Source of the DNA: Porpolomopsis calyptriformis
Taxonomy: Eukaryota; Basidiomycota; Agaricomycetes; Agaricales; Hygrophoraceae
DNA: 64,000 bases
Assembly (NCBI GenBank): GCA_951640195.1
Contig: OX621163.1
Span: forward strand, 3,534,001-3,598,000
Direction: 5' to 3'
A model generated the notes under the pieces. That model had not been told where the DNA came from, did not search any database, and saw only the letters and a program-made list of their open reading frames with translations. Shown piece by piece: positions 1 through 64,000 of the stretch (its first letter is position 1; each line of letters opens with the position of its first letter). The position numbers and the translations under genes are program-made.

Positions 1-3000
1 GGTTTCTTGTTGCAGGCGAGATGCTCTCGCGAATTTGAGTATCGAAAAGACGGAGATGGGGACCATCACTGGGCATGTCCGTATTCGGAGTAAAACGCAA
101 GGAATTGCACTTTCATTGGGTGACCGTATTATGATGGGTGAGGGTTTCAGTTTCCTTTCATATACAGGGCTCGTTGTGATTGGTTTTTGGTTTCTCTCTT
201 TGGAAGCACAAAAGGTTTTATCAAGCCACCTGCCTCTCTCCCTCTATAGTCGTTCGGAATCTTGGGCCCCTGGAACTTGGGATATGCAGTGAACTTACGA
301 GGTATTTGCTTCACCGAAATCTGTACGAGTATCTAGCAACATCCATCACGGCCATCGTGAGTCGCCACTCTAGTTACCTTGGCTAGCTAATCTCGCATTC
401 TTTCAGCCTTTGGCATCCAAATCATCCCAAAGTTTACCTTTGTTAATATCCCTCGTGACGTTGCCTCTGTTCACGTTTGTCGTATCGTCGCCAGATGTGT
501 ACCGTGAATGTTTAGAGGCAACGGTGTCAGCCGTTCTTACCGTTCTGTTGCTTCCAAACAGGCTCCCGCTTGCAACATTGACAGAATTATCTTCTCGACT
601 TCCCTTCCCCTCCTTGGATATCCTATTATCCTCAATCCCGATCATCAGAGACCGCTTATCAATAGAGTCAAAATTTTACCTCATCGCCAACCTTGTTACA
701 TTCGTGTCACCGCGATATTCAAAGCTATCGTCTTCTTCCTTTGATTCTTACCTCCAGCTCTTGACTGCTCCTCCATTCTCTTCCACAAAATGCACTCGAC
801 CCACCGGAACCTCGCAGCTCCAGTGGTACTGAACGCTCATGGGTCGCGGACGATTCCGACTCCGAATCAGAGCCAGATTCTCGTGTAACTGTCTTAGCAT
901 CGGCTTCCTCTAGCCATGTATTACCGCCTCTAGATGCCCGAACTCGCAAACGCCTTGAGACTCTGCCATCCCCACCCCATCTAAACACCTTAATGACTGC
1001 CTGTCATCACCATCCCACGACGCAGGCAAGTTTAATTTCGTTTCTACTCGCGTTGAACACGAACTGGCCTGCACGAAAAGATGAGATTTTGAGCACCGTA
1101 TTGGTGTATACTAATGGGGGATTTGTGCGCGAGGTTTATCGCGGTTATGTACGAAGCCCACTTCTCGGTCAAGACGACAGCCACAATACATCAATGGGTA
1201 TGCTGTGTGCTAGTTCGTAACACCAAAAACATTTCTAACCGTTATCTAGATATTGCGTACGCCACCTCTTGGCCACCGATCTTGTTCCTCGCCGATTTAT
1301 ACACACAGTCTCTTCTCACCATGGGTGACGACGAATTTTTCTCTAACGCAGCGACTCCAACGGCGCCACGTAATCCGCTTACCCTGGATGAAGTCACATC
1401 TCTATCACGAAGGCTGTTGAATATCGCATTCACCTTGTATTGGCGAGAGGACCAGACAAATGTCCAGGAAGGTGGAGTGCCAGACATTAACATTAAATGG
1501 GAAAGAGTGCGGGAGAAGGTAACTAAATTTTTATTGGCCATACACGCGAGAGAGTGAGCCTTATCACCTCGATGTCCTACGCCGGTTCAATGACGCGCGA
1601 CTGGTTTTATAGCTCAAGGAGGCCGTTCACGCCATCAGGTCACTGGCTTGTCAGTTCACAAATCAACATGCAGTCTTTCATCGATGCTGCCGTGTTTGTT
1701 TCCTCATTTTTTTTCGAGCGTACCACAGTCGCTAAATTGAACGGTATCCAGTTTCGAAGAGCAACAGCTTTCCACCCCTACCGAATCACGTCCCCTCTCG
1801 AAGCGACAAATACCCTACATGTCACCCCGGCTTGGAGTCCTCAATAATATTCCATTTGCTATTCCGTTCGAGATACGGGTATCAATTTTCCGACATTTCG
1901 TTGTAAGCGATAGGGTTGGTCGAGGTACTATCCGAGACCATTTCTTTGGGGAAAAGACACGGGTGCGTGTGAGGAGGGGAAGTGTTGCTCAGGGTGGTTT
2001 CGATAAGCTAGGGGAGGTGAACTTGAAATTGCCTATAGAGATTACGTTCATCGACCAGTTCGGACAAGTGGAGTGAGTTTACCCGATTTCCGTTTTTCGG
2101 GGCTGATACGAAATTATATTTAGGGCTGGAATTGATGGCGGAGGGGTGTTCAAGGAATTTTTCACATCGCTCTGCAAAGAAGTCTTTGATACCGATCGTG
2201 GGTTATGGCTTGCAACCCAGAAAAACGAGCTTTTATCCAAATCCTCACGCATATGCAAAAGAACGCAAGTGTCGTCCTTATCTTTCCCGTGTCCGAGTTA
2301 CTGAACCTTGGTTGGTTTACAGTACACAGTCTTGATTGGTATCGCTTCATTGGTCGAATTCTGGGCAAAGCGCTTTACGAGGGAATCTTGGTTGACATTG
2401 CATTCGCAGGATTCTTTCTTGCCAAAGTACATTTCAATGTTGCGCGATATCGTCGTCACTTATGGCCTCACTGACATGATCCATTCCAGTGGCTGGAGAG
2501 ACAGAGCTTCTTGGATGACCTGGCGTCACTTGATCCCAACTTGTACCAGGGCCTTGTTTTCTTGAAGCACTACGCCGGAAATCCCGAAGACTTGTCTCTT
2601 AATTTTACTGTTGCTGTCGAAGGTATGCATATCAAATCTTTTTAAAAAAAAAGAAACATTGGCTGACGGTGTTTATGGAGAATTCGGAGTGGTAAAGACG
2701 TTGAACCTGATACCAGATGGCAGCAACATTGCTGTTACCCGCGACATTAGATTGCAGTACATCCATCTTATCTCACACTACCGTCTGAGCAGACAGATCA
2801 AATATCAATGCGAAGCATTCTTCAAAGGACTTTCAGAGATGATTGATCCAAAGTGGCTACGGTAAGCATTGCGCCAGAATGATGTTCATCCTTGTCAGCC
2901 TCAAGTGGCCCGTTCTCTCAGGATGTTCAACCAACAGGAGGTCCAGATTTTACTTGGTGGTGTCAATTCGCCCGTTGATCTTGATGATCTGAGGAAATAT

Positions 3001-3420
3001 ACAGTTTACGGGGGTGTCTATGATGATGAAGAGCTCACCATCGTGTCCTTCTGGAATGTGAGTCGTATAGCAGAGTGTTCATTCTCGTAGTTTTTTGTTC
3101 AATCCTTGTGTAGGTTGTAAACACTTTCGATCATGGGCAACGACAAGCTTTATTGCGATTTGTTATGAGCTGTAGCCGGCCACCCCTTTTGTGAGTTTTC
3201 TGGCATAGATTGCGCGCTCTCTCCTTTGCCTCAGTACCGTTGCCTCAGAGGTTTCAAGGAACTACTCCCGAATTTTGCCATCCGAGATGCAGGAAATGAT
3301 GAACACCGTCTTCCAACATCCCTGCAGACCTCCCCCGGATTCGTGAACGAGAAGAAGGTGGATCATCTAACGATCATCTTGGAGGTCCGTATCATCCTCT
3401 TGGCCAACTCATTGCGCAGC
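1..3420 (+). pseudogene. HECT E3 ubiquitin ligase, Hul5/UBE3C type, 5' end outside window, disrupted
   Basis: Spliced exons read as the C-terminal two-thirds of a Hul5/UBE3C-type HECT ligase, which in the family extends ubiquitin chains on proteasome-bound substrates. Seen: an N-terminal helical region from about 406, a block around LGVLNNIPFAIPFE (from ~1830), AGIDGGGVFKEF (~2126), GRILGKALYEGILVDIAFAG (~2355), SRQIKYQCEAF (~2795), MFNQQEVQILLGG (~2923), SCSRPPLL (~3170) and GFKELLPNFAIRDAGNDE (~3248). Introns are short with normal gt-ag ends. Lesions: a frameshift near 768-772; one extra T in 2231-2234 that breaks KNEL-YPNPHAYA; and, after RLPTS (ends 3321), the expected STC-VNL loop with the catalytic cysteine is missing although PGFVNEK follows in frame. 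Family assignment is firm. Whether the lesions are biological or assembly errors is open. The true 3' end is unclear. Confidence 0.85.
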
Positions 3421-3929
3421 CGGTTCAAACACAATTGCCCCTGTTTTTTTCCTCGTTGTCAACTGCAGCTATACACAAAGTCATACGAGTTATTCAAAAA
3501 GTACAGTCCGATAAACGGGCAGAATCAGAGCCAAGGCCGGCTGTGTTTGAGTGTCTCGAGTGGGAGGCGGGGTGGGCAACCGCCTGAATGCTCTGAGCAG
3601 GCAAAGTAGAGGAAGTAGGTTGTGAAGGGGACGGAGAGGGTGACGAAATGGGCGCCCGGAGGACCGAAGAATTCGTAGGATTTTGTGCGTTGATTGAGGA
3701 GAGGTTTGGAATTGGAAGACACGGTGAGAGATAAGATGAGGAAACGGTTCTGCACGTGTTGAGCTTATTACCCTCCTCCTCGCTGTCGTTGACGATGACC
3801 AACATCGTCGACAATCAATCACCATCGTCTTCAACCTTTCTCCCGTATCTTGTCGCTCTCTTGTCCATCTATGAGCTTGGTCCTTCGGCGGCTCCAATCC
3901 CCAGATACGATGGCCCCACAGATAAATAG
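3421..3929. other. Intergenic stretch between the HECT gene and the histidine kinase
   Basis: Open frames exist on both strands but none resembles a known protein. They are short, overlap each other and lack convincing splice structure. This interval probably holds the degraded 3' end and 3' UTR of the HECT gene and the promoter or upstream exon of the kinase. Confidence 0.4.
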
Positions 3930-6900
3930 ATGGATATCATCCTCAGGTCGCTCAGTGCAATGGCGAGACGGATGTACACTGCAGAAGACACGCTTGCTTC
4001 CATTAAAGCGTCCGAGAGCTGGCAATTGAACGGACCAGATACACAAAAGAGTGTGGGTGATATACCCTCCTTCACCAACGAGCTTTCACCGCATTCTATC
4101 TATCAGCCAACGGTGAGTCCCATCCAAGCAACAATAATGGCACCGCCGAACAGGACGTCGAAATGGAACCACGAGATGACGACCATTCATCCACCATCCC
4201 CTGTCCACACCCAAATGGCCGCCCGGAACATATCTCCCTCGAAAATCTCACAAGCTTTGCCCCAACCAAGCACACCCGGTACCTTTACACCACAACGGCC
4301 TCCGCGCCGGCCTCTTCCCATGGACATCACTCCACCTGCCCGACCTGCGGGAGGGTCACCACCGACGCCACCACCATGAGACATGTGTACACCGACCCTT
4401 CTGTCGGTTTGTCTTCCGTTGCGTTCGAGAGCGGGATGAGTGCCGTCGAGGAGGTGCGGTTGCTCAATGCACAAGTCCAAGATGTCGCTCGTGTTTGTAA
4501 CGCCGTCGCTAGGGGTGACTTATCTCAGAAGATAACCGTGCCAGTACAGGGCGTTGTCATGGTCCAACTCAAAGACGTTATCAATACTATGGTGCGAATT
4601 ACTCTATCATAATTCCATTGTACGCTACCGTTATATTGTACATAGGTCAATAAATTGGGACAGTTCGCTAAGGAGGTCACTCGAGTCAGTCAAGAGGTCG
4701 GCACAGAAGGGTAAGTGATCTTTTACCACCCCTCGTTGGCTGCAACATGCAGAATTACTATTTAGTAAACTCGGCGGACAAGCTCTTGTCCTCGACGTCG
4801 AAGGAACCTGGCGAGAACTCACAGGCGTAGTCAACAACCTTGCCGCTAATCTCAGTCAAGTCCGGTCGATTGCAAAAGTCACCAAGGCAGTCGCACAAGG
4901 AGACTTGTCCAAGCAGATCGAAGTGGATGCCCGCGGCGAGATCTTAGATTTGAAGAACACCGTGAACGGTATGGTCGTGCGACTCCGTGCGTTGGCGGCG
5001 GAAGTGACGAGGGTGACGCTGGAAGTAGGCAGTCAAGGGAAGCTCGGGGGGCAAGCGCATGTTTCAGACGTGGAAGGTGTTTGGTTCGAGCTTGTCAGGA
5101 ATGTAAGTGTCTATTTTTGAGTTTTTGAGTGGATGTACGGTTGCCTTATCTCATTCTTATAAAAGGTCAATCGAATGTGCTCAAGTTTAACCGATCAAGT
5201 TCGCCCGATTGCTCATGTCACCACCGCTGTAGCCAAGGGCGACCTTACACAGAAGATTGAGATACTTGTCGAGGGGGAGATGGCAACGCTCAAAGGAACT
5301 GTCAATTCTATGGTGGACCAGTTGAGTACATTTGCGAGTGAGGTTACGAGGGTTGCTCTCGAGGTGGGGACTCAGGGAATACTCGGTGGTCAAGCTAGGG
5401 TCGAAGGGGTGCAGGGCACTTGGGCCGACCCGACGAGGAATGTTAATGTGCGTTTGTTCTACTTTCTTGTGATTCTGTAAACACACGCCCCCTTCCTTCT
5501 CCAGAAAATGGCAAGCAACTTAACGGATCAAGTGCGTTCAATCTCATAAGTGACGAAAGCCGTGGCGCTGGGCGACCTCGGGAAACTTGTGAACGTCGAT
5601 GTGCAGGGCGAGATGCTCGATCTGAAGATGACTGTGAACTCCATGGTAGCCCAGCTGTCGACTCTCGCGAAGGAGGTGACTCGGGTATCACTAGAGGTGG
5701 GGACAGAGGGTATTTTAGGTGGGCGGGCGTTTGTTCCGGATGTACAGGGGACGTGGAAGGTGTGTTGTGTTCTGCGACTTTTTTTTCTCGCTCATTCTAT
5801 CCCATAGGTTCTCACCGACAACGTGAACCTTATGGCGATGAACTTGATGAATCAAGTGCGCTCAATCGCCGAGGTTACCAAGGCCGTCGCTGGAGGCAAT
5901 TTGACGAAGAAGATCGAGGTAGATGTGAGGGGTGAGATTTTGGGACTGAAGGAGACGGTTAATGGGATGACAGAGAGTTTGAGCCTATTTGCTGATGAGG
6001 TTACGCGTGTGGCGAGGGAGGTCGGGACCGAAGGGCGATTAGGAGGGCAAGCCAGGGTTACGAATGTCGGTGGGACTCGGAAGGTGAGGACCCTACCTCT
6101 TGTTTCTCACGAGGGCACTGATGTTGTTGGGTAGGACTTGACAGACAACGTGAATGTTATGGCTAACAATGTGTGTTTTCTTGTTTCTTTAGCACCGTAT
6201 TCTGACATTTTCTTTCTGCTCTAGCTCACTTTGCAAGTCCGGACGATTGCCGTTGCGACCGTACGTCCATCCCACTTTGAGCATTCCATCGTTGTCTTTA
6301 ATGAGCCCATTTGCGCATTCCCTGCTCATATAGACCGCAGTAGCTCGTGGGGATCTCACGCAGAAGATCACTGGTGTGTCGGTCTCGGGCGAAATGTTAA
6401 GCCTCGTGAACACAATAAACGACATGATTGATCAACTGGCGATATTCACTGCTGAGGTGAAGAAAGTAGCGCGCGAGGTCGGGACAGAAGGGAAATTGGG
6501 AATGCAGGCTGAGGTTGGGAACGTGCAGGGTATTTGGCAGGAGATCACGTACGACGCCCGTCCCTGTGGTCCAAGTGGTACGTTTACTAATGGCTTCCGT
6601 GGTGGTATTTGGATCGGCAGATTATCTGTGAATACCATGGCGGGGAAATTGACAACTCAGGTTCGCGGGTTCGTGCAGATATCGGCGGCGGCCATGGACG
6701 GCGATTTCACGCGGTTCATCACAGTTAAGGCGAGTGGGGAGATGGACTCGCTCAAGACGCAGATCAATCAAATGGTTTACAATTTGAGGGATAGTATACA
6801 AAAGAATACCGCCGCGAGGGAGGCAGCTGAGTTGGCCAATAGGAGTAAGAGTGAGTTTTTGGCAAATATGTCGCATGAGATCAGGTTCGTCTGTCTTTCG

Positions 6901-9150
6901 TTCGTTTTAGTTCTGGCTCTGATGCGAAGGTGATACTAGGACCCCAATGAATGGGATTATTGGGATGACAGAGTTGACGCTTGATAGTGACCTGAATCGA
7001 TCGCAGCGGGAGAGCCTTTTGTTGGTTCATAGTCTCGCGAGATCGCTTCTGTTGATCGTTGACGACATTCTTGATATATCGAAAAGTATGTCTCGGTTTA
7101 CCCTTCATTGTATGTTGCCCTTCCTGAATTGTCTTCTTTCCACCCCTAGTTGAGGTAGGTCGTATGACTATGGAGGCAGTATCCTATTCTCTGCGCCAGA
7201 CCGTTTTCGGTATCCTCAAGACGCTGGTCGTCCGTGCCTGACAGAATAATCTGGATCTTACCTACAACGTCGAAGCCGACATTCCTGATCACCTTATTGG
7301 CGACTCCCTGAGGCTGCGACAGGTTATTACCAATCTGGTTGGGAATGCCATCAAGTTTACGCCACCATCCAAGGTTCGCAAGTGTCACGTCAATTTGAGC
7401 ACGCGACTGCTGGCCCGGGATGACCAGAGTGTCACTCTGGAATTTTGTGTCACAGACACAGGGATTGGGATAGCCAAAGATAAGCTTAATTTGATATTTC
7501 ACACATTCTGCCAGGCGGATGGGTCTACTACGAGGGTAAGTACACCGATTCAGGTTGTTTTTGCGGGCTACGAGAACTCATTCACCTGGTAGGAGTACGG
7601 GGGTACTGGTTTGGGCCTTTCCATCTCGAAGAGGTTGGTGTTGTTGATGCAGGGCAACATGTGGGTGGAGAGTGAGGTGTCGAAAGGGAGTAAATTCTTC
7701 TTCACTATCACATCACAGATCAGCCAGACCTCGATGGAGAGCACGTTGGCGAAGATGGCACCTTTCAACAAGCGTACGATCTTGTTTGTGGATACAGTGC
7801 GTGACACCACGGGAGTCTCGGATCGGATCCGGGAGTTATATTTGACACCATTCGTCGTACATGAAGTCAGCGACGTCGCGGATAAGGGTCGCTGTCCACA
7901 CATTGATACCATCGTACTGGACTTGCTCAACGTGGTATGTGTTTCTGCTAGTTGGGGTCACCCATCCTCACTGTGTGTACCTTAGACGGAGTGTATACAA
8001 GAGTATGAGCATCTGAGATATATCCCGATCGTACCACTAGCCCCGTCGATGCCTCGTCTGAACCGTGAGCTTTTATCGGCTCTAGAAGTGACAGTTTGAC
8101 TGACGGACCATCTTCTTATGCGCGATCCAGTCAAATGGTGCCTAGACAACAGCATCAGTTCGCAACTCACTACTCCTGTGAGCGGGCAAGACTTGTCTTC
8201 AGCCCTGATATCTGCACTCGAATCGAACACTGTCAGCCCAGTCTCTGTACCTAATAACATCGTGTTCGACATCTTGCTCGCCGAGGACAATTTGATGAAC
8301 CAGAAGTTGGCGGTAAAAATCTTGGAGAAATACGGACACACTGTAGAGATTGCTGAGAATGGGAGTTTGGCGCTGGATGCGTTTAAGGCGAGGGTGTGTC
8401 GGAATAAGCCGTTTGATATAATATTGGTGTGTTTCCGACTTGTCCTTAACTTGCATTCAAANNNNNNNNNNNNNNNNNNNNNNNNNNNNNNNNNNNNNNN
8501 NNNNNNNNNNNNNNNNNNNNNNNNNNNNNNNNNNNNNNNNNNNNNNNNNNNNNNNNNNNNNNNNNNNNNNNNNNNNNNNNNNNNNNNNNNNNNNNNNNNN
8601 NNNNNNNNNNNNNNNNNNNNNNNNNNNNNNNNNNNNNNNNNNNNNNNNNNNNNNNNNNNNNACCATCCAACGAGCTCACGGGTTTGGGGTAGATGGACGT
8701 ATCAATGCCATTCATGGGAGGGATGGAAGCGACGGAGTTGATTCGAGCGTGGGAGGTACAAAGCAGATTAAAGCGGACACTGATCATTGCACTCACCGCT
8801 CATGCCAGTCCGTGTTAAGTTTCTCGGTTGTTTCCTTTCTAATTGCTTACTCAACATGCCTGTTTAGTGATTGGCGACCGGGAGCAATGTATACAGGCAG
8901 GAATGGTACACCCTTCATTTTGCCTCTCCGTGCGGCATTCTGACCGGTGAGTTTGTTTGGTAGGACGATCATATTACAAGTATGTGGATTGCCCTTTGCG
9001 TGTTCTCTGACATAATCCCATGTTATTTTCACAGAACCTCTCCGCCGTGGTGACCTTTTGAATGCTATCAATAAATTTGCAGGCGAAAAGGAGAGGATGC
9101 TAAAACACCCACTGCTACACCGACCGTCTGCCAGAACCCTCATGTTTTGA
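3930..9150 (+). pseudogene. Group III hybrid histidine kinase (Nik1/Os-1 type), two in-frame stops
   Basis: Cytosolic osmosensing hybrid kinase upstream of the HOG pathway; in fungi this class is the dicarboximide/fludioxonil target. Order of parts: N-terminal region; seven HAMP-like repeats ([56 protein letters not shown]) from ~4490 to ~6740; H-box [10 protein letters not shown] (~6858, split by an intron); N-box VGNAIKFTP (~7340); DTGIGIA and [10 protein letters not shown] (~7457, ~7605); receiver domain from DILLAEDN (~8268), phosphoacceptor Asp in MDVSMP (codon 8696-8698) and conserved Lys in HITKPL. Stop TGA 9148-9150. Lesions: TAA at 5547-5549 inside HAMP repeat 4 and TGA at 7239-7241 where the family has Ser (VVRA-S-QNNL). 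An apparent frame change near 4105 leaves the N-terminus uncertain. An intron in the receiver domain contains the N gap. Confidence 0.9.
8462..8661. other. Assembly gap (200 N)
   Basis: Exactly 200 undetermined bases. The gap starts 36 bases after a donor-like gtgtgt (after IIL) and ends 31 bases before an acceptor tag followed by MDVSMP. It therefore lies inside a receiver-domain intron of the histidine kinase, and no coding sequence need be missing. The intron must be longer than its neighbours, so it could hold a small repeat. Confidence 0.95.
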
Positions 9151-9806
9151 TTTCTTCTAGTTCAGTGCGCGAGCTGCATGCATCTTGACTCTGATACCCC
9201 CAATACCTGCCTAAACGGAATGGCATCCTTTTCTCGTCATCTATTTTGTTGATCCTTGTATGACTTAGTAAGTGATCTATACTTGTCTTCCTGTTCGTTA
9301 ATAACCTTTGGTGTTCATTTGAGCTTGCTCGTAATTGTTCTTACCATTTTTCTTGGTTTTCTCTCTGCTTGACGTGTCTTTGTCCAATGACTGGCAACCA
9401 TATGTATCAACGATATTCACATTTCTTGTATTGTACCAAAGACTAGGGAAAAGGGTTACTCACGCAGGCTTCACCTGATCATTCTGCTGTTCATCCCATG
9501 TCAAATAAATAAATTAACATCCATTTTTATTGATTATTATTGTTAGATTCAAAATGATTTTTAGTTACAAATGCCCAGTAAAGTGAGGCAAATGGAACAG
9601 TGCTGGACTTGTGACATAGCAGGCCCTTACTTCCTGACCACCATCTAGTGTAGCAAGTAGCTTACTGTTATAAACTGGTGGTTCAGAATGCGTTTTACTT
9701 CGGGTGTTCTGTCCCAAGAGATAAAGGTATGGTTCTAAGTCCTTGTTATGAGTAGCTAATGAGGAATCAGACTTAAGGTCTGATATGTACAAGAGGTACT
9801 CTTTAT
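9151..9806. other. 3' flank of the histidine kinase, outside the giant element
   Basis: AT-rich sequence after the kinase stop. No gene or RNA is recognisable. It ends at the sharp outer boundary of the left terminal repeat (ATCAGGGACCC at 9807). Confidence 0.5.
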
Positions 9807-11170
9807 ATCAGGGACCCATTATCAACAAAATGACCAAAATGCTGGCACAAAATTAATTCAAAATTCTTTGGGGGATTGTTAGGGCATCCCAATACAATCA
9901 GTTTAAGCCATAAATTAAAAAAATCGGCGGTCCCATTCTTGAGATATATGTAAAATACTCCATTTATACCATTATGCAGCCCAGCTATTGTATTGCACTC
10001 TATAAATCACAATTTCATGTCCATTCGATAGGCACAGTGAACTAATGGTGGGCCCACCCAAAATTCCGATTTTTAGAGCATTTGGTATGTCGTGGTGGAA
10101 GATAGTAACAGTTTAGGAGGAGGCATAGGTATAAGTAGCTATAGACTGCTCTAAAAATCGGGGTTTTATATTCAATCGATAGCCCCAGTGTCATAGAGGT
10201 GGGGAATACAACAATCCCGATTTATGGACCATTTGGGGTACCGCAATCAGTGATATAAGGGGTATGGGGGGGGTATATCTCCAACTTATCACAGAGCTCT
10301 TTAAAAATCAGGATTTTATGTTCAATCGATAGCACTAGTGTCACAGATACTGGGAATACAAAAATCCTGATTTATAGACCATTTGGGGTACCGCAATAAG
10401 CTATATAAGGGGTATGGGGGGGTATATCTCCAACTTATCACAGAGCTCTTTAAAAATTGGGATTTCATGTTCAATCGATAGCAGTAGTGTCATAGAGGCT
10501 CGGAATAACAAAATCCTGATTTATAGGTAGAATAATGTACCACAATAAGCCATATAAGGGGTATGGGGGGGTATATCTCCAACTTATTACAGAGGTCTTT
10601 AAAAACCTGGGTTTTATATTCAATCAATAGCCCCAGTGTCATAGAGGTGGGGAATACAAAAATCCTAAGTTATAGACCATTTGGGGTACTGCAATCAGTT
10701 ATATAAGGGGTATGGGGGGGTATATCTCCAACTTATTACAGACATCTTTAAACATCATAATTTCATGTTCAATCAATAGCACTAGTGTCATAGATGCTCG
10801 GAATAACAATATATGGGTAGAATAAGGCACTCCAATAAGGTATATAAAGGGTATGAGGGAGTATATCTCCAACTTATCACAGACCTCTTTAAACATCACA
10901 ATTTCATGTTCAATCAATAGCACCAGTGTTATAGATGCTCGGAATAACAATATATGGTCAGAATGAGGTACTGCAATAAGCTATATAAGGGGTATGGGGG
11001 AGTATATCTCCAACTTATCACAGACCTCTTTAAACATCACAATTTCATGTTCAATCAATAGCACCAGTGTTACAGATGCTCGGAATGACAATATATGGAC
11101 AGAATGAGGCACTGCAATAAGCTATATAAGGGGTATAGGGGGGTATATCTCTAACTTATCACAGAGCTCT
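9807..11170 (+). repeat. Left terminal inverted repeat of the giant element
   Basis: Begins ATCAGGGACCCATTATC. It runs co-linearly with the reverse complement of 61085-62458 up to the motif CACAGAGCTCT. The first ~270 bp are unique-looking; the rest consists of ~145-bp minisatellite units. Mismatches to the right copy are scattered single bases and small indels. Confidence 0.85.
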
Positions 11171-12060
11171 CTGAGCATCAGGATTTCATGTTCAATCAAT
11201 AGCACCTGTGTTACAAACATTGGGAATAGTCCAATCATCATGTGTAGATAGACTGGGGTGCCGCAAGAAGTATACAGGAGGTAGGGGGGGGTATACCTTC
11301 AAGTTATCACAGAGCTCTCTGAGCATCAGGATTTCATGTTCAATCAATAGCATCAGTGTTATAAACATTGGGAATAGTCTAATCCTCGTGTATGGATTGA
11401 CTAGGGTGCCGCAATAAGTATATAAGATATCATGGGGTGGTATACCTTTAACTTATCAGAGAGCTCTCTAATCATCGGGATTTTATGTTAAATCAACAGC
11501 ATTAGTGTTACAAAGGTCAGGAGTAGTCTAATCCTCATGTGTGGAATGATTGGGGTATAGTATGTAAGAAGTATCGGATGATATACCTTCAACTTATCAC
11601 AGAGCTCTCCGAGTATCAGGATTTTATGTTCAATCAATAGCATGAGTATTACAAAGGTTAGGAATAGTTCAATCATCATGTGTGGATTAACTAGGGTGCC
11701 GCAATAAGTATACAACAGGTATGGGAGGGTATACCTTCAACTTATCAGAGAGCCCTCTAAGCATCAGGATTTTATGTTCAATCAATAGCATTGGTGCTAC
11801 AAACATCAGGAGTAGTCCAATCCTCATGTGCGGAATAATTGGGGTACCGTAATTAGCATGCAAGAGGTATCAGAGGTTATACCTTCAACTTCTCACCGAG
11901 CTCTCTAACCATCAGCATGTTATGTTCAATCAATAGCATTAGTGTGATAACATCCCAGAATAACCACATCCCCATGGGCAGACTGATTGGGGTACCACAA
12001 TGAGCAGTGTAACACATATAGGTAGAATAGACCTGTGAATATATAATCTTCAAATCGATA
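10075..12060 (+). repeat. ~145-bp minisatellite array, about 14 diverged units
   Basis: Units recur about every 140-150 bp. Each contains GGGTATATCTCCAACTTAT, then CACAGAGCTCTTTAAA, then TTTCATGTTCAATCAATAGC, then GGGAATA and TATATAAGGGGTATGG. Starts of the ATATCTCC block fall near 10277, 10426, 10572, 10722, 10863, 11008 and 11152, with more diverged units (TATACCTTCAACTTATCA) to about 12060. The outer units belong to the terminal repeat. Those beyond 11170 have no partner at the right end. Confidence 0.85.
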
Positions 12061-12062
12061 CA

Positions 12063-15000
12063 TTAGCTACTAGATTGCTCTGATCCTGGCTCATCTGTGT
12101 ACTCTAATGAATCGGAATCGGAATCAGACTCTAAATCTGCCCGTTCCCTAGCAGCCTTGACTCTTGACTGAGATCTACCTACTATATGTCTTCCTGAACC
12201 TGAATCTTCTCTCTCCGCATCTTTCCTAGCAGCGTTCATTCTTGACCGAGTTATCCGCACACCACTCACCCCCTTTCTTCCCTCGTCTTTCTGGGCAGCC
12301 TTGGCCTTTGAGCGAGTAACCCTAACCTGTTGCTCTTTCCCGCTCTCTGAACCTGAAGGATTGTTGTCTGCTTTCCGTCTTACAGGAGGCTTTTGTTTTT
12401 GGTAGATTTTGGCAGACTTTCGGCTCCGAATAGGTGGTTTTATCAATCTCCCCAAGGTTTCATCTAGTTGTCTCTGAAGTATATTCTTTGAAGCATGAGG
12501 CCTTTTTAGGACCTGAGTTCGTGGACGCGCAGCCACCTCTTTCCCAATTTCTTCAATCCGATAGAACTTTGAATTCGAAATAAAGTTGATCTTGCCTGAT
12601 TTCATCCCCCATATGACTTGTTTCCCCTTTTTATTCGATAGGCCACCTATAGGAAGGCATTGTAACTGGCCAAATATATTGTCCAATTCACGGCAGAGCT
12701 GATCACCTTCATCCATATCCCAATCCACAAGATATTGGTGGTAAGTGGAGATATATCCTCCAGGCTGGGTGTATGGTTTCCAGACTGAATTCTCTGGGAT
12801 CTGGATAGTTTGTTCAGGGAAGAAGGTTGCCTGACGTGCTGAAAATGATAGATCATGGGAGTGACTCAAAGGAAGCTTTCCTTTAAGGCCACAGCTCGAA
12901 GGAAGGAATTGGCAATGGTCAATGCCTATGATATGCTGAATCGCAGGTACCGTCCAAGTCTCCATTGCTTCCTGAACTGTGGTTGGCTTGGGTAAAACAC
13001 CTGCTGATGCAAACTGCTCTGCCAGACTTAGCCACAGCTGATGCGTGAACTCAACAAACAACAGCTTTGTGTAAAGCAGTTCAGGAGCTTCCCAGTCATC
13101 ATCCAACCTCCATTCCCTAAGGAAAATCTCTGGCTCGGTTTCCAACAGTTTCTGAATTCTTGACCAAGATGGATTGGGACCCCAAGGGCACGCATCTTGC
13201 TGATACATTTGAATAAGGTGATATAGCTGGTTGGCTTGAGTTGCCTGTGGCTTCTTCAAGGACTGTCCATACGCTTGGATAACCTCAGCTGGATCCTCCT
13301 CCGGTAGTTCTCTTAGAGATAGCACTCCTTTCTTCAACTTGAGGTTGTGAAGAAAGAACATTCCGAACCTCCACATTATCGAACTGAAACGAAGGTCTCG
13401 CAACACATCATTCAAGAATGTGTGCTTTATCCTTGGCGTGACCATGGTGTGCTTAATCAGGTGGATGATAAGCGTAGCCATCATTCCATAGTTGCTTGGT
13501 CGATTTCGTGAAAGGTGTAGTTGGACGTTTTGAAACTCTGCTAGCCTTCTTGCCAACAACTTGAAAAAGAGGCTCGACTTGATCCAAATGATAGGGTCAG
13601 ACGACATATAGTCTTGTGCCTGGCAATCATTAGACATTTCTAGTTTGCAGTTATTTCGCTGCTTACCTTTTCAGATGCTACATCAAGAAGCTTTATAATG
13701 GCTAACCCACTCCCTCTAACTTCTTCTCTAACGCCGAATGACTGGATTTGAGAAGATTGAAACAGCTTTTTCCAGTGATCACAGCTAGTCATGAATCGGT
13801 CATTTGTCTTGACTGCATCACAGTTATCACATAGGTAGTTCGTTTGGCCAGGAAGTCGCACCACCTCAAAGCAAAGGTTGTAGCTGGATCGGAAGCAAAG
13901 GTGTACAAGCCGACTTTTCTTCAACTTGGTTTCAGCCTGTCTCCCTCCATAAGCTCCAAACATGGCAGTATAATGGGTCATTCCTTTTTTCATCCCCATA
14001 AGGTCGTACGAGTCGTCGATCCTATCTAACCTCCACAGCCCTACCAATAGCTCCTGATCCTCCCTAGAAGGAGGATGGTATGAAATCCCAAGATCAAGCA
14101 AGAGTTCTCCATGCAATCGGTCCTTCATATAATCCCAGTCCATGTTAGGAATCATCGAACAGAGTGCCTGATATATATTCTCAGTTGGGTGGTGCTGCTT
14201 AGAGAGCAGTTTGATACCTCGAGCATCTACAACAAAGAAAAAGGACCCAAATCGGCCTAGGAGATTGGGCTGGTTATTTATGATGTCGCAGAGAGTGGTT
14301 CGCATGGAAGAAAATGCTTCAGGTGTGAGGGGAATGGTCTTGGTCGTACGTCTTGTCCCTATTTTCCATTGGAGATTACTGACGCTTGTAGGAAGATACT
14401 CCATAATTCCGGTGTAGTTGGCTAAAACCACTGGCAGAGCAGGCATGATCACTTGTGAGAACCACAACTCCTGTACCTCCCTTGGCATCAGAGTAGTCAT
14501 TCTATGCGTTCCTGGGTCTTTCCTAATCATACGAGGGAAGAAGACGTAGGTGTTAAATTGGCCTGATCCTTGACCCATCTGCCCGAAATGGGTATGTGGC
14601 AAGGCACTAAGTGGATACCTTTTAGACCTCTGCCTAGGATTTCGAGTGGTAGGTGGTTGTAGAACCTGGACATAGACATGATTGTTGACAGAGAATGGAG
14701 GTTTGTCATCTAACAGTGGAAGAAGGTGAATATTGATTGGACCAATGAACTGTGGTTTATGCGTGACCCATATAACGCTGTCGATATCCACCGACACTGA
14801 CACTTCTTCATCGTCCAGGTTTACTCTATCCTTCTCCAAGTCGAAGTAGATGAATTTGTTGTTGCGTGCTTTACCTTTTACAAACACACCCTGGCTCTCT
14901 GATGTCCCTTCCACCCCTCCCGCCTCATCCAACATATCCTGAGCACCCATCATAGTCACATCTGGGTTGTCCATAGCTGGTAGGGAATTCGGCACCTCAG

Positions 15001-17430
15001 AAGAATGAGAAGATAACGAGGATGGGTATGCAACTGGAGATGATGGTAAATATCCACTTGCTTGATCACTTGAATCCCAGTGTGGAAGAAGGTGGTCATT
15101 GAGGAGAACCGGTTCCTGGTTATTGAACATAGAGAAAAAATCGGCCTGCAACCTATAGCCTCTATCCCTCCAGATACTCCAGTGCTTGCCCAATACAAGC
15201 ATTCCATTGGTGTCAAAGGTCCACGTGTTTGGAATGATATCAGCTTGATCCTCGGAGCAAACCAACATAGCTGATTCGTAGTCATCAAAAGGCCGCTCAT
15301 CAACGCTTGTTGCTAATGCTTCTTCACCCCCATTCCCATTTAGCTCAACCTCTGGAAGTTGGATTTCAGGTAGAGACCTTCTGGAAGGCTGAGGTGGTAG
15401 GTTGATTACAATGGAATCATCATCGTTGTCATCATTGTCATTGTCATTGTCATCATCATTGTGATTGTTGTCGTCATTGCTGGCATTGCCATCCTTGTTG
15501 TGACTATCCAGAAGATGGCCTAGTTGATTAATATAGGTAGCCTCTTTAGATTGATTATCACAGGTAATCGGAATGAGATAATACTCACACTTCATACGAG
15601 CAGTTGCAAGCGCAAGTGCTATTACCTCGAAACGCTTGAATTTTAAAAGCCCAGCCTTCATATCATTCACAACCTCAGAATTGGGTTCCATGGAATACCG
15701 AAGCAGGGTCTGAGTCTTGTTCCAGAAGTCATATGATTTTTGTACAGTTTGAAGCACAGTGAGAAATATTCTCTCTCGCATCGCATGAACACATTGCAAT
15801 TTGGGTGCAAGTGGGTGTTGGTTAATGTCTGTGGAATACATCCAACCATTATCAAAGATTTCTTGGCAAAGCGATGCCATCCAGGAACCAGTGTCAGCCT
15901 CACTCTGTTGAAATATGTATATGAATATGCTTCTTCTGTATAGAAACGAGATTTTCACCGTATTCCAATTCGGTTTGATTACTTGGGGACCTCGCTCATC
16001 CAACTCACTACCCAGGATCCACCCAAACACATTAGCAATAGCCCTCCAATAGTAGTTGCCATTCCACTCCATCCAATCTGAGTACATATTGGTTTCGAGT
16101 GGAGCTCCATGGCTAAAAACAAGAACCTTCTCCTGCTGGTAATCAAATAAAGCTAGCCTTTGGGTTGCAGAAGATTGCCATGATAGTGGAGGGAAAAATA
16201 ACACAGGCTTTTTCGGGATAGCAACGTGAGGTGGAAGAAGGAGAGTTTTATGGATTTCGGTAGACAGGATGTCTTCTTCTTCTCTTATTACCCTGCTCAC
16301 CGTTTCTGAGTCTAGATAGTAGGAATATCTCTGAGATGGCATCTGGGGTTGAATGGACATATACCATGATTTCAAAAGGTAAATTTCTATAACCGCATGA
16401 TCCAGGTGGTTTCCAGGCTTAGCAGATCCCAATGATTGACAAGCTGAAGCCCATATCCTTGGATCTGCTAGCTTCGTGTCTAATATCCTTGATGAGTCTA
16501 ATCACCACCAATAATATAAGAACATACCTATAAAAAGCTCTTGCTCAGATCATGGTAGATTCAATCGAATGGCATTTTTTGCTAGTAAATGAGAATGAGC
16601 GCTGTCACTTTCACTGGATCCAATGAAATCTGATCCGTTATTGCTAGCTGGCGACGATGATCGGCTTGTTGAGCTTCTAAAAGTTTAGTATTTAACCTAA
16701 CATTTCGAATGATAGATTTATTCACCGGTGTCTGGTTTCAAATCGCGAGTTGTTCCTTCTAATATCCACCGAAGGCTCTGAAGGAGAGCTATAATCACTA
16801 AACCTAACCAGTATTAATACGCAAGTATCTTATGATTTCTCTTAAAATACATACCATGCTTTCGCCACCTGGAAAATAAATAAATGTAAGTTATTATTGT
16901 CATAGGTTAATTGAGACATACAGCGCCATTATCCTTTCTACTTATTGCGTTTTGGACCCTTGAAGGACCTGGCTGGGGACCTAAGGGAGCCAATGGAGGT
17001 ATCGATATATATTGCTGATCCGAATTCTGGATGTTAAGATGATTTAGGCTAATTAACGTTGTCTGTAATAATGTGAGCACTTTAACCTTGAAAACAGATA
17101 TACACTTACTGAGTATACTGGCTTTTTGTTGATTAATATATGTTTTTTGGAAGGCATATGTTTTTCTCCTAGCATCGGTATTGGCATTGGCATCTTCTCT
17201 GCACAAGGCATATTCAGGATATTACGTATATCACTATCATCTGAACCACTAGAAGTCGAATCCCCTTCCTGGTTTATTATGGTTTTATTAGCCTCGTAAT
17301 GATTTAATTGTGTGAATCGAATTAGATACATAACTACTAGGGATAGGCTTACCTTGGCTAGTGAGGACATAGCTATGATCCTATCTATATCACTGTCATA
17401 ATCTGCACCTTCATTTGCCTGGTTTGCCAT
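12063..17430 (-). CDS. Very large uncharacterised protein (~1.6 kb of codons) beside the left terminal repeat
   Basis: ATG at 17430, stop TAA at 12063-12065. Small N-terminal exons (MANQANEGADYDSDIDR; a Ser-rich exon) lead into a ~950-codon exon ending EK at ~13663. A 49-bp intron with a tctaatg branch-like motif then joins a ~519-codon last exon in phase. Features: an Asn/Asp-rich tract at ~15420-15490 and a basic C-terminus with RxTRSR-like repeats (possible nuclear or DNA-binding tail). Conserved-looking blocks include GIMEYLPTSVSNLQWK, FFFVVDARGIKLLSKQ and CDNCDAVKTNDRF. I believe related proteins are common and unnamed in agaricomycetes, but assign no function. One TGA (16550-16552; RC of tca) sits in LP-*-SEQELF where CGA would give Arg. 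Position next to the terminal repeat makes it a candidate element-encoded mobility or maintenance protein; this is inference only. Confidence 0.7.
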
Positions 17431-17559
17431 ATTGGAGGTTAAGATCGAGAGCTATGTTTGTGCAATAGTCGAGACAAAGTGTATCTACATTCACGTGACA
17501 TATATATAGCTGTGGGAATATAATATGAATAATCAACATTGGTCCGTAGATTTATTATT
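17431..17559. promoter_or_regulatory. Short divergent promoter region
   Basis: Only 129 bp separate the start codons of two divergent genes (17430 - and 17560 +). A TATATATAG run at 17501-17509 is the only promoter-like motif seen. Shared control of both genes is plausible but inferred. Confidence 0.35.
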
Positions 17560-18925
17560 ATGGCACCTACAACCGAGGAAAAACAATGGAAATCTGCAAA
17601 AGTTGTAGAATACCTCGAGGTTCCTAATCCAAATGATGGTGAGATATCACCTATGCCTTGTTCTATTTGTTCCGAATCAAAACTTTATAGGCTCTCCTTG
17701 CAAATTCGTTAAGAATGACTTGTAAGTGTTTATCGATAATGCTTGAATAGTAGTCATTTGATTATTTCCCTCAAACACAGCTGCCTCATCCGTCACCTTG
17801 GCCTCCATGCAAAGGAAGAAAATAATATTATAATGGATGACTACTGGAAAGGTTTGATCCTACAAATAAGAAAAACTACTAAGGTGATACACCTGCTCAA
17901 GCTACCCTACCCAATGTTGACAATGTGCTTTAGAACAAGTATCTTGCTAAGGTTTCATGGATGTATACAGCCAAGCAGTTGTTGGAGAGAAGTGATGTTA
18001 AGGCTGATACTAAAAGGTTGCATCTCAAAACCTACTCCTTCTCCTGTCACTCTATGTTCTTCTTACTCTTGACAGGTATATAAACACATTTGGAAAGCAA
18101 GAGCTGTGTGGCTCTGATTCTACAGATATCATTGATGCGCAAGCCTTGGAAGGTGAGGGTTATTATATCGAGAAGCAGATATAAAAGAATGAACTGAACT
18201 GAACTGAAAATTAAACTGTAGATACAATCGACATTGTTATTATTAAAAATCAGATCGAAGATCAACCTCCAGTAACTGCGTATTACATGCGGTAAGCTTG
18301 ACGATAATACCAACCCATCTATTATACTAAAATTTCTATTAGATACTTCTGGGATGCGCATAGGCAGGCATTGAAGGTGCGTTCATTGAACTAAACATAT
18401 ACCCTGTAGTAATCTATTGGGTGGTAGGGCGAGCCAGAAATATGTGGCGCAACTCACTGTTATTCACTTTGGTCCCCCGATACAGAGGAACAACGCTACT
18501 GCTGGTCCTGCAAAAGATGGTCCCATCTTACTTGCCTAGGAACCCCTGCCAACATTACCCAGCAGCAGTATCTTAACAATCTCTATGCTATAGAGAAGTT
18601 TGCCGACACCCCAAAAATTATACTTCAAGTTGCTTTCCAACCCACAGCTAGGGGAGGTCTCACTTATTTTACAGCCGGAAATATTAGGATCGTGAACAAG
18701 GCTAGAAAGTTGCTTTCTTCACAGGAACGCAGTGTCGTCCAAGCCTCTGGATGGATAGCTGCTCACCTCATTGAGGAGTCTCGGTTAAATATGATAGACA
18801 CTGACTGGGAAAACTAGCTTGAGGCAGAATTCGGCATAGATAACACAGACTCTTATGAGCCATTAGTCGTTACAGACCAAACATACTATACTTGCCCTCG
18901 GTGTAGCTCAGATTTGCTTATTTGA
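17560..18925 (+). pseudogene. BAH/PHD-like zinc-finger protein, interrupted by stops
   Basis: Starts MAPTTEEKQWKSAKVVEYL. Several short introns follow. The central exon reads KVSWMYTAKQLLERSDVKAD; then come PPVTAYYMRYFWDAHRQAL and, from ~18430, a cysteine cluster EICGATHCYSLW...YCWSCKRWSHLTCLG. That Cys/His spacing resembles a PHD-type finger following a BAH-like region, as in chromatin readers. It ends with a second cysteine pair, CPRCSSDLLI, and TGA 18923-18925. In-frame stops: TAA 17880-17882, TAG 17931-17933 and TAG 18815-18817. Each is one C-to-T (or G-to-T) step from Gln/Glu. The zinc-finger assignment is moderate and the BAH part weak. The exon around 17810-17880 could not be joined cleanly. 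Confidence 0.55.
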
Positions 18926-18997
18926 TACCTTACCATTCTTCTAGCTTATCTAATACCTACTATCCTTCACCGTGTTACTGCTAAAAACTCAGCTATT

Positions 18998-20142
18998 ATG
19001 TTCCCCTCCACTATAAAACAAAGTGCAACAGATCTAATGGATGGAATACTGAAAGCAAAGAGAATCGTCGTGCTCTGTGGTCAATCGACCCATCATCATG
19101 TTTCATTCAAATACTTACCTACTCTCTAGGAGCAGGAATATCCGTGGCTGCAGGTATTCCATGTTTTAGAGGACCAGATGGCTTATATACTGGCAACGCA
19201 CTATCTGGATTTACCGGAGTCAACCTGACTGATCTGCTTACTAGCTCATCCCTCGTAGTGAGAAATATATGTTCAAGTGAGGATTAGTTGACCAAGTTAA
19301 TGTTCTAGACCCAAAAGCAACAATCACTGCATTGTCAGCTCATTGCCACCCTTGCTGAGAAAGCGGCAATCGCACAACCCACTGCCTTCCACCATTTCCT
19401 TCGTGCTCTAGACCTCCAAGGAGTGTTACTCCGTGTTTACACTCAAAATATCGATGGTTTGGAGCTCAAGGCTGGGTTACATATGTCCTCAGAAATTCAC
19501 CCCAGTGATGGACCAGCCTGATGCATTCCATTGCATGGATCCCTAGAGGAACTACGATGCCCTGGCTGCTCCTCCATTTTTATCCTCGAACCATACTACC
19601 CCTCTTTGAAAGAGGGCCAACTACCAGAATGCACTGAATGTCAAATCAATATGGAAAAGAGGGTAGAGCAGGGCAAACGCAGAACGACTGTGCCTCGACT
19701 CCAACCCAATATCATTCTTTACGGAGAACCACATCCTCGAGGAGAAGAAATAGCAAACGTGCAGCAAAATGATCTTGGGTTAACTACCACCCCCAGTCGC
19801 CAACTAGATCTTCTCCTTGTGGTTGGCACTAGCTTGAAAGTGAAGGGTACTACTGACTTTATCAAGCAGTCCGCTAGAATCTTAGCAAAAAATTCCCCCA
19901 AATCCAGTTTACAAGCATCGCCTCAAGTTATATATCTCAATAATACCTTTACGAACACAGCTACGTGGGCTGGTATATTCGACGCTTGGATAGACATGGA
20001 CTGTGAAGAGTTTGCACGGTTGGCATTGAAAAGGATGGAGGAGATGATTGCGTCAGGTGAAATGCTCGAAAGCAACCACACTCAGGTTCAGGTTCTCTAT
20101 GGAGACAGAAAGCTTAACTACAGACCATCATGGAGGTTATAG
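18998..20142 (+). pseudogene. Sir2-family NAD-dependent protein deacetylase (sirtuin), one in-frame stop
   Basis: Start MFPSTIKQSATDLMDG at 18998. Three exons: introns 19080-19129 and 19255-19308. Splicing restores VVLCGAGISVAAGIPCFRG, the NAD-binding GAGIS motif. Exon 3 has VYTQNIDGLE, the HG of the catalytic histidine (PLHGSLEELRC) and a four-cysteine zinc site (CPGC...CTEC), then NIILYGEP and LLLVVGTSLKV. Length (~376 aa) fits an Hst-type fungal sirtuin. The family removes acetyl groups from histones using NAD. A single TGA at 19519-19521 lies just before CIPLHG; CGA would give the usual Arg. Apart from this stop the frame is complete. Confidence 0.85.
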
Positions 20143-20616
20143 TCTTGATAAAATTACTGAATTAGCATCTATTATGCTGCATGCATGTCGCATCAAACTT
20201 TCCACAAATATTAATCAACTTGTATTGCTGCATTCCAAGCTAGTTACTATATAAGTCTACTACATACGATTTGTGCTAAACCTGTGTAGACATGTTGAGC
20301 TGTGTGCAGGTGTAAATTAGCAAGTTCACATGCGCCACTCCCATCCCATTTTGGTATGCAAATGTGATGTCACGCATAACATATCAAGTTGCTTTGATAC
20401 TGTATTGATTAACTCCCAGCTATCTTGTCTGTGTATGCGTGAATATCAACTAGCTGTTATGTACTTATGAAGTGATGTGCTATGAAGTGATGTGTGAGGA
20501 GCCTAAGTAGTGATCAAGAGCTGTGACTCACACACGAAACTACTTCCAGCACCACAATGGCTATATGCATGCGATTGAATGAATGCTTATTTTTTCACCA
20601 CATCTAGATAAATTTT
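20143..20616. other. Intergenic, no recognisable feature
   Basis: Contains only short direct repeats such as ATGAAGTGATGTG near 20467-20500. No gene, RNA or transposon end is seen. Confidence 0.5.
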
Positions 20617-21620
20617 ATGCTGATTATCTTGTTTTCATGCAGTTATCCACCCACCCCCAAATGTAACTACCCTTGGAACCAAATGATGTGTTCTTCTCGA
20701 TGCTTGGATGCGGATAATAATCGGTGGTCGAACGATCGCTCTCCTGTTCCACCAAGCGACACCATCTGGCTCTTTGAGGAAATCAGCCACCCTTTCACAC
20801 AACCTGACTTGACCCTCAAATTGAACCAGCAAAAGCAGATCATTTTACATGCTTTTTGCAAAAGCAGAAACAAACATCGACACTACACTCTCCCTCTATC
20901 GACCACACTTCAGATCGCTCTTCTTGACCTTGAATACTGGGCGAATGTTGCTAACCCTCATCCCAGTGCAAATCGTATCACACGTTACCTGGAAAGGCTC
21001 AGGTCTGATCTCTGGGTTGAGTTATCACAAAACCATGGCAGCTTTGGCTCTAGCTTCCAACCTAAAATGACAATACCGTGGGCAGTTAGAATGAATCACT
21101 TTTTTGGCCACTCTTTCTTCGGCAGATGGGAGTACCTTCAGAAATGCAAGGCAAATGGGTGGACTCCATACACCTATGAAGACCCAACCTTATACCGTAA
21201 GAGGCAGCTTCTGCATACACAAGCTTCCCTTATCTCATCATGCTTTCCAATTCAAACTACATAGAATGGCATACTTTATTCGAAACCCATACAAACTGGC
21301 TAAGCAGGGGGTTCCAGCTATGTCTCCAGCAGCTAGAATCACACACAAAACCTCCCCGGTTTGACAGAGGGCACTCTGTGACCTGTGCGCTTGCTTTGTT
21401 CCTTGGAGTTAACGGTGAGAGTAAATGAAATCAACATCTTGGCTTAGGGATGCTCTAATGCTATATGCTTCTCTTTGCTACTGGCATCAATGAAAATACA
21501 GCCCAACAGTGGGCTAACGATGTTCAGGAGAAGAATATCAACCCAGATTCCCATGGATACGGTGTAAATACATCATCACCTACCCATGAGGCTGATCTTG
21601 GGTAGGTCTGTAAGACACAC
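20617..21620 (+). CDS. Uncharacterised protein, copy 1 of a recurrent element-borne domain family
   Basis: Exon 20617 to ~21199 then an intron to ~21264, followed by EWHTLFETHTNWLSRGFQ and, after another intron, a tail around NINPDSHGYGV. Family signature: LLDLEYW, then IPWAVRMNHFFGHSFFGRW, then NGWTPYTYEDPTLY. The same order occurs at 22255-22758 (+) and 26182-26703 (-), and more distantly at 36700-37200. Function is unknown; repeated W, H and GH positions suggest a folded domain. No stop interrupts the main exon. The start is uncertain: a possible acceptor (tttcatgcag) at 20632-20641 could place the first exon upstream. Confidence 0.5.
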
Positions 21621-21830
21621 ATGGTTCACATTCACTCATTGTGATCATTTAGTATTTCACAGCTAGCAATGAATCTTTCAGCTGATAATGATCAGCCAGT
21701 GGGATCCCATGGTGCATTTCATTCAGATGAATTTACCAAGCTGATACTGATCCAAGATCCAAGCTGAGATAGAGGGGGGGCAGCCTCAATTCTCCGATAA
21801 CAGTGTTACCATTCCTCCACGATTCGAAAG

Positions 21831-21869
21831 GAAGATGAAGATGAAGATGAAGACGAAGATGATAATGAA
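21831..21869 (+). repeat. GAAGAT-type microsatellite
   Basis: Runs of GAAGAT and GAAGAC units encoding Glu/Asp if translated. This is a simple repeat between copy 1 and the JmjC gene. Confidence 0.7.
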
Positions 21870-22254
21870 AGTTTCTTGATGTTTTTTGTTTTTTTACATG
21901 CGAACAGCAGCTGCAAGTTACCATGGGACTTACAGATCATTGTAGCCACCTTTCCTCAGCGGTATACCTCACACCTCCACAATCTGTATCCTTCACTTCA
22001 ATAAATTATAATGAGGATGATGGTTTTCACCGTAATATTTATAACTCCTTCAACCAGATGAAGGAGTAGTGGAATGAATCAAATGGCAAAGAAAACGTCA
22101 GGGCTTCTTTGTCACCCTCAAACTTGAGAATATGGCATTCATTTATAGCACATGATCTAATCCAAGTCCTGGATAGAATCATATCGTCTTTGTAGCTTTC
22201 AAACTCTTTAATCGAATAAATACCCACGTGACCCCCACACATACGTTCATTATC

Positions 22255-24934
22255 ATGGCCACCCAACCGATAGCCAACAAAGAAGGAGAGCTATTTGATG
22301 ATGAGGCTTTATGGCCAGCCAAGACATCCACCCTCTTGAATAAACCGTCCAATTTCTGGCGCTTCTCAGAATTATCAACCCAAACAACATTCAAGCTCTT
22401 TTTCTACCACAACAACTCACTGCGATCTCACGAAATACACATCCATTACCGCTCTATCCTTGCTTTCCTTGACCTGAGTCATTGCCACAGCTGCCTTGAA
22501 GCAGAGAACCAGGTACGACATGCAGGACGAATCAAACAGTACCTCCAGAACCTCTGTTTGGCCGTGCAGCATGAGTTGTGGTTTGAGGATCGTAAACTGC
22601 TCACTCAAGCATCATTGCGATTGAAGACGGTGAAGCAATGGGCCGTCAGAGTCTACCATTCATTTGGACACTCTCAAACAGGTCGCCAACTCTATGCTGA
22701 TCATTGCAAAAACGAGAACCGTCTGCCTTATGAAGATGACGATCCGACTCAATATGGTGAGTAATCTTATCAATATTGGGTGCAACAGCTGATATTAAAT
22801 CGCTCACTGAAGATTGGAAGAGTCACATATCCAGGGTCGTGTCATTTGGGAACGAGATGCTTGCGACCGACACTTGGTCAGACTCTCCAGCGACGGCTGG
22901 CACTTCAAGCGATGCCGCTCAAGAGAAATCTGACTCGCTGCAATATCTTATTGCGATCGGATTCATCAACCATCCCAATGAACTGGGCCAAGGAGTGAGC
23001 GCTGCTAGTCTTCCCCAAAAACGATCTTTGTCCGATGATGAAGAACCCATGAGTCGAAAAAAACATCAACCAGCTACGATATCTGGTATGTGAAGTTATT
23101 CGCATTGCATCATCCTTATGAAGAAGAAGATAACGCATAACATCAGCACCCCTCACCCAGAATAAGCACGACTACTTTACTTCGTTGAGGGGAGTGAACT
23201 TTCCCCAGGACGCATCCTCGATTCAATGGGCCAATGGGTCGCAAACCGTACTTCCATGGGTTCACGTTCCGGGCCATCAAAATGCAGTCCGTCCATCATT
23301 TTGTGCTCGTTCTTGATCAGCTAACTGAAGCTTTGTTAAGGATGCTAAATTAGTTGAGGTGCTTGCCAAATCACCTGATGGTTCATCTGCAACCCATTCG
23401 ATAAACAACTGGGACTTGGATGAAACTAACTATGTCGTTATCCCACCAAGAGAACCTTCCCAACCACTTCATGCCATCGATGAAGCCGTGCGACTCCATC
23501 TTGCTAATCAGCGATGCATTATATTACAGGGTCAACATCTTGAAGGTCCGGAGACATTTTGTAAGGAGGAGATCGAGGCAGCAAGGGGTCCATTAAGCCA
23601 GCCAGTTCAGTGGCATGGTACGTAAAATCCATCTCTACGATTACTGTGGTTTAATATTGTATAGACGCAAGATTGCGTGCAGTCGGTAGGTCCAAGAAGG
23701 AGTCAGATGGCATCATCCACAGCCACTCTTCCCTGGGGGAGTTTATTGAGGCATCTGAGGGTGTAGACATCTGTGGAAATATCCTGGATGCCCCTTCACT
23801 GAGAAATGCCGCCCCCTCTATTATATGGTAAGAGTGCTGAGAGCTTGTACATTGGCTTATTTCAACAAGTAACCTTAACAGTCGAATAAGTGACGAAGCA
23901 CTCGCATTCCAGCTCACAAAACATGAATCATTCGCGAAGTTTTGGAAGCACCCTCCAAAGGACAAGTCAAAGCATCACAAGATGCCAAATACTCGACAAG
24001 AACTAGTCCTTCCAGGGCCACAGGTTATTCGGATGTGCACCTGGCAAATGATGCAGTGGAACCTGCTGATGCATGCTGGCTTCGTAACATTCCCCCACAA
24101 GGATGCTAACGGCTTGTGTACCTGGATCTATGCGCATGCTGGGATAAAAATTTGGGCCATTATTTGACCTAGATACACAAAAAGTCACAACTCCCGGAAC
24201 AAGTTGCGCAGCCTGCACAAGGATATTTGCTTCAGTCAACTACACCAACTGAATCAACATGCTCAGATTTTCACGACGTTTCTTTCTGCAGGGGAGATTC
24301 TGTAAGTTTTTATATTATTAACACTCTAAAAATTGATTACTCATGCTCATATATTGATTCTATGTGTCAGAATTATGCCTCCTGGCATTTGGCATGCTGT
24401 ATACACCCCCATGCCAAGCTATTGTTCGGGAGGTCACTTTTATACCTATGAGACGCTTCACCTCACTGAACAATCGCGGGACTTCGACCATATGCATGGT
24501 CATTTTTCAACAAATGCAAATCACCACGTCTCAAGGTTGCTTTCTCGCATGGTTTTAGCACTTCCACATGTCGCCAAAAGTCGAAGTGAGCACGTGAATG
24601 AATGATATCCCCTCATTTTTGTTTAAAAGCTAGCTTTCCAGAAATATATCGATGGCCATTCTTGGCACTGGCCAGAATGATTCTCAAATCGAATGAGTAC
24701 CTTTTGCTGGGTGAGCAGAAAAGGCCAGACCTTCCGATGACCGAGTGGGATGTCCTTTTTCAGGAGGAAGAAGGAGAAATCAACGAGGCCCAGAAACAGA
24801 TCAAGGCGATACTAGAAAGGGCAGGAATCAGCCTGACAGCTATGGAGTCAGAAGTACTCGTCAGTGGAGAGCATTGGATGGCGCTCAGTGAAGAAAAATG
24901 TTTATCCACCGAACCTTTTCTTCCACCGCCATAG
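22255..24934 (+). pseudogene. JmjC-domain protein with an N-terminal element-specific domain (copy 2), stops present
   Basis: ATG at 22255. Exon 1 carries the recurrent domain (LAFLDLSHCHSC, KQWAVRVYHSFGHSQTGRQ, YEDDDPTQYG). A linker with a basic KKH stretch follows, then after a phase-compatible intron (~23087-23148) QNKHDYFTSLRGVNFPQD leads into a JmjC-type protein. Iron site: PHKD (His-x-Asp, ~24092) and distal His in MPPGIWHAVYTP (~24380), followed by SGGHFYTYETLH. It ends at 24934. JmjC enzymes use Fe(II) and 2-oxoglutarate, typically for histone demethylation. In-frame stops at 23314-23316, 23326-23328 and 24165-24167 (all TGA; the last sits in KIWAII-*-PRY, expected CGA). The fusion rests on splice phase and is inference; two adjacent genes are possible. 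Confidence 0.65.
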
Positions 24935-26181
24935 GGACAGTTTCTATTCATTATCTATTGATGTGCTGCTATCATATGCCTGTACTTTGTTACAGTCTTA
25001 CAATCGATACAATTGAGTTGGACTTTGATGCTCATGTCTCACGTGAAAAAAAAAAAAAAAAACATACATGAATACATACATTACCTTGCCTGCGATGAAA
25101 CCAATTACAACCTCATGTAACCTAGTAGATATGCCAAACACAATCTGCTTTATTTACATATACAGAAAGGTGGCAGCTTCTGGACTCCCTATCCCTTAGG
25201 GAGATAGAGCCCCACGTTGTACTTGCGGTTAGTGTTTGGCCCAGCAGATGCGCTACACCCTTGAAGCTATTATCTCCCTCGGTTCACCCGTGTGGTTGAA
25301 TGGTTGGGTCGCGTCAGTTGGCTGGGTGGGTTGCGCACAGCTAACTCAGCCTCTGTCTCTCGTAATAGAGCTGCCTTCATTTTCTTCTTTTTATTCCGCT
25401 TCCACTTGTTTTGTTTGTAGTTTTTCCCTCGTTCAACCTGTGCTGTTGAAGTGGGAGAGAAATAAGAATAAGAATAAGTTAATAAATCAATACGCAATAA
25501 ATAAATTCACATTGAGTAGCCTGCCTACTTGGAGGTTCCGAGGTTCGTACCACGGCCACACGTGTAGATGATTGTCTGCTATACAGTAGTCAAAGGATGC
25601 TAAGTTATCGAGCGGCTGAATGAACTAACTTGTTTGGCTGCACAATGCATGTTGGCAACAGAGCCCTAAGCCTCTGTTCAATTTCGCCTGCGAATGAAGA
25701 AGAAATCTCCTCTGTGGCCGATCATCATCATCAGTCTAGATATTTGATACCTGGTGTGGCATGAGACCCATAGATCCCATTCACATACCAGCTTTTGAGG
25801 TAGAATGTGCCGATACGACATCCAATGGTGATTTATCCACATGTGTTAGTTCGATACTTATATCGAACTCAGGGATCTTGACTGTGGCTGATCGTTTAGT
25901 CAGGATATCTGATGTAGCATGAGAGCGATGGATCCCATTCACACACCAGCTTGTTGTGCCAAACAGGTGTCGCCTTTGTCGAGAAGGTCGGCTGCAGAGA
26001 GTAAAACATTTGAAGGGCCCACAGAGATATGTTCCCTCGCTTTGTTCAGTGCGCTTGCAAGGCTGTCTATAATTTGATGACCTGAATTCATCCAGGTATT
26101 TTGTTTTTATATTTGTTGAAAATATCTGTCCATCCTATTATAGAACATAGTATAAACCATCAGGACTTTGGGAGCCATTCA
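24935..26181. other. Intergenic with oligo(A) tract and short repeats
   Basis: Holds an A17 run near 25047, a B-box-like GGTTCGTACC near 25541, and two similar blocks (GATCCCATTCACACACCAGC-like) near 25771 and 25931. Translations on the minus strand hint at eroded exons downstream of copy 3, but none is convincing. Confidence 0.4.
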
Positions 26182-26703
26182 TCATGTACAATATTCCAAT
26201 GGGTCGCCATGCATATAACTCTCCCAGCCCTGTTCTCTGCATGTGGTGAGATAAGCGTCATGGTCAGGCTTCAAGTGGCCAAAGGAGTGCATCGTTCGAA
26301 CAGCCCAAGGCTGGGTACTCCAAGGTTGTTCATTAAAGCTGGAAGGGGGTTCCATTGCGAAGAATTCTTCAAGGAGGTCATCCCTTAGCAGCTCTAAATA
26401 GCACGACATGGATTTATCTCCAGAAACCAGGCTAGCCCAATATTGAAGATCAAGAAATGCAACCTGTTGTCACAGCATGAATGGCAAGGAAAAGTGGCGA
26501 GACTGATTCGTGATGATATTAAAGGCAATGAATTCCAATGGAAAATACTTCCAGCGTATCTTTGTGTTGGAACCCATCGGTTTGAACAGGTAGTTCTTTG
26601 AATTCTCCAATTCAAATAGACACAGCCAGCTGCTTGGTTGAACCTCTGATATGTCATCCTGCCATCTATGGGTATCGTTGAGAATAAAATCGAGATCTGC
26701 CAT
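26182..26703 (-). pseudogene. Copy 3 of the recurrent element-borne domain family, interrupted
   Basis: Reads MADLDFILNDTHRWQDD, then a stop, then QQVAFLDLQYWASLVSG, PWAVRTMHSFGHLKPDHDAY and QGWESYMHGDPLEY. This matches copies 1 and 2 in motif order and spacing but lies on the opposite strand. The stop (TGA, 26470-26472 on the reverse strand) falls in FML-*-QQ, where CGA would restore Arg. The 3' end is uncertain: the last exon probably ends at a donor after LEY. No JmjC or protease domain is recognisable beyond it, so it may be a truncated copy. Confidence 0.55.
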
Positions 26704-27313
26704 TGGATTCGGATTCGGTAGTGCTTTCGGAACTTGTGAATGTTTGTTGATCCTATATTTGGTAGGTGTTCAAATCGAGCCAAGCATAACTTATGCTTGG
26801 CTGCGCACTTCAAAAGAGGCAGTTTGGACAATCGTGAGTGTAATTATAAAAGAAGGATGAACCATAAAATCAAGTGAGATGTTGAGGTCATCTCCATTGG
26901 AACTAAAATTGATGAAATTTTATCACCGAAGGTCTCTTTTTCTCGTTTGAATAGTAGCGACTTTCTCATTGTATTACAGCATTCGTAACTGAAATTTACT
27001 GATAAACAGATCAACTGGCACTGATTCATGGTGATCATGCAATGATTAGATGTACTTTGGGCATGGTGAAGTCAATTTAATGTAGACTAGTCAGCTGCCG
27101 CCTTAGCTAAATGTAAGTTTTCCAATTTGCTAATGATTCGCACCTACAAACCTACTCTGTGGTATTGTTTTTCAGTAACTAGAAATTTTCATCACTGAAA
27201 AGATGTGAGGGGGTGATTGAGTGATTTAGTTACTGTTTTTCATTGATTTCCCTTCCCTTCCTTCCAACAGTCTCATTTTGGCAAAGGTTTGCTAATGTTA
27301 TCGATAGCCTGTA

Positions 27314-27397
27314 TTATGGAACGCAAGACTTGCCTGCTAAGAAAACTTTAAATGCTGTCAATCTACGACATGCCGAGGTAAAGGGCCTTGGGTACAC
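27314..27397 (+). repeat. Left arm of inverted repeat bracketing the alpha-kinase gene
   Basis: The segment from TATGGAACGCAAGACTTGCC to CCTTGGGTACAC is repeated in reverse complement at 29767-29858, with one small insertion and scattered mismatches. It includes CTGCTAAGAAAACTTTAAATG in both arms. It may be a miniature element or a duplicated gene fragment. Confidence 0.7.
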
Positions 27398-27459
27398 CTA
27401 GTATAGCAACATAAGATTAAAGTACGGTGCGCAAGTGTACATGGCTAAATTGAAGACTA

Positions 27460-28557
27460 GTGAACACGCGAACCTTCAATTGCACAGCTCGTGTTATGGC
27501 CGTTTCAAAATACCACGACATTGTTGCCCATGCTCAAGGTGCCGACGGTGTGCCAAAAGAACCCCCCATTCGAGCTACAATCGCATTCAATCCGAAGATG
27601 AAACCAAAGGCCGGCGCCTTCAAAGTTGCACACATTGGTCATATGAATATCCCTATCTTCCAGTCGACTTCATCCTCCACAAAAGTGTGCGTCAAGCAAT
27701 GCTTTTATCATGATGCTGATGGGGCGCTCGGTCGTGCACCATCCTGCATTGTTTATAATAGCCATACCCAATTAAAGAAGTTGGCGGTAGAGTCGTACTG
27801 TGCGACATGGGGTGCAGCTTTGATGCAACTCGTGTATGACTTTGTGGAGCAGGAGAATGCACAACGCGGTCCTCCATCGTTCCCGATTCCTCGATTGCAT
27901 TTCGTTCGGGTAGCCCTAGCCATTGCAGACGATAAAGAGCGGCATACTTTCTTGATTGAGGAGTGTATTGATGAGGACACCAACGGCGAGTTTCTCAAGT
28001 ACATCAATAATGACCGTAGCTCTCCTCTTTCCCACCCCAACAACCTTGAGCGACAACAGATAGGCGAATTTCTTGCCTTCACTCAGCATGTTCAATATTT
28101 GAAGACTCAAAAGTTGGCTTTCGTTTCAGATGTTCAAGGTTTGTTTTCGCATTTAACTGATTCCGCATTCTGATTATTTCCTGAGAATAGGTGGTACATC
28201 ACTACTTTCTGATCCCCAAATCATAGCAGCCCCGTAAATTTTGTTGCATGCTCTCACATCAATTTCACTCATGGAATGATATTTAGTGAACTCTCCGGAA
28301 ACCTCTTCGCTGGCGGCAACATAGGGGCCTGTTTTCAACATTTCACCGATGATCACCTTTGCAATAGATTCTGTTGTTACTACATTCCAGAAGGTCTCCC
28401 CAAGGCAAAAGCTGGTAAGGCACCCCTTTTTGGTGCATCGCTTGAACAGATGCTGCGGGAAGCCGAAGACAAAAAAGCGGCAGCAAAAGCAGCAGCGATG
28501 AACGACGACCGCGAGCTCACTAATATAAGCATCTCCTTGACGTCTCTTGGACTGTAA
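27460..28557 (+). CDS. Alpha-kinase (MHCK/eEF2K-type) domain protein
   Basis: Three exons: ~27460-28138, 28191-~28233 and ~28287-28557, joined in phase to give FVSDVQGGTSLLSDPQI, the alpha-kinase Asp-containing segment, then AGGNIGACFQHFTDDHLCNR with the HxCN zinc-binding pattern. Earlier, FLIEECIDED and GEFLKYINN match the family's ATP-site region. Stop TAA at 28555-28557. The first in-frame ATG is 27496; an upstream exon is likely because the frame is open before it. No disabling change was found, unlike its neighbours. Alpha-kinases are atypical Ser/Thr kinases expanded in mushroom genomes; the substrate here is unknown. Confidence 0.8.
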
Positions 28558-29363
28558 TCCCAATCCGCATGTATGTCCTTTGAATAACCGCTCTCGTACA
28601 TATGCTCTCACATCCACCGCTCTTTTACATATGCTTTCATACGCACGGCGCTCCTCACACATATGTTCTCCTAGATACACTCTCGCACACTCAATCATAC
28701 TCATGCACGTATACTCTCGTACGCTTTCATTCCCTTTATTTAATTCAGATACCTCGCTTTAATCTCCAAATTTAATTTCTTTTCATTGTAATAGTTATTT
28801 GAGCTTGAGTTGCAGATTGCTATTGAATTAGCCTTGCATGGTGAACCAACCAATCTCTAGGTTAACCTGGAGGTCTCTCAGTGAGTTTCGAAGCTGATAC
28901 TTGTGAGCTGGATAGTCATTCAATTGCTGCTTTGTGTTGAAGTGGGCACGAGTGAATGACTAACTCAGGCAATCACTCAAACTTCAACCAGCACCCTGAT
29001 TGCAGTGAAACGCACTAAAGAATGGCTACAACTCTAACTTCTAGGCATCAAGTCATTCGTCAACTCTTCGTGCTCATGCTGATCACTGTGTAAAGTGCAG
29101 ACACTACAGCCAAAGATGCATGGAACCTACTTGGCTAACGGAATCAGACACTTTCCTCCTCAACTACAAGCTGTATGGGACATAACAGGCTCAAGTTTAT
29201 CAAGGGAGTATTAGGATGAGAATATCACTACCTCAATGAAACTCGAAGTGCATACATTCATACAATGCAGGGACATTGCAAAGAGTACAGCGAGCAAGTC
29301 TTTTTTTTTCTATTACACACCACCTTTCTTTCTTGCGCTGCCCTATCCCGCTTCACCGCCGCC
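28558..29363. other. Intergenic, no recognisable gene
   Basis: AT-rich with several short open frames that overlap each other and show no family resemblance. A CACATATG(C/T)TCTC motif repeats loosely at 28595-28730. Confidence 0.45.
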
Positions 29364-29558
29364 ATGTCCGCCATTCAGTTCAATCAATGCAACCTCTACT
29401 TAGCTGGAGGTGACATTCTTAACATCCATCTCCCGGAGCGTCCCCCCAAGCCATTTGTCACGCGTAAAAATCCTTCGGACCCAGCCCATTTCCTCAAAAC
29501 ACTCACTGTCCGTGCCGCGCGATTTTTTATCCGCGTTTCCCGCAAATTGTTCCAGTGA
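29364..29558 (+). CDS. Small uncharacterised open reading frame
   Basis: 64 codons starting MSAIQFNQCNLYLAGGD in a GCCGCCATG context and ending FQ-TGA. It contains LNIHLPERPPKPF. No family is recognised. It could be a first exon or a remnant of a longer gene; a possible donor follows at 29556. Confidence 0.3.
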   Translation: MSAIQFNQCNLYLAGGDILNIHLPERPPKPFVTRKNPSDPAHFLKTLTVRAARFFIRVSRKLFQ

Positions 29559-29766
29559 GTTTTTTTTAAACGTGGGATTCTCCTTCGTGCTAACTTTCCC
29601 ACAAAGTTTCATCACCGATATGGTCAGAAACGAAAGGAGCGGGTTCAGCTCAATCGTTTGATCGGGGCGCGTCTCTCATACTCGCGTGAGCGCGAAGGTG
29701 TAGGTTTTTTTGTTTTCTGTTCAGATTGTCATGTATTACTATACTTCAAACAGTAAATATCATACA

Positions 29767-29858
29767 GTGTACCCAAGGTCCTTTACCTCGGCATGTCATA
29801 GATTGACGGATTGATGGCATTTAAAGTTTTCTTAGCAGGAAAATCTTGCGTTCCATAC
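29767..29858 (-). repeat. Right arm of inverted repeat bracketing the alpha-kinase gene
   Basis: Reverse complement of 27314-27397; read on the minus strand it starts TATGGAACGCAAGATTTTCC. It lies 64 bp beyond the 3' end of the TET/JBP-type gene. Confidence 0.7.
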
Positions 29859-29922
29859 TTACAACGAAGAAGTAGCTTTGTACAAAATCAAAATCTAAAC
29901 ATATTTCACTGCGACATAGCTT

Positions 29923-31780
29923 CTATACAGTAGACATGCTGCTATGAACCGGAGGGAGATTCCTGAAAAAGTTGTTGTTGTGTAACGGAGCCATGCAAGA
30001 GTCGCAGTATGGAAAGTTGCTTACCCCTCTTAGCTCTGAATAGGTAGAGAAAAGTTCCGATGCCCTCTTCCATCGTGGGGAGGATTGCAAGCCGCAGGCT
30101 AGTTTCCCAATCGGATCCTGCATCATGAAATCATTCGCTGTCCGATATCCATGCTCGACCCATCTGAACAGCCCTCCAGCTGCATATTGTGTACACGAAA
30201 CATGGGTCTCGTGTGCCTGCACCTTGGTGTTGGAGTGACAGAATATTGCGGAAGGAATAAGCACCGTGGAACTGGGGGGAAACTCTATCGCCAACTTAAT
30301 ATCCCAAAGTAAAAGGTGGCCTCCTTTTTTCGGATCAAAGTCTCCTAACGCAGTAATAGCACACCACCCAAAGGCAAGGTTCGAGAAGTCGCGATGAGGC
30401 AGACATATCATCTTAGGACCAAAGTTGAAGGTCATAGCACTCCAGACGCTATTTTTGAAGTTCATCCTAAGCTGTGGATGGTGGCCTAGGAGCCCCGACA
30501 TCGTGGTAGAGTAGTACTTGTACAGGCGTGGTGCCCAAGCTGCAAACAGCCCATTCGAGAACCCTGCTATCCTTTGGATGGCAGAGCATTGTATCAAATC
30601 CGTCATGACCGCGTGATTGTTATATGTAAGGCCAAGATTTCCTGGAACCTTTACGAAAATGTTCCAAGATCGTGATTAAAATAACATAGCGGCAGAGGAA
30701 AAGTATACTGTACTTTTTGTCCTCCTCTGAATGAAAAACTGCAGGCGAGGGATGGAGAGCGGCACTGGCGGTGGGATGCATCCTTTGCAGAAAATTCACA
30801 AAGCCCCCGAGCTTCTGAGATTCTTTGGGCAGCCTCATTGTGTATGATTTCCCATTCAGGAGACTGGGGACGTCCACCTAGAAGAGCTACCACATGCCCC
30901 TCAGAATCGAGGATTGGCGTCGCACGACTAGCAGTACATTTTCACCGAATCAGATCGAGAATCTTGTTTGATTGGGTAAAAATCGACCTACATGCCATCC
31001 CATTCCTGGATTCTAAACCCAAATTGGGGTGCATTTCTCAACACATCCTCCAGAGAATACTCCTTTATCTCGATCCTCTTGCTCTTCTCTGACCGCAGAG
31101 CTGTGAACCCAGGGCCAGTCACAGGAAGGGTCTCCATTGCTACCGTGGTTGATATTGGGGTGGATGACGCAATGTGTTTCAGTCTGACGTTGGTAGGCTT
31201 GACGCATCCCACTTTTATCGTGTGGAGGGATGCTTCCTGCCGTCGCTCCCTGCGATGCTTGTGGCTTGATTTCTTTGACCTCTTCACAGTTGAAGTTGTT
31301 CGAGGGTGACCTTTGACGGAGGGAATACTCTTCCTTACATGCAGGGGGGAAAGGGGGGGGTTTAGTCCCTTATTGGCCAGTATGTTCGTACCTGTGATCA
31401 TTGGTAAGAGGTTGGCTTTCTTTGTTCCCCAGCATGTATCTCCTGGATGTCCTGTATAGGAATGTTATGTTTTCATTTAATAGTTATGATATTTCTGCCT
31501 TACCATCGAGATTGTTGGCTCCCATCATATATGACATATCCCCTACCGGAGGAGGCTGATTATAGGGCAAAAATGCCTGCCCTTCAGTTGGGTCATAGTC
31601 TGGATGCTGCTTGATGTCAATTGCAGCTTGGAGGCGAGGGAGGAGGAGGATGTTGGTCTGGATCGGTATGCCAGAAGCTTCCAACAATGTGTTACTGCGT
31701 AGCAAATCCTTTAATGTTAGCCATGAGTCAATGCATTCGTTGTGGAACTTGTGGGGTTCCTCTCACAGGCATTTCACTTT
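29923..31780 (-). CDS. TET/JBP-family 2-oxoglutarate/Fe(II) dioxygenase (5-methylcytosine oxidase family)
   Basis: Exons on the minus strand: KFHNECIDSWLTLKDLL (~31750), QAFLPYNQPPP (~31560), a basic exon with KRSKKSSHKHRRERR (~31260), FGFRIQEWDGM (~30995), then STPILDSEGHVVALLGG (~30925) and the catalytic exon from ~30640. The catalytic core shows LPHRDFSNL (His-x-Asp), GWCAITALGDFDPKKGGHLL, IEFPPSSTVLIPSA, distal His in IFCHSNTKVQ, and TQYAAGGLFRWVEHG. This layout matches the expanded basidiomycete TET/JBP family, whose members oxidise 5-methylcytosine in DNA. Iron ligands are intact. A TGA at 31763-31765 (reverse strand) interrupts the most upstream exon I can trace, so the start is unresolved. 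Stop at 29923. Confidence 0.85.
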
Positions 31781-31845
31781 AAGAATGGGTAGTACTTGAC
31801 GACTTTGCAACTCACAGTGGGCTTCAACTTAGACTCACGTGACAC

Positions 31846-32012
31846 ACATTTTTTTTTTTTTTTGTATTCAGCATTTATATACCGCAACAAGCAAATGTAC
31901 GTGCTAAGACGCGGTGGCTGGTTATCTATGACCAGCCCTGCTACTTTGTTTATATACATATGAGGGGGTCAATCCCTGGGGCTTTGGGTGACGCAGTGAG
32001 TTTCGTGATTTG
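31846..32012 (-). repeat. SINE-like oligo(A)-ended repeat, copy 1
   Basis: On the minus strand it ends in an oligo(A) run (T17 on +) and shares blocks with 36362-36516: GTATTCAGCA, ATGTACGTGCTAAGA and GGCTTTGGGTGACGCAGTG. No clear target duplication is seen at this copy. Confidence 0.5.
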
Positions 32013-32033
32013 TGGGTTGAGTTGGGTGTTTTC

Positions 32034-32450
32034 TTATTGTGCTTGAGTTGCACCATTTTCGGCATTTGGGGATGTGGCCATAGATTGGCCTTCCTGGGCT
32101 AGGTTGCCCTCGGTTGTGTCGTTATCCTGTTGGACTGGGACTGTGGGTTCTTCATCGAATGTGGGGGGTTTGGGTTTGGCATAGGGTCTGCCTGTCTTGG
32201 TGAATGCTCCAGATTTGAGTATGAACGTGGCGAGGGCGTCTACGCCTTTTTCTGTACCCACGATCTCTGGCAGTGAGATATTTCTTGATGCTTTCCGGAG
32301 GAGGTTTTGGTGTTCGTCGCATTGCGGGCACTCTTGTATTATGTGTTCTCACGTTTGTAACCCGTCTAAAGGGTCCCTTGTGGGCACCCTGAGTGCAGTA
32401 AAGCAATGCTTCTTGACGTGTGTGTGGCCCTCAGTGATGTAGCATCTCCC
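32034..32450 (-). mobile_element. Fragment of a non-LTR (LINE) retrotransposon, RNase H-proximal C-terminus
   Basis: Minus strand reads HIIQECPQCDEHQNLLRKAS, then SLPEIVGTEKGVDALATFI and SGAFTKTGRP, ending in a low-complexity tail at 32034. The pattern resembles the region after the RNase H domain of basidiomycete LINE polyproteins. One TGA (32349-32351, reverse strand) precedes EHII, explained by CGA to TGA. The upstream reverse transcriptase is absent, so this is a 5'-truncated relic. Confidence 0.55.
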
Positions 32451-33284
32451 CTATAGGTGTACTACCTGGACCAGGTCGACGTAAGTCTCCCTAATTGGTG
32501 TGGCAAAGAAACCAGTGGTCCAAAGACCTCCCAGCTAGATACAGTCCAATAGCAGAGTTGGTCATTACGACCTCCCTAAAGGGTACAGGTGGGGATCACA
32601 CCCAGCTGCACACACACATGGACACTAACCACTGCACCGACGTGGTAACAACATGGATGGGTACGCTCTGCCTTTCTCAGAGACCCACCGGTGATGGATT
32701 TTGACCTCTCGAGCCCAACCAGGGATTTTCTCCCTAGTTGGCTACGGCCCAGTGAATGACTCCAGGGCAACGTGACGCACATTTCTGTAGAAAGGCTGTA
32801 GAAAGGAATGTTTCGATTAACGTTCCTTTCTTTCTTTGCCTCCAGTCCCAGTTCAGTTCCAGTTCAGTTAATCAGTATCGATGACTTGGCCTACTAAGCT
32901 GCAGTAGCCGAGAATACTATCCAAATACATGACGGGAGAGGAGAAAGATTGATCGTGAATGAGAAGGAACAGGCAAGGTGCGGATCAGAGTCAACGGCGG
33001 GAATGAGGATGGGTGTGGGCGAATAGGCAGGGCCTAATACCGTATTGCGAACAACATACCACCGATATATAAATACCAGATTTTGACCAATAAATGCTGG
33101 CCTCTGCTGCACTGAACTTGGAAGAAGCTTGTAAAAGATGATGCTCAGGCTTGCAACAAAGGAAGGTCTTATCTGTTGATCACACAGAGGATACTATCGA
33201 ACACTGCCCCATGCTTAGGAGGCAACTTGTATCAAAGGAAGATGTGGTACAATATAGTTGTATACATGGGCAGGTCCACACCAC
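32451..33284. other. Intergenic, repeats only
   Basis: Contains short CAGTTCCAGTTCAG repeats near 32844-32867 (again near 34075). Open frames are short and unconvincing. Confidence 0.4.
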
Positions 33285-36200
33285 TCATGTTGACTGGGTT
33301 TCGCCCACCTTCTTCCTTCCACCTTCCTTCCACTTAGCATGTGCCCAGGCGTCAGGTGGCACAGGGAACGGCAAAATACAGTACTTGTATGGCCGCAAGT
33401 GCTTTTTGTCACAGTCCTGTACAAAGTTAGGTCGACGAACCTTCTGCACACGCGACTTGCAGAATCCACATGAAAGGCGGCACCAATCGCCCTTCTTATC
33501 AAGCATGCTTGACGTTACAAAACAGCCCACACCACATGTCGGACATGCTGGAGGATCCAATCCCCATGGGCAGTCCTCGTTGGAGAGCGCGAATTGCGTG
33601 ACGGAAATGTCACCTCCTGATTCCGATTCCGATCCCTTCCATGCACGAATGAGCAGGACAGGTGTGTGTGAGAGGATGTCTACTCGGTCAAATGACCGAT
33701 GCAGCGCTTCCTCCACATCCTGCACGTTCTTCTCTTGCTGAAGGAATGCCAGCTCAATGAATAACGGCAATGCAGATGTAACTTTGATAGGCGATAACAC
33801 CTTTGCGGAGAATCCAATGACCCAAGTGAAGATATTACTAGAAGGAGGGATAAAACGGTTTATTGATTGTTGGGCAGAAGTCGCAAAGGGGAAGGGGAAG
33901 AGGGAAATCCTGCATACCTTTCAACCAGGGACTTCCACGACTGTAGACTTCCCTCATGGTGAAATGTGTGCCCACAGCACAGGGCAATCAAGCCCTTTAT
34001 TGATGGGTTCTGTATAAACACGGGATCATATGCATCCTGCATAGTAGCGCGTAGAATCTGGGGAAACCGGTTCCAGTTCAGTTCCAGTTCGACGATAGCA
34101 TCTTCTTATGAAGTCCTCCAACAACTACTTACTTCGGTGATATGGGCGTGGCGGTTGGTTTTGGCCCCTGGGAATGCGTAGACTAATTCCCCCGTTTGAA
34201 CTGTAGTATGGCCTTCAAGGACGACAAGGACTACTGAGTTTGGGAATCGCTTTATCCACTCCGCCACTTGTGAGCGCAATGTTTTGAGAGTGTGTCCATT
34301 ATTCAAGTAAACGTATATAGTCCGGAGCTGTTTATAGAATACTATAAGCCTAAATCGCTCGGTCATTCGAGGAAACGTCCCTCACCTGGTCATCCTGCTT
34401 GTGCTTGTAAAAGTCTTGCAATCGCCCTGCGATATTCGGGGCGGTTAGTGTCTCTTTGACCATTCTTGCCTCACATGTGTATATGTGGATGTAGAGGAGG
34501 GGAGTTATAACCCTCCCCCCATGGAAGAATGATTTTATTCGTGAGTTGATTGTATACTGAAGAAGGAAAATCAGTGGTGTTGTCTTGCATGAAGTAGATC
34601 CAAACCTTGGGAAGTATTCTTTTGAGGCGACAATGCCTCAGGCAGTACCATGGAGTTCCCTCAGGAACATCCCACTGGACACACGCAGTCGAGTCCAAGG
34701 AAACACACAGCATGACACCACACCCTGGTTCACTGCATACCACAAATGACCCACCATCACTACAATATTGGCAAAACTATCCAAAACATGCAGCATATTA
34801 GTGGGACTCATAATAAATTATTTTTCCTCCCCTCTTCTTACCATCTTTGCTGACCCCTTGCCTTGTGCTTCATCATCATCTTGAGATGATGATGCCATTT
34901 CTGACATCAGTTTATCCATGTTCTCCAATGAATGGAGAAAGTCTTCGCCTGGGTTTCCTGGCAGTGCATCCGTGATGCAGGTTGACGTGTGAAACCCATA
35001 GTGCTATTGCTTCACTGCATGGCCACCTGCAGCAGCCTTCCTCTTCCTCTTCTCGGGCACACGGTTGGAAGTCTGTTTTTTCATCGCTCCACTTGACGAA
35101 CTCCTCCTCTCTGCACCCACATGCTTCGCATTGGGTTGAGATGGTGGATCCAGGGAGGGGGAGGATGCAGGCAACGGATGGTTGTTGATTGAAGATGATG
35201 CTGTGAGCATCAGATCAATGCCGAAGTTTTCATCCTGAAGTGGAGGTGATGTCAGCTTGCCTCTGTTCGAGCTGGTTGCTTTGTTTAAAAAGAGTGTGTA
35301 ATGTCAACAACTGTTCATCAAAGAAACAATGTAGGATGATGTACATGGAATGTTTGCCGAGTTACTGAGGTTGAAATTGAACTCGGGCTGGTTCTCTGCT
35401 ATACTGCCGCGCATCACAGCAGCAGGTTGATTAGCTGTATCCTTGGCTGGGGCGGCAGGGTTGGCAGGGGTGGCAGGTTTGGCAGGGGCGGTGGATTTGG
35501 CTGGGGGGGCAAATTTGGCTGGGGGGGCGGATTTGGCTGGGGCAGCAGGGTTGGTGGTGGTGGCGGGTTTGGCTGGGGCGGTGGTTTGGGCTCGGGCGGC
35601 GGGTTTGGCAGGGGCGGCGGGTTTGGCAGGGGTGGTGGGTTTGGCTGGGGTGGTGGGTTTGGATGCAAGAATGGGCTGGGCTGGGGCGGTGGCTTGGTTG
35701 CCGGTATTTTCAAATGTTGCGAGCGTTAGTTTGTTTCCGACTTGCACCTGTTCCAATGCTGCCAACAATGGCTCTAGACTACCACAGAATGTGGGTCATT
35801 ATGCTATGCCACAGATCAGATCCAATACATACCTGTGTGAGTCGGCCTTGTCTTTCGTGAGATCGATGGGCTAAGATGTGGAGGTAGATGGAGATGGAGC
35901 CGACTGGTGGGTCTGTTCACCTACTTGGCGCTCTTGGCCAGGATCGGAAGGAGGCTGGGTGGCTTGGGTAAGGGGTGGTTGGTGGATGAGGGCATTTGGC
36001 TGTGTGCTAGTTGGTGATGATATGTTAATAAAGAGATATAAAGATATGTTTGTTTGTTTGTTCATACTCTATGCCGCGTGCAGAAATTTTGGGAGAAGGT
36101 GAGATGTTCAGGAAATCATTGGGATTCCAACCACCTTCATTGGGTTCAGGGGTATAGCGTGGTGAAGGTTGATTGGTTGTGTGGCCTTGGGTTGGGGAGA

Positions 36201-36294
36201 TATTCATCGGAGAGGGTGGGTTGCCTTGGGAGGAATCACTATCAGAGTAATTATCCCCATGAAAGTTGCTAGTCGCTGATTGTGTATGGGGCAT
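33285..36294 (-). pseudogene. Large cysteine-rich protein with low-complexity N-terminus and possible caspase/CHAT-like region
   Basis: Starts MPHTQSATSNFHGDNYSDSD at 36294. A Pro/Ser-rich N-terminus is followed by a (P/A)AKPA repeat tract (35440-35690), a basic region (~35040-35200) and a cysteine cluster CSEPGCGVMLC...WYCLRHC (~34740-34640). Next come LVVLEGHTTVQTGEL (~34230) and KGLIALCCGHTFHHE (~33995). These two blocks place a His-Gly and a Cys-Gly as in clan CD (caspase/CHAT) peptidases, a tentative match. A second cysteine cluster, CPTCGVGC...CRLSCGFC, lies at ~33540-33440. In-frame stops on the minus strand: TAG 35871-35873 (STS-*-PIDLTKD) and TAG 35004-35006 (AVKQ-*-HYG), both one C-to-T step from CAG. 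Exon joins are approximate. Function is unknown. Confidence 0.45.
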
Positions 36295-36351
36295 TGCGGC
36301 TAATCGTGTATGAAAAGTCTGTTGTAACGGCGCTAAGGAAAAAGAGACTCA

Positions 36352-36529
36352 CGTGATTTGATTTTTTTTTTTTTTTGAATTCAGCAAATGTATGCGCTAA
36401 GATGCACTAGTTAGTTCTATATTACTATACACAACCAACTCTGAAACTTTGTTCGCAGCCTTATAAGTGGGTTATCCCAGGGCTTTGGGTCACACAGTGA
36501 GTTTCATGAGCTGTGTCGTGATTTGATTT
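36352..36529 (-). repeat. SINE-like retroposon copy 2 with 13-bp flanking direct repeats
   Basis: The element body is about 36362-36516, ending in oligo(A) on the minus strand (T15 at 36362-36376). CGTGATTTGATTT occurs at 36352-36364 and again at 36517-36529, as expected for a target-site duplication made by L1-type retrotransposition. Its interior resembles 31846-32012. Confidence 0.6.
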
Positions 36530-36699
36530 AATCAACAGGCAAATGAAGGCTGCAAGAAGTGAAGTAAAGTGAACTGGTGGCTAGTCCTATAAGGATTTCT
36601 AGGAAACCCCGAAGCCTCACATAGAGTCGCTTTGTGAGGTGAGTGTTTATGTGTGGGTTCCGTTAGTGTACGCGAATCAACTTAAGCTGGAATTAAGGA

Positions 36700-38307
36700 A
36701 TGGCTGAAGTTTTCACCAACGATGAAAGCCTCTGGAATCAGTTGACAACCCCCCCTGTTAGGGAGTTCACTAAATGGACCTTTGGACATAATTTCATCTG
36801 GATAGGCATGATATGCTGCGAATTGCATAATGATGGCCTCCCAGCATTCGAGCTTGCGCTCTTTGATGCGCACTACATGTATTGGCATACAAGTGCTACT
36901 GGCTAGTACAACCATAGCTACAACTACCACACTTGGTTGCGTGCTGCCATAGAAGACTACTTCAAGGGGGTGAAGGGGCGTAATTTGCGCTCGCCTGAAG
37001 TCCTCACCCCATGGCTATGGCGAACATTCTGTGGATGCACCCATATCCCAGAGGGCCGCAATGACTTTATGGAACTCATTAAGAGATATGGTGCCTGGAA
37101 GGATGAAGGCATGCCTGCACCCTCCCTGGACGGTGAGTGTAATGAGATATTTATTCACGCTTCGATTTTAATTTTAATTGACACGCAGAGTGGGAAAGGG
37201 CTTTAAAAACCCCCAGTGTCCAGCTTTATCTGCCCAGGTGGCTAGAAATTTCAAAAGACCACCTAGGCTTCCCAGAGAAAAAGAGAAGACTTTACGCCTG
37301 GCAATTCCATGTGTTTTTGCGAGCATGCCCAAGCAGTACTATTGCAGCTGGTAAGACATTGCGTTTTCTCTGCTTGTTGAAGACTAACTATTTGGTGTAA
37401 AAGAGGCAAACAAACTATTGAAATTTGTCGACACCCCGATCTATGCCTTTTTCTCCAAGAAAGAGCGTTCCACAATGCCTTGGATACATCTGCTTGCAGA
37501 CCCATCCTTGGTATGCTCACGCTCCACCTCCCTTGTTGACCACAAAGCTCTACAAAAGCTTAACCCAGGCGCCAAATTGGATGACTCTATCCTAGGCTCA
37601 TACATTGATCTCTGTCGGGCTCAGAATAAGGATAAAGAAGTAAAACTGATATCGACATATTTCTGGCCTCAGGTATCAAACCTAGACCACAAGGATTATG
37701 GTGGCACAACAAGGTTGCTCTCTGCAGAGTTGGTAAGCCCTTTTCCCAAATGTTTCCTTCCTTCCATCGATCTGACAGGTTACCAAGAATAGCCAAAAGG
37801 TCAAACGTGGATGGTATGCAGCTGCTTTGTCCTCCATCAACGAGACGTTGGAAACCTTGAAGTCCCTTTATATCCCCGTAAACCAAAACCAAAATCACTG
37901 GCTGCTGCTGAGGATGAACTTCACGGATTGATGCTGGGAGTTCTATGATAGTATGACTGCATGCGGAAATGCGAAGACCCGGGCAGGCATTATTAAAGTG
38001 AGATTTTCAAGCCACAGAGTTCCTGATTAAATGCTGACAGGCATCGAAAAAGGCTGTCAGCGATTATCTCACCACTGAGGTGAATTATAATCTCTCTGGG
38101 TGGAATTGCGAAACAGATATGTCCGTGCCACAACAAAAAGGGTTCACAGATTGCGGGGTGTATACCTGTCAATATCTCAAGTGGCTGGTCAACGGTATGG
38201 CTATACCTTCAGTTTTGGAAGAGGCTGATGTTGCTGATTTTCGGAATATGATGATCATGGAGCTGGTTTCTGGGAAGCTTAGGATTGGCGATCGCAAGGA
38301 ATCTTAA
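36700..38307 (+). pseudogene. Ulp1-type SUMO protease (C48 family) with element-specific N-terminal region, two stops
   Basis: ATG 36700 (MAEVFTNDESLWNQLTTPP). The N-terminal part, with LALFDAHYMYW, WLRAAIEDYF and LTPWLWRTFCGC, resembles in order and spacing the domain of copies 1-3. After phase-compatible introns comes the protease: NHWLLLRMNFTD (catalytic His, ~37900), CWEFYDSM (likely Asp), and VPQQKGFTDCGVYTCQYLKW (Gln and nucleophilic Cys, ~38130). Stop at 38305-38307. Ulp1 enzymes remove SUMO from proteins and are known passengers of several DNA transposon groups. In-frame stops: TAG 36904-36906 (SATG-*-YNH, from CAG) and TGA 37929-37931 (FTD-*-CWE, from CGA). The catalytic residues themselves survive. 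Confidence 0.75.
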
Positions 38308-38441
38308 TATACACTCGCTGTACTATTCACCTGGTTTTTGTCTGAAGATGGGGTAGCTTTATTAGCTGTGATAGCATTCAGCATTCGTTCAGCATTCGTT
38401 CATTCAGCCATTCTATTCATTTGTGCATTGCAACCTCGTCT

Positions 38442-40533
38442 TCATTTCATCATGTCCTCAACATACTTATGAAAGTTGTGCATGGCACCTTTGGAAACGA
38501 GGGCATGTATGCCTTTGAACGTTCTCTTCATGAAAACCAACTCGTCGTTGTCCTCAAACATAGCGAAATTTGCCAAGTCTTGTCGCTTTTTCCACTCCAT
38601 CACCAGATTCTTGATCTAGTCAGAAAAATGGATGGATGCAATACCCCCATATTCGACAGAAAGACATACCACATCTACATCGAAGTGTGACAAATCGACC
38701 CATATGCCTTTCTTGTCGTATCCTTTTGTTGCATCCGATAGATCAAGGAGGTGGGTTGTGAGGTCATCTGTATTATCGCTGAGTCGCTGAAGGAGCAATT
38801 TCACCCAACGTGGGATGGGTTCTGGTTCTAGCTTATCGTGACCATTATCCACGACCTAGAAGAAAAAGGATGGCTACCGTCACCATCCATCTGGACTTGT
38901 ACTCTGAATGACTCGAATGCAAGCCTGATACCCACCAGAGTGGTGTCTGTAGCGCGCCCCTTCCTTCGTATCCTAGGAGACATACATATAAGCATACACG
39001 AGGCACATGATGCGGAAAATACAATACCCTTTTCCTTTTCTCAACCTCTATTTCTGGATCCGGACCTACAAGCAGGCTTTTCGATTTCAATTTTTCTGGA
39101 CGAATTCTTGGATAAATTGCCCTTGCTTCTGACTAGGTATGAAGAAGATAAGACCCACCTGCTGAGGATGATTCACTGCTTTCAGCTATCAGAGGGGCAT
39201 CAGCTTCTTCCTAGCGTCTGCATCATCATCAAACTGGGGGGAAACACACAGATGGTATAGCTGAGAAGGGTATACGCTTTGCCAATGAGGGCTGCTTGGG
39301 GCGTCTTACCTGTACAAATCATTCAAATACGAACATAAAACTACAAACGAACCTGGAAGTCCTTGCCAGGAGAAGCAGGTAGTGACTTTGCTGAGACGCC
39401 TGCTTCTGCTTCTGGTTTTGTATTCGCTTGAATTCTCTGTGTATAGTGAATATGATGCCATTGAAAAATACCATAGTCGGTACCTTTCTCGTGGCCTTTT
39501 TTCTGGGGACATCACCCCCCGTTAATGCAGGGAGAGTCTGAAAGAAATCTGTAGGGCAAGATGCAACCCTCTCTCCACTCCTCAGAATCCGTGCTTTGGG
39601 GAAATCATTAGATAATTCAACATGCTTGTCCTTGCGTGGGCGTCCTCGCTTCCTTTTTGGAGCTCATGAAATTAATTGAATGATAAGTACTTAACAAGCT
39701 ATCGAGTTAATATCAGGATCACACACCTTCACCTTCACCCTCACCTTGATCATTATCATCTTGTTCATATTCATGTTCGTGTTCATATCCAGGTCCAAGT
39801 TCAAGCTCAGGTACATGCTCAAGTTCCACGGAGGAGATTGCGACAGCCTCCAAACGATTGGTGAACCCAAATAAGATGCAGTCTGCTTCGAAACTGTCAA
39901 GCCAGGTGGCGCAATTCGATTGGTCACTGAAAGGATCAATGGATTTTAGGACTTGGGGAAGCCAGTAAAATTCTTTGCTCTGCTTCCAGGATAAAATGTC
40001 TGGGTATACAGGTATTTATTACTCAAGCCTAGCCTTGAAAATATCGATATCTCACCATACCACCAGTATTGTCTAGAAGAATAATGGCTTCTAAGCTCGG
40101 CTTCGAATGCTTTGAGTTTTTTGGGCTGGTGGGCCTTCCCTAGCTCCAGTCGAACACAGAACCGATGAACGACATCAGGAATCCAAAGACTACCAGACGC
40201 AGGCTTTTCTCTTTGCGCTTCCTTTATGATATACATCCTAAGCATGCCATACCATACCATCAACTTTCCAAGATGACTCCCTCCATCCTCTTTTTGAAAT
40301 TGCAGCTGAAGCTGGCACAAGTCAATGATGGTGAATATTGGCCTCCACTTTATCGGGAGAGAACAAATATGTTGAGCCGCTTGGACTGACATGAGTCCAT
40401 CCTGAGTGGTGTTTTTGATAAAACATTGTGAGGATAGCGGAACCGTGGCCTGCGGAACCTTTCCAACAGGCCACCAGCTAGTTTCGAGAGCATGCAAATC
40501 AGTCTCCATGGATTTTATCAAGAGATGTAGCAA
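38442..40533 (-). CDS. AT-hook DNA-binding protein, uncharacterised
   Basis: Minus-strand exons: a ~195-codon exon at 40533-39946 (with LMVWYGMLRMYIIKEAQ and SLWIPDVVHRFCVRLELG); an acidic exon ~39900-39727 (DCILFGFTNRLEAVAISSVE, then Glu/Asp-rich); an exon opening PKRKRGRPRKDKH (~39658), a clear AT-hook; and C-terminal exons around LEPEPIPRWVKLLLQRLSD (~38825) and FVMKRTF-like ELVFMKRTFKGIHALVSKG, ending MMK-TGA at 38442-38444. The acidic exon joins the AT-hook exon in phase. The region 39340-38860 could not be joined with confidence. AT-hooks bind the minor groove of AT-rich DNA, which fits the other chromatin-directed genes. The start is probably in an upstream exon. Confidence 0.5.
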
Positions 40534-40749
40534 GATGCACTAAAGTGATTGGGGCAAGTATGGTTTGTTTGTCGAGATTTATCAGCTATCTCACCCTGGG
40601 CATGCCTACTATACTTCACTGCATATACCGTATTGAGTCGATGGAGCTGTAGGTTGAGCTAAAAAGTAGAGAACAACTGTGGAATAACACTGCGCCATTC
40701 GATCCTGATCCTGCCACCTTCTTCCACCTGCCCTTCTCCCTTGCGTTCA

Positions 40750-41060
40750 CTTAGAGGCCTGGCTGAAATAAATGCATTCCGTTTGAAGCAAAGGTCGGGG
40801 AGCAGTCTAACAGAGTTTCAGTGTACTCCTCTGAACCGAACCGCTCTGTTCCGAACAGAGTGTACTTGGTTAAAAGGTGGTGATACATTGTGGTGCAGTG
40901 AAGCTAAGAGGCAAGAACCAGGCTGACCGAAGGTGAACGGTAACATAGCGCTGTGTAGCACTGACTAATTGCATAATGCATGCAGCGTTCGCTGACAGGA
41001 CATGAACCTACCGCGGTCTGAGAATTAAGGGGCGAGAAAACCAAGCCAATCGACAGTGAG
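40750..41060 (+). repeat. Direct repeat upstream of the F-box-like gene
   Basis: Shares ordered blocks with 42825-43235: GGCTGAAAT, CAGAGTTTCAG-like, CTCTGTTCCGAACAGAGTG, GTGGTGCAGTGAAGC, GAACCAGGCTGACC-like, TTCGCTGACAGGACATGAAC and GAAAACCAAGCCAATCGACA. The two copies flank the F-box-like gene in the same orientation. The downstream copy has an extra MITE. Confidence 0.6.
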
Positions 41061-41181
41061 CGTGGGCAGAGCTCGTTTGCCACAAGCCACAATAATCGTG
41101 GCATCCACACTATAAAATCCCCTCATTTTTTCTCGACCCCAATTCTCCACTTTCTCCCTAAGCCACCACCCACCATCCATC

Positions 41182-41976
41182 ATGATCCTCCTTCCCCTAG
41201 AGCTGTGGTTCAAAATAATCTCCCACATTTAGGACATGCCCAGGGATCTGCTCGCACCATCCCTAGTGAATAGGGATTTTTCCTCCGCTGTGTTGCCCTC
41301 CCTGGCCCAATATGCCATTGTCAATCCATTGCCACAGCCGCGACACCCTATCCACCTTGTTGAGTTCACCGCCATTTCGGAGTGGGGCGGTCATCTTTAT
41401 GCGGGATTAGTGATAAAGCCCAGACATATAGGAATAAAGTGTTTCAGTTTATTCCTATATGTCTGGGCTTTATCACTAATCCCGCATAAAGATGACTGCC
41501 TAGAACTCAGGGAAGTTACCCTCTCTGGATTACAACTAAAAATGCTGGGTCACTACAACACAATCGATATCTCGAGGATATTTGCTGGATATCTGATGAG
41601 TGATTTGACCAAGTTCACTCTGGATCTTACACGGGCCAATCTGGATAACTGCGTCAACGTCAATTGGGCCCTCAACGCATATCTTTCCTTGAGACCTTCC
41701 CTTCAATCTGTGCACATTTTAGGCCCTCTGTTTGTGGAGGAGGTCAACGAGATCATGCCACTGGTCACCACCAAGGGCATCCTTGATGTCATGTTCAGGC
41801 TAACTTCGCCGGAACCATCGGTAAACACCCAGTCGACAACAGATGGCGATGGCAAGATGGCCAAAGAGATCCAGCAAACAATCCACTGTGGGATCGTCAC
41901 TGCGCCAACCCAGCCGGAGACTGATAATGACCCCATTGGACCACAGTCGACGGAGAGCCATGGGATTGATGGTTAG
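41182..41976 (+). pseudogene. F-box-like protein, early stop and internal hairpin
   Basis: Begins MILLPLELWFKIISHI at 41182 and continues after a TAG (41230-41232) with DMPRDLLAPSLVNRDFSSA, the layout of an F-box (LPxEL...I, then LxxxxLVNRxF). F-box proteins link substrates to SCF ubiquitin ligases. The rest (LELREVTLSGLQLKML, LTKFTLDLTRANLDNC, LSLRPSLQSVHILG) has a leucine-rich spacing as in fungal F-box proteins. The stop is one base from GAG or CAG. The frame stays open through the inverted repeat at 41386-41500, which must alter the protein there. It ends at 41974-41976. Confidence 0.5.
41386..41500. repeat. Near-perfect inverted repeat (arms ~53 bp, 9-bp spacer)
   Basis: Left arm 41386-41438, spacer GTGTTTCAG at 41439-41447, right arm 41448-41500. 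The inner 49 pairs are perfect; a single G/T mismatch separates three outer GC pairs. It lies inside an open reading frame. See findings. Confidence 0.95.
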
Positions 41977-42052
41977 GGGTCAGAGAGATCAAAACGATTT
42001 CGAACAGTTACGGCGAGAAGATGGAAATGCTGAGGTTGGGATCGAACGGTAG

Positions 42053-42824
42053 GGCTTTCATTAAAAAATCTGAATATCAGGCCCCTGTGTTGAATAATAT
42101 GGTTATCAAGATTCGGCACGCAATCTCTCGGATGCAGTAGAGAAGCATGGATGGCGAGCCATGCCATCCCTTCCGTCTGTAGATTCCACCTTGTTCTCCC
42201 TTAGCCAACTTCCTCTTTACCTTCTTCTCAGGGTGGCCCTCATACTCATTCTCACTCCCGCACTCTCTTTTCCTACATTTCATCTGCTCACGCATGTTGG
42301 ATATTCCCTATGAATCGAATTTTCATTATGACCTTTTGTGTTGGTATCCAGATGACCACTCACCAAGGTGCAAACCGTTCACCGCTTCTCCAACATCATC
42401 AAGGATGGCAGTCACGCTCCATTACAAAGTGAGAAATAAGTGATTCTGAGTCGTCTGAAGCACAAAGATGTCTTTTAATAGTAAAACCACCCTTGCAAGT
42501 CTATAACTGTCACAACGAGACCGTAAGCATGCAGCCATAGGACTCCTACAGCATGGCCCGACCTCCAGTCCAATTATCTCTCCTAGGATGGGATGCAAGG
42601 GATAGTCATATACTGTATTCAGCGATGCTCATGTCTCACTGCACTGGGCAAGTATCACTGTGATGATGCCCTGCCTATGCCCTACCAGTGTTATGTGTGG
42701 TTCACAACTCCACAGTGGCCATCATCCTTCCAACCTCGATGATGATCAAGTATCAGCGGATATTCAGCACCTGTCTCCTTGCGGTGAACAGGGGGAATGG
42801 GAATCACTACCAAGTTATTGAGCC
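42053..42824. other. Intergenic, no recognisable feature
   Basis: No convincing exon, transposon end or RNA was found between the F-box-like gene and the second direct repeat. Confidence 0.45.
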
Positions 42825-43235
42825 ATGGCTGAAATGAATGTCTGTTGGAAGTTAGTGTGGGAGAGGGGTCTACCACAGTTTCAGTAAACTCCTTCTGAAC
42901 CCCTCTGTTCCGAACAGAGTGGACTTGACCAAAATGTGGTTCGGTTCCTTGTACAGCCACAATTGTGCTCTTTGTGGTGCGGTGAAGCAGCTTAGCAATG
43001 CCAGTTAAACTGGCGCAGTCTGCTACACTTTTAGGCTGGCAAAGTTAGCCATGCTACCTTACTGTCTAGGCCCCAAGACAGTAAGGTAGCGTGGCCAGAA
43101 CCAAGCCAATCGACAGTGAATGGTAGTATAGCACTATGCAACACCCAGTGGGGTTGCATAGCACTCGGTGTTCGCTGACGGGACATGAACCTACCCCAGT
43201 CTGAAAACTAAGAGGAAAGAAAACCAAGCCAGCCA
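42825..43235 (+). repeat. Direct repeat downstream of the F-box-like gene, with nested MITE
   Basis: Second copy of 40750-41060. It is split after GGTGAAG by a ~110-bp sequence related to the Tourist-like MITE at 47340-47447, then resumes at GAACCAAGCCAATCGACAG. Confidence 0.6.
42987..43096 (-). mobile_element. Diverged Tourist-like MITE copy
   Basis: Shares GCAGCTTAGCAATGCCAG, CTGCTACACTTTTAGGCTGG and CAAAGTTAGCCATGCTAC with the intact copy at 47340-47447. One end is rearranged: a local palindrome around GTCTAGGCCCCAAGAC near 43060-43080. Confidence 0.6.
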
Positions 43236-43990
43236 ACAGGTGAATGTAGCATAATACCACGTTACATCTGCTGACTGCATAGCGCATTCGCCATTCATTC
43301 GGTGTTCACCTACGGAATGTGAACCTACCCGTGTGAAGTAAATCAACAAGCCAGAAAATCGAGTGATGAACGGCGGCATAAGACGTGTTACACCCACTGA
43401 TTGTATCATGCATTTATTCAGTGTTAGCCAACAGGACATGAACTTACCGCAGTCTGAAACTAACAGGTCAGTAACACACACTGAGTATATAAGAGTCAGT
43501 GTTCGCCGACAGCACGTGAGCGGTCTATAAACTAGGAGGCGAGAAAACCAAGCCAATCAACAACTGAACGGTGCAACACCAGCTGAGTGCATAGCGCCGA
43601 CAGGATATGAACTTACCGGGGTCAGAAACCAAAAAGCCAGACATTCAACCCAATCGACGGCCAACGATGGCATGACGCCGCGTCGAACCCACTGATTGCA
43701 TAATGCAGTTATCAGTGTTCATCGAGAGGAGATGAATGTACACCGGTCTGCAAATCAAGATGTCAGACAATGAGCGGTGCAACACCGGCTGAGTGCATGG
43801 CGCATTCAGTGTCCGCCGACAGAATATGAACTTACCGAGGTCAGAAACCAACAAGCCAGACATTCAACCCAATTGACAAGCAAACGATGGCATGACGCCG
43901 TGTTGAACCCACTGATTGCATAACGCAGTTATCAGTGTTCATCGAGAGGAGATGAATGTACACTGGTCTACAAATCAAGATGTCAGAAAC
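43097..43990 (+). repeat. Minisatellite array with higher-order structure
   Basis: Repeated blocks of about 105-130 bp contain (G)AAAACCAAGCCAATCGACA, GCATAATGCA-like, CAGTGTTCGCCGACAG and ACATGAACTTACCG. A ~127-bp piece at 43643-43770 recurs almost unchanged at 43857-43983, so two adjacent units were duplicated together (~214-bp higher-order period). It grew from the sequence of the 40750/42825 direct repeat. Confidence 0.7.
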
Positions 43991-44690
43991 CGATGGGTGA
44001 ACGAACGGTTGTATAACGCCGCACACTCACCACCTGCATCCCAAACCCGCTGGCCAATCTGTGTTTCCTGAGGATGGGTAGGCACTGCTTGCGTATTCCT
44101 GGGCGCGAGTATTTGCGCAGTGGTTGAACCCAGAGCCAGAGGAGCGCCTCCTGACTGGACTGTCTGCATCTCGCATTCAGTAAGAATCGGGAGGGCATAA
44201 ACAGAGTCGAAATTTTTTTGAACTCAGCCGCCGGGACAAAATGCTTTGTATTATCTTGTTTACGAATCATTCCATTTTTGTAGAGCGTGAAAGGGGCAGT
44301 ATATCTCCCGCAGCTTCTTGCTGTCAGCCACCACCTCTCCACTGAGCAGCCTCAGCGGTAACGCGAGAGGGCACTAAATGAGCAGGCCTTAGGGCATGTC
44401 TATCATTTGAGGCAGCCTGCTGCAACCAACCCCCTTATCCGCCGATACTCCTACCCCTCTCCACCTCCGAGAGGGGTCAGAGGACTCAAGGTGGTTCATA
44501 ACGCTGAACTCAAACTCAACTGAGAATCGCGGAGAGATGGATGTAATCGCCGATTAGTTTAATGGATCAGAAACACTGATTTAATATTAATCGTGGGGCC
44601 ATCTTGATTTGAAATTTCAGCGATGGGTATATCTTCTCAACTTTCAAAGATCGGATACACTTACAGAGTTGCAAAGTTCACATTGAAATC
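43991..44690. other. Mostly non-coding; possible exon remnants on the minus strand
   Basis: Minus-strand frames at 44342-43983 include GGAPLALGSTTAQILAPRN, which looks like a disordered protein segment, but no domain or gene boundary can be set. Confidence 0.3.
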
Positions 44691-46801
44691 ATGGCTACCG
44701 CTGATGTTGGCGAGCTCAAAGCAATCGAAAATCAATTTCACAGCCTGATTCTCATTGCGGGTTTGTGACTTAACCCATCTGCCTCTCGTCTGGTGCTAAT
44801 TGTGTGGGGACGAAGAGTACTTCACTTTTGCGTGCGTCTGACCGTTCCGATTTGAACACACTTTTTGATTGGACACAATATAACAGTCTGTTTGGCATAA
44901 TATATCTCCAAGTGTATCAGTACTTCTTCTCGACTAGAGGACTGGTTAAAGATCCCTTCCACATGAAGTTCCTGGTGAGTGATCACCTCGTCATGTCTCC
45001 CCTGTTAATTGCTCATTTTCAGGTGGGATTTCAATGGAAAGTAATGCCTTGAGTATGATGGTTGAGCTTACACCCTCCTAAGGTGTCTTGAATGCGTGAT
45101 TACTGCTGCAATCGCCCATGTGGGCTACACCTTTCTCATTACAAACTTTGGAGACCCTGCAGCCCTTGCTACGCCATTCTGGTATGATCTATGCCCTCAG
45201 CATTCACAATTCTCCGTAACTCCGATTGATGATTCGATAGGAGTTTCGATGTAGGTGATAGTCTGCTTCATTGTTATTTTATTTTATTACTTTGCACTTT
45301 AAATCAATGGTCCCACAGGTGATATATGCTGTGAGGGTGGGTACTTCCGTGATCTTGGCCATGCCATTGATATTTACTTGAATGGGATTAATGGGTAGGA
45401 ACTTCAGATGTTTTGCACACGATGGTGCGCAATACATGGTTGAAAATGTCCGCGTTACTCACTTTGCGATGGCAGCATGTTCTTGCGTCGACTGTTCATC
45501 AGCAAGTGGGCCTCTATAAGCCCACCTACTCCTTCCGCTGATGTTAAAATGATAGTGAGCAAAGGGAGCATAGTTTTAACAGCGTGGATTGTAAATTCAC
45601 CAGTTCTTCTCATTGAGACGTTGCTCATGCCTGTTTAGGTAGCCTGGTCATTAGCCGAGTTCGGTGAGACGTTAGGGTTAACAAGAGCCAAGACACCTAA
45701 CGAGCAGGTTTCTTTGCAGCGATCGGGACAAGTACGTTCCACTCTCAAATTGATATGATAGGAATCTAATAGGAGTGGCAGCCATCACTGTACAGCTGTT
45801 TGTTTCGGAAAATGTTCTTGATGGATCCATGTCGTGATGATTAATTTCCATCTAGCTTTGGTTTCCGGACCCTTGTGTTATACCCCCAAGTAAGCAGCAG
45901 GTCTAGGACGATTCCAAGATGACCGCTGTGCGCCCTTCTAACTTATTAATAAATTCACCTTCCTCTCCAGGAGTTTTATAACCTTGCGATTGCAGGTCAA
46001 ACTTCCTTGCTGGTAGCAGACATAAGCCTCGCCATGGCGCTGTGCTACTATCTGTACAAATCAAGAACTGGGTTTAGGCGGTGCGCTGTGCCGATTTTAT
46101 TGTTCGAGCGTTACGCACCTGATAATCTACCTTCAGGATGGACACAATCCTTTGGGTTTCGATGGTTTACACCGTGAATACCAGTATGCAGAGCTAATGT
46201 ACATGATTTCTGCCAGTGGTTCACTGTTGCTTATTGCACCTGTACTCGTCTGGTAAGAAGTTTCTGATCAGATCAGTTCTGATTTGATGAACCAAGTGGT
46301 TTAAAACATAGCATTGCTTCGCTGATCTCGTTCGCATTTGTAGGGAGATTTCTCTGCTTGATTGTGTTAAATGATTAATTCCTTCAACAGTTCCAACACG
46401 CCAACAACTTTGATTGCTGGCCTGGCCTTGTTGCTCAAAACAAATGTGCGTATGCTTTATATCTTGCGAGATTGTCTGCGAAAAATGGATCCCATAGTGT
46501 ACTTCATTTCCTTAATGGCAGGGTGAGTTAAGCGATAATAGATTTGGACCGAAAGCTAATCTCCTTTCACCAAGTATAATGGCATGAGAAGATTTCCGTA
46601 ACCAGCAAAACCTTGAACCGCAGGTGTTGATCTGTCTACCACTCACGATAACTTCAACCACCTGCAGTTCGCTGATCGTAACGATGGACAGGGTTAGCTA
46701 TCACTCATTTGTTGATATCCTTTTACTTTTGTTAACTTTTCCAGCTGAACACCCAGATGATGGCTGACGCCGTTAAAAGGGATATCGATATCAAAAATTA
46801 G
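44691..46801 (+). pseudogene. DUF6533/DUF6534-type seven-helix membrane protein, eroded
   Basis: Starts MATADVGELKAIENQF at 44691 and ends KRDIDIKN-TAG at 46799-46801, with about eight short exons. Readable segments: NSLFGIIYLQVYQYFFSTRG (helix 2), VGFQW and CLECVITAAIAHVGYTFLI-like (helix 3), TSLLVADISLAMALCYYLYK followed by SRTGFRR (the family's most conserved loop, ~46010-46080), then MDTILWVSMVYTVNT, SNTPTTLIAGLALLLKTN and a polar C-terminal tail. These match the basidiomycete family of small integral membrane proteins of unknown function. Several exons need frame corrections or unusual splice sites, so it is probably inactive. Confidence 0.65.
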
Positions 46802-46828
46802 TTGTTATGTATCAGTGTCGGGTGGTTG

Positions 46829-46870
46829 ATGAAGAAGAAGAAGAAGAAGAAGAAGATGATGATGATGTTG
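46829..46870 (+). repeat. GAA/GAT microsatellite
   Basis: A GAA run followed by a GAT run, 28 bp after the stop of the membrane-protein gene. Confidence 0.85.
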
Positions 46871-47004
46871 AAGTGTATGATGATGTCGAGAAGTAACAGA
46901 GAATATCCACTGCTTTGCTTTTCAAATTGTAAAATGACCCTAGGAGATTTGGCAGCTGCTAGCTTCCCACTGGCGAAGAGGGGTCAACAAGTGGCTGATT
47001 TCAG

Positions 47005-47249
47005 CAGTCGAGTGACTGTCAAAAGGCGGTCCCCGAAATAGAGTTCAACAAACTCTCTACGAAGTGCCAGTCACTGTGTTTCAGAGGCGGGTAGTGACAA
47101 CACCGTTCAACTTGGTTGACTCAACGTGGCGTGAGCTTAACTCAGGTAACCAGCGGTAGACTCTGGTAGTCAGACGAAAGAGACCCAGGCCAGTCGAGCC
47201 GAGTAAATAGATGATCCGCTTCCATTTAACTACAGGTAGATTGGGATTA
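47005..47249 (+). repeat. Dispersed ~240-bp repeat, copy 1
   Basis: Nearly identical to 60533-60772 (blocks AGGCGGTCCCCGAAATAGAG, CAACACCGTTCAACTTGG, AGACTCTGGTAGTCAGA). In both places it is followed at the same base by a Tc1-like deletion derivative. A 75-codon minus-strand open frame in each copy is probably incidental. Confidence 0.85.
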
Positions 47250-47671
47250 CAGCCGTTTGCACATGGCTTGACGCTTGTCCGGAGATTTAAGAAAAGTCGA
47301 CTAGCCATAACTTGTACAACCTCTTACTGTAACTCTTAAGGGCCTGGACAGCAGCTTAGCAATGCCAGCTTTTTGGCGCTAAACTGGCGGAGTTTGCTAC
47401 ACTTTTAGGCTGGCAAAGTTAGCCACGCTACGTTACCGTCCAGGCCCTAACATTGCTCATCACCTTAATGGTACCACCCAACAGTGTGCTTGATCCTGGT
47501 GACATTGAATCGTCTTCCGACAAGCTTGAGGTTGCTATTAAGCCTGATCTTGGTACAACAGCCTAACAGTTGTATTTAAATGATTAATAATCAGTCATAA
47601 CAGCACTTGAGTTGACTCTTTCCTTTTTTCAAATCCGCGGACAAGTGTGTCAAGCCATGTGCAAACAGCTG
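47250..47671 (+). mobile_element. Tc1/mariner internal-deletion derivative (copy 2) with nested MITE
   Basis: Ends CAGCCGTTTGCACATGG and its inverse, flanked by TA. Without the nested 108-bp MITE and one TAA it is 311 bp. It keeps the start of the accessory gene (ATGGTACCACCC...) and joins it directly to the transposase-side end at GGTACAACAGCCTAACAG. The same junction is present in 60773-61082, so both came from one deletion event. Confidence 0.85.
47340..47447 (+). mobile_element. Tourist-like (PIF/Harbinger-type) MITE, 108 bp
   Basis: Ends GGGCCTGGAC / GTCCAGGCCC, flanked by TAA at 47337-47339 and 47448-47450. The empty site is preserved in the sister derivative near 60857 (CTCTTAACATTG), which proves the insertion and its 3-bp TAA duplication. 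Three-base TWA duplications and GGGCCT-type ends are typical of PIF/Harbinger MITEs. Confidence 0.85.
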
Positions 47672-47751
47672 TAATAATAATACAGTACATATAGTTGTCT
47701 ATGGTACAATTGATGTTTGAAAATACTAGAGAAACTACCCAGTATATAATT

Positions 47752-50700
47752 TCATCCACCCTTTACTCGTTTGCGATTTTCCAGAGTTGAATCTGCGTCA
47801 TGAAATTGTACTATAGATGAATTATATATATGATAAATGACTTTGGACTTACCAGGGCTTTCCGAGCAAGCTTGTACACGACCAATTGTCTTCTCTGGTG
47901 ATCCAGGAGAGTACTGATGACTATCAGTATCTACGTCCATAGTCAACTGCGAAAAGTCAGCCTTCAAGTCCTGCAATGCTGATTGAAGGACTGAATCCAA
48001 GTCCTCCTGAAATTCGGGTTGAAGGGCTGAATCCAAGTCCTCCTGAACTACGGATTGAAGGGTGGGATCTCCACTGAGGACAGGCTCTTCAGGGTAGTCA
48101 GAAGAGATTGGTGTGCTCTCCATGTTGGGGTGGCCTTTTCGGCACACAATAACAAAAGCTGGCCCAGTCCAGGTCAATTCTGTCCACGGTTCCTTGAGAA
48201 GCCCTTCCAATCGAGGAAGCACCTCAACCCAGTCCTTGCGGAAGTGACTGAGGACAGCTCGCTTTACAGCATGTGCAGTGCAAGTGTCAGATGCCTTGGC
48301 GTTAGCCTGCTTGTAGCCAACTATTGCCGAGGCCACGTCAGCCAGGAACCGCTGGAAAATATACATTGGCGAAACACAAGTTTGCCTGATGAAAATGACG
48401 AAGGTGTCCATGAACCACTGCATGAACTGCCGATAATTCCATAGAGCGATTGTCTCTTCTTGCATGACAGAGGAAGAGACCTCCTTGCGGTAGTGCTGGC
48501 GACCAATGACTTGGGCGAGTTCCAGCATGTTTCCAACAGCCACAACATCCAGAAGACCATCTTGAGTCGATATGTCAGGGAAGTGTGCAAGCCTGCCATC
48601 GGTTGCTAAGTGTAGGACTTATTTAACTCATATAAGAAAGGTACAAAGAGAAGGTTTACCTGTTTCATCCCCTGACATAAAATGGTGTGACCACATGCAC
48701 ATCAAACGGCGAAGGAATGTTCGGGTCTCGTCGTGTTCAGTATTTGTGATATTCCAGCTCATCACAAACGTGTGAATGATCCCACAGCATGTATTAGTGA
48801 TGGATGACGTTGAAAGGAAGTGGGAGCCATACGTGATCATATCTTCTACCCCCCACACAGCATGCAGGGTATTGGGTCTCATGTAACTAGATGTGCAGTC
48901 AATTACATGAACACAATGCATAAGAAATGACTTACAAAGTGGAATTTTCCCACAGCAAGACACCCTCTGCCTCAAATATGCCTTCACCTGTGAATCCCGA
49001 AGTCCAGTGGGGGGGATATGCCAGGGTTGTTCCGAGGTCACCAGCTTTGTTCCCATTGGTCTGATCCCTCATGGGATGGAAAACAACCCAATACTTTGCC
49101 CCACACATGACCTGGACTGAGGTTCCGAAACCGTCATCATCCACATGGCACCACATTGTCGATCCTCTGGTCGCTGCCAACCCCCATCGCATTTCGTCTG
49201 TAATCGGCCTCTCTTTAGGAAAACCCTCCAGGTGCCGTGTCTCTTTCCATGCCCATTCATGTGATGTGAGGTCACTGTTATGTCACGTTTCATTTAAGAA
49301 GATCTAAGACTGCACACAAACTTACCTGAATCGAGGTGGAGGCATTCGCCATATTTCCCCCATAGGAAAGTCCAGCCCATTCAGAATTCACGGGGTTGTA
49401 CCCTTGGCTGCCTGGTATATATCTTCCAATGTACCAGCGCGTAGGAGGGTATCCTCCCCTGGTTGCTCCCTCAACTCTGCCACTTGTGAACCATCACTAT
49501 AACGTCCAGATACAAGATGACTTGTACGTACCTTGTATTTGTCTGAGTGTGGAGAGATTTCCCAGTTTTTCTAAGCCAGATCGATCAAAATTCAATTTCT
49601 CCTGGGGGTTATTGAGGACGAGGATGTGTCGACGTCGAAATATCCTTTGGACCTCAGTGGCAGATAGCTTCACAAAATCCTCGTACTCTGTCACAAAGAT
49701 ACAAGATACCTTTGGGTCGAACTTCGCAAGGTGGGAAGAGTGAAGACGGTGCATGGGAATGCCGTCGACATAGCTTTTTTGGATGAGGTTGTGAACCCTA
49801 TTCAAGAAAGCGCCTTCGATTTCTGCCTATACCAGCTAGCTATCAGTTAACAGCCTAGACACAAAGAAAGTCACTCACCACTTTGACAGGTGGTCGATAT
49901 TCAAAGATCTCTGGGTCATTCTCTGGGTAAGCATCATAGATGGGGACTTTGATGGGGTTAGCGACCAACTATGACTATTGTCAGCCAAGATATAACAAGG
50001 CTGGGAGCAGGGAACAATACCTCTGGGAGTGGGAGGGTAGAGAGTTTTTTCAATTTCAGATCCTGTGATCATCTTTGAAAACGAAGAACAAGGTTTTCTC
50101 ATCTAGTACTCGCTCTTTCCCCAAACTGGCTGGTAGCTGTTTCTAGCGGCGTAGTAGCCGAGATGATATTTTTCTTTTTAGCTGGGAGGAGCGTCGTTGA
50201 GGGGTCTTTGCCTCTGTCCTTTTTATGGGGAAGTTCATTATCTGGCGATGTAGGTCTGAACCTAGTTTTTGGGTTGGGAGCTGAACCATGCTGTCTCTTT
50301 AGCTTTGGAGGTGGGCGCTGGATTCGGCTAGATGAGACCTGGAAGGAAGACTTCTCTGTGGGCTGCGACTGTTTCCATTGGATTTCCTGTTTCCTGATGC
50401 GTTCTCTCTCTGAAAACTAGTAAATCACTGGTATCATTTATGATACCAAGCTTACTTTTCTGGCCCGGTTCATTCTCCTCCACCCGCTTCTCACCAAATT
50501 CTTCCTCCTTTTCCTTGTTTACTTCATCCTCCCCTTCGTCGTCTATGTCATCCTTCCCTTCCAATTCATTACTGACTCGTTCCTCCTCATCCTCACTTGA
50601 TTTACCCTCGTCCTCGCTCGATTCATCCTCTCTTTCCTTGTTTGTTTCACCCCCCACTAGTTCCTTATCAATTCCACCCTCCCTTTGCTCTCTCATTCTA

Positions 50701-53245
50701 CCCCCTTCTGTGCTCTCCGCATTGATCCCACCCTCCCTTTCCCCACGTATTTCAGTCTCTTCCCCCACATCTTTCGTTATCTCTTCCCCCACATCTTTCA
50801 CTACCTCTTCCCCCGTGTCTTTTGCTATCTCTTCCCCCACATCTTTTGCTATCTCTTCTGGCACATCTTTCGCTACCTCTTTCACTACCTCCTTCACTAC
50901 CTCTTTCGCTACCTCCTTCGCTACCTCTTTCGCTACCTCCTTCGCTACCTCTTTCGCTACCCCTTCCTCAATTTCTCCTGGCTCCTGAGCCGGAAGTACT
51001 ACTGGTTCCTCCCCATCTTGCTGTGAGGACCTCTCTCCTGATCCCTGAGACTCGTTCTCGGCTAGCTCATAGGATATCGCCAGTGGTTGCCTAGCTGTGA
51101 GCGGGAATGCCAATGAGTGGGCCCCCACTGGAAGATCAGAGATAAAATCAACTAGAGGAAGGTAATGAGTGGTAAATCAAGAAATAGTAGAAGGAGACAT
51201 ACCGGGCAAATGGAACCAATAGCAGTCTGCATCATTAAATTGGGTTTGATGGGAAGTAGCTGAAAATTGAGAGAAAAATCCAATGATGGCGTCCATAGCA
51301 GTTGACCCGGTTGCAATCGAAATAAAAGAGTGCCAGAGTGCTCTCTCTGTGTTCACGAGGAATTGGGGATGCTCATTACCCAAAGAAAATGTCAGCTAGA
51401 CGAAATCAATAAATAAGTGAGTAATTGATCGCCAAACGAGCTTACCGCAACAAGTTGGTCACGACTAACTTCTGCCCTGCTAAGGCTGTGAGGGAGGAAA
51501 ACAAGGAGGGGTGAGATGGAGGTTGTGAGATGGAATATGCTCCGCATGCGTTCGTAAAGAGCCTTAGAATTTCTGGAGAGCATATCCCTGAATGTCGGGG
51601 ATAGTGGAGCTTGCATATTAACTGCCATGCTGAAAAGGGGTATCAGAATCATCCTTAGATGATGTGTGCTATACACACCTTTCCAGCTGTTGGTTCCATA
51701 ACTTAGCATCGATGTTGAATGCAGTTTGAGGCTATGGAAGAAAAATGAAGCATTAGCTGCAAGGATAGATCTCCTTTATAGTCAAAGAAAGTTACCTTGC
51801 TGAACCAAGTGATTGCAAAAGCCATGAGTTCTACGTTAGTGAGGATTTCACTCACAGCTGCTGTGCTCATGTGCCCAGCTGCACGATGTAGCGCTTTGAT
51901 TCCACAGACGAGATGGCGTTGTCTGAGGGACAAGTCTTTTGGAACGCTGGTGATGCGATGTGGAGCTGTCTGAGCTCTGGGATCTGCCCCAAGAGATGGT
52001 GGGAGGCACAATAGAAAGGAGCTATCAAAGAAATCGTGCAAATCGAAGAAATAGAAGAAATCAGAAATTCGGAGCACTCTCTAGAGTGCTAGAGGCGGTC
52101 GAAGAGGCTCAAACATGAAGGACTAGACGTGGGACGATGGGATCTATCTTCCTTCTCTATGATACAAACATATCTACAAGTAAATATATCTGTGAAAACA
52201 AAGATCCCTTTATATGCTATATAGTAAAGGGATGAGACTTCTGAACGAAGCCACCAGTGAAAGGGTCAATGGGAACGATGAGGATCTACACAATGGACAT
52301 CTGGCTATCAGATGCATCCTTTGATATGAGCTGCAATCACGAATAGAAGGATCAGAGAATTCGAAGAAATTCGCAGAAATCCGAAGCATTTGGAGATAAA
52401 TCGCTGGACAGGAAGCCGAATCGCGTAGTCGGGGACATCGTAGTAGTGTAGTAGACGTCTGGAGGATCACGTAGATATGTGGAACATGTCCTCCGGACCT
52501 CAGGGGACCAAGGGGTCATATCACCAGTCTCAAACGGGCTTTGTGATGAGACTTTAGACTCTGCGACAGGGAGCTTGCTTAATGCGGACATGGCATCTTC
52601 AATAAGTGTAACCCAATCTTCAATAGGTCGGATGAGCTAAAATATACATGCATCTATCAGTTGTAATAACCCATATAAATTGTACTTACACTCTGCAATC
52701 TCTCAGTTATGTTGGGTCTTGAACACCTTGGCCTGCGCACCAAACAGCTTGAGGGGGTGGGGGAAATACTGTCCACCAAGCGATCGAGAAGACTGTAGCG
52801 GAGCAGCATGTGGGCTGCAAGAAATACATCCCTGGGATGCTTCTTAGACCAATGGTTGGCTTCCCTCAGACTACTGCTGTCTGATGCGAAGTATTGTTGT
52901 AAGAACACGATCTGGTTTGGGGTCAGAGTTTCAGGGATAGCCCTGTTGTTGAGCTCACAGCAGAGCATCTATGTAAAGTGGAAGTGGCATGAGGGTCATT
53001 GATAGTATAATACAATTCAGAGAGCAATGACTTACTAGAAGCAAGTCTGCTGCACCGGAGTTCCTCTCCAATTCTTCTGGCCCCATTAGTTGCATAAACT
53101 CTTCCCCAAGTTGACATGGGGAAAGGGGTAGGCCATGACGCCACGGGAAGTCTTGGAATGCACGAAACTGAGAAAGCTTCAAGTTTGTATTCATCGGTGA
53201 TGAGGTCAAAGATGAAGCAGAGGGTGTAGAAGCGGAGGAAAACAT
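47752..53245 (-). pseudogene. Second JmjC-domain protein, large, with Lys/Glu repeat region; one clear stop
   Basis: ATG 53245 (MFSSASTPSASSLTSSP). Many exons: FPWRHGLPLSPCQLGEEF, SLREANHWSKKHPRDVFLAA, DLSLRQRHLVCGIKALHRAA, HPQFLVNTERALWHSFISIA, then an acidic exon (51128-50460) with tandem (E)VAKEVAKE repeats. JmjC part: EIEGAFLNRVHNLIQKSYVD (~49820), ILNGLDFPMGEIWRMPPPRF (~49380), EMRWGLAATRGSTMWCHVDD with His-x-Asp (~49180), FGTSVQVMCGAKYWVVF, and distal His in NTLHAVWGVEDMITYGSHF (~48870). The C-terminal exon ends RVKGG at 47752. Iron ligands are intact. A TGA (49388-49390, reverse strand) precedes ILNGL, expected CGA. The region 52180-52340 also carries an apparent stop. Family role: 2-oxoglutarate-dependent demethylation, usually of histones. 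Confidence 0.7.
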
Positions 53246-53374
53246 CAAGAGGACATTAAAATATCATAGACTCTGGGACACTAGTTAAAGTAGAAGAACA
53301 AATATTGAAAATTTCACAAAGGATGAAGACAGTCACCGAAAGTAACAGCCACCGAATGTGACAGTCACGCATTA

Positions 53375-53677
53375 GTGCCATTGTCTGATCCCGAATTTGT
53401 CGACTTCGTGTATGCAGAAAGCTCTGATGCCATATTGTTTCAGAATACGCTTTTCGCATATGTCAACGTCCGATATCAACCACATGGTGGGGCTTCAAGA
53501 TGGATTTTACCCAAGGCAAATGGCGTTTTTACTGCCAATTACCAAGCAAGAAAGAAATCCACTTCACATCAAATAGGCATGGTTATCAGAAGGATGGATC
53601 CAGAGCGTACCACATTTTGTAGACTCTACCATGTTGCTCCCCATGAGCGTCAATCCATACAATACACACGTCTGTAG
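53375..53677 (+). CDS. Uncharacterised open reading frame, possible exon
   Basis: About 100 codons reading PLSDPEFVDFVYAESSDAIL, NVRYQPHGGASRWILPKANG and RMDPERTTFCRLYHVAP. Composition looks protein-like, but no start ATG, family or partner exon was identified. Confidence 0.25.
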   Translation: MPLSDPEFVDFVYAESSDAILFQNTLFAYVNVRYQPHGGASRWILPKANGVFTANYQARKKSTSHQIGMVIRRMDPERTTFCRLYHVAPHERQSIQYTRL

Positions 53678-54494
53678 ACAGTTGTGAGGGTTAGCCTCGA
53701 AATAACTTCATCTAACATACGTGCCTCAATGTCCGATACAATCCCAGAGCCTCACATCACATCCAACTTCGATTCAGAATCATACCATAGTCAAACTACC
53801 GCATACCAGGCCTGAGCAACTTGCCATTGTTGATGTGTTCACCAACAACGGTAGAGACAGTCCCTGTTACACGAGAGGACATCCTGAGGTTCTTCGCTTT
53901 TCCAATGGGGACAACAGAAATATCCTCAAACTGGTGATGACTGTCTGTAAAGTGTCTGATTGGACAAGATTCTGCATACACTTGACTTGGTGAAAAAGTT
54001 TGAGGAGGTCCTAGTAACATAGTACCTTACCGAATAGAACCTGTCACCGCAATCATAGCCCCTTATGACTTATACATCCACGAGGTTGTTCATTAGGATG
54101 GGAGGAGGGGTGATCGGCACCTATCTGCCTCTCCATACTGGCTAAAGGCCTGTCTTCTAGCGCTTGGTCCTTGCTACACCTGAATGATTTAGAAGTGTAA
54201 AATGACTCATTGACCACAGCCTGCTGGTTGAGCACCTAGCTGTTTCGCCAGACCTGTGTAGGCTTTTCCGCGCAGTTCCTTGGTCTGGTTAGAGACTCTT
54301 GTGTGTGTCACTCCATCCCTCATCCAAGAGGTCTGAACCTCTTTGCATTTAACCTCCTTTAAGTATCTATGCTGGCTATAGAATGGATAAATCCAACAGA
54401 AAAGAGCAAAGAAAGAAATGTGGTATCATCCATCTGCTTGTGCGCTGCGTCTTGGTTGGAGTCTCCATCGGTGGGTAGGGAGGTGTGTTGGTTT

Positions 54495-54602
54495 TTGGAT
54501 GAGTGTCAGCGCTCCGTAGATATTGGTCCGTGCACCCGTACATAAATACTCGTCGTTACCTTGTACTTCCTCACGTGTTTGCCTCACAAGCTCAATGAGG
54601 TA
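54495..54602 (-). repeat. Inverted repeat arm with protein-like sequence (left)
   Basis: The reverse complement matches 59987-60093 with few changes. Both copies, read the same way, encode LIELVRQTREEVQGNDEY and LCTGARTNIYG. They flank the dioxygenase gene. Confidence 0.8.
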
Positions 54603-54681
54603 CAAACCATTTCCCCAACAAGGTGCACATCATGTTGAAGAAATAGGAACCCAAGTTCATTCGGGGTATAATTAACCTAGC

Positions 54682-57600
54682 CTAGCCGAATCATGTAGTC
54701 TTCGGGCTTCTCATCTAAGAATCGAACGACATCTTGGTGGCTAAAATGGACCCACGCGATACGCCCAGGAGTGCATGTATTGGTGGACAACATGGGGCCA
54801 GGTTCCCAGCGCCCAACTCCATGGAACAAGTATGGAGACCTCAGAATAACAATATCTCCAGCCTTATATCTAGCTCAGCAGTTAGTTCAAAAATGGTACA
54901 TACATGAACAAAACACCTCACGCTAAGCACAAATCCAAGTCCGGCAAATAAAGATGTCCCCCATTAAACTTGCCGGCACAAGTGATCACGCTCAATTCAA
55001 AATTGTTGTGGTTGATGTGCACATCAACCTGAAGCTTCCAAATAGTTGCGAGTCTAAAAAAGCAGGATTCATTGAGGTCCTGGTACCAACGACCTGCTTT
55101 ATAAGTACGTTTTAAGCGGTTCCACTCCTTTGGTGCTAATTTTTCTAGTAGCTTGTCAAGGTAGTTCGTTTGCTTCTCAGTTGCCTGCAAGTAGTGACGT
55201 GTGATTTTTTGATTTTCGGGCTGAATGATTGCCAATAAGGTCAGAAGAGGGGATAGGGTTATCATGCTGAAAGAGACAGATTACAGCCGTTTGCACATGG
55301 CTTGACACTATTCCGCAGATTTGAAAAAAGAAAAAGAAGTCGACTAGCCATAACTTTAATTACTACTCACGCAATCTCTTACCGTAACTCTTAACATTGC
55401 TCATTGCCCTAATGGCACCACCCAATAGTGTGCTTGATCCTGGCAACATCGAATCGTCTTCTGATGAGCTTGAAGCTGCCATCAAGCCTGATCTAGGCAC
55501 GCTACCTGATCCTTTGCTCACACTGACGGTTCCGCCAAAACTCAAGATGCCGAAGGAAAAGGAGGTCGGAAAGCATAATGAAAGTATGTCCTTGCTACAT
55601 CCAAACCCAAATATAACCATATCAAAGTAATTAGATGCAACCTCTCCTTTGAAAATCACCTACAATCTCTCCCTGTTTCATGCAAAAGAAATGAAGAAAC
55701 CAGCTCGCAAACGTGTACCCCATAACGATTTTCTGAAACTCTCATCTGCCGATCCTTGGGACATGGTCAAGGCCCAACTACTTGTTAAGATTGATGCGTA
55801 TTATCACCCAGAAAACCTCAGTTTCGAAGATTACGATGTCTCCTTCTCAGTCCCTCATCATGCTCCAAATGCTATGAATCTTCATCATAACAATTACAGC
55901 TTTCTTGTCGAGCGAGCCCTCAAAGCAAAAGATCCGATTGTGAATGTCACTATTACAGAGAAGACATCTGATCTTAAGGTATGTTGCGTAACATCTATAG
56001 TTATTATACTAAATGGCAAGGCGTCAACTAGCATGGCAGAAAGAATAGAAAGAGGGGTACCGACAGTGAGAAAGAGAACACCGATACTGATGATGACTGG
56101 CCAAAAAAGAAAAAGAAAAAAGTGAGTGTTTCGCTACCATTTTGATGCTAATAGTATTTATAATATATAGAAACCCGATAAAATATTGCCAGGGAATGTA
56201 GCCCGAAACAAAAAGATCCAGTTTCTTAGGAATCGATGGGCTTGCAATACATGCAACTGCTCAAGTGATCACTGCTATGTGCCGGCTGACAACCCTGAGC
56301 ATTTCCCTCTAAGCATGACTCACTTTGAGGTCTGGGCTTCTGCCTTGGTGAGTCGTGAAGTAATCACTTGAGTTGGCAACACTAACCCATTCACCTAAAG
56401 CTTAAGGATGACGGGAGTGCAACAATTGATAAACCTCCAAACCATAAAGCATTCGACGTCTTGTCTCCAGACAGTCTTGGCCCCAAATCACTTCTTCATC
56501 AATGCCATCAACAAGCTGTAGCAAAAGATCAGGCCGTTTCTGCACCCATGCAAATTCACAACCATTTCTCTATTCCTGACGCTCTCTTCGGACTTTTGTC
56601 TCATGTCGCACCTGCACCCAATGCTGTTCCTTCTTCAACTGTTTCTCAATCACCACTGCTCATCTCTGTTGCAAATCCATCTAGACCAAAAATGACAATA
56701 ACTGACTTCTGCAACAACTACTCACTTTCCGAGGCTATTCAAGACCGACTTGTCGCAAATGGGTACTCGGGAACACATACCTTTGCTTACACTGAGATAA
56801 GTGAACTAAAGGAGATGGGATTCAAAAGTGGGGAGATTGCAGAGCTGAAACATGCTGTTGCTTCGTGGGCATTGTCATAATACTTAGACGTCCGTATTAT
56901 TTGCAGATACAGTCAATAGAATTGCCTAACAGTTTATAGCGTTCAAAACTAAAAGTAACCACTGTGAATGAAATAACCAGCTGCGTCGGATGGCAAGATA
57001 ACATCCATAGCCTCATACATATCATACATTATACCAAATTCTGTCGAAGCTGTAAAAATATCTTGGTTGTGACGAATGAATGCTTTGATTTTTGAAAAGG
57101 CCTCCTCAATTGGATTCAAATCTGGCGAGTATGGCGGCAAGTACTCCAGCTGGATTCCTGTGAGTTGATTGGCATGGGTTCATTTATGTAGGTGGGAAAC
57201 CCACCAAAACGATCAAGCAACTCTAGGATTTCAGGGCCTCGATGGATTTTTGCATTATCCATTACAAGCACATGGAGGTTGCTATGGGGAACACAGTGTG
57301 GTATCTGTTACAATAAATGAGTTGTATCTTTGCAAAAATGGCTGAAACGTACCACTGTAAATTCAAGAAATTGTAGGAATCCTGCTTTCGTCATTGAGCC
57401 TTGAACAACAGTACTTGCTATCATGCCATCAATTGTGAGAAGGCCTACTGCACTGAGACGGATTCCTCGAACAAAAACCTCCCTTGCCTCAGCCCTAGCC
57501 CCCCTCTTTGATCTACCTCTCCGACGTGAGAGTATTCGTTCATCTTTGGAAGTTTCATCGATGAAGCCCAACTCCTCAGGCTCATACTGGGCCATCCTTG

Positions 57601-59220
57601 CAATGAAGTTGGCTCTAGCATTCTCGTTCCGCTCTTGTGCAATTTTCTTCAGCTTCTTCAAAGACATACCCATGCGAGTCAGCTCTCGGAAGATGGTTGT
57701 ATAGTGAACAGAAATGAATCGATTGGTTTTGAGAAGAGCTAGGAGCTCGTCAAGGAACCAGTGAGGCCGGTGGTGCACAAGACAGATCAGATAATCAACA
57801 TCGCTCTTGTGGAGAAGCCGAGGCCATCCAAGTTTCAATCTGTGGATAGTAACGTCGCCAGTTTCGTGCCAAAGCTTTAGAACACGAAAGTAGGTGCTGT
57901 GAGAGAACCCAACAATATGCAGAATGGTCTTGAGGTCAAGCAGATTGAGATCATGGAGCCTGACGGCTGCGAGCTTTACATTCGAACTAATTTTTCGATA
58001 GGGCATTACAACAGAGTCGTGAACGGCAGCCTAAAAGTTGTATTTAAATGATTAATAATCGGTCATAACAGTATTGAGTCGACTTCTTTTCTTTTTTCAA
58101 ATCCGCGGAATAGTGTCAAGCCATGTGCAAACGGCTGTAAAACAAATCATGTAAATAAATAAGTTTATGACACACCCTATGTCCTAACTCGTACCATGCT
58201 TGAATGTCGTGGCGTAATCAAACAGGCTCATGACCATCAGTGATGTCTAAACATGTGCCAACATTGGTCTGGAGAAGTGATGCTGCTTCAAAATATCAAT
58301 GTTCAACTCTTGAATCCTAGTTGAGCTTACATGAATGTACAATATTGTCCTCTTCTTCAAGGACATCAAAGTCCATTAGTGGGTAGAGAGCGCTTTCCAG
58401 ATGTCTCTTATCCCCACCCAGAGCTGGACAAACAGGCTGAATTTCAGAAAACAGTTTTTGAGTGGCCTCCCAGACGAATTGAGCTTCATTTTCCTAAATA
58501 ACCACATTTCAATGAGTGAATGATGTTATTGAAATGCAATGAACACACATAAAACCCATCCCTGACTATACGACCATCTTTCACTCGCTCTGAGGCATAT
58601 ATCACTAACCATTCAGGATCCTCGCCAACATCTTCGACCCACCGCCGCGACATACCCCAGGGAATGATATTGGATGCTTGCATATCGTGGAAGCGCTTCT
58701 CTGCAAAGGCTGAAACCTGGCTTGTGATGGTGCGTAGGCGAAGGTCGGAAAGCCTCACTCCTTTGCATACAATGGTATCTAGTCATATAAGAATAGTGAA
58801 ATGGATACATTATGACTACTCACTCTCAGGTTGGTCTAAAAAATCTTTTAACCATGCCGCCCGTTTTCGAAAAAAAGACGCTTCCTTGGCAATTGATTTT
58901 TGTAAAGATTGTCCATGTGCAAAGCAGGGAGTTTGCTGGCCCCGTGGTGCTGGGACTGGATTAAACTTTTTGCCTGGAAATGGCGTGGCCCCACCCCTGG
59001 TGCTATATCGCCTCATGTCTGTGGCCTGTAAAGTAAAGTCAGACACATTTTTACCCCACCATCTTCCACACTCAAGGATGTACCAGGATCGAATGCGACA
59101 CCCTCTGGAAACGCCAAGTTGCATAACATGATGAAAGTTACCCCAGACACCAATGCTTATGCGGCAGTGCAGGTCCATTTTGGTAACCGAGACTCGACGA
59201 GAATAACACAGATTAATCAC
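54682..59220 (-). CDS. Putative 2-oxoglutarate/Fe(II) dioxygenase gene split by an intronic Tc1/mariner insertion
   Basis: Upstream exons (59220 to ~58327): MDLHCRISIGVWGNFHHVMQ, GGATPFPGKKFNPVPAPRGQ, RLSDLRLRTITSQVSAFAEK, IPWGMSRRWVEDVGEDPEW, LFSEIQPVCPALGGDKRH. Downstream exons (~55215-54682): KQTNYLDKLLEKLAPKEWNR, ATIWKLQVDVHINHNNFELS, GKFNGGHLYLPDLDLCL, YKAGDIVILRSPYLFHGVGR, ending MIRLG-TAG. The GGHLYLP and PYLFHG blocks match a double-stranded beta-helix dioxygenase, with the distal His present. The expected His-x-Asp reads His-x-Asn (HIN; Asn codon 55011-55013, reverse strand), so iron binding may be lost. Joining at GAGGACAATATT/CCCGAAAATC is phase-compatible and would place the 2.85-kb transposon in an intron. 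That single-gene model is inference. Confidence 0.5.
55412..56880 (+). CDS. Accessory protein of the Tc1/mariner-like element, C-terminal SAM-like domain
   Basis: ATG 55412 (MAPPNSVLDPGNIESSSDEL), acidic N-terminus. Introns follow near 55582-55634, 55979, 56120-56170 and 56346-56402. Middle exons: SLFHAKEMKKPARKRVPHND, SSADPWDMVKAQLLVKIDAY and a basic KKRKRKK tract; then a small cysteine cluster, WACNTCNCSSDHCYVP (~56236). The C-terminus (ITDFCNNYSLSEAIQDRLVA, then ISELKEMGFKSGEIAELKHA) has the helical pattern of a SAM domain. Stop TAA 56878-56880. Role unknown; it could assist binding, targeting or oligomerisation of the transposase. Its 5' end is kept in both deletion derivatives. Confidence 0.65.
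56949..58006 (-). CDS. Tc1/mariner-family transposase (DD34E)
   Basis: Start MPYRKISSNVKLAAVRLHDL at 58006; the N-terminal helix-turn-helix pair includes VGFSHSTYFRVLKLWHETG. Catalytic residues: Asp in LGFIDETSKD (~57565), Asp in LHVLVMDNAKIHRG (~57260) and Glu in PPYSPDLNPIEEAF (~57120). With the intron GTGGG...CTCACAG (~57208-57160) removed, 34 residues separate the second Asp and the Glu, giving DD34E as in Tc1. Another intron lies at ~57353-57305. Ends HSGYF-TAA near 56955. No disabling change was seen, in contrast to the host cargo genes. Confidence 0.88.
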
Positions 59221-60532
59221 AGGCTCACTTCCTTCTGAGTACCATTGAAGTGTGGGGACTTAACGGCGGCAATTTTGATCTGGTATGTTTCCATCATGCA
59301 ATATTACAACTTTTTGAACCAGATCCGGTGTCATTAGACTTGGACGATCAAGAATGGGCCACAGATACCTTGACCTGGTGGGATAAATAGTTATTATGCG
59401 TACTCCCATACTTGTAGCCTGACTGACAATCAATTCTTATTTGGCATGCATGCGATGCTTCCGGCAGTCCTGGCAGTGACGAATCTGGAAGACTCGAATG
59501 GCAATATGAACGACCGTGTACTACTTTTCGCTCAACGTGCTGCCCGCCGTGCCCGTCGAGGCATGAATCCTTTCGGTGGTACAGCACTCCCTCCTCACAT
59601 TACATCAGGAAAATGACGTATATGTTGGTAGTTGCTTGGGAGTGCAACCATATATATGTGACTCGGTGATCTGCATGTAAGGGATACCCTGCTGGATTAA
59701 CGAGAATCATCATTATGATTTCTGGTCTCGGTGGAGGCTTAACAGGCTTACAGAGGCTGTAGATCTTCACACTGTCATTCTAGAGAGGCCTGGAATGGGC
59801 CTACACCGTCAACCACTCCTGCGACGCTTGGAGGAGATCTCATCAGTTAAGACCTTGACCTCGGGTCCTGGTAGACATATCTTGTAATTTACGCTGTTCA
59901 ATGATATCGGATGGCACTCCTTGCGGAAACTATCAACATTGTGAAAGAACAAAAGGAATATGGTATCATGTGTTGGAACGGCTTGGACCTCATTGAGCTC
60001 GTGAGGCAAACACGTGAGGAAGTACAAGGTAACGACGAGTATTTATGTACAGGTGCACGGACCAATATCTACGGAGAACTGATGCTCATCCAATCATGTA
60101 CCAGTGTCACCACCGTCAAACAAGGAAGTTCACCAATCTGGTGCATCTAAGGTATATTTTGGTTCGTATCAGTGTGGGATATCGGCAGGCATGACCAGTC
60201 AGCACCGAGAGGTATTCCAAGGGCAATACCTGGTATACGCGTCACTATGGGTGCGTCTATTAATGAGGTTACGCATGCCAGAAAATGCTTACTCCCTCAG
60301 CTGGGATATATTCTTCTCGTCATATTTTGTATTGACGGGAATGTGCTCCAGTTATACTGTATTCCTGATGCAGCAAGTTCTCATCAAATTGTGGTCATGT
60401 CTCAGAATTTACACAAATCTGCCCATATTTGCCCTTGTCATATTTTTGAGAAATACGCTGTGCAGGAAGCAGTTGACTGGTTCTAATATGGAGTCACACC
60501 CACGTGAGTTGAGTGACTGTCACACCCATGTG
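59221..60532. other. Mostly unexplained interval before the right terminal region
   Basis: Plus-strand fragment STIEVWGLNGGNFDLVCF... to DTLTWWDK-TAG (~59238-59391) looks protein-coding, but no family can be named. The inverted repeat arm 59987-60093 lies here. Elsewhere nothing is recognisable. Confidence 0.35.
59987..60093 (+). repeat. Inverted repeat arm with protein-like sequence (right)
   Basis: Reverse-complement partner of 54495-54602, encoding LIELVRQTREEVQGNDEY on +. Confidence 0.8.
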
Positions 60533-60772
60533 AGGTGACTGTCACAAGGCGGTCCCCGAAATAGAGTTCAACAAACTCTCTACGAAGTGCCAGTCACTGT
60601 GTTTCAGAGGTGGGTAGTGACAACACCGTTCAACTTGGTCGACTCAACGTGGCGTGAGCTCAACTCAGGTAACCAGCAGTAGACTCTGGTAGTCAGATGA
60701 AAGAGACCCAGGCCAGTCGAGCCAAGTAAATAGATGATCCGATTCCATTTAACTACAGGTAGATTAGGATTA
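60533..60772 (+). repeat. Dispersed ~240-bp repeat, copy 2
   Basis: Direct copy of 47005-47249, joined at the same base to a Tc1-like derivative. Confidence 0.85.
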
Positions 60773-61082
60773 CAGCCGTTTGCACATGGCTTGACACTTG
60801 TCCGGAGATTTAAGAAAAGTCGACCAGCCATAACTTGTACAATCTCTTACTGTAACTCTTAACATTGCTCATCACCTTAATGGTACCACCCAACAGTGTG
60901 CTTGATCCTGGTGACATTGAATCATCTTCCGACAAGCTTGAGGTTGCCATTAAGCCTGATCTTGGTACAACAGCCTAACAGTTGTATTTAAATGATTAAT
61001 AATCAGTTATAACAGCACTGAGTCGACTCTTTTCTTTTTTCAAATCCGCGGAAAAGTGTGTCAAGCCATGTGCAAACAGCTG
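60773..61082 (+). mobile_element. Tc1/mariner internal-deletion derivative (copy 3) at the inner edge of the right terminal repeat
   Basis: 310 bp, ends CAGCCG / CAGCTG, bordered by TA. It has the same internal deletion junction as 47250-47671 but lacks the nested MITE. Its right TA lies in AGAGCTCTTTA-type minisatellite sequence of the terminal repeat, while its left flank is the dispersed repeat. Confidence 0.9.
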
Positions 61083-61084
61083 TA

Positions 61085-62458
61085 AAGAGCTCTGTGATAA
61101 GTTAGAGATATACCCCCCCATACCCCTTATATAGTTTATTGCTGTGCCTCATTCTGTCCATATATTGTCATTCCGAGCATCTATAACACTGGTGCTATTG
61201 TTTGAACATAAAATTGTGATGTTTAAAGAGGTCTGTGATAAGTTGGAGATATACTCCCCCATACCCCTTATATAGCTTATTGCAGTGCCTTATTCTGTCC
61301 ATATATTGTTATTCCAAGCATCTATCACACTGGTGCTATTGATTGAACATGAAATTGTGATGTTTAAAGAGGTCTGTGATAAGTTGGAGATATAGTCCCT
61401 CATACCCTTTATATAACTTATTGGAGTACCTTATTCTATCCATATATTGTTATTCCAAGCATCTACGACACTGGTGCTATTGATTGAACATGAAATTGTA
61501 ATGTTTAAAGATGTCTGTAATAAGTTGGAGATATACCCCTCCCATACCCCTTATATAACTGATTGCAGTACCCCAAATAGTCCGTAACTCAGGAATTTTG
61601 TATTCCCCACCTCTATGACACTGGGGCTATTGATTGAATATAAAACCCAGATTTTTAAAGAGCTCTGTGATAAGTTGGAGATATACCCCCCATACCCCTT
61701 ATATGGCTTATTGCGGTACCTTATTCCGCCTATAAATCAGGATTTTGTTATTCCGAGCCTCTATGACACTACTGCTATCGATTGAACATGAAATCCCGAT
61801 TTTTAAAGACCTCTGTGATAAGTTGGAGATATACCCCTCCATACCCCTTATATAGCTTATTGTGGTACCCCAAATGGTCTATAAATCAGGATTTTTGTAT
61901 TCCCAGTATCTGTGACACTAGCGCTATCAATTGAACATGAAATCCTGATTTTTAAGGACCTCTGTGATAAGTTGGAGATATCCCCCCCCATACCCCTTAT
62001 ATAACTGATTGCGGTACCCCAAATGGTCCATAAATCGGGATTGTTGTATTCCCCACCTCTATGACACTGGGGCTATCGATTGAATATAAAACCCTGATTT
62101 TTAGAGCAGTCTATAGCTACTTATACTTATACTTCCTCCTAAAACCTTACCATCTTCCACCACGACATACCAAATGCTCTAAAAATCGGAATTTTTGGTG
62201 GGCTCACCATTAGTTCACTGTGCCTATCGAATGGATATGAAATTGCGATTTATAGAGTGCAATACAATAGCTGGGCTGCATAATGGTATAAATGGAGTAT
62301 TTTACATATATCTCAAGAATGGGACCGCCGATTTTTTTAATTTATGGGTTAGTAAATTAAAAACTGATTGTATTGGGATGCCCTAATAATCCCCCAAAGA
62401 ATTTTGAATTAATTTTGTGCCAGCATTTTGGTCATTTTGTTGATAATGGGTCCCTGAT
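61085..62458 (-). repeat. Right terminal inverted repeat of the giant element
   Basis: Reverse-complement copy of 9807-11170, ending GGTCCCTGAT at 62458. It carries about seven minisatellite units. The inner edge is cut by a Tc1-like derivative, so the array may once have extended further, as it does at the left end. Confidence 0.85.
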
Positions 62459-63241
62459 GTGCAAAAAAGTGTAAGGATTGGGGATAAGTTATCACACTTT
62501 GCTCAATACCAGGATATGCACAGAACCAATGTATTGGGGCAATCTGGTATAAGCGGGAGTGGGATGTAAACTTATTGTTTACCTAAGTATAACCGGTACT
62601 TAAGGTATCTGGTACAAATACGTACAAACATGGCATGGTGGCTGTATGTAACATATCTGTTACATATGAAGGACCATACTGGACAAAAATCATGTTTATC
62701 CTCTTAGATCCTTGTGCATAGTCATGCATAGATATTTATATATCTGCACATAAATTTACACATCTATACATAATTTTACATAAATTAATATTTCTGCACA
62801 CAATTTTGTATAATTATGCACAACTTAGCATAATTACACATAACTTAGCATAATTATACATATTTGCACACAAGTTTTCATATCTGTGCACAAGTTTTCA
62901 TATCTGTGCACAAGTTTTCATATCTGTGCACAAGTTTGCACATCTGTACACAGGTTTGCACATCTGTATATTTATAAAATGCTACATAATGGTATACATC
63001 TTGTAATATTACACCTTATGCTAAATTCTGCCACTCTAATATATATATTTTAGCATTATACAGATGTTAATATGAAATTATACACATATTTCATTCATAT
63101 AGTTATGAAGGACTATACATAGTGCTACATAGTGCTACATAGTGTTATATTTATAACTATATAATGCAACATATTGCCACATTATGTTGTATCATATAGT
63201 TGTAAAATATAGTTGTAAAATAATATTCTAGTTTGGTTTGG
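62459..63241. other. AT-rich right flank with tandem repeats
   Basis: No gene. It contains a 20-bp tandem repeat (TGCACAAGTTTTCATATCTG) at about 62865-62965 and looser repeats of TAATTACACATAACTTAGCA type at 62790-62860. Confidence 0.6.
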
Positions 63242-64000
63242 TGTTATGTCAGCAGTGTGTCTCAGGTCACTCAAATGTAAATCACAAAGAGGTCAGTGCA
63301 TAAGCTAACAGTGACAATGTTGAAGATCAAGACTAAGGAAAGTACAAGTGATCCATACCCTACTTATACTATCTGAGTCCTAATCGTGATTGTGATCTCT
63401 AAGGCAACATTCTATGGAATAGCTGACAAATGCATAGCAATGTGCAGCCTTGCGCAGCTACTGTGGAATAACTGCAGAGCATATCTTCATCAACCAATAG
63501 TATAATTGCCTCTAATCTATGAAACTATAAATAGAAGATTAGATAAGGGAAAGGTAAGATAAGGTTGAAAGGCAAGGAAAGTGAGTAGAATGGTGAGAAA
63601 ATCAAAGTGGCCATAACATCACCCTCTCTTCAAATTTGCATCTGCGTGATGTTAGAACAGGTGTTGGAGATGTCTTGAGCAGTCTCAGAGTAACCATCTT
63701 GGTGCGTAACAAGGGGGGGCAGGGAGGTGATACTAGTATTGGCAACAAATTTCTAGAGCTGACAAGGGAGAGATGAGCTAGTACAGATGGAGTACCTGAC
63801 CTTGATTGTCCAGCTGTAGAACAGCTGTGATTGCATTAACAGGGTTGGATTCATAGATCCATACTTGACATATAGTTGAGGGTAGATGAGGAAGAAGGGT
63901 GGAACTGTCGAAATCATTGTCAAGGAGTCATTTGACTTTGATTGCAAGGAATGGAATGAGAACATCAATATTATCACTGACCTTTGGCAGTTTGTAGTCC
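63242..64000 (-). mobile_element. Edge of an LTR retrotransposon (3' LTR and adjoining internal sequence)
   Basis: On the minus strand a purine run GAAGAGAGGG (63622-63631) precedes TGATGTTATGG at 63621, the likely LTR start after a polypurine tract. The LTR would end ...CTGACATAACA at 63242, giving ~380 bp with TG...CA ends. The sequence to the right has stops and no recognisable domain. The other LTR is outside the window. Confidence 0.5.

Follow-up and report, generated by a model that had tools for sequence, protein, structure and literature searches.

A candidate one-ended giant element directed to chromosome ends in Porpolomopsis calyptriformis

The inverted repeat and the genes between its copies

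The window, the whole stretch of 64,000 nucleotides that was analyzed (C1:3534001-3598000), was placed on contig C1 of the 33.5-Mb, 17-contig assembly of Porpolomopsis calyptriformis by a genome search in which the best 40 of 113 candidates were scored. As originally predicted, it contains two inverted copies of one sequence with identical outer termini: in a self-alignment, positions 9807-11170 and 62458-61086 matched on opposite strands with 94.98% identity over 1,375 aligned columns, and the outer sequence (A)TCAGGGACCCATTATCAAC was common to both. Tandem units of about 141-149 bp were found in both copies with Tandem Repeats Finder, around 12 of them at 10149-11945 (plus strand; just inside the left terminus and also evident in the self-alignment) and 7 at 61083-62103. 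The left neighbour of the left copy is a histidine-kinase gene (3500-8461) that is repeated in the genome (at least 38 matches including the window, the best 37 of 52 candidates having been scored). A gap of 200 N (8462-8661) lies inside this gene, which seems to continue behind it. In a near-identical stretch of contig C9 the bases that flank the gap are joined directly (559407/559408), with no missing bases, and the left flank is therefore probably correct. Around the window, the duplication between C1 and C9 has a length of some 60 kb or more.

Two long open reading frames (ORFs) on the minus strand follow the left array. The first, of 953 amino acids (13640-16501), has 6 homologues (43-66% identity) and no Pfam or NCBIfam family; the second, of 535 amino acids (12063-13670), has 20 homologues, no Pfam family, a basic C-terminal part and its 3' end facing the terminus. 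The two are probably exons of one gene, here called gene A, with an intron. Its homologues are named 'hypothetical protein' where the source gives a name, no usable match to gene A was obtained in Pfam, NCBIfam, PDB profiles or viral contigs, and two AlphaFold2 models were poor (mean pLDDT 32) and gave no usable fold. Throughout the assembly gene A is seen to accompany the terminus: when all 72 candidates of a genome search with the second part were scored, 71 of the 72 matches were located 2.1-4.2 kb inside one of the listed termini, their 3' end facing it. The first ORF was open in 10 of the 11 copies compared, and seven ungapped copies differed from that of the window by 7-17 nonsynonymous and 8-10 synonymous changes, which gives no clear sign of selection. 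Our guess is that the invariant DID, PHTHF and VVD motifs might form a primase-like or DDE core and, likewise as a guess, that gene A may encode the putative enzyme of the element, a role that its position beside one fixed end would suit.

The sequence from 9807 to 27427 matches a unit of the array on contig C16 at 99.0%. Alignment to C16 further showed that it is followed by a block of around 15 kb (27555-42475, minus strand) whose orientation is opposite to that in the C16 unit, by a matching stretch up to 47005 and by around 14 kb (47006-61085, without assigned strand) that has no long match (>250 bp, >92%) in that unit. The latter includes mariner-like elements with TACAGC ends, one of which (60768-61085) adjoins the right copy, and a mariner-like transposase piece (57308-58030, minus strand; Tc1/mariner-like match), the one transposase match found in the ORFs scanned. 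That accessory genes lie between the inverted copies, as had been proposed, was confirmed in a Pfam scan of 40 ORFs (mostly of at least about 120 amino acids), which located these cargo ORFs on both strands. On the plus strand, an ORF with a weak PHD-finger match (18428-18817; E=0.0038, below the cut-off) and one with a Sir2 domain (19522-20142; SIR2, E=1.4e-10) together span 18428-20142; two ORFs that are alike by eye (20608-21264 and 22177-22764; together 20608-22764) belong to no Pfam family; and an alpha-kinase-like ORF is found at 27454-28173 (Alpha_kinase, E=5.6e-8). A weak Tet/JBP-like ORF is located on the minus strand (29923-30675; Tet_JBP, E=1.5e-4, 21.4 bits versus a cut-off of 34.9), and the C16 unit contains a TPR ORF according to Pfam. 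Reverse transcriptase, Helitron Rep, helicase and tyrosine recombinase (DUF3435) families were not recognized in the 40 ORFs scanned, which agrees with the earlier statement that a Starship captain is not recognizable in this region.

The right copy and its subfamily

The right copy (61086-62456, minus strand) is a truncated, inverted terminus that belongs to a subfamily of its own with 95% identity, as concluded from the self-alignment and ten subfamily copies. In the window it breaks off at the small mariner-like element at 60768-61085. At least ten matches at 99-100% (including the window, and one of them partial) were recovered when the best 40 of 112 candidates were scored, all around 95% identical to the left type. 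Among the 100 termini that were listed individually, 12 are of the right type, ten by sequence and two (C4:126876 and C9:2005784) by their outer flank. This outer flank is identical in 10 of 10 copies recognized by sequence and in 11 of 11 flank reads (the ten copies and C4:126876). It starts with an LTR-like repeat of 206 bp with TG...CA ends (62459-62664, plus strand), common to the right-type termini read, which occurs also at sites without a terminus (best 40 of 385 candidates scored). Beyond the repeat, one common sequence follows in 9 of the 11 and another in the remaining two, those of the window and of its duplicate on C9. Moreover, a fragment of the histidine-kinase gene is present 15-17 kb farther out at 6 of the 12 right-type termini, so the duplicated stretch extends past the supposed right end.

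Paired copies, for which the original prediction had suggested a search, do occur elsewhere, although most termini are single. No empty site with 9806 joined to 62459 was found. Seven left-right pairs were found, at distances of 52,652, 52,659, 52,035, 51,917, 28,846, 28,863 and 28,700 bp, which fall into two size classes of 28.7-28.9 and 51.9-52.7 kb, together with two right-right pairs (51,824 and 52,481 bp). Of the seven left-right pairs, those of the window and of its duplicate on C9 have a common left flank, and the others read differ in theirs; termini that carry the same right copy thus have differing left flanks. Where both flanks were read (the window and five other pairs), at most A/T-T was common to them, which is the target rule itself (see below). 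Given that the ten subfamily copies have one outer flank, the right joint has no mobility of its own. From these comparisons it looks as if the right joint was made once and then copied with its surroundings, and as if left joints were made many times.

These data bear directly on the proposal of a DNA transposon of around 52 kb with terminal inverted repeats of 1.37 kb. The seven left-right pairs in two size classes would fit such an element, but the sequence outside the right joint is identical throughout the subfamily, most termini are unpaired and the right copy is cut at a mariner-like element. Since the right joint is not independently mobile, and the two ends do not both behave as insertion boundaries, we rejected this candidate, which is already contradicted and to which we assign a very low probability. 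A role of the inverted repeats as the ends used in transposition is not supported: the terminus is present 104 times, with left flanks that vary and a constant outer flank of the right copies. The situation named beforehand as speaking against the transposon, namely that the repeat would mostly be found as isolated single copies, is the one encountered, with 12 of the 100 listed termini being right-type and sharing one outer flank. What stands of the predicted 52.65-kb transposon is a mobile element of giant size that carries cargo and has a sharp left end, and not the two copies as ends of one unit.

The left terminus and its target site

The left terminus (9809-10148, plus strand) was delimited using 76 joints, undisturbed sites and 104 copies, with C as the first possible element base and the A-T of the target at 9807-9808. 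A search with a 33-base pattern and up to 3 mismatches recovered the terminus, CAGGGACCC..., 104 times in the assembly (48 forward and 56 reverse), and the reversed control gave 0 matches. The 94 junction reads represented 76 distinct flanks, the right-type flank being counted as one of these. All 76 had A or T (38 each), followed by T-C-A before GGG, and the base preceding the A or T was C in 39 flanks (p=6e-8 against a background of 22.8%) and either C or T in 58. On the left side, the 'AT' mentioned as a potential target duplication corresponds to the W-T of the target site. Telomere repeats were found at the joint in 0 of the 76 distinct flanks.

In 28 of the 76 cases the flank lies inside the element itself, since its alignment to the element reference reaches the joint; for the other 48 this was not the case. 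Leaving out one site with an unreadable joint (L043), 23 of 27 undisturbed in-element sites read WTC by script, compared to the 26% expected for C after WT (p=2e-10), and 24 of 27 did so after correction by hand of L006, which had been misread because the reference is joined there. The intact sequence of that place, present in both L018 and L039, reads ATC. Three of the undisturbed sites read WTT, which suggests that the C of the joint can come from the element. Most of the related sites outside the element also read WTC, with L014 and L029 as exceptions. The in-element targets are scattered across the element, and three fall within the first 150 bases (p=7e-5). Taken over the assembled copies, the end is seen to abut many unrelated flanks, always after W-T, and the undisturbed sites are mostly WTC preceded by C or T.

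The 5' TC initially seemed to fit a Helitron, and this assignment was rejected as the T and mostly the C are native to the undisturbed target. Insertion between A and T with TC as the 5' end of the element is not what was observed, as A and T are equally frequent before the T (38 each). Helitron Rep had 35 matches in the genome and none in the window or on C16, all 36 candidates having been scored. Slippage of a tail was likewise discarded: TCA repeats at some joints resembled retroelement tails, and they turned out to be native target sequence wherever this could be checked. Folding of the terminus revealed nothing unusual, and an Rfam scan of 9000-18000, ribozymes included, gave no match.

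Chromosome ends and a possible one-ended mechanism

Orientation was counted on the 14 large contigs, excluding the copies on C15 and C16, which left 82 left-type and 11 right-type listed termini; copies within arrays are not independent in this count. All 45 left-type termini listed within 100 kb of the end of a large contig point outward, as do 60 of 65 within 200 kb, 71 of 78 within 400 kb and 75 of 82 overall; for the right-type termini the number is 4 of 11. The seven left-type termini that point away from the nearest end are located on C5, C6, C9 (three), C10 and C13. On 24 of the 28 arms a listed left-type terminus is found less than 400 kb from the tip. Near contig ends, the body of the element is thus seen to run outward in the assembly. 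Furthermore, the in-element targets share the orientation of the incoming copy in 28 of 28 cases (p=7e-9), and at these element-in-element joints, as assembled, the new copy is found to truncate the old one.

The right end of C7 consists of a remnant of around 14 bases, a variant copy cut at 2.8 kb, a copy up to element base 10,078 and telomere repeats, and that of C6 of a 57-base remnant and a copy up to element base 14,542, followed by the telomere. At these two ends the older copies lack their distal parts and the newest copy continues into TTAGG(G) repeats; it is at these two only that loss of the distal arm was seen. At the right end of C1 it is other sequence, and not a second terminus, that interrupts a copy at 2.7 kb, and the telomere comes next. 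The telomere repeat is a mixed TTAGG/TTAGGG and was seen at 5 of the 25 contig ends read. Joints with a TTAGGG pattern were not recovered with an 18-base pattern in the first 20 loci, nor with a 24-base pattern genome-wide. On C16 the termini are spaced 49,281 bp apart and the array closes with telomere repeats, and similar series occur on C5 and C2 with spacings of 29,310 and 25,054 bp. Such exact arrays could partly be products of the assembly. That scaffolding or repeat collapse produced the arrays and also some of the joints is conceivable in view of the 200-N gap in the window, the identical array units and the many contigs that end inside the element, but such an effect would favour neither one trinucleotide at 76 joints nor one orientation at 28, and the C9 duplicate spans the position of the gap without missing bases; we therefore consider this explanation highly implausible.

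On balance we consider it slightly more likely than not that a giant element directed to chromosome ends is represented in the window by one copy, and that this element has just one defined end, which is joined at YWT^C. The precise joint after YWT, the absence of a second end with signs of movement and the distal loss at the ends where a telomere can be read constrain the mechanism. After a nick or cut at YWT^C, the end would be attached to a YWT^C site of a different arm, the donor DNA distal to the end, telomere included, would be copied or carried along, and the distal arm of the target itself would be lost. With the tip supplied by the donor and the arm of the target lost, a right end would not be needed and the cargo would be free to vary. 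One-ended transfer in which the arm of the donor supplies the remainder is the simplest scheme. The chemistry can be guessed at: either an IS91-like one-ended replicative transfer that proceeds until it runs off the tip of the chromosome, or an end-specific cut with subsequent break-induced replication, with gene A perhaps encoding or assisting the end-specific enzyme. More generally, there may exist a class of one-ended mobile elements, run by the undescribed protein family of gene A, that recognize YWT^C, join the arm and replace the distal DNA, with the tip and telomere of the donor as their other end, and that would constitute a standing route of chromosome-end healing without targeting of telomere repeats. 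We propose this class tentatively and rate it somewhat short of an even chance, slightly reduced because the L014, L029 and L043 sites and the end of C1 fit it poorly.

Part of the same evidence could be explained by the main rival, terminal retroelement seeding, in which reverse transcriptase primes on an eroded 3' end (...WT or ...WTC), the cDNA finds a homologous copy and break-induced replication proceeds to the telomere, in a HeT-A- or terminon-like manner. The RNA would then end in ...GGGUCCCUGA, antisense of the terminus, and a transcript with the 3' end ...GGGTCCCTGA would speak in favour of such seeding. Gene A being in RNA sense with a repeat-rich 3' region of 2 kb, the outward polarity and the head-to-tail stacking would all be in line with it, and pairing of the target T-C with the RNA end would account for WTC and the few WTT sites. 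Nevertheless, we regard seeding as unlikely, considering that no reverse transcriptase family was recognized in the 40 ORFs scanned, that none of the listed reverse transcriptase matches (best 150 of 820 candidates scored) is located on C16, that the simple tail repeats one would expect are, where this could be checked, native target sequence, and that the cargo is encoded on both strands.

Fungal chromosome ends lose and capture sequence, according to an excerpt of an earlier study (PMC8381367), and together with the C1/C9 duplication described above (some 60 kb or more) and the exact arrays this would support Y'-like subtelomere exchange. In that case there would be no dedicated element, and breaks at a fragile terminus would be repaired by homologous or microhomology recombination between ends. 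Homologous exchange leaves unexplained, however, that 76 different flanks all end at a single base after WT(C), for which a site-specific step is needed, and we give this explanation a still smaller chance than retroelement seeding.

Known elements of chromosome ends are for the most part retroelements that rely on telomere repeats or on RNA tails. A comparable one-ended chromosome-end element was not recognized among descriptions in the open-licence literature of PubMed Central, which is weak evidence of absence. The one-ended element may be an unusual route of chromosome-end replacement. If so, transposition and the healing of chromosome ends would be linked by a precise joint that is one-ended, directed by sequence and replaces the entire distal arm; such a joint would also account for polar head-to-tail subtelomere arrays and the fast turnover of genes at chromosome ends. 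The unnamed protein family of gene A would gain a testable role, and strain differences could be read as arms replaced after YWT^C.

Several known systems share part of these properties. Starships are alike in their giant size, their cargo and a gene whose place close to one end is fixed; in the element described here, however, no captain was recognized, there is a single end and gene A points towards it. The yeast Y' elements are near-identical, gene-bearing blocks at many chromosome ends. The same holds for subtelomeric RecQ helicase gene regions (PMC7473861, in part), and capture at failed telomeres has been described (PMC8381367, in part); unlike these, the element has a precise terminus with many flanks, and the helicase family is absent from the ORFs scanned. 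In one-ended IS91 transposition and Helitron gene capture, as excerpted from PMC4778049, a constant end is set at a short target, the other end is variable and adjoining DNA is carried along. A constant end after a short target and a variable other end were found here as well, but the element runs to the chromosome end and the Rep family is absent from the ORFs scanned.

Further parallels are offered by elements at telomeres. Terminons, giant Athena-type Penelope-like elements at the telomeres of bdelloid rotifers, are described, as excerpted from PMC6431247, as being up to 40 kb, attached to telomere repeats, in most cases truncated at the 5' end by short runs of telomere repeats and arranged in head-to-tail arrays. 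The element resembles them in being giant, cargo-rich and located at chromosome ends, with the fixed end inward, the 3' end of the gene towards that fixed end, distal truncation by telomere repeats and head-to-tail stacking (28 of 28 in orientation; right ends of C6 and C7). It differs from that description in joining at YWTC instead of telomere repeats, in the lack of a recognized reverse transcriptase in 40 ORFs and of an Rfam ribozyme match in 9000-18000. Finally, the fungal telomeric retrotransposons MoTeR and FoTeR form unstable arrays at chromosome ends (PMC8381367, in part) and are similar in this regard; by that account they insert in telomere repeats, whereas the targets here are YWTC sites in other sequence.

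Elements at and inward of the right terminus

Mariner-like elements (window 47246-47675, 55281-58140 and 60768-61085) have TACAGC[C/T]GTTTGCACATGG ends, which adjoin TA. On its inner side the right copy, the truncated inverted relative of the left terminus (window 61086-62456, minus strand), is bounded by one such element. An LTR-like repeat of 206 bp (window 62459-62664) forms an exact joint with this right terminus, where either the retroelement or the terminus may have arrived first.

Duplicated and multicopy sequence

Window 3500-64000 has an inverted duplicate of at least ~60 kb on contig C9 (C9:504062-564369) with near 100% identity to contig C1, and the agreement of retroelement positions between both contigs hints at a far longer duplication. 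The histidine-kinase gene at window 3500-8461 is multicopy genome-wide, with 38 matches including the window copy (37 of the 52 candidates scored), mostly located, as judged by position, in subtelomeres. This block is a second repeated block with a separate history of its own.

Loci on C16 and C17

Two long ORFs lie distally in the 49,281-bp repeat unit on C16 (L011:4217-6566), in a region targeted by several element left ends. A Pfam scan of the two ORFs gave no match; by eye, the pair resembles a Crinkler-like P-loop protein. Judged by eye only, the 84-kb contig C17 (L059) opens with a tRNA-like stretch and may be the mitochondrial genome.
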